Source: Scenedesmus sp. ARA3
Lineage: Eukaryota; Chlorophyta; Chlorophyceae; Sphaeropleales; Scenedesmaceae
Direction: 5' to 3'
Length of the DNA: 25,437 nucleotides
Assembly: GCA_004335835.1 (NCBI GenBank)
Contig: RWJK01000093.1
Coordinates: forward strand, 1-25,437
Position 1 is the first letter of the stretch. Each line of letters opens with the position of its first letter. The position numbers and the translations under genes were made by a program. Under the pieces are notes generated by a model. It made no database searches. It was not told the DNA's origin and saw nothing but the letters and a program-made list of their open reading frames with translations. This document shows positions 1 through 25,437 of the stretch, piece after piece.

Positions 1-812
1 GCAAGTTACCATAGCGATCACAGCTCCAAGCCCCAACCTTCCACACTGCTACATTTCAATAATTCAGCACTATTATTATTGTTATTGGCTGTGCATTGCA
101 CATGTGCAATGCACGTGTACACGTGTGACACGCGGCTGGCAATGTCGCAGGCGATGGGCTGTGCTGTGATACAGAAGCAGGACACAGCAGGTGTCTGCAG
201 GGTTCAGCACTGAACCTGCCCTAGGCCAGGCAAACTTTGCACTGAAGGCCGGGTCACACGGTGCTATCACATTCCCAGGCTGGGACGTGCTGCTGCTAAG
301 GTGCTGCAAGCGGCTTGCGTGGTTGAATGTAAAGGTTGTTTCTGCTCTGCATGCTCAGTGTTTCACTGGGGGTTATTGCCTTACGGGTGGCTGGTGCTCA
401 ACCTCAGACTGTTCTGGTGCCACAGTCGCACATATGTATGCGGGCGACCCACGTGAGAAGTAGCAGGCAGCTTGGAGGCCACCGGTGCTTGATATTACCC
501 CTCGTACTCAATCTAAAACCTTTTATTCAACTATGGAAGCTTACAGTTTGTTTCCCGTCCATCGTTCGCGTGTCGTAAACCTGCTGGAACGTGGGAATTC
601 AACCAACGTGCCCACGTGAGTGGCTGAGAAGGGCCGCCATTTGAGGTGAATGCTTGCTAAATGGCTTTATATGACATCTGACGAGGTTGAGGAGGAAGCT
701 GCCAAGCACAGTGGACCCAAGGCCCCCTTGTTACGGTGGGTGTGGCTGGATTATTTGAATGTAGCAGTGTGGAAGGTTGGGGCTTGGAGCTGTGATCGCT
801 ATGGTAACTTGC
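1..812. repeat. Perfect 55-bp inverted repeat (arms 1-55 and 758-812)
   Basis: Bases 758-812 are the exact reverse complement of bases 1-55; I checked this base by base. The left arm starts at the window edge, so the repeat may continue outside. The 702 bp between the arms contain no recognisable transposase and no protein family that I know. The right arm falls inside a candidate intron (736-845). The arms could be the ends of a small non-autonomous element or the trace of an inverted duplication. Confidence 0.85.
91..114. repeat. 24-bp perfect palindrome
   Basis: Positions 91-114 read the same on both strands around a central ACATGT. The flanking bases do not pair. A shorter palindrome (CGTGTACACG) follows directly. 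The function is unknown; it could be a cruciform or a dimeric protein site, or chance in a TGCA-rich stretch. Confidence 0.6.
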
Positions 813-900
813 TGTCCTTGCTGGCCCCATTCCTTGTCCATGCAGGTGGGCCAGCAACAGCAGCAGCAGTACCCAGCGGCCCCGATCCCAGAACCCTGCA
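650..900 (+). other. Weak two-exon coding candidate, function unknown
   Basis: An open frame from ATG 650 reads through an acidic segment (DEVEEEAAKHSGPKAPLL) to a good 5' splice site at 735/736. A short exon at 846-900 lies between a GCAG and a GTGAGG, and the joined frame stays open. The right arm of the inverted repeat sits inside the 110-bp intron. I do not recognise the peptide and cannot follow it further, so this may be chance. The rest of 56-1746 holds no gene that I can support. Confidence 0.2.
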
Positions 901-1746
901 GGTGAGGATGCGTCCGGGAGGGCGGGTGGGCACGTTTTGAAGCAAAATGGATAGCGGTGATACATTACAATGTCATTGTAAAACGAAACAATGCCGTGCA
1001 TAAGGTCCTGCGACCCCATGTGTCCATGCTGGGCAGAGCACACGAGCAGGCGCTGTAACAACTTCTTGTAAGCCATACCTTGTCATCGGCATCGGCAACC
1101 GCGCTCCGTACGGAGCGAATGCACAGCCAATGTGTGCACACTGGCAGGCGTGGCAAGCAGTCCACTGGGCAGGTGGCACCTGCCAGCAAACCTGCTGCAG
1201 GCTGTAACAGCCTGCAAGCTGGACAGCAGACGGCTGCACATCTGTCATATTTTAAACTTATACAATATGTTAAAACTTGACATGAACTGTGACAGCCAGC
1301 CACTGCTGCGAGCCCTTCTGGATCAGCCTGGCATTGTCAGGCGGAACGCTGCCAAGCAAGTGCAGCAAGCTTCCTCTGCAAGTACAACTGCTGCTCGGCT
1401 GTTCACAGCACGCATGCGCTACCACCACACATCCTTTCGATGAAAAAGTGTCAACGCAGGGGCTGCTGCCAGTGCTTTCAAGCGTTGGCATGGTGCAGCA
1501 TGCCGCGATCACCATAGGAAACTTTGCACAGTCGCAGCATAACCAAACCAGAAAAACCAGCCTTGAGAGACTCAATACACTGCGCCACAAACAAGGTCGA
1601 ATGCTGCGCCCATCCCCACAGCTGGCACCAAACGCTAACCCATATCAAGCGAACCAGCCACAAGTCACCACCCGTCTGGCCCAGGCCCCTTTTGGACGAC
1701 CACCACTCCTCAACTCAGGTCGGACAAGTGCACAGCTCATACACGT

Positions 1747-1811
1747 GCCGGCTGCGCCTGCTCTGCTGCCGCCTGCTCGCCCGCACCCTCCCTACCCCAA
1801 GGCAGCACCGA
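1747..1811 (-). repeat. Copy of the 3' end of the trigger-factor last exon
   Basis: This GC-rich stretch resembles about 65 bp of the last chaperone exon around 1908-1972, including the CCCCAAGGCAG segment, with scattered substitutions. It lies downstream of the stop codon in gene orientation, as expected for a duplication of the exon's 3' end. It is not part of the open frame. Confidence 0.6.
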
Positions 1812-1891
1812 TATAGTATATACTTCCACCTAGAAGTGTTGCTGGCGCCGCTATCCCCTTCATGCCCGCTGCTTGCTGCTTCAGTGGCTCC

Positions 1892-4800
1892 TCATACGCT
1901 TGCTGGCTGCGCTGCCTGCGTTGCTGCCGCCTGCTCTGCCGCGCCCTCCCCGCCCCAAGGCAGAACCTCCACCTTCAAATTCTGCTGCAGCCACTGCATC
2001 ACTGCTGCATAGCGCAGCTTCTCAACAGTTTCCTGCCTGTACACATCGGGATCAAAGTCCACTTTTTCGGCCTTGCACTGGGCTTTTGCCCGCTCCACTT
2101 CTTCTTCCAGGCCTTCGATGTCAACATCAATGCCCTGCTCCTCGGCGATGGCTTCTGCAGCCAGAACGTAGCGGCAGCGCTCCTCAAGGCCCATGCGCCT
2201 GCGAGCAGGTGAGTGCAGCAGCAGCAGCAGCAGCAGCAGCGGCAGCAGCAGCAGCAGTTGCCACGTACGTCATGATCGTTTGTGCGAGAAATAGTCACAC
2301 TCACTCTGACTCAATGAAGGCGTCCAGACTCTCTTGGGCGCACCACGCCCTCCATGCACACCACACTCATCGGCACCAACAACTGTAACAACTCCAATAA
2401 CTTATAACAGCAGATATAATAAGAGTAACAATTCATCTGTTTCGATGAGGGTGTTAGACGTGTCTCATTGGTGAGGCACTGAGTGCCTCCAGGTTCTCGT
2501 CAAATACGCTTGCCTAGATGACGTTTGTGACCAGCCAGTGAGATGGGTCCCCCTTGGTAACCACAAAAAAAATTATGTTTCGATGAAGGCATCCAGCCCC
2601 TCCTGTGTCAGCTGGCGCTCCACATCCTCCATGAGCGCCACGCCTCTCTGCACCAACAACTGTAAAACCACCACCAACATTAATAACAACAATTACACAA
2701 CACGAAAAACAACTCACTCTGACTCAATGAAGGCATCCAGCCCCTCCTGTGTTAGCTGGCGCTCCACATCCTCCATCCTTGCAACACCGCGCTGCACCAG
2801 GTCCAGCAGCTTGGCCTGGAACTCCTTCTCACCCTGCGCCTGCAGTAGTGCTTCTGGGATTGGGCTGGCCACACAGGCAGACACCTGCGGCACAATGCAG
2901 TTGCAGAAGCAAAGCAAGGTCAATGCATGAGAAGAAGGTGGGACTTTATCCTGCAGCACTCTTTGTCTTGCTGGTTGAAAGGACGGCGAGAGGTTAGCAG
3001 TGCTTGATGACTCATCGCCTGAGGCGCATATAAGAATTTGCTCAGAATTGAGCAGGCAGTGGTGCATCAGCTTGGCCTGGAACTCCTTCTCGCCCTGCGC
3101 CTGAAGCAGCGCCTCAGGAATAGGGCTGGCCACGCAGGCAGAGACCTGCGGCACAAAGCGAGCAAGCATACAGATTTGTTGGACGCAATGGCTAAAAACA
3201 GCTTTGGTCAGGTGCATTGGAGCGCGAGGGTTGGCGAGGGTTAAATAGCATGGCAAGTGTGCGTTGTGCTCAGAGTTGAGCAGGCATGGTCCAGCAGCTT
3301 GGCCTGGAACGCCTTCCCGCCCCACGGGTGCAGCAGCGCCTTGGGGATGGGGGCTGGCCATGCAGGCAGACACCTGCAGCGCAGCGTATGAATTCAAGAA
3401 AAACCTATGAGCTTTGAACAGCAGCAGCAGCAGCAGCAGCAGCCGTCAAAGGATGCAGCCAGCCGTGCCTTGCGGATGAGGCTGGCCATGCAGGCCACTA
3501 CCTACAGCGCAGTGCAAAGAGCAGTTGTGAAGATGCAAAGGGTTGATATAAACAATGGGGCAATCAGAACCATGAACACCTTTATATCCGACCATTGCTA
3601 CCCTTCAGCAGCGCCCACCGGGGGGAAGACGGCGTCCTTCACTCTATCCTCGATGTCCCGCATGCGCTCCAGGCTGGTGGTGCTGACCACATACTGATCC
3701 GAAAGAAACCCCAAAATGATATATTTCCACAGCTTGTAACATGTTTGAAAATAAAAAACAACATGCAGCGCCCACCTGTGTGAGGATGGCATCCTTCACT
3801 CTATCCTCAATGTCCCTCATGCGCTCAAGGCTGGTGGTGCTGACCAGGCTCTGCCGCAGGTCGGCTGCCGACTCAAACTGCGGGTAGTGCTGCGCCACAA
3901 ACTCGTCGTTGAACTGCAGCCAGCGGACAGCGACAAGAAGTTGTTGTTATCATTGTTATTTGTGTTGTGATCGTATCGTGCAATGGACATATAACCAGAT
4001 TCAAAGGCAGCAGCAGCAACAGCAGCAGCAGGAGCAGCTTGATCATACGCAGAGAAAAAGGCTCCTAAACGTCTAGTATGTATCTCAACAGGCATATCAC
4101 ATGACGTTACACCTGCATATTACCAGACACACTAGCGCCGCACCTCAGGCAGGATGTAGCTGAACAGCTCCTCCAGCTTGATGTCTGCCACTGCAGTCTG
4201 CCCCCGTCACAAATAACATAGCTTAACAAATGCAATTTTCTTGTCATGTAACACAATGAAGTTGTCCTCGCACCTCTGGCAGGATGTAGCTGAAGAGCTC
4301 CTCCAGCTTGATGTCCGCCACAGCTGTTTGTCCCCGCCACAGGTCCACGTGCCAGTCCTGAGGGAACACAAACTCCCAGCTGCGCTGCTCGCCAGGCAGC
4401 ATGCCCAGCATGTGCTGCACGGACAGGTAAAAACAAAACGCGCAGAGAACGCATCAGCGGCAGGATGCAAGCAATGCTTGTCAATTTGCAGCGAGTGTAG
4501 GTGAACTGGGCTCGGCCCAACTTGCCAGGCAGCGTGCCCAGCATGTGCTGCAGGGATCAAGGGACACAGGATATGCGGAAACGGAGGCAGGGGCAGAAGG
4601 GTCAGTTTGCCGCGAGTGCACCGCACGTTGGCTGCATGGAACTCGCCAGGCAACAAGCCCAGCATTTTGCTGCAGGGTTGGATAGGCCGGGTTTGAGCTT
4701 TTGTCTTCTGTGACATGCAGTTTTAGACAAAATATATATCAGTCAAAGCTCAGTCAAACTACAGTAAAATACACTCTTGCAAGGTTCACTGTGCCTGCAC

Positions 4801-7800
4801 CGCTCGCAATTCAGCACTTGTACTTGCTGGGGCCAGGGTAAAAACTTTCCTACACCTTGCAGAATACATCTGCCACATACAACAGTCAAAGTTTGGTCAA
4901 CTCACGTCTGTCAGGTCCAGTATTTCTGAATCAATGTCAAAGAATAACTTTTCCTTCTTCAGGCCCAGGTAAGATGGGATCTTCATCAAACAACACAAGC
5001 AAATGATGGGTCAAACATTGGTCAATTTTGATCAAACTTCGGTTCAACTCACGTCTGTCAGGTCCAGCATGTCTGCGTCAGTGTCCAAGGAGAACTTCTC
5101 CTTCTCCAGGCCCAGGTAAGACCAGATCTTCGTCACACAAAAACAAACAAATGTTTGGTCAAACATTGGTCAAAGTTTGGTCAAGCTTCGGTCAAACTCA
5201 CATCTGTCAGGTCCAGCATGTCTGCGTCAGTGTCGAAGAAGAACTTCTCCTTCTCCAGGCCAGGGTAGGGGGCAGCGGGGTTGGACTTGGGCGCGATGCG
5301 CATGTTGATGATGGCGCCATCACCACGCGCCAGGCCCCTGCAAGCAGCCATAACATGTAACATCAGTTGAACTGTACCAAAAAATGCGCCAAGAGCTAAA
5401 CTTGGGCGCGATGCGCATGTTGATGATGGAGCCGTCACCACGCGCCAGGCCCCTGCAGTCAGTGCAAGGTGCATATAATGGTCTGGCACATTGATTTGGC
5501 GCATTTTGAGTCATTGTGATGCACGGTGGATGATGGCGCCGTCACCACGCGCCAAGCCCCTGCAGTGCAAGACACATACGTTGATTTGGCGCCATTTGTA
5601 TTGCAAGTGCATCAATGTTTGGCGCCATGTGTCACCTGCTTCTGCTGTTCCACGCTATTCAACCAACTGCAGCTTCGTGTAAAAGGGGAAAATGTCATGA
5701 CTGACAAGAAACGCAGCAATATTGCGCTGCCTCCGCACCTGTCTGCTACCACACGCTTCTGGCCTTCCTGCTTGAGGTACTGCCGTATGAGGCCATCCGC
5801 TGCAGCCTGGTCGCTCTCGATGTTGCCTGGCGCAGCAGCAGCAGACACAGCAACAGCGGCACCATCAGCTAACCATCCAAGCTGTGTGGCAGATCATGTA
5901 TCAATGCTCACAGGGCTACAGTACTAGTGCACACACTGCAGCTGAGCCGGACAACAGCATTGCTTGCCTGCTTGCCGGTCAACTTTGTGCTGATGAGATG
6001 TCCCCATCACACAGCACGTGACTGGGTGACACAGACAGTGAAAGTGCAGTATCACCAGAGGCAACTGTGTTGATCTTCACCTGTGTCCTGCAGCGTGATG
6101 ACAATGTCCTGGTAGGGGCTGCTCCACTGCACACCGCTCCTCAACACCCCTAACTCACAGTGACATATCACCAGGCAACATTGTGAACTTCCCACCTAAG
6201 TCCTGCAGCGTGATGGCAATGTCCTGGTAGGGGCTGCTCCACTGCACACCGCTCCTCAACACCCCTAACTCACAGTGACATATCACCAGGCAACATTGTG
6301 AACTTCCCACCTAAGTCCTGCAGCGTGATGACAATGTCCTGGTAGGGGCTGCTCTCGCTCCACTGCACACCGCTCCTCAACACCCCTAACTCACAGTGAC
6401 ATATCACCAGGCAACATTGTGAACTTCCCACCCAAGTCCTGCAGCGTGATGACAATGTCCTGGTAGGGGCTGCTCCACTGCACACCGCTCCACAACACCC
6501 CTAGTTCACAGTGAGTTATCACCAGGCAACAGTGTGAACTTCCTACCTGAGTCCTGCAGCGTGATGACGATGTCCTGGTATGGGCTGCTCCACTGCACCT
6601 CAGGCAACCGCGAATACGTCACCTGCAGCACACACACATGCAATCACCACCGTTGGGTGTTTGCGTCGTTGGCAGAAATTATGTGGGTCACATGTAGCAT
6701 CATGGCAGCTTGAAGGTATTGCATTGCCGCCCCACTTTGAGTGCTGCTGCTGCTGCTGCTGTGCCGTGACCACCAGGAATTTGGGTGGCTTGGCTGGGTC
6801 GCCATGAGCTGCTCACTGCTTGCTGCTGCTGCCCCGACTGTCCCTGCTGCCGCTGCTGCCGCTGCTGCTGCTACACAGTTGGCACCTGGAATGTACATGG
6901 CTTCGCCGGGTCAAAGGCTGCCATGAGCTGCGGCATGTTGTTGACTAGCCGCTGCTGCTGCTGCTGCTGCTGCTTGTTCTCACCAACAACTCTCACCTGG
7001 AACGTGAGCGGCTTAGCTGGGTCGAAAGCCGCCATTAGCTGCGGCATGTTGGTGGCGATCTGCTCCGAGCCTGGCAGCATGCGCGCAGCGTGCACCGGCA
7101 TCACCTGCACAGGGCCGTTTTGGCATCACACACAGCAGCAGCCACATGTTGAAGCAGAGATGTGGCAACGACTGACGTAATGGCTTCAATGAGTTACGTG
7201 GCAGCATGCGCGCAGCATGCACCGGCAACACCGGCACAGGGCAACAACAGATTGCAGGTGCCGGAAGGCACGGTCAGCAAGAGCAGTCACACTGAGGCAG
7301 CAGGGCTGTGGCCTCATGCGCAGGCAGTTGTTGAACCAGCACAGGAGGTTAGAGAGCTGATGCAACAGATCTGCAGCTCAATTGACACTAGGCTGCCAGC
7401 CATTTGAAACTCACGTCACCCATGACGCGGATGAGCACCGTCTCTAGCACTGCGGCGTCAAACTGGGCCTGCCCTCCCACCCTGCTGATGATCTCACTCA
7501 GAGGGATCTTGTCCTGCCTGAAGCCCTTCAGGGGGCCCACCACATCCCTGCGGTTCACAGACAACAGGGTTCAGGGTTGAAGTTTGGGGCTCGGGCATTT
7601 AGGTTTCAACAATGGCATCACTCAGCGGAATCTTGGCCTGCCTGAAGACCTTCAGGGGCCCACCACATCCCTGCGACAATAGGTGCAAGCGGTGTTTGTA
7701 TGTCAACATGTCAGCAGCGCAGCTTGGGAGTAGGCCACACGTACCGAGCCCCTTGATGCTGCTAAGAAGGCACTGGGGTTGGCCATGCTGTGGCAACATA

Positions 7801-8139
7801 TTTTTGCTGCTGCTCCTGCTGCTGCTGCTGCTGCTGCTGTTAATACTTCTGCTGCTGCTGCCGCCCTCTCACCTGCGCATGATCTTGACAGTCTCAGTGA
7901 ACCCTGCCTGGCAGATGCTGCCAGATTAATTGCTGCAGCTGCTGCTACCAGCCCAGCTGCTGCACTGCTGCTGCTGCTGCTGCTGTTCATACTGCTACTG
8001 CCACTGCTGCCGCCCTCTTACCTGCGCATGATCTTGACTGTCTCTGTGAACCCCTCCTGGCAGATGCTGCCTGGCACTGTGATGGTCAGGCTAACCTTGT
8101 CAGCCGGCAGCAGCTCACGCACCACCTGAGGACAGCAGC

Positions 8140-8170
<31 letters not shown>

Positions 8171-8892
8171 CGGTGTGACAAGCAAGTTGGGATGCAGGTT
8201 TCTGGTTTTGGTTTGTGATGGTGAGGCTGACCTTGCCAGCAGGCAGCAGCTCACGCACCACCTGGTGTATACACAAACACACATCCCCAGCAGCAGCAGC
8301 ATTAGCATCATCAGCAGAACAACAGGAGAGTGTGGACAGACGTTGGCGGATGCAGCAGCATTGTATCAGGGCTGCATTACGGCTGCGTTGGATTGGTGAG
8401 TCACAAGTGAATGTCAGGCTGTCTCTTCTGCTCTTCTTTGAACATCTGCTGCACGCTGCCTTGGCAAGGGGACCGCAGCACTGCCTTGGCGTACGAGACG
8501 CCCCATACTTAACAGCAGCATTGTCATCATCACGACATGTAGGTGCATGCGTATGGGATTGGCCTGGCTGGCGAGCTGTGTGGTTCACTGCCCGATGATA
8601 TGCTTGCAGCTGCCAGCTGCTGCCTGAGCTAAAAAATTGCATGAGGTGCTTTGTTATGGTGCAGCTGCCGCCAGCCGGCCACCTCACCAATACATGAGCT
8701 TACAACGTCATTCTATCAGCTGCTGCTTTCCAGTCTTGTTAAAGAAGTCCTTCGAAACAGTTGAGCTTGTTTAGAGCTGCTGCTGTGTGACCTGGCGCAT
8801 GCTCGCACCTCATACTCGCGCTTTGCTGCCTGCACCAGTACTGTGCTGGCACGAGACTGGCGTCCTGACACACGCAGCAGCTGCTTGGGGGC
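1892..8892 (-). CDS. TIG1: Trigger factor-like chaperone, probably plastidic; 11 exons traced, start not found
   Basis: This is a ribosome-associated chaperone that shelters nascent chains and has a peptidyl-prolyl isomerase-type domain. In transcript order the exons are 8892-8809, 8125-8022, 7547-7415, 7104-6997, 6622-6547, 5826-5739, 5337-5202, 4414-4274, 3913-3776, 2884-2718 and 2198-1892. All junctions are GT-AG and all phases fit, giving 1482 nt and 493 residues ending in TGA. The N-terminal ribosome-binding domain shows KVSLTITVPG and the loop GFRQDKIP. The FKBP-like domain shows VADRGLARGDGAIINMRI and later PGEQRSWEFVFP. A helical C-terminal domain starts near LPEFNDEFVAQHYPQF. The bacterial FRK motif reads FRQ here. 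The frame before 8892 meets a stop without an ATG, so a first exon, probably carrying the transit peptide, lies further upstream. The nearest TGTAA is 923 nt past the stop, at 965-969. The family call is firm; plastid location is inferred. Confidence 0.9.
2218..2262 (-). repeat. CTG run before the last trigger-factor exon
   Basis: On the coding strand this is a nearly pure CTG/CCG triplet run ending about 20 nt before the 3' splice site at 2199/2198. It occupies the place of the polypyrimidine tract. The plus strand shows CAG. Confidence 0.85.
2299..2663 (-). repeat. Downstream copies of the 3' end of trigger-factor exon 10
   Basis: Two partial copies of the 3' end of exon 2884-2718 lie in the following intron. 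The copy at 2299-2368 keeps the 5' splice site (CAGAGTGAGT in coding sense) but then diverges. The copy at 2583-2663 matches exon sequence for about 60 bp but has lost the splice site. A fragment near 2440 (GTTTCGATGAGG) may be a third remnant. Confidence 0.75.
3062..3506 (-). repeat. Upstream copies of the 5' end of trigger-factor exon 10
   Basis: Three copies of the 5' part of exon 2884-2718 lie in the intron before it: 3062-3149 (closest), 3291-3376 and 3466-3506 (most decayed). Each begins beside a CTGCGGC or CTGCAGC sequence, the complement of the 3' splice site. The closest copy still reads VSACVASPIPEALLQ in frame. A plus-strand CAG run (3418-3445) lies between the outer copies. Confidence 0.8.
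3616..3697 (-). repeat. Downstream copy of the 3' end of trigger-factor exon 9
   Basis: This copy repeats the last 70 or so bases of exon 3913-3776 (TTSLERMRDIEDRVKDA) and keeps a GTGGGC 5' splice site, but ends differently just before it. It lies in the downstream intron. The first intron bases (GTGGGCGCTGC) are also copied, so the duplicated block spans the junction. Confidence 0.8.
4144..4205 (-). repeat. Downstream copy of the 3' end of trigger-factor exon 8
   Basis: About 60 bp match the end of exon 4414-4274 (ADIKLEELFSYILPE), with the adjoining GTGCG splice site retained. The copy lies in the intron after the exon. Confidence 0.8.
4519..4669 (-). repeat. Upstream copies of the 5' end of trigger-factor exon 8
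   Basis: Fragments at 4519-4547 and 4641-4669 repeat the start of exon 4414-4274 (HMLGMLPG) next to CTGCAGGG, the complement of a 3' splice site. The sequence between them is also loosely repeated with a spacing of about 120 bp. Confidence 0.65.
4891..5201 (-). repeat. Tandem units of about 148 bp carrying the 3' end of trigger-factor exon 7
   Basis: The motif CTCAC(G/A)TCTGTCAGGTCC occurs at 4901, 5048 and 5197, so the spacing is 147 and 149 bp. The last copy belongs to the real exon 5337-5202. Each extra unit repeats about 75 bp of exon end, its 5' splice site and intron sequence. The intron part contains a smaller GGTCAAAnnTT-like repeat that also extends back to about 4741. Confidence 0.85.
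5399..5561 (-). repeat. Upstream copies of the 5' end of trigger-factor exon 7
   Basis: Copies at 5399-5452 and 5519-5561 repeat the start of exon 5337-5202 (GLARGDGAIINMRIAPK) with the adjoining CTGCAG. The copy next to the exon is the longer and nearly perfect. Confidence 0.8.
6070..6535 (-). repeat. 115-bp tandem array carrying the 3' end of trigger-factor exon 5
   Basis: The block beginning GAACTTCC recurs at 6185, 6300, 6421 and 6536, and a diverged first unit starts near 6070. The spacing is 115, 121 and 115 bp; the 121-bp unit has a 6-bp insertion. Each unit carries about 50 bp of the exon's 3' end with a 5' splice site, then shared intron sequence. The last motif adjoins the real exon 6622-6547. 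Confidence 0.9.
6774..6943 (-). repeat. Downstream copies of the 3' end of trigger-factor exon 4
   Basis: The copy at 6886-6943 repeats the exon end MPQLMAAFDPAKP(L/C)TFQ with its splice site. A more decayed copy lies at 6774-6812. Both are followed by plus-strand CTG runs (CAG on the coding strand), as is the real exon 7104-6997. Confidence 0.75.
7199..7237 (-). repeat. Upstream copy of the 5' end of trigger-factor exon 4
   Basis: About 38 bp (coding sense PVHAARMLP) repeat the start of exon 7104-6997. It lies in the upstream intron and is the counterpart of the 3' copies on the other side. Confidence 0.65.
7612..7672 (-). repeat. Upstream copy of the 5' end of trigger-factor exon 3
   Basis: This repeats the start of exon 7547-7415, in coding sense DVVGPLKVFRQAKIPLS, with the CGCAG 3' splice site. 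The ribosome-binding loop is mutated (KVFRQAK against KGFRQDK), fitting loss of selection. Confidence 0.85.
7873..7924 (-). repeat. Downstream copy of the 3' end of trigger-factor exon 2
   Basis: This repeats the end of exon 8125-8022 (GSICQxGFTETVKIMRR region) with the GTGAGAGGGCGG splice-site flank. Coding-strand CAG runs follow both this copy (7801-7860) and the real exon (7935-8015). Confidence 0.8.
8126..8171 (-). repeat. CTG run at a trigger-factor 3' splice site
   Basis: The coding strand has a CTG run broken by CCG that ends in GTCCTCAG directly before exon 8125-8022. The same intron has short CAG repeats close to its 5' splice site (8780-8790). Confidence 0.85.
8215..8263 (-). repeat. 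Upstream copy of the 5' end of trigger-factor exon 2
   Basis: The coding sense reads VVRELLPAGKVSLTI next to a CCAG 3' splice site. It lies in the intron before exon 8125-8022. Confidence 0.85.
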
Positions 8893-10815
8893 CTGCAGCC
8901 ATCGTTGAAAAGAGTTGCACAACCATTGTCAGCAGCAGCAAGCATGGCAGCAGCAGCAAGCATGGCAGCAGCAGCAGCAGCAGCAGCAGCAACAAGCATG
9001 GTTGCTCCTCATTCTCTGGGCATTCAGACTAGGTCAGGCATTAAATAGGTTGCTATGTATCCCATATTTCATGTTTCGCATTGAAAATCAGAATGCGCAG
9101 CCAAAACATAAGCAAACAGCGACATGGTATCGGGTTCCCGGAAGCTCACCGCATGCACGTGCGCCTGGGGCCTAGACACACCATTGCATCGCGAATGTGC
9201 CAAGTTGGCGCCGCGAGATTGCATGACGACAAGCTGTAAGGAACGACTAGGCCCAGAGACGGCTCAGCAAGAGCCCACAGCAAGCTTCGCAGCACGAAAA
9301 GCAGAAACTTGCTCTGACGGGCCTACCAAAGTATTTGCGGTGGTTTGGGTGCCCTGAATGATCGTGCAGTACGTGTCACAGCAAGTGGGGTGCAAGCACA
9401 TGACCCTAGTTTAAATTTCATGCCGTTTCTCGATCTCTGCACTGCTTGCACACGCCAAATTGTTAGAAATATGGGACCTTGTACGTCTATTTGATTCAAC
9501 AGCGATGCTCACCACGATGCTGCTGCTGCTGCAACAAACACTGTGCATGTGTACCTCCAGTGCTCTGGCGACCTCAATCCCAGTACAAGCACATTGTCTA
9601 AATCGATGAGCTAATGAAGTGTCAAAGGGAATGCGTTACACGCAGTTTGCATGTCCTTCGCCTTTGCAATGTAACGCTGTGTGCTGCGTATGCTTAAACT
9701 TCCAACTCCTCTTGAGCAGCCCCAGGCTGCTCACCCCGGGTCCTTATTGATGAAGCATGGAGTGCCAAGTGCCTGTCACCAGCACTTTGAGCAGTCTATC
9801 GAGCCATAAATCCGCACAACCTTCCACATCACAAAGCAGAAGCCATTGGCCTGTACAAGGCACCTGGCCGCTGATAAATTCTACTGGCGCCTTGCTGATG
9901 TTCAGTGTGCTCTGCAGATGTGGCAGCAGACAAACACGTTAGGTGTTAATGCAGCACCAAGAATTTGAGTTGAGAGCCCAGAAGACGCGAAGAGCAGCTA
10001 CTGCTGTCGGAAAGCCTGGATGGTCATCGCACACACCATGTGGGCAGTCAGCTGCGGTCAAACTTCGCACTGAAACAGAGGGAACCATTATTTTGCGCAC
10101 TCAAACTTTTTAGAAAATGGATCAACAACTAATGAAGACAACACCGCTGCCAATGAGGCTTCCTCACAGGCGATTGACAGCGACACGCAGTAACAACTGC
10201 TGCGCACGTCTGCTTGAGATGACATGTGCTCGGTTACAACACTTCAACTTACATTGCTGTTGTTGTGTTAACGTTGCAGTGACTGCTGCCAGTCACTTGC
10301 ACTGTGTCTGTAGCCGTGAGTGTGCTGTTTACAAACACTTCATCCCTTCTGGACTATCCTTTAAAAGTTTGGCGTGTTCAGCGTTTGCCTTACGAAACCA
10401 CTCACGAAGCAGCCGGCCTTGCGGTGAGGACAGCTCACAGCTGGATCGTCCCCAAGCCGTCTTTAGACACGTTTAAAACAATATAAACAGTTTCGAACTC
10501 TTAGATCTTGCCAGCATCCAGCATCTGTTGCGTCCTGCTGAGAATGCCCCTGCACAACAGATATGCAGCACAGCAGGCTGCCTGCTCACCATCATCAGAT
10601 GCCAGCTAACAGCTACCCTTGCGATTTAATCTCGCTGGCACTTCATCACCTCGGCATTTGAGCAGCTTTGCATGCAGCATCATCACGTTCTGCACTGTTT
10701 ACACTACTGCTTGGTGCCCACCAATTCACCCACCCGTCCATCCAACCCACCCCCTGCCTTTCCCGCTGCCTCTGCAGAACCCTCCCACCGCAGCAGGCAG
10801 CCAACACATCACACA
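8893..10815. other. Divergent intergenic region, no gene recognised
   Basis: This 1.9-kb stretch separates the minus-strand chaperone from the plus-strand heme gene. It should contain both promoters and the missing first chaperone exon. A CAG run lies at 8931-8996. Open frames at 9124-9357, 9757-9942 and 10117-10476 show no family resemblance or supporting splice pattern. I could not place a TATA box with confidence. Confidence 0.5.
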
Positions 10816-12454
10816 ATGTCAGCAGCAACCATGCAGCAACAGATGCAGCAGCTGCGCAGCAGCGCGGCGCGGCCAGCTGCCAGCAGCAGGCGCGCAGTGG
10901 TGGTGCGGGCGCAGGCAGCAGCAGCGCCGGCAGTTGCAGATGCACCCCTTATGGTGAGGGCAGCACGTGGCGAGGCAACAGAGCGTGCTCCTTGCTGGAT
11001 GATGAGGCAGGCCGGCAGGTGGGTCTGGCATTGGCAATTTGTTTTGTGCAAGGGAAGCAGCAGGTGTGATGCTGCTAGGTATGGTAGCGGTTGTGCTTTT
11101 GCTGGATGATGAGGCAGGCTGGCAGGTGGGTGCTGTTTTCGTCGTCACTCTCTTGTGAGGATAGCAGTCTTTGTTGTAGCCCTTGCCGCAGCGAGGTGTG
11201 TCGGCTGATGAGGCAGGTCGTCATGTGGGTGCTGTCTCCGCTATCGCGTGTTATATGCAGGACAGCAGCAGTTGGGCCCCTTGCTGTTTGATGAGGCAAG
11301 CCAGCAGGTGGGTGGACATGTGGCAGTGGTGTCCCGTGTTGCAGAGTCAGCAGTGGGTGTGCTGCTGTTGGGTGTTGTAGCGGTTGTGCTCCTTGCTGGA
11401 TGATGAGGCAGGCCAGCAGGTGGGTCTGGCATTGTTGTTCCTGCAAGGACAGCACTGTTCCCTGCAAGGGCAGCAGCAGGTGTGATGCTGCTGGGTGTTG
11501 TAGCTTTTGAGCTCCTTGCCGGATGAAGAGACAGGCCGGCAGGTGGGTGGATTTGCCGTCCTGCTTTGCTGTTCCTGCAAGGGCAGCAGGAGGTGTGTTG
11601 CAGCTGGCTCAGCAGGTGTGCAGCAGCTGCTTTGGGCTGCTGATTTGTTGTAGCACCTGCAGCAGCTGGGGGTGTGCGCAGCAGGGTCGGCAGCAGCTGC
11701 ATGGCACCTTCAGCAGAGCTGGCACGGAAGGAGCATAAGTTGAGGTGGTGCTGGCTGTTATGCAGCTGCTGCTGCTGCCACTGCTGCTTAGGTGTCGTAG
11801 TTGCAGCATTCAACACATCTGTATACACCTGTATACAGGAAGCTGGCCTGGCGCATGTGATGGGTATTCTGGTTGCTTTCTGTTGCTGCTGCTGGCAGGG
11901 AGGTTCCTGCAGGGTCGTGCAGGGTCATGCAGGTGCAGATTCAGCTTTACAGAGACGCTCATTGCGGCGTGTTGCAGCAGTATGCCAGCAGGTGCTGCTG
12001 TAGTTTGTTGCTGCTGTGTTGTGTCGTTGCTGCTGGTGTGGTGCAGACGCCTGCATGCTGCTTGCTGTTGGCGGCGCGTTGCAGCGCTGCTGACAGCATC
12101 GCCATGGCAGTCTTCTGTAGTATGCTTGCTGTTTCAGGAAGCTGCTTTGGTGGGCGGGTGTCTCCAGTTTCCAATGTTGCCTGAAGCGTTGACTTTGTAG
12201 CAGCAGCAGCAGCAGCAGCAGCAACAGCAGTGTTACGGGCTTGGCAGCACACAGACAATTGAGCGCATGCATCCATGTACACGAGCAGCTGTCCCTTGAG
12301 GCGTCATGCAGCCGCAGTTGCCCTGATGTCAATCAACGCGCCATTGGTTGCGTGAATTGTGTGCTGGCTGACGTGCCGCAGGTACCAGGCTGCGTACCGC
12401 GTGCTGGCGCGCAAGCACAACTCTTTCGCACTGGCCGGCTACGTTGCGCTGCTG

Positions 12455-12485
<31 letters not shown>

Positions 12486-14198
12486 AGGTACCAGGCAGCG
12501 TACCGCGAGCTGGCGCGCAAGCACCCCTCCTTCAGGGAGCGCAGCGAGACCACAGAGCTCATCGTGGACATCAGCCTGCAGGTGAAAGCAGTACCATGGC
12601 ATTGAATTATGTGCTGTTGTGCTTGCTGTTGTGCTTGCTGTTGTGCTTGTTAATGGCTTGTGGGTTGCTGTTGTGCTTGTTGATGGCTTGTGGGTTGCTG
12701 TTGTGCTGGTTGATGGCTTGTGGGTTGCTGTTGTGCTTGTTAATGGCTTGTGGGTTGCTGTTGTGCTTGTTGATGGCTTGTGGGTTGTTGTTGTGCTTGT
12801 TGATGGCTTGTGGGTTGCTGTTGTGCTTGTTGATGGCTTGTGGGTTGCTGTTGTGCTTGTTGATGGCNNNNNNNNNNNNNNNNNNNNNNNNNNNNNNNNN
12901 NNNNNNNNNNNNNNNNNNNNNNNNNNNNNGTGGGTTGCTGTTGTGCTTGTTGATGGCTTGTGGGTTGGTGTTGTGCTTGTTGATGGCTTGTGGGTTGCTG
13001 TTGTGCTTGTTGATGGCTTGTGGGTTGGTGTTGTGCTTGTTGATGGCTTGTGGGTTGCTGTTGTGCTTGTTGATGGCTTGTGGGTTGAGGCGACGAGCTC
13101 ATCGTTGACGTCAGCCTCCATGCAGGCGGCAGGCTATGTTACACACCACGCGTTACATAGCTTGGCGGTTGTTGCGTAAGCTGCCGCGACTGCTAGTGTC
13201 AACTCTGCCCCTGCCGATGCTGCCCTTACACAACTTTCTTGCAGCTTCAAGCCTGATGTTGTGATCCTGTTCAGCAAAACCGACCCCCTTGTTATCATAC
13301 CACAATGATGAAATGTAAACTCTGCCCCTGCAACGCCTGCATGTTTGCCTGCCTGCAGCCCTTCTGCAGCCCCAAGCCTGATGGCATACATCTGTTCAGA
13401 TTCACAGCTATTGCCAATGCCCTGCTGCTGTTGCCCTGCCGCTGCCGCTGCTGCATTTGTGCTTGCAGCCCTTCCGCAGCTTCAAGCCTGACGGCGTCAT
13501 CCTGTTCAGCGACATCCTGACCCCCCTGCCAGGCATTGGCGTGCCTTTTGAGATCGATGACAACAAGGGGCCCCTGCTGGACAACCCCATCCGCAGCAAG
13601 GAGCAGGTGCGTTTAGGGTTCAAGCACAGCACTGCACTGCGCAACACCCAGCACAGCACAGCAACACAGCACAGCACGGCACTGCAGCAGCGGTTGGTTC
13701 CGTCAAGGGGGCAGCACAGTGCTGTTCATTGACTCGATCTTCTTGCAGTTGTTCATGTGCGTCACTGTCGTGCACGAGATCCCTGGCATGTGTTGCTTAG
13801 CTGCTTCTGCCGCTACCACTGCTGCTGCTGCTGCAGTTGAAGCAGCTGCACAAGCTGGACCTGTCCCAGCTGCAGTTTGTGGGCGAGTCGCTGAAGCTGC
13901 TGCGGCAGGAGGTTGGGGACCAAGCAGCAGTGCTGGGTGAGCAGCAGCAGCAGCAGCACTGGACAGATATTGCAGCAACAGCGGATGCAGCAGTCCCTGT
14001 GTGGAGGGCTTATTCTGCTAGCATTTGCACTGTGTCGGGCCAGCAGCAGCAAGTTTGCTGGGCACAGCAGCAGCCTGGCACTTGCGGCAATGGTACCTGC
14101 TTGGCCACAGCCTTTCCACAGCCAGTACCAGCTGCCTGGCTTTCAGCATTCTGTGTCTGCTGGTAGCAAAGCCAGTCAGAAACTACAATGGTGCTGTC

Positions 14199-14237
<39 letters not shown>

Positions 14238-15977
14238 CTTTGTGGGCAGCCCCTGGACACTTGCCACCTACATCATCGAGGGAGCCAGCAGCAGCCTCTA
14301 CAAGACCATCAAGTGAGCCCGGCTGATACGTCTGCTGATTGAAGATGGCGGTGATGTGGCTGTCCTCATATGCTGTCCCCTTCCCTTGGGTGTTGATGTG
14401 GTGCTGAGCAGTGCGTGACTTGTTTATTGTTCGTCTGCCGCCTCCGCCCACGCTGCTGCTGCTGCTGCTGCTGCTGCTGTAGGTCTATGGCATACAGCGA
14501 GCCTGCGCTGCTTGACGCGCTGCTGAGCCACCTGGCCGACGCGATGGCGGACTACATCCGCTTCCAGATCGACAGCGGCGCGCAGTGCGTGCAGATCTTC
14601 GACTCGTGGGGCGGCCAGCTGCCACCCTCACAGTGGGACAAGTGAGTGGCTGTTACTTGATGTGTTGCGGTTGTGTTATGTGACTGTTAAAAGGCGTGTA
14701 CAGTGTGGGTAGATCTTCGACTCCTGGAGCGGCCAGCTGCCGCCGCGGCAGTCGAAAGTTCAGTGCTAATCTGAAGCAATAGGTAGAGCTCATGTTACTG
14801 GTTGTGTACTGTCACATGGCTTGTTGCTTAATACATCTATTTTGAAAGGAGCCACAAGTTGTATGTTAATGCATTTGGGGTGCATGGTCAATGAACGGCT
14901 CTACACAAAGCTCAGGCAGTGCTCAATGCCTGTGTATCAACACTGCTGCTGCTGCTGCCTTTTCCAGGTGGTCCGGCCCCTACCTGCGGCGCGTGATTGA
15001 GAGCGTCAAGTCAACGCACCCCAGCACGCCCCTCACGCTGTATGCCAATGGCAGCGGCGGCCTGCTGGAGCGCCTTGGAGCTACTGGGGCTGATGTGGTG
15101 GGCCTGGACTGGACTGTTGACATGGCTGATGCACGCAGGCGGCTGGGCAGCAAGTCGGTGCAGGTGAGAGCCCCACTGGGCGGTGTGGCGAGGCCGTTGT
15201 TGATCGATGCCAATGTGTGTTTGTCCGCTGCGCTAATGCATCTGATGCAGTCTGCAGGAGGGCGCTGACCCCGCGACGCTATTGAAGGCATGTGTATATG
15301 CATACGGCCAATGTATGGTACCGCGGACCTGCTTGGCAAGCAACGGAACAGCTGCAGACTGACTTGGACTCCATTGTGCTGTCTGCGGCGAGACCGCCAT
15401 CGAGGCCGCCGTGCACATGCGATGCATATGTGCCCAGTGCACATGTTCACTGTATGTGATTATTGTGCTGCAATCCGCAGGGCAATGTGAACCCCACGGT
15501 GCTGTTCTGCGGAGGCCGCTGTTGAGGCTGCTGTGCATTGCCAAAGCCGCTGTGCACACTGCACCTCAAATAAGCTGACTCAACCCACTGCGTTACTTGT
15601 GTATTGCAGGGCAATGTGGACCCCACGGTGCTGTTCTGCGGCGAGGCCGCCATCGAGGCTGCCTTGCGCGCACCCACTGCATCTGCGCCCACTGCAGTAA
15701 AATTCGTACTCATTGAACTACCCTTGCACTCAACTCCCCGTTTAACCGAATCCATATGATGTACTACCGCCTGCAGGGCAACGTGGACCCCACAGTGCTG
15801 TTCTGTGGGGAGGCAGCCATCGAGGCTGCCGTGCGTGACGTGCTCAGCAAGGCGGGCGGCAAGGGCCACATCCTCAACCTGGGCCATGGCGTGCTGGTTG
15901 GGACACCAGAGGCGGCAGTGGCGCACATGTTTGCACTCAGCAAGAGCATCAAGGCAGCGGAGCTGGTGACTGCCTAA
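10816..15977 (+). CDS. UROD: Uroporphyrinogen decarboxylase, probably plastid-targeted
   Basis: This enzyme converts uroporphyrinogen III to coproporphyrinogen III in heme and chlorophyll synthesis. Exons are 10816-11018, 12488-12581, 13469-13606, 13837-13936, 14237-14312, 14483-14641, 14968-15163 and 15777-15977. All junctions are GT-AG and in phase, giving 388 residues and a TAA stop. The first 40 or so residues are rich in S, A and R and contain VVVRAQA, a likely transit peptide with a cleavage site. The core starts at [16 protein letters not shown] (R64 and R68), FSDILTPL (D114, the catalytic aspartate position), GSPWTLATY (Y190) and ILNLGHG (H359) match the known active-site residues of the family. 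The length fits plastid forms. The nearest TGTAA (17922) is almost 2 kb past the stop, so the transcript end is uncertain. Confidence 0.95.
11019..11600 (+). repeat. Five extra copies of the 3' end of UROD exon 1 in tandem
   Basis: After the real exon end at 11018, copies of the [14 protein letters not shown] end recur, ending at 11125, 11224, 11307, 11419 and 11542. Each is followed by GTGGGT, a usable 5' splice site. The spacing is 83 to 123 bp and the intron part of the unit (CCTGCAAGG..GCAGCAGGTGTG) is shared. Copies at 11125, 11307, 11419 and 11542 are close matches; the one at 11224 is decayed. Confidence 0.9.
12382..12432 (+). repeat. Upstream copy of the 5' end of UROD exon 2
   Basis: After a CCGCAG 3' splice site the copy reads [15 protein letters not shown], compared with [15 protein letters not shown] in the real exon at 12488. 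It lies about 106 bp upstream and then diverges. Confidence 0.9.
12443..12487 (+). repeat. CTG run forming the end of UROD intron 1
   Basis: A CTG run broken once by CTA ends directly in CTGCAG at the 3' splice site of exon 2. There is no other polypyrimidine tract. Confidence 0.9.
12611..13086 (+). repeat. 30-bp minisatellite in UROD intron 2, with an assembly gap
   Basis: The unit is about GTTGATGGCTTGTGGGTTGC followed by TGTTGTGCTT, repeated about 15 times in the visible sequence, with variants TTAATGG, GTTGGTG and GTTGTTG. Bases 12868-12929 are N, so the true copy number is unknown. The array begins with three short GTGCTTGCTGTT units. Because 30 is divisible by three, long open frames run through it on both strands; these are not genes. 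Confidence 0.95.
12868..12929. other. Assembly gap (62 N)
   Basis: A run of 62 undetermined bases lies inside the 30-bp minisatellite. The gap length is probably nominal, since repeats of this kind collapse in assembly. Confidence 1.
13087..13125 (+). repeat. Downstream copy of the 3' end of UROD exon 2
   Basis: GACGAGCTCATCGTTGACG continues like the exon end (coding ELIVDISLQ) with a 2-bp insertion before the former splice site. The minisatellite therefore lies between the real exon end (12581) and its copy. Confidence 0.8.
13245..13403 (+). repeat. Two upstream copies of the 5' end of UROD exon 3
   Basis: Copies at 13245-13290 (TTGCAG, then [10 protein letters not shown] in frame) and 13359-13403 (CTGCAG, then [13 protein letters not shown]) repeat the start of exon 13469. 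Each keeps a 3' splice site. The flanking AACTCTGCCCCTGC is repeated as well (13200 and 13319). Confidence 0.85.
14198..14233 (+). repeat. CTG run at the end of UROD intron 4
   Basis: A CTG run ends in CCAG at 14236. The same intron starts GTGAGCAGCAGCAGCAGCAG, so its two ends carry complementary triplets. Confidence 0.9.
14451..14482 (+). repeat. CTG run at the end of UROD intron 5
   Basis: A CTG run ends in CTGTAG directly at the 3' splice site of exon 14483. Confidence 0.9.
14710..14757 (+). repeat. Downstream copy of the 3' end of UROD exon 6
   Basis: This repeats QIFDSWxGQLPP from exon 14483-14641, with changes and no usable splice site. It lies 69 bp into the following intron. Confidence 0.85.
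15366..15665 (+). repeat. Three upstream copies of the 5' end of UROD exon 8
   Basis: Copies start near 15366 (decayed at its 5' end), at 15481 and at 15610. The latter two follow CGCAG and TGCAG and read GN(V)(N/D)PTVLFC before diverging. The copy at 15610 keeps the frame through GEAAIEAA. The spacing to the real exon (15777) is about 120 to 170 bp. Confidence 0.9.
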
Positions 15978-16085
15978 GTGCATGCTACCAGGGAGGGCTT
16001 TGTAGAGGGTTGGTGGGGATGTGAAGGCTGTCCGGCTGCGTCCGGTTGGTGTGAATCAGCTGCTGTGGCTTTGGGTTTAAGTGTG

Positions 16086-16219
16086 CTGGTCAAGGCAGGC
16101 GGCAAGGGCCACATCCTGAACCTGGGGCATGGTGTGCTGCTGGGCACACCAGAGGAGGCAGTGGCACACATGTTTGCACTCAGCAAGAGCATCAGGGCAG
16201 CAGAGCTGGTGACCGCCTA
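16086..16219 (+). repeat. Downstream copy of the UROD C-terminus with its own stop
   Basis: The copy repeats the last 44 codons of exon 8 in frame to a TAA ([19 protein letters not shown] is visible), with four or so conservative changes. It lies 108 bp after the real stop. It lacks the exon start and an obvious 3' splice site, so it is most likely 3' UTR or a pseudo-exon. It is unusually intact compared with the other copies. Confidence 0.9.
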
Positions 16220-18129
16220 AGAGGGTTGTGTGACTTGGCGGCTGCCTAGTTGGTGGAAGTTTGAGTTATGCAGCGGCTGGGGTTTAAGTTGGCATGCAGC
16301 AGCAGCAGCAGGGGTGGTGATGGTGGTGTGATGAGGAGTAGGGTTGTGGTTACAGGGTCACTGGGTGGGTTTGATCGGCATCAGGTGCAGCGACTGGTTC
16401 CCCGAGGTTGATGGGTTTCTAGGGTGGGGCTTGAAAGGGCGAGTATGCACTGTTGGTGGGTGGCTTGAGTGCTGTGCTGGCCGGTTGATGCGAGTGCTAA
16501 GTGCTTTATTTTGAATGACAGCGGTCATCACGAGTGTGTTGTGCCGCTGCTGTGTCTGCAGATTCGTCTGTGGTGATGGTGTGCACATCTTGTGCTGCAT
16601 TGTGCTTGCGACTGTCACATCTGCTGTTATGCCGTGTATAAGCATCATGAAGTGATGCATGAGGCCAGCTGGCAGGCAGGCATTGGATGCTGTTATCAGG
16701 GAGTTTGCGGAGTTTTTAGCATGCAGCTGTCTGTTGTGAGACGAAATGCGTGCAGGATTGCATGGCTGCTGCACTGCTGTGACGCTGCGTGTGCGCTAGG
16801 CAGGCTGTGGCGGCTGCTGCCGCAGCTGGCAGCTGGTGTGCATAATAATAATAGTCTTCTTGTGCAGCTGGTGCGCATGTCTTGCCAGCGTGCATGGCGT
16901 GACTGCATGCTGCAGATGCATGTGCCCTGTCGAACTGGATCTGCCGGCAATGTTTTGAGATCAAGACAGTGAATGTATGTGCACGCTGCAGCGTTAGCAT
17001 GTTCTGCCTGGGGGTGGTGTCAGCTTCAGCACGGCCTGACAGCATGTCAGTATCAGCGCCTCTGTGAATGGTCCTTTTGCAACAGACCGGATGATTCCAG
17101 AGTTGCACATCATGATGGTGGTTGGTGGCGTAGCCTCCTGCTGCGTTTGCAGGATCATTGTGGTGCTGACAGCGCTTGGCGCAGGCCTTCTGGGCATATC
17201 TTGACGTTGGCCTGGTACAAGGTGCACATGTGCACATGTACATGTGCACTTGATACGGGGTCGGCGTGGCATTGCAGGGGCTAACAGCAGGCAATATGTA
17301 TGGCGCATCACTGCATCATGGCAGTATGGCACCACAGGCATGAGGATGCAATGTTTGGCCAGCTAGGTGAAGCGTGCACGTGGTTGGCAGGTGCACAACA
17401 GTGCTCAGCTGTGCAGTTTACTGCAACAGTCCTGCATCGAGTGGATGCAGCAGCTGCAGCTGATCTCCAACAGTAAGCATGCCAAACGTTGGTCTTGAAC
17501 CTCCACCGCTGGTTGTATGTCACGGGGTTGATTAGGATTTTGAAAGACACGTCACCTTGTTTCTTGACACGTTCACTGTGAAGCAGGCCTCGAGGCTGCT
17601 TCTGTGCAACAGTGTTCAGCAAACAACTGCCCAGATGGCGCAACTTGCAAATGAACGCTCTAATCAACTACACATCACCTGCAGCATGAGAGCCGAGGAG
17701 CAGGGCTCTGATTGTCCGGCAGTTTACCGATGACTAACCTGAGAATGTACCATATCGTATGCTTTGAAAGACCTGTTCATTCTATAACAGGATTTTGTTG
17801 CTGTCATGCTACGTTTTTGTTTCTTTTTTTGCTCACCTCGTGGCGTGTACGCGGCAGATTCTCATGTACGCCGGCAGAAGTAGACGCTTGTGGACGAAGA
17901 GCGAGAGAGAACTCAAAATATTGTAACATTCAACTAAATCTACTCATTTTGTCGTCGTTCAACAATAACCAGGGTGGAGCAAGCAGCAGGAGGCATGCAG
18001 TAGCATGAGATACCTCTGCTGGCGCTGAGCACGAAGGAGGTTGGTGGGTGCCTCTTGCATTGTAGTTTGCAGACAAAGATGACGTGTGCTAGGGGTTGGA
18101 TGCTGGCCGAGTTGCAGCAGTACCCGCTG

Positions 18130-18164
<35 letters not shown>

Positions 18165-18512
18165 GGTGCTGTCCTGTGTCACGTCTGACACACATATGAC
18201 TTGCAGAAGCAACAGCACACATGCTCTGCTTTGCTAGGATATCGTTTCCAAGTGGTGCAATGGGCGTCAGCACACTATGCTTACCAGCAGGCACATCCCA
18301 AGCGACTCCCTCATTAGTATCCTAGCATTCTTGGCTTGCTCTCACTTTCTTTTCCCAAATTCGCTGATTATACGCTAAAAGTTGCACCTTCATTGCAACA
18401 CATAACTCTGCAAATTGGCATTCACAGGTTCCTTCCTTGAGTCATCTGCTCTGACAGCAACGGAAGCGGTAGCAGCGGCGGCAGCAGCAGCAGCGGCAGC
18501 AGCAGGAGCAGC
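16220..18512. other. Intergenic region between UROD and the dNTPase, no gene recognised
   Basis: Open frames here are short and resemble nothing that I know. Visible items are a 20-bp palindrome (17230-17249), a TGTAA at 17922, and CAG runs at 18137-18162 and 18478-18512. The last run is immediately upstream of the next start codon. Confidence 0.5.
17230..17249. repeat. 20-bp perfect palindrome
   Basis: GTGCACATGTACATGTGCAC is its own reverse complement, in a longer run of GTGCACATG units. No function is apparent. Confidence 0.6.
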
Positions 18513-19237
18513 ATGCCAGACCTGCTGGATGAGCTGCAAAGCTTGTCTGTCTCAGAGTACAGCAGCCGGCGGCGTGATACAGCAGCAGGTGCCAGCCTGT
18601 TTGCTGACGTGGCACATGGAGAGGTTGCAATCGATGAATGTGCCAGCCAGCTGCTGCACACCCGTCCATGTGAGTTGAGGTGTGGGGTTGAACTCAGTGT
18701 GGCAAGGCAAAGAGCAACCCGTCCAGTGCTACAGCAGCAGCTGGCAGATTAGCTAGCTTGTGACAAGGATGAGTGTTGAATATGGTCGCCCTGCGCTGCA
18801 CAGCATGCTGCAGCACAGTCGGTGCTGAAGTGCTCATGCCAGCCTGCTTGCTGACATGGCCCATGGGAGGTTGCAGTTGATGAATGCAGCAGCCGGCTGC
18901 TGCACACTTGGCCATGTGAGTACAGCAGTTGCTGAGGCACCAGGCTGTAGCGCAAGGCGCAAAGCTGTAGCCTGAGCCACCAGGCTGTAGCATGAGGCAC
19001 CAGGCTGTAGCGTCAGACACATGCTGGCAGCACCAGGCTATAGCATGGCCAGCATCTGCCCATATCAGCTGGTAAATGCTGTAATGGTTGCAGCAGTTTT
19101 GTGCGGGCAGGCAGCAGTGACCTTGCGCTGCACAGACATAGCAGCACAGCTGGTAACAGCCGCTGTCACCAGCCACTGGGTGAAATTCAGGCTGCGAATA
19201 TCATGTAAGGCAAGTTGGAAACAAGTGCAAGCTTGTG

Positions 19238-19272
<35 letters not shown>

Positions 19273-19564
19273 TGCTGCTGCTTCATAGTCCACCGGACGA
19301 ATTCATTGAAGCAGCTAGGCTGCGCACACTGTCGCTTCCTATCAGAGGTACTGACCATGCTGCTGCTGCTGCTGCTGCTGTTGCTGCTGACCCACAGTCT
19401 GCCGCATGGAGAATCTAAAGCAGCTGGGCTGTGCACTCTCCAATGATATGCTGACTCAGACGCCGTGCTGCTGCTGCTGCTGATCCGCAGTCCGCCGCAT
19501 GGATCACCTCAAACAGCTGGGCTGTGCCAACTGGGTCTTAGCATCGAAGCTGACTAAGACGCTG

Positions 19565-19609
<45 letters not shown>

Positions 19610-21482
19610 GTTGCAGTCCGCCGCATGGATTCCCTCAAGCAGCTGGGCTGTGTCAATTGGGTCTTCCCTGGAGCCACCCACACTCGGCATCAGCACTCCC
19701 TTGGGGTGTCTCACCTGGCTGTCGAGTGTGGGATGCAGCTGCACCGCAATGGGTCAAAGGATGTAACGGCTGAGAACCTGATGCTGCTGGGGGTGGCAGG
19801 TGAGGCGGCGAGAATGCTGCTGCTGCGTGCCAGGATCTGCAATGTGCATGAGTTGCAGTCGTACAAAAAGCAACAACAGAGTGCACCAATGCATTGGTAC
19901 TACCACGGTGAGCGAAGGAATGCCCGGTTGTGGCGAGGTTCTGCCGCCAGAAACAACATGTGCCAGACGATTGCATGTAGAGTTGTGTACATGGGGCCTC
20001 ATATGTATGCTCTGGGGACGTTGGTAATCAACCGCAAAGCTTGGTCAACTACATGTTATAACGTGTTTTGTAAATGCAGGCCTGCTGCATGATGTGGGCC
20101 ATGGCCCCTTCAGCCACGTGTTTGAAAGCCAGATTCTGCCACGGCTGGGAGTGACAGGCTGGTGAGTACTGCTGAAAGCAGCACACGCTTTGCATACTGT
20201 TCATGGAGACACCAGCAACAGTTGATCGGGTTGACTGCGGTGCACAATGTAGAAACAGCACATGTATGTGGCATCAGCACTGCTGTCCAGCAAGTAGACG
20301 CTAGTTCTGCATGCGCATGCCAGACACTGGTAGACATTTCATGTGGGTGTGCAACTGCCGCTGCGGTTGTTGCTCAGAACGTGTGCCTCGATGTCAACTG
20401 CTGGATCTGGCTACATGCTGCTGCCACTGCTGCTGCCGCTGCCGCTGCTGCGGCTGCTGCTGCTGCTGCTGCTGCTGCTGTCGCTGCACAGGAAGCACGA
20501 GGACATGTCAGAGCAGCTCATCGACCACATCGCAGACAGCAGCAGCCTGGACCTGTCGCAGCAGCAGTGGGGCCGTGTGAAGGACATCATCCGAGGAAGA
20601 ACAACACCCGGCATTTTTTGGGCGGAGGGCCAGGAGTGGCTGCCCTCGGTGCGTGGCTGAGTGTGGTTGATGGTGGCATACTTGATGAATTGTGATAAGT
20701 ACTTGATGAAAGACAGGCTGCACATCTTATCTGCTGCTATCTGCTGCTAAACAAATGTTACTTTGAATGCACATAACATGTTATAACACATTTTGTTGCA
20801 GGTGGTGGCTGGTGACGCTGACATGGACCGTGGTGACTACCTGATGAGGGACGCAGTGACAACCGGCATGCAGCACAACTATGACGTGTGGGAGCTCATA
20901 CGAGCCTCCAAGGTAGGCGCAGCTCTGGTAGGAGCAGCTCCGGCAACATCTGTCTCGGCGCTATCGCCCCAACAACGTGCAGCACAGCTTTGATGCCTTG
21001 CCTGCTGCTGCCCTGAACCTTGGCGCTGGTGACTGTCGCATTGTGTTTTTTTGGCTGTCCCTGCAGCCCAGGAGCTGCTGGTTAATGGTGAGAAAGCAAC
21101 CTGTCACGCTGAGTCAGCGCAGCCGGCGCTTGCCCAGCTTTTCGGTAACTTGCTAGACCCTGTACTACCCTGTGTTAGCCACACTATAACAAAAGGCCTG
21201 CTTGTCACAACATCCCAGGTGCTGGAAGTCGACGGCGTAAACACAATCTGCTACGCGGAGTCAGCCCAGTCTGTGCTGGCTGCGCAGTTTGAGGCACGCG
21301 CGCTGATGCACGACACGGTGTACCAGCAGCAGCAGGTCAAGGCAGTCGAGTGCATGGTGGCGGATGCACTGACTGCTGCAAACCACGTGCTGCGTATTCA
21401 AGAGCTTGCTTCAAGGTGTGTGAGGGGATGGGTGTCTTAGCAGGTTGGGGCAGTGGAGTGCAGCAGCAGCAACAGCAGCAGC

Positions 21483-21514
<32 letters not shown>

Positions 21515-23404
21515 TCGGGGCAGTTCAGCGCATGGTGGCTGGCGCTCTGTTTTGCTGCAAACCACATGCTGCACATACCAGAGCTGGCTGACAGGTGCGG
21601 AGCGTTGACAGGTTGTGTCGGGGCTCGAATGCACCGTCTTGTGATGTGCAGCGGCAGTCACCAGCCTGTGTGCAGCTCCAGCTGCCGTCGACATCAAATA
21701 CGTATGCTTTGCTTTGCATGGATTGGACGTTGGAAAGGCCCTCTCGCTCACCCTTCAGTGTCCTCACCAGCACATGTGCTGCTGGCCTGCTTGTCCATCC
21801 ACAGCAGCGCCTGCGCAGGCTGCATGCATCTGTTTGTCCTCTTCGCACAGCAGCGCCTGCGCAGGTGCATGCACCTTCCTGACCTCTTTGTGTTCCAGCT
21901 TGTTCACCTTTCTGCAGTGCGTCCTCCTTCCTCGCCCTGTCAGATGACAGCCTGCTGGGCCGCATACGCCAGGAAGGCATCCTGCTCAACAGCAGCAGCA
22001 GCAGCAGCAGCAGCGACCCCAGCCTGCGGCAGGCAGCAGCCATCCTTGCGCGTGCTGATGCAGGGGACTACTACCCAATGGCAGCAGAGCTGGACGTGAC
22101 TGGCTGGGTGAGGAGTTGGTAGTCAGGGTCTGGAGTTTAGGGTTTTGGTTCTGGTTTGAGTAGGGTTGAGCACCCTAGCGCGTGCTGATGCAGGAGACTA
22201 TTACCCAATGGCTGCAGAGCTGGACGTCACCGGCTGGGTAAGGGTTTGGTTTGGTGTGGGGTTTCGGTTGAGCCATCCTTGCGCTCCTGCAATTCAGTGG
22301 CTGCAGATCTATATGTCATTGGCTGGATGAGCGCTGCTGAGTTCTGGGTAGCAGCAGCTGCGCTGTTTACGCTAGCGTGATGCGAGCAACTCGTGGATTA
22401 TATTGTCAAGTGCTTTGTTGCGCTGTCGTGCAGTACCTTCAACACAGCAGTCAGTGTATACAGTCTGACCCATCAGAGTTGTCTGCGCTGCTGGCCAACT
22501 GACAATGAACCGTTTCAAACTCTGAACTTTCCTGCAGGACCCCCGGCGGCTCAGCTGCAGCAGTGCAACGGTCGAGCGCCAGCTGGCTGGCTACTGCCAG
22601 GACCTAACAGCAGAGGACATCCGGGTGGTAATTGCTGAGATCGGCCACGGCAGGTGGGCCTGTGTTACATTGGTCATGTCGTTCGCACCTCGGGGTAGCA
22701 TGTCAGCTGCTTGAAGTCAAGTTTTACTGCTGGCACATATGCCAGTGCATTGCTTTTCAGCTGGGGCAGGCTATGACAGCTGCCACAGAGGTGCGTGCAC
22801 ATTGGTTCTGCACAAACATCGGCGTTGACTTTGGCAGGCAACTGTATTGAGGCAAAATGTACCTGGCTGCTTGATCATATTCCTGAAGAACCTCAGAGCG
22901 TCACCAACTTGTGTGTTGCGCTGTGGTGCTGTCGTCTGATCTCTGATGTGCAGGAAGCAGCAGGACCCGCTAGCATTCAAACTGCTGTATGCTGCTGATC
23001 TCAACACGCGGCCAGCACACGAGGGCCTGCAGCGGCCTGTTGTGTTCTCCAAGCGCCTGGTGGGTGCTGCTTGATTGTCAGCGCTGCACATACAACCCGT
23101 CACCCGGCAGGAATAACGCGTGACACATGACAATGTTTTCATCCAGGGCTGCCAGCTGCTTGGCCTGTTCCAGTGCATCTAGAGTTACACAAAAATGAGG
23201 TTGGTGCTGCCGTCTTATTCATAGATTGTGCTGCCGCTGCTTTTCGTGGCGCTGTCTCCTGCTGATGTTGCTGCTGCTGCTGCTGTTGCAGATGCGTATG
23301 TACCTTGCCAAGGACTGCCAGCGCAATGCTGCCCTCATCAACCGCAGCATCAGTCAGCTGCAGGCGGCGCTGCAGCGCCTGATGCGTGAGCGCGCAGGCA
23401 GCCC

Positions 23405-23456
<52 letters not shown>

Positions 23457-23876
23457 GATGGGCTCTTCAGCAGCCGCAGCACCAGCAGCAGCAAGAGCCT
23501 CACCAGGACGCTCACACCGTTGGTGAAAGATCAGCTGCTGCAAGGTGTACAGGAGCAGCTGGCATCACCAATGGTGCTGACACCCGCACTGTCATTGCGG
23601 CCACACATGCAGCAGCAGCAGCAGCAGCAAACGCAGCCACAGCAGGTGGGGCGTAAGAGGCAGCGGGAGCTGGACAGTTCCCGGCTGGTGCTGCAACTGG
23701 ACGATGATGATGAGGAGCAGCAGCAGCAACAGCAACAGCAACAGGGCTATCTAGATCTCAAGGGCGGTGCAGATGATGTGCCACTGGATGACTTTGACAT
23801 GCTGCCTTCTCAGCTGTCTCAGTTGAGTCAGGCGCAGATGCCGTTTGCGCACAGCCAGCCTGAGGAGCAGCAGTAG
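18513..23876 (+). CDS. SAMHD1: SAMHD1-type HD-domain dNTP triphosphohydrolase
   Basis: The family cleaves dNTPs to deoxynucleosides and triphosphate and controls dNTP pools. Exons are 18513-18669, 19617-19799, 20080-20161, 20492-20648, 20802-20912, 21219-21415, 21918-22107, 22538-22653, 22954-23059 and 23292-23876. All are GT-AG and in phase, giving 627 residues and a TAG stop. DSLKQLG and RHQHSLG (H79), LLHDVGHGPFSH (H117, D118), WKHEDMS (H143) and DMDRGDYLMRD (D202) match the metal and substrate residues of SAMHD1; the H-HD spacing is 38, close to the human 39. There is no SAM domain: the HD domain starts near residue 28. The C-terminus is low in complexity, with Q runs (17 at residues 472-488) and acidic patches. 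The ATG at 18513 is the first that fits. The physiological role in algae is inferred. Confidence 0.92.
18835..18923 (+). repeat. Downstream copy of the 3' end of dNTPase exon 1
   Basis: About 85 bp repeat the end of exon 18513-18669 (ASLFADVAHGE.. to the CCATGTGAGT splice site). Small indels break the frame while the splice site is preserved. Confidence 0.85.
18931..19047 (+). repeat. Minisatellite of about 19 bp in dNTPase intron 1
   Basis: GAGGCACCAGGCTGTAGC and variants recur five or six times. The array begins directly after the exon 1 copy. Confidence 0.75.
19238..19281 (+). repeat. CTG run before the first exon 2 copy
   Basis: A CTG run with one CTC lies just before the outermost exon 2 copy, as in the real exon and the other copies. 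Confidence 0.9.
19289..19541 (+). repeat. Three upstream copies of the 5' end of dNTPase exon 2
   Basis: Copies start at 19289, 19398 and 19491; the real exon starts at 19617. Each follows a CTG run and an AG and repeats FRRMD.LKQLGC. The copy at 19491 is nearly perfect (RRMDHLKQLGCANWV) and stays open in frame for 17 codons before diverging. The copy at 19289 is the most decayed. The duplicated unit includes GCTGACTNAGACGC before the CTG run. Confidence 0.92.
19562..19610 (+). repeat. CTG run at the end of dNTPase intron 1
   Basis: The longest CTG run of this series lies immediately before TGTTGCAG and the real exon 2. Confidence 0.9.
20418..20482 (+). repeat. CTG-rich tract at the end of dNTPase intron 3
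   Basis: CTG/CCG triplets end in TCGCTGCACAG at the 3' splice site of the KHEDMS exon (20492). Confidence 0.85.
21067..21143 (+). repeat. Upstream copy of the 5' end of dNTPase exon 6
   Basis: After CCCAG the sequence repeats the first 75 or so bases of exon 21219 (CYAESAQ region reads CHAESAQPALAQ) with many changes. It lies about 150 bp upstream of the exon. Confidence 0.75.
21459..21594 (+). repeat. Downstream copy of the 3' end of dNTPase exon 6 with an expanded CAG run
   Basis: Bases 21512-21594 repeat the exon end (CMVADALTAANHVLRIQELAS region) with a GTGCGG splice site. At its front the QQQQ codons of the exon (21324-21336) correspond to a CAG run of about 50 bp (21459-21512). Confidence 0.88.
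21800..21890 (+). repeat. 46-bp direct duplication in dNTPase intron 6
   Basis: CACAGCAGCGCCTGCGCAGG occurs at 21800 and 21846 with similar sequence after each copy. Each copy contains a potential CACAG 3' splice site. Confidence 0.8.
22164..22330 (+). repeat. Two downstream copies of the 3' end of dNTPase exon 7
   Basis: The copy at 22164-22245 repeats LARADAGDYYPMAAELDVTGW almost perfectly and keeps a GGTAAG splice site. A decayed copy lies at 22268-22330. Both are in the intron after exon 21918-22107. Confidence 0.9.
23407..23457 (+). repeat. Coding CAG run (17 glutamines) in the dNTPase
   Basis: This pure or nearly pure CAG run in the last exon is translated as Q17. Further Q runs are encoded at about 23609 and 23719. 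Confidence 0.95.
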
Positions 23877-24018
23877 GGAGGCGAAGGTTTTGCAATGCCT
23901 GCCGAAACTGCTGGCAGCAGCGCCACCCTTGCTGGACAGTGCTGGTGCACGCCATGGGTTTCATCGTTGCAAGTGGTTGAGCCTGTCATTGGCTTGAAAA
24001 TGGGTTGTGGTCCTGCCG

Positions 24019-24023
24019 TGTAA
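24019..24023 (+). terminator. TGTAA poly(A) signal of the dNTPase gene
   Basis: TGTAA, the standard poly(A) signal of green algae, lies 143 nt after the TAG stop. It is the first occurrence after the stop, and cleavage would be expected 10 to 25 nt further on. Confidence 0.6.
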
Positions 24024-25022
24024 CACACAAATCGTGGTTGCAGTTGCCACAAAAAAACCACCTTCTGTATGCCTCACAAGGACTGTCTCAATTGCGACAA
24101 CTGCAAGGTGCAGCGGGTGCATGATTCAAACACTTGGTGAAGTTTTTGGTTGGAGCCCATCATTGAGAGAGGATAGTTACATGTGGGTCCTGGCACCATC
24201 TTGGATGGTATGAGCCACAACAGGTTGAACACAAGGTCAGAGACCAGAAAAGGAGAGTGAGCACCGTAAACACACTGCGCACCCTTGAGCACCAAATCTC
24301 TCATGTTCTATCCAGACACAACTCATCTCATCATTGACTCCCTCATGGGTGCCCGCTTGTTGTTCAGACGTCATGTCAACAGTTGTGCAAAATGTGCCAC
24401 AGGTATCGTCATACAGCGTGTCAGCATTGAGCATGTACATCCACACTTGTAACCCTTTTACACTTGCCCACCAGCCCCAACGCCCTCATGAGAAGAAAGT
24501 CTTGCACCAGTGCCCGTAGGGCATTGGTGCAGGTTTTTGACCACTGTGCGCAGCGTCAAGCCTCACCACCAAGCAATATCTTAGCCCACAGGCTGTCCAG
24601 CTGAAAACATACATTTGAGCTAGAGTGGCAGGTCCATCTGGTTAGCTGCTTCTGCCCCTGTTGAACCAGGCAGACCCATGTGCCGTGTCTCAGTGTTGAA
24701 TGAAAAAATTACTGCCAAGAAACAGTGGCACACTGTACACCTGAGTCAGGTATCTTTACTGTCGGATCATGCCTGTGCAGGCATGCGTGGCATGCCACAC
24801 TAATGGCACTGCCAGCACAAAGGTAAATGCTGGGTCAAGGGCCCCGCGCTGCGTGCACAAGGCAGCATCACTCCCAGGACCGTATACAGTCCAGTTAGTT
24901 CGGCACAGCAGGCTGGGCCAGCTGTGTTTGATGTCCAGCCGCGGCAGTGACGATTGTTTTGCCATCATCAGTACCATTGCTAGCTCAGCCAGGTTCAGAA
25001 CCCAACCAGATCACTCTGGCAG
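24024..25022. other. Region without a recognised gene
   Basis: I see no protein family here. A minus-strand fragment near 24900-24945 (LPRLDIKHSWPSLL) resembles the leucine-rich repeats to its right and may be a decayed unit or part of that gene's 3' end. Confidence 0.45.
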
Positions 25023-25115
25023 CTACAGCACCAGGCTGGGACAGCAATGCTTGAGAGCAGCGCCGCCTGCAGCACCAATGCTGTTGCCGTCCAGGTTTAG
25101 GATCTGCAGGTGCGG

Positions 25116-25437
25116 CTAGTGCCGCGCTGCCTGCACAAGAGCTGTGGCGCCTGCATCATCAATGCTGTTGTTGAGCAGGTCCAGGGCCCGCAGGTTGGGC
25201 CAGTGCCGCGCTGCCTGCGCTACGGCGGTGACGCCTGCATCACCAATGCTGTTGTTGAGCAGGTCCAGGGTCCGCAGGTTGGGCCAGTGCCGCGCTGCCT
25301 GCGCTATGGCGATGACGCCTGCATCACCAATGCTGTTGTAGTACAGGTGCAGGCTCTGCAGGTTGGGCCAGTGCTGTGCTGCTTGCACCATGGCGGTGAC
25401 GCCTGCATCACCAATGTTGCAGCTGCCCAGGCCCAGG
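25116..25437 (-). CDS. Leucine-rich-repeat protein, C-terminal part, runs off the window
   Basis: Nearly identical repeats of 28 residues, with consensus NLxxLDLLNNSIGDAGVTA followed by VAQAARHWP, are encoded by 84-bp DNA repeats. This is the ribonuclease-inhibitor-like LRR class, usually a protein-binding scaffold. Four units are visible. The frame ends at TAG 25118-25116, exactly where the other units have the W of RHWPNL. After that stop a further, diverged unit (PHLQILNLDGNSIGAAGG) runs in the same frame to a second stop at 25025-25023. The gene may end naturally at the first stop or may have lost its last repeat by a nonsense change. The N-terminus and any other domain are outside the window. 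Confidence 0.7.
   Translation of the reverse strand, partial: LGLGSCNIGDAGVTAMVQAAQHWPNLQSLHLYYNSIGDAGVIAIAQAARHWPNLRTLDLLNNSIGDAGVTAVAQAARHWPNLRALDLLNNSIDDAGATALVQAARH

What the first reader, a model, noticed from the sequence alone, without database searches (positions are those of the whole stretch)
1747..22330. Partial exon copies that span splice junctions, with strict polarity, in three unrelated genes
At least 16 of the 29 traced exons have one or more truncated copies beside them. Copies of an exon's 5' end carry the 3' splice site and always lie upstream; copies of its 3' end carry the 5' splice site (or the stop) and always lie downstream. I found no exception. A tandem duplication across an exon-intron junction keeps the reading frame only if the outer copy is spliced out, so polarity follows from selection on intact mRNA. 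It implies a high rate of short tandem duplications (about 80-150 bp) and shows a route for intron growth that leaves decoy splice sites. I know of no description of this as a general feature of an algal genome.
Basis: partly seen in the sequence, partly recalled or inferred. Interest (0 to 1): 0.9.

Follow-up and report, generated by a model that had tools for sequence, protein, structure and literature searches.

The report
Introns grown from copied exon edges
In patches of the genome of the green alga Tetradesmus obliquus, introns hold truncated copies of the edge of the neighbouring exon, splice site included, and are longer by some 130 to 180 bases per copy; the copies likely began as short duplications made during DNA repair, and copy and exon probably trace to different versions of the gene, which would make introns an archive of old variants.

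Summary
In three Tetradesmus obliquus genes, 17 of 29 traced exons have end-anchored truncated copies beside them: 39 copies, every 5'-end copy upstream, every 3'-end copy downstream. In 173 kb from elsewhere, 34 of 34 non-exonic end-anchored copies obey this polarity, but the feature is patchy (20 of 223 predicted exons, 9 of them in one stretch). Introns without copies have a median of 280 bp; those with copies match this after subtracting 128 bp per copy. Polarity follows from tandem geometry; selection shows in the survivors: no exon-internal duplication, and at least 53 bp of intron in every unit. The copies are non-coding now (indels break the frame in 15 of 16 cases), yet their differences from the exon are too synonymous for copies free since birth (nonsyn/syn 0.225 against 0.53-0.58 simulated). 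That step is inferred. Single boundary-crossing cases are in print; recurrence, additive intron growth and the allele signature appear new.

The parts
1892..9224 (-). Trigger factor gene, 12 exons: 9150-9224, 8809-8892, 8022-8125, 7415-7547, 6997-7104, 6547-6622, 5739-5826, 5202-5337, 4274-4414, 3776-3913, 2718-2884, 1892-2198
   Evidence: the 493 traced residues differ from T. obliquus OEZ85_002177 at one
10816..15977 (+). Uroporphyrinogen decarboxylase gene, 8 exons: 10816-11018, 12488-12581, 13469-13606, 13837-13936, 14237-14312, 14483-14641, 14968-15163, 15777-15977
18513..23876 (+). SAMHD1-like HD-domain gene, 10 exons: 18513-18669, 19617-19799, 20080-20161, 20492-20648, 20802-20912, 21219-21415, 21918-22107, 22538-22653, 22954-23059, 23292-23876
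8214..8261 (-). 5'-end copy of exon 8022-8125, upstream
7873..7922 (-). 3'-end copy of exon 8022-8125, downstream; intron flank shared
7618..7670 (-). 5'-end copy of exon 7415-7547, upstream
7199..7231 (-). 5'-end copy of exon 6997-7104, upstream (AG lost)
6886..6943 (-). 3'-end copy of exon 6997-7104, downstream
6435..6483 (-). 3'-end copy 1 of exon 6547-6622, downstream; young array
6311..6354 (-). 3'-end copy 2 of exon 6547-6622
6196..6247 (-). 3'-end copy 3 of exon 6547-6622
6081..6132 (-). 3'-end copy 4 of exon 6547-6622
5400..5452 (-). 5'-end copy of exon 5202-5337, upstream; 96% identical, intron flank not alignable
5526..5559 (-). second 5'-end copy of exon 5202-5337
5054..5118 (-). 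3'-end copy of exon 5202-5337, downstream; flank shared
4907..4971 (-). second 3'-end copy of exon 5202-5337
4521..4547 (-). 5'-end copy of exon 4274-4414, upstream
4642..4665 (-). second 5'-end copy of exon 4274-4414
4144..4211 (-). 3'-end copy of exon 4274-4414, downstream; 8 third-position changes, one makes a stop
3625..3689 (-). 3'-end copy of exon 3776-3913, downstream
3061..3145 (-). 5'-end copy of exon 2718-2884, upstream (exon bases 1-85)
3288..3373 (-). second 5'-end copy of exon 2718-2884
2580..2655 (-). 3'-end copy of exon 2718-2884, downstream (exon bases 86-161; abuts the upstream copy)
2305..2355 (-). second 3'-end copy of exon 2718-2884
1737..1809 (-). 3'-end copy of exon 1892-2198, with the stop, downstream
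11099..11125 (+). 3'-end copy 1 of exon 10816-11018, downstream
11276..11307 (+). 3'-end copy 2 of exon 10816-11018
11386..11419 (+). 3'-end copy 3 of exon 10816-11018; within a possible 39-nt in-frame mini-exon 11381-11419 that a T. obliquus protein record seems to carry
11511..11542 (+). 3'-end copy 4 of exon 10816-11018
12382..12427 (+). 5'-end copy of exon 12488-12581, upstream
13095..13120 (+). 3'-end copy of exon 12488-12581, downstream
13241..13291 (+). 5'-end copy 2 of exon 13469-13606, upstream
13359..13399 (+). 5'-end copy 1 of exon 13469-13606, upstream
15362..15414 (+). 5'-end copy 3 of exon 15777-15977, upstream
15481..15536 (+). 5'-end copy 2 of exon 15777-15977
15610..15668 (+). 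5'-end copy 1 of exon 15777-15977
16083..16220 (+). 3'-end copy of exon 15777-15977 with the stop, downstream; has the TPEE residues of other records
18837..18915 (+). 3'-end copy of exon 18513-18669, downstream
19398..19433 (+). 5'-end copy 2 of exon 19617-19799, upstream
19491..19539 (+). 5'-end copy 1 of exon 19617-19799; has the GCANW residues of P0136
21502..21589 (+). 3'-end copy of exon 21219-21415, downstream
22171..22237 (+). 3'-end copy of exon 21918-22107, downstream

Best explanation
Introns of these Tetradesmus obliquus genes carry truncated copies of the adjoining exon's edge with its splice site; they likely arose as short tandem duplications (about 130 bp) across the junction during DNA-break repair, and copy and exon probably trace to different, diverged alleles, most simply because the repair copied from the homologous chromosome. 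SHOWN: the copies, their polarity, the spacing of 128 +- 21 bp, the minimum of 53 bp of intron per unit, the intron lengthening, the patchiness, the loss of frame in the copies, and the synonymous excess. INFERRED: the break, the template and the rejoining. In the version I favour, an end broken inside the exon copies outward from the homologue through the splice site into 50-115 bp of intron, leaves, and is end-joined to the other end; the old exon piece stays outside as a decoy and the newly copied piece completes the exon. Later exchange of the exon with another allele would leave the same trace. Only events that carry a whole splice site with enough intron would keep the mRNA intact and survive; the copy then decays as intron. 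Splicing would have to prefer the site nearest the intact, shortest exon, as exon definition predicts.
For: Polarity 39 of 39 in the window, 34 of 34 in the survey; control 4 end-anchored hits for 252 exons. Introns: median 280 bp without copies (11), 566 with (16), 269 after subtracting 128 per copy; Spearman 0.91; linear fit 248 bp plus 177 +- 18 bp per copy. Survey: 281 (124), 548 (16), 302 after subtraction. Non-exonic pairs of the same spacing exist in the survey. Gaps never below 53 bp in 47 families; log10 P -12.7 under uniform placement for 37 single-unit families. Copies are dead now: 15 of 16 length-differing pairs break the frame, 2 stops against 2.45 expected; distance is a multiple of 3 in 14 of 47 families (counted). 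Yet the nonsyn/syn rate ratio is 0.225 (57 ungapped pairs, 39 families, bootstrap 95% 0.16-0.32) against 0.53-0.58 for copies neutral since birth beside a constrained exon (lowest of two sets of 400 runs 0.31); the third-position excess holds inside and outside CpG, and third-position GC is the same in copy and exon (0.803, 0.799). So the copy lineage was under coding constraint for much of its separate history, which an allele provides. At 2 of 3 places where a copy covers a residue in which the window differs from another T. obliquus record, the copy has the other record's residue (my comparison). Relatives are reported diploid with separable haplotypes (PMC7955037, PMC5552973).
Against: No second allele was found in the assembly for four stretches tested (trigger factor 5200-5350; 23292-23876; L029; L018; the searches score best candidates only), so no template was seen. 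29 of 73 pairs clearly share flanks, as a same-chromosome duplication would. Arrays of up to five versions need further unit duplication. Non-exonic pairs away from copies (24) outnumber flank-only pairs beside copies (18) in the survey, so exon homology is not needed for duplication; only in the window are there none away (0 against 11). The cleanest test of the copy lineage is small: 10 syn, 8 nonsyn. At the third covered residue the copy has neither state (read).
Confidence: 0.4

Rival explanations
1. Ordinary short tandem duplications within one chromosome hit junctions and non-coding DNA alike; those that leave an intact mRNA survive and the outer copy decays; no allele is involved.
For: Polarity; unit arrays; flanks clearly shared in 29 of 73 pairs and homologous within 250 bp in 24 of 46 families; copies 6196-6431 share identical flanks; non-exonic pairs of the same spacing in the survey. 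Small tandem duplications at staggered breaks are documented (PMC8355091, passages).
Against: Nonsyn/syn 0.225 against 0.53-0.58 simulated; flanks not alignable beside 90-97% identical exon parts in some families, e.g. 5400-5452 and L029 exon 5051-5229.
Confidence: 0.4
2. The copies are functional: spliced as alternative exons or otherwise kept, so protein-level selection still acts on them.
For: Synonymous excess; AG kept in 35 of 40 and GT in 29 of 31 copies; T. obliquus record A0A383V4C4 has a 13-residue insert that matches, but for one residue, a 39-nt mini-exon around copy 11386-11419.
Against: Frame-breaking indels in 15 of 16 length-differing pairs; stops at the neutral share; no consistent splice site at inner ends; copy acceptors score lower than real ones (5.36 against 8.66, p 0.011; donors 7.81 against 9.17, p 0.17); proteins of relatives lack the copies.
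Confidence: 0.08
3. Assembly artefact: neighbouring contigs from two diverged haplotypes were abutted without merging an overlap of about 130 bp.
For: Would give polarity, mostly synonymous differences and unlike flanks; relatives are heterozygous.
Against: More than two distinct versions in several families, up to five; frame-breaking indels and stops in copies; gap never below 53 bp; no exon-internal repeat; another T. obliquus record seems to carry a variant of the copy at 11386.
Confidence: 0.1
4. A mobile intron-like element (introner) inserted beside exons with long target duplications.
For: Introners were found mainly in fast-evolving lineages such as green algae (PMC9860276, one passage).
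Against: 38 gap sequences match nothing shared in 199 kb beyond their own arrays, CTG-type runs and a few matches of 18-36 bp; whole genome not searched.
Confidence: 0.02

Closest known systems
Intron gain by tandem duplication across an intron-exon boundary, potato RdRp gene (PMC4974935; abstract and passages)
   Same: The duplicated segment holds the 3' part of an intron and the 5' part of the exon, with branch site, pyrimidine tract and 3' splice site.
   Different: One case; there a new intron arose. Here tens of copies on both exon sides stay inside the intron, and differences are biased to synonymous changes.
Tandem duplication of an exon segment with a proto-splice site: Rogers model, Drosophila novel intron positions (PMC2891723; passages)
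   Same: Short tandem duplication in a gene rescued by splicing.
   Different: Those are exon-internal and create introns; here existing junctions are crossed and introns lengthen.
Small tandem duplications at breaks with complementary overhangs (PMC8355091; passages; Schiml 2016 seen only as a reference title)
   Same: Short tandem duplications made by break repair.
   Different: Fill-in of one break's two overhangs, hence alike at birth (my inference); here the copy lineage looks older than its release from coding constraint.
Introners (PMC9860276; one passage and the start of the abstract)
   Same: Recurrent source of intron sequence.
   Different: No shared element family in the gaps among the loci held.

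Membership tests
Junction-spanning tandem duplication (potato RdRp type) | Copy holds exon end plus splice site | tested here: met
   39 of 39 window copies reach within 12 bp of the exon end (by the filter); AG kept 35 of 40, GT 29 of 31 over window and survey
Junction-spanning tandem duplication (potato RdRp type) | Intron flank included in the duplicated unit | tested here: inconclusive
   Homology within 250 bp in 24 of 46 families at p<=0.05
Junction-spanning tandem duplication (potato RdRp type) | New spliced intron results | tested here: not met
   Proteins of the species and relatives join the outer exons directly; one UROD record with a 13-residue insert is the exception
Tandem duplication identical at birth, copy neutral afterwards | Nonsyn/syn ratio near 0.5 | tested here: not met
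   0.225, 95% 0.16-0.32; null 0.53-0.58
Short tandem duplication as a general process | Same unit also in non-coding DNA away from exons | tested here: inconclusive
   Survey: 24 pairs, many spaced 99-165 bp with low coding score; window: none
Introner | Related element at many loci | tested here: not met
   38 gaps against 199 kb; whole genome not searched
Inter-allele repair scar (proposed) | Copy nearer to another haplotype's exon than to its own | not testable with these tools
   No second allele found; residues point that way at 2 of 3 places
Mutually exclusive or alternative exons | Complete exon with two splice sites, frame kept | tested here: not met
   Copies truncated, frame not kept

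The most novel reading that the evidence does not exclude
Introns of this alga grow in steps of about 130 bp by out-of-register repair between diverged homologous chromosomes, and each step across a junction leaves a frozen piece of another allele's exon edge in the intron. Introns are thus an archive of lost alleles, ordered outward from the exon.
Probability: 0.25. Interest if true: 0.85.

Novelty: new variant of a known kind. Interest (0 to 1): 0.62.

Why it matters
It gives a concrete, countable source of intron length: a baseline of about 280 bp plus some 130-180 bp per copied exon edge. It shows an alga that keeps many near-perfect decoy splice sites beside real ones, a natural test of how splicing chooses. 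If the allele signature holds, it ties intron growth to recombination between diverged haplotypes and leaves datable remains of former alleles inside introns. It also warns gene predictors: one public T. obliquus protein seems to include such a copy.

Tried and rejected
Rejected: CpG or composition as the cause of the third-position excess. Recursive or nested splicing: no consistent GT or AG at inner ends. Copies as live exons. A repeat family in the gaps. A second gene copy or allele in the assembly as donor: none found for four stretches; a fifth, L023, gave a tandem gene family at 70-86% and no allele. Rfam: no family in the window. It holds in the window (0 pairs away) but not in the survey (24 pairs away, 18 beside), so I widened the main statement, raised the plain tandem-duplication rival from 0.35 to 0.4, lowered the functional-copy rival from 0.1 to 0.08 and the novel case from 0.35 to 0.25. 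Left unexplained: upstream and downstream copies of one exon never overlap (10 of 10) and abut within 7 bp in 4 of 10 (permutation p 0.003-0.004, post hoc); the 53-bp minimum on the donor side. Literature searches listed no account of recurrent exon-edge copies; the library is partial.
Full report
What the window is. The window is contig C46 of an 87.27-Mb, 1567-contig genome. Its three traced genes match Tetradesmus obliquus: uroporphyrinogen decarboxylase (UROD) 96% to A0A383V4C4, trigger factor 100% as listed to OEZ85_002177 (one residue differs in the alignment) and an HD-domain, SAMHD1-like protein 98% to OEZ85_002175. The taxon is Scenedesmaceae, Sphaeropleales.

Gene models. I placed 29 exons from conserved frames and splice sites. 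Trigger factor aligns over all 493 traced residues without a gap to T. obliquus and, but for one residue near the end, to P0122, whose name looks like a transcript assembly (recalled from the accession style). UROD aligns without insert outside the variable N-terminus to P0002, P0003 and Chlamydomonas. SAMHD1-like aligns over 473 residues to P0136 with one extra residue in a serine run and a different C-terminal end. A first trigger factor exon at 9150-9224 was found afterwards.

The observation. Searching each exon against its own introns gave 55 matches at E<=0.01. After removing low-complexity, weak (E>1e-4) and not end-anchored rows, 39 remain; the 16 dropped are described in the observation check. 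All 39 lie on the predicted side. Two carry the stop codon instead of a splice site. 17 of 29 exons have at least one. No exon has an internal repeat.

Is it general? A small exon finder trained on the window (leave-one-gene-out at threshold 22: 15 of 23 internal exons exact, 3 sense calls off exons, 3 antisense calls) called 223 exons; a Markov control gave 16 in 59 kb, so about a fifth may be false. Of 1243 raw matches 152 pass the low-complexity filter. Non-exonic, end-anchored: 23 five-prime copies upstream, 11 three-prime copies downstream, none on the wrong side. Non-exonic full-length: 2. Rows that overlap other called exons, not counted: 11 right-side and 4 wrong-side end-anchored, 9 full, 70 internal. 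The 22 non-exonic matches that reach no exon end show no polarity (3'-half downstream 9, 5'-half downstream 7, 5'-half upstream 3, 3'-half upstream 3) and are as frequent in a control that pairs 252 exons with foreign flanks (22), where only 4 matches are end-anchored. 20 of 223 exons have copies, 9 of 16 in L029, 3 of 11 in L016, 3 of 12 in L018, none in 14 of 22 stretches; the permutation p is at its floor of 5e-5. So the feature recurs but is patchy.

Intron growth. In the window, 11 introns without strict copies have a median of 280 bp, 16 with copies 566 bp; subtracting 128 bp per copy gives 269 bp. Length and copy number correlate at Spearman 0.91; the linear fit is 248 bp plus 177 +- 18 bp per copy. 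In the survey, 124 approximate introns without copies have a median of 281 bp, 16 with copies 548 bp, 302 bp after subtraction. Longer introns could also hold more copies by chance, but the equal remainders speak for addition.

Polarity and selection. A tandem duplication across one junction leaves the truncated piece on the outer side by geometry. Selection shows elsewhere: no exon-internal repeat, and the intron part of the unit is never below 57 bp upstream (22 families) or 53 bp downstream (25 families), with log10 P of -12.7 if units fell uniformly over junctions (37 single-unit families). Copies keep AG in 35 of 40 and GT in 29 of 31 cases. Copy acceptors score lower than real ones on average (5.36 against 8.66, p 0.011), donors not clearly (7.81 against 9.17, p 0.17); the copy scores at least as high as the real site in 17 of 40 and 20 of 31. 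Since the inner, shorter exon must be the one used, splicing would have to behave as exon definition predicts; this is inferred.

What the copies are now. Among 73 exon-copy pairs, 16 differ in length and 15 of these break the frame; in 56 ungapped pairs 2 stops are seen where 2.45 are expected from the non-synonymous changes. Inner ends have no consistent splice site (by eye). The copies are not coding now.

The two clocks. If a copy is free from birth and the exon is constrained, simulations with the observed spectrum give a nonsyn/syn ratio of 0.53-0.58, lowest of two sets of 400 runs 0.31. Observed is 0.225 (174 syn, 102 nonsyn in 57 ungapped pairs of the 73; family bootstrap 0.16-0.32; window 0.239, survey 0.202). 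The excess is present at CpG sites (0.17, 0.11, 0.47 by codon position) and elsewhere (0.042, 0.042, 0.121). Copy-unique changes in multi-copy families are 29 syn to 30 nonsyn where about 28% of site weight is synonymous, nearest-copy-unique 10 to 8, and copy-copy differences are also biased to third positions (35, 16, 68), so the excess is not in the exon lineage alone. The 60 bp of intron beside the splice site are clearly shared in 29 of 73 pairs, at the same exon divergence as the rest; a wider test finds homology in 24 of 46 families. Thus copy and exon seem to have separated well before the copy lost its function. An allele on another chromosome provides such a history. Where a copy covers a residue in which the window's exon differs from another T. 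obliquus record, the copy has the other residue at 2 of 3 places: TPEE in the UROD copy 16083-16220 and GCANW in the SAMHD1-like copy 19491-19539; at the third, in copy 18837-18915, it has neither.

Mechanism. The survey holds 24 non-exonic repeat pairs away from the copies (9 of them in L017), many with spacings of 99-165 bp and low coding scores, against 18 flank-only pairs beside copies; the window holds none away and 11 beside, from 5 families. I commit, with moderate confidence, to break repair in which copy and exon trace to diverged alleles, by copying from the homologue or by later exchange of the exon. Related Scenedesmus strains are reported as likely diploid with separate haplotype contigs (PMC7955037, passages), and a PacBio assembly of S. 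obliquus is nearly twice the size of another strain's (PMC5552973, whole text). No second allele was found in this assembly for the four stretches tested.

Artefact. Unmerged haplotype overlaps would mimic much of this, but not the frame-breaking indels, the more than two versions in several families, or the 53-bp minimum; and A0A383V4C4 seems to carry a variant of the copy at 11386-11419 as a 13-residue insert. Whether that insert rests on RNA is unknown.

Prior art. A single boundary-crossing duplication is described in potato (PMC4974935, abstract and passages); exon-internal duplications in Drosophila (PMC2891723, passages); short tandem duplications at breaks (PMC8355091, passages). Long introns with an unusual length distribution are described for Chlamydomonas and its relatives (PMC8226300, passages). 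My searches listed no account of recurrent exon-edge copies.

Noticed in passing
11381-11419: A 39-nt in-frame mini-exon (TAG before, GTGGGT after) around a decoy copy; the T. obliquus record A0A383V4C4 has a 13-residue insert that matches it but for one residue, so a copy is annotated, or perhaps spliced, as an exon.
   Followed up: partly
L023:4640-4720: A dispersed repeat of about 80 bp, 92-96% identical at 33 listed places in other contigs, with an ATGTA-type tail; unidentified.
   Followed up: no
25054-25437: Tandem repeats of 84 bp at the window's right end that look like coding leucine-rich repeats.
   Followed up: no
9150-9224: First exon of the trigger factor gene (MQSRGANLAHSRCNGVSRPQAHVHA), not among the 29 exons traced here; not searched for copies.
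   Followed up: partly
5119-5201 and L011:8544-8657: Gap introns in two genes on different contigs both hold runs of a TTTGACCA-like short motif.
   Followed up: no
12868-12929: A 62-base N run inside a 30-bp minisatellite in a UROD intron, which suggests a scaffolded gap.
   Followed up: no
2718-2884 and other exons with copies on both sides: Upstream and downstream copies of one exon never overlap in exon coordinates (10 of 10) and abut within 7 bp in 4 of 10.
   Followed up: partly
L008, L011, L017, L025, L029 (coordinates): Non-exonic tandem repeat pairs with spacings of about 100-165 bp, like the exon-edge copies, in stretches with low coding score.
   Followed up: partly
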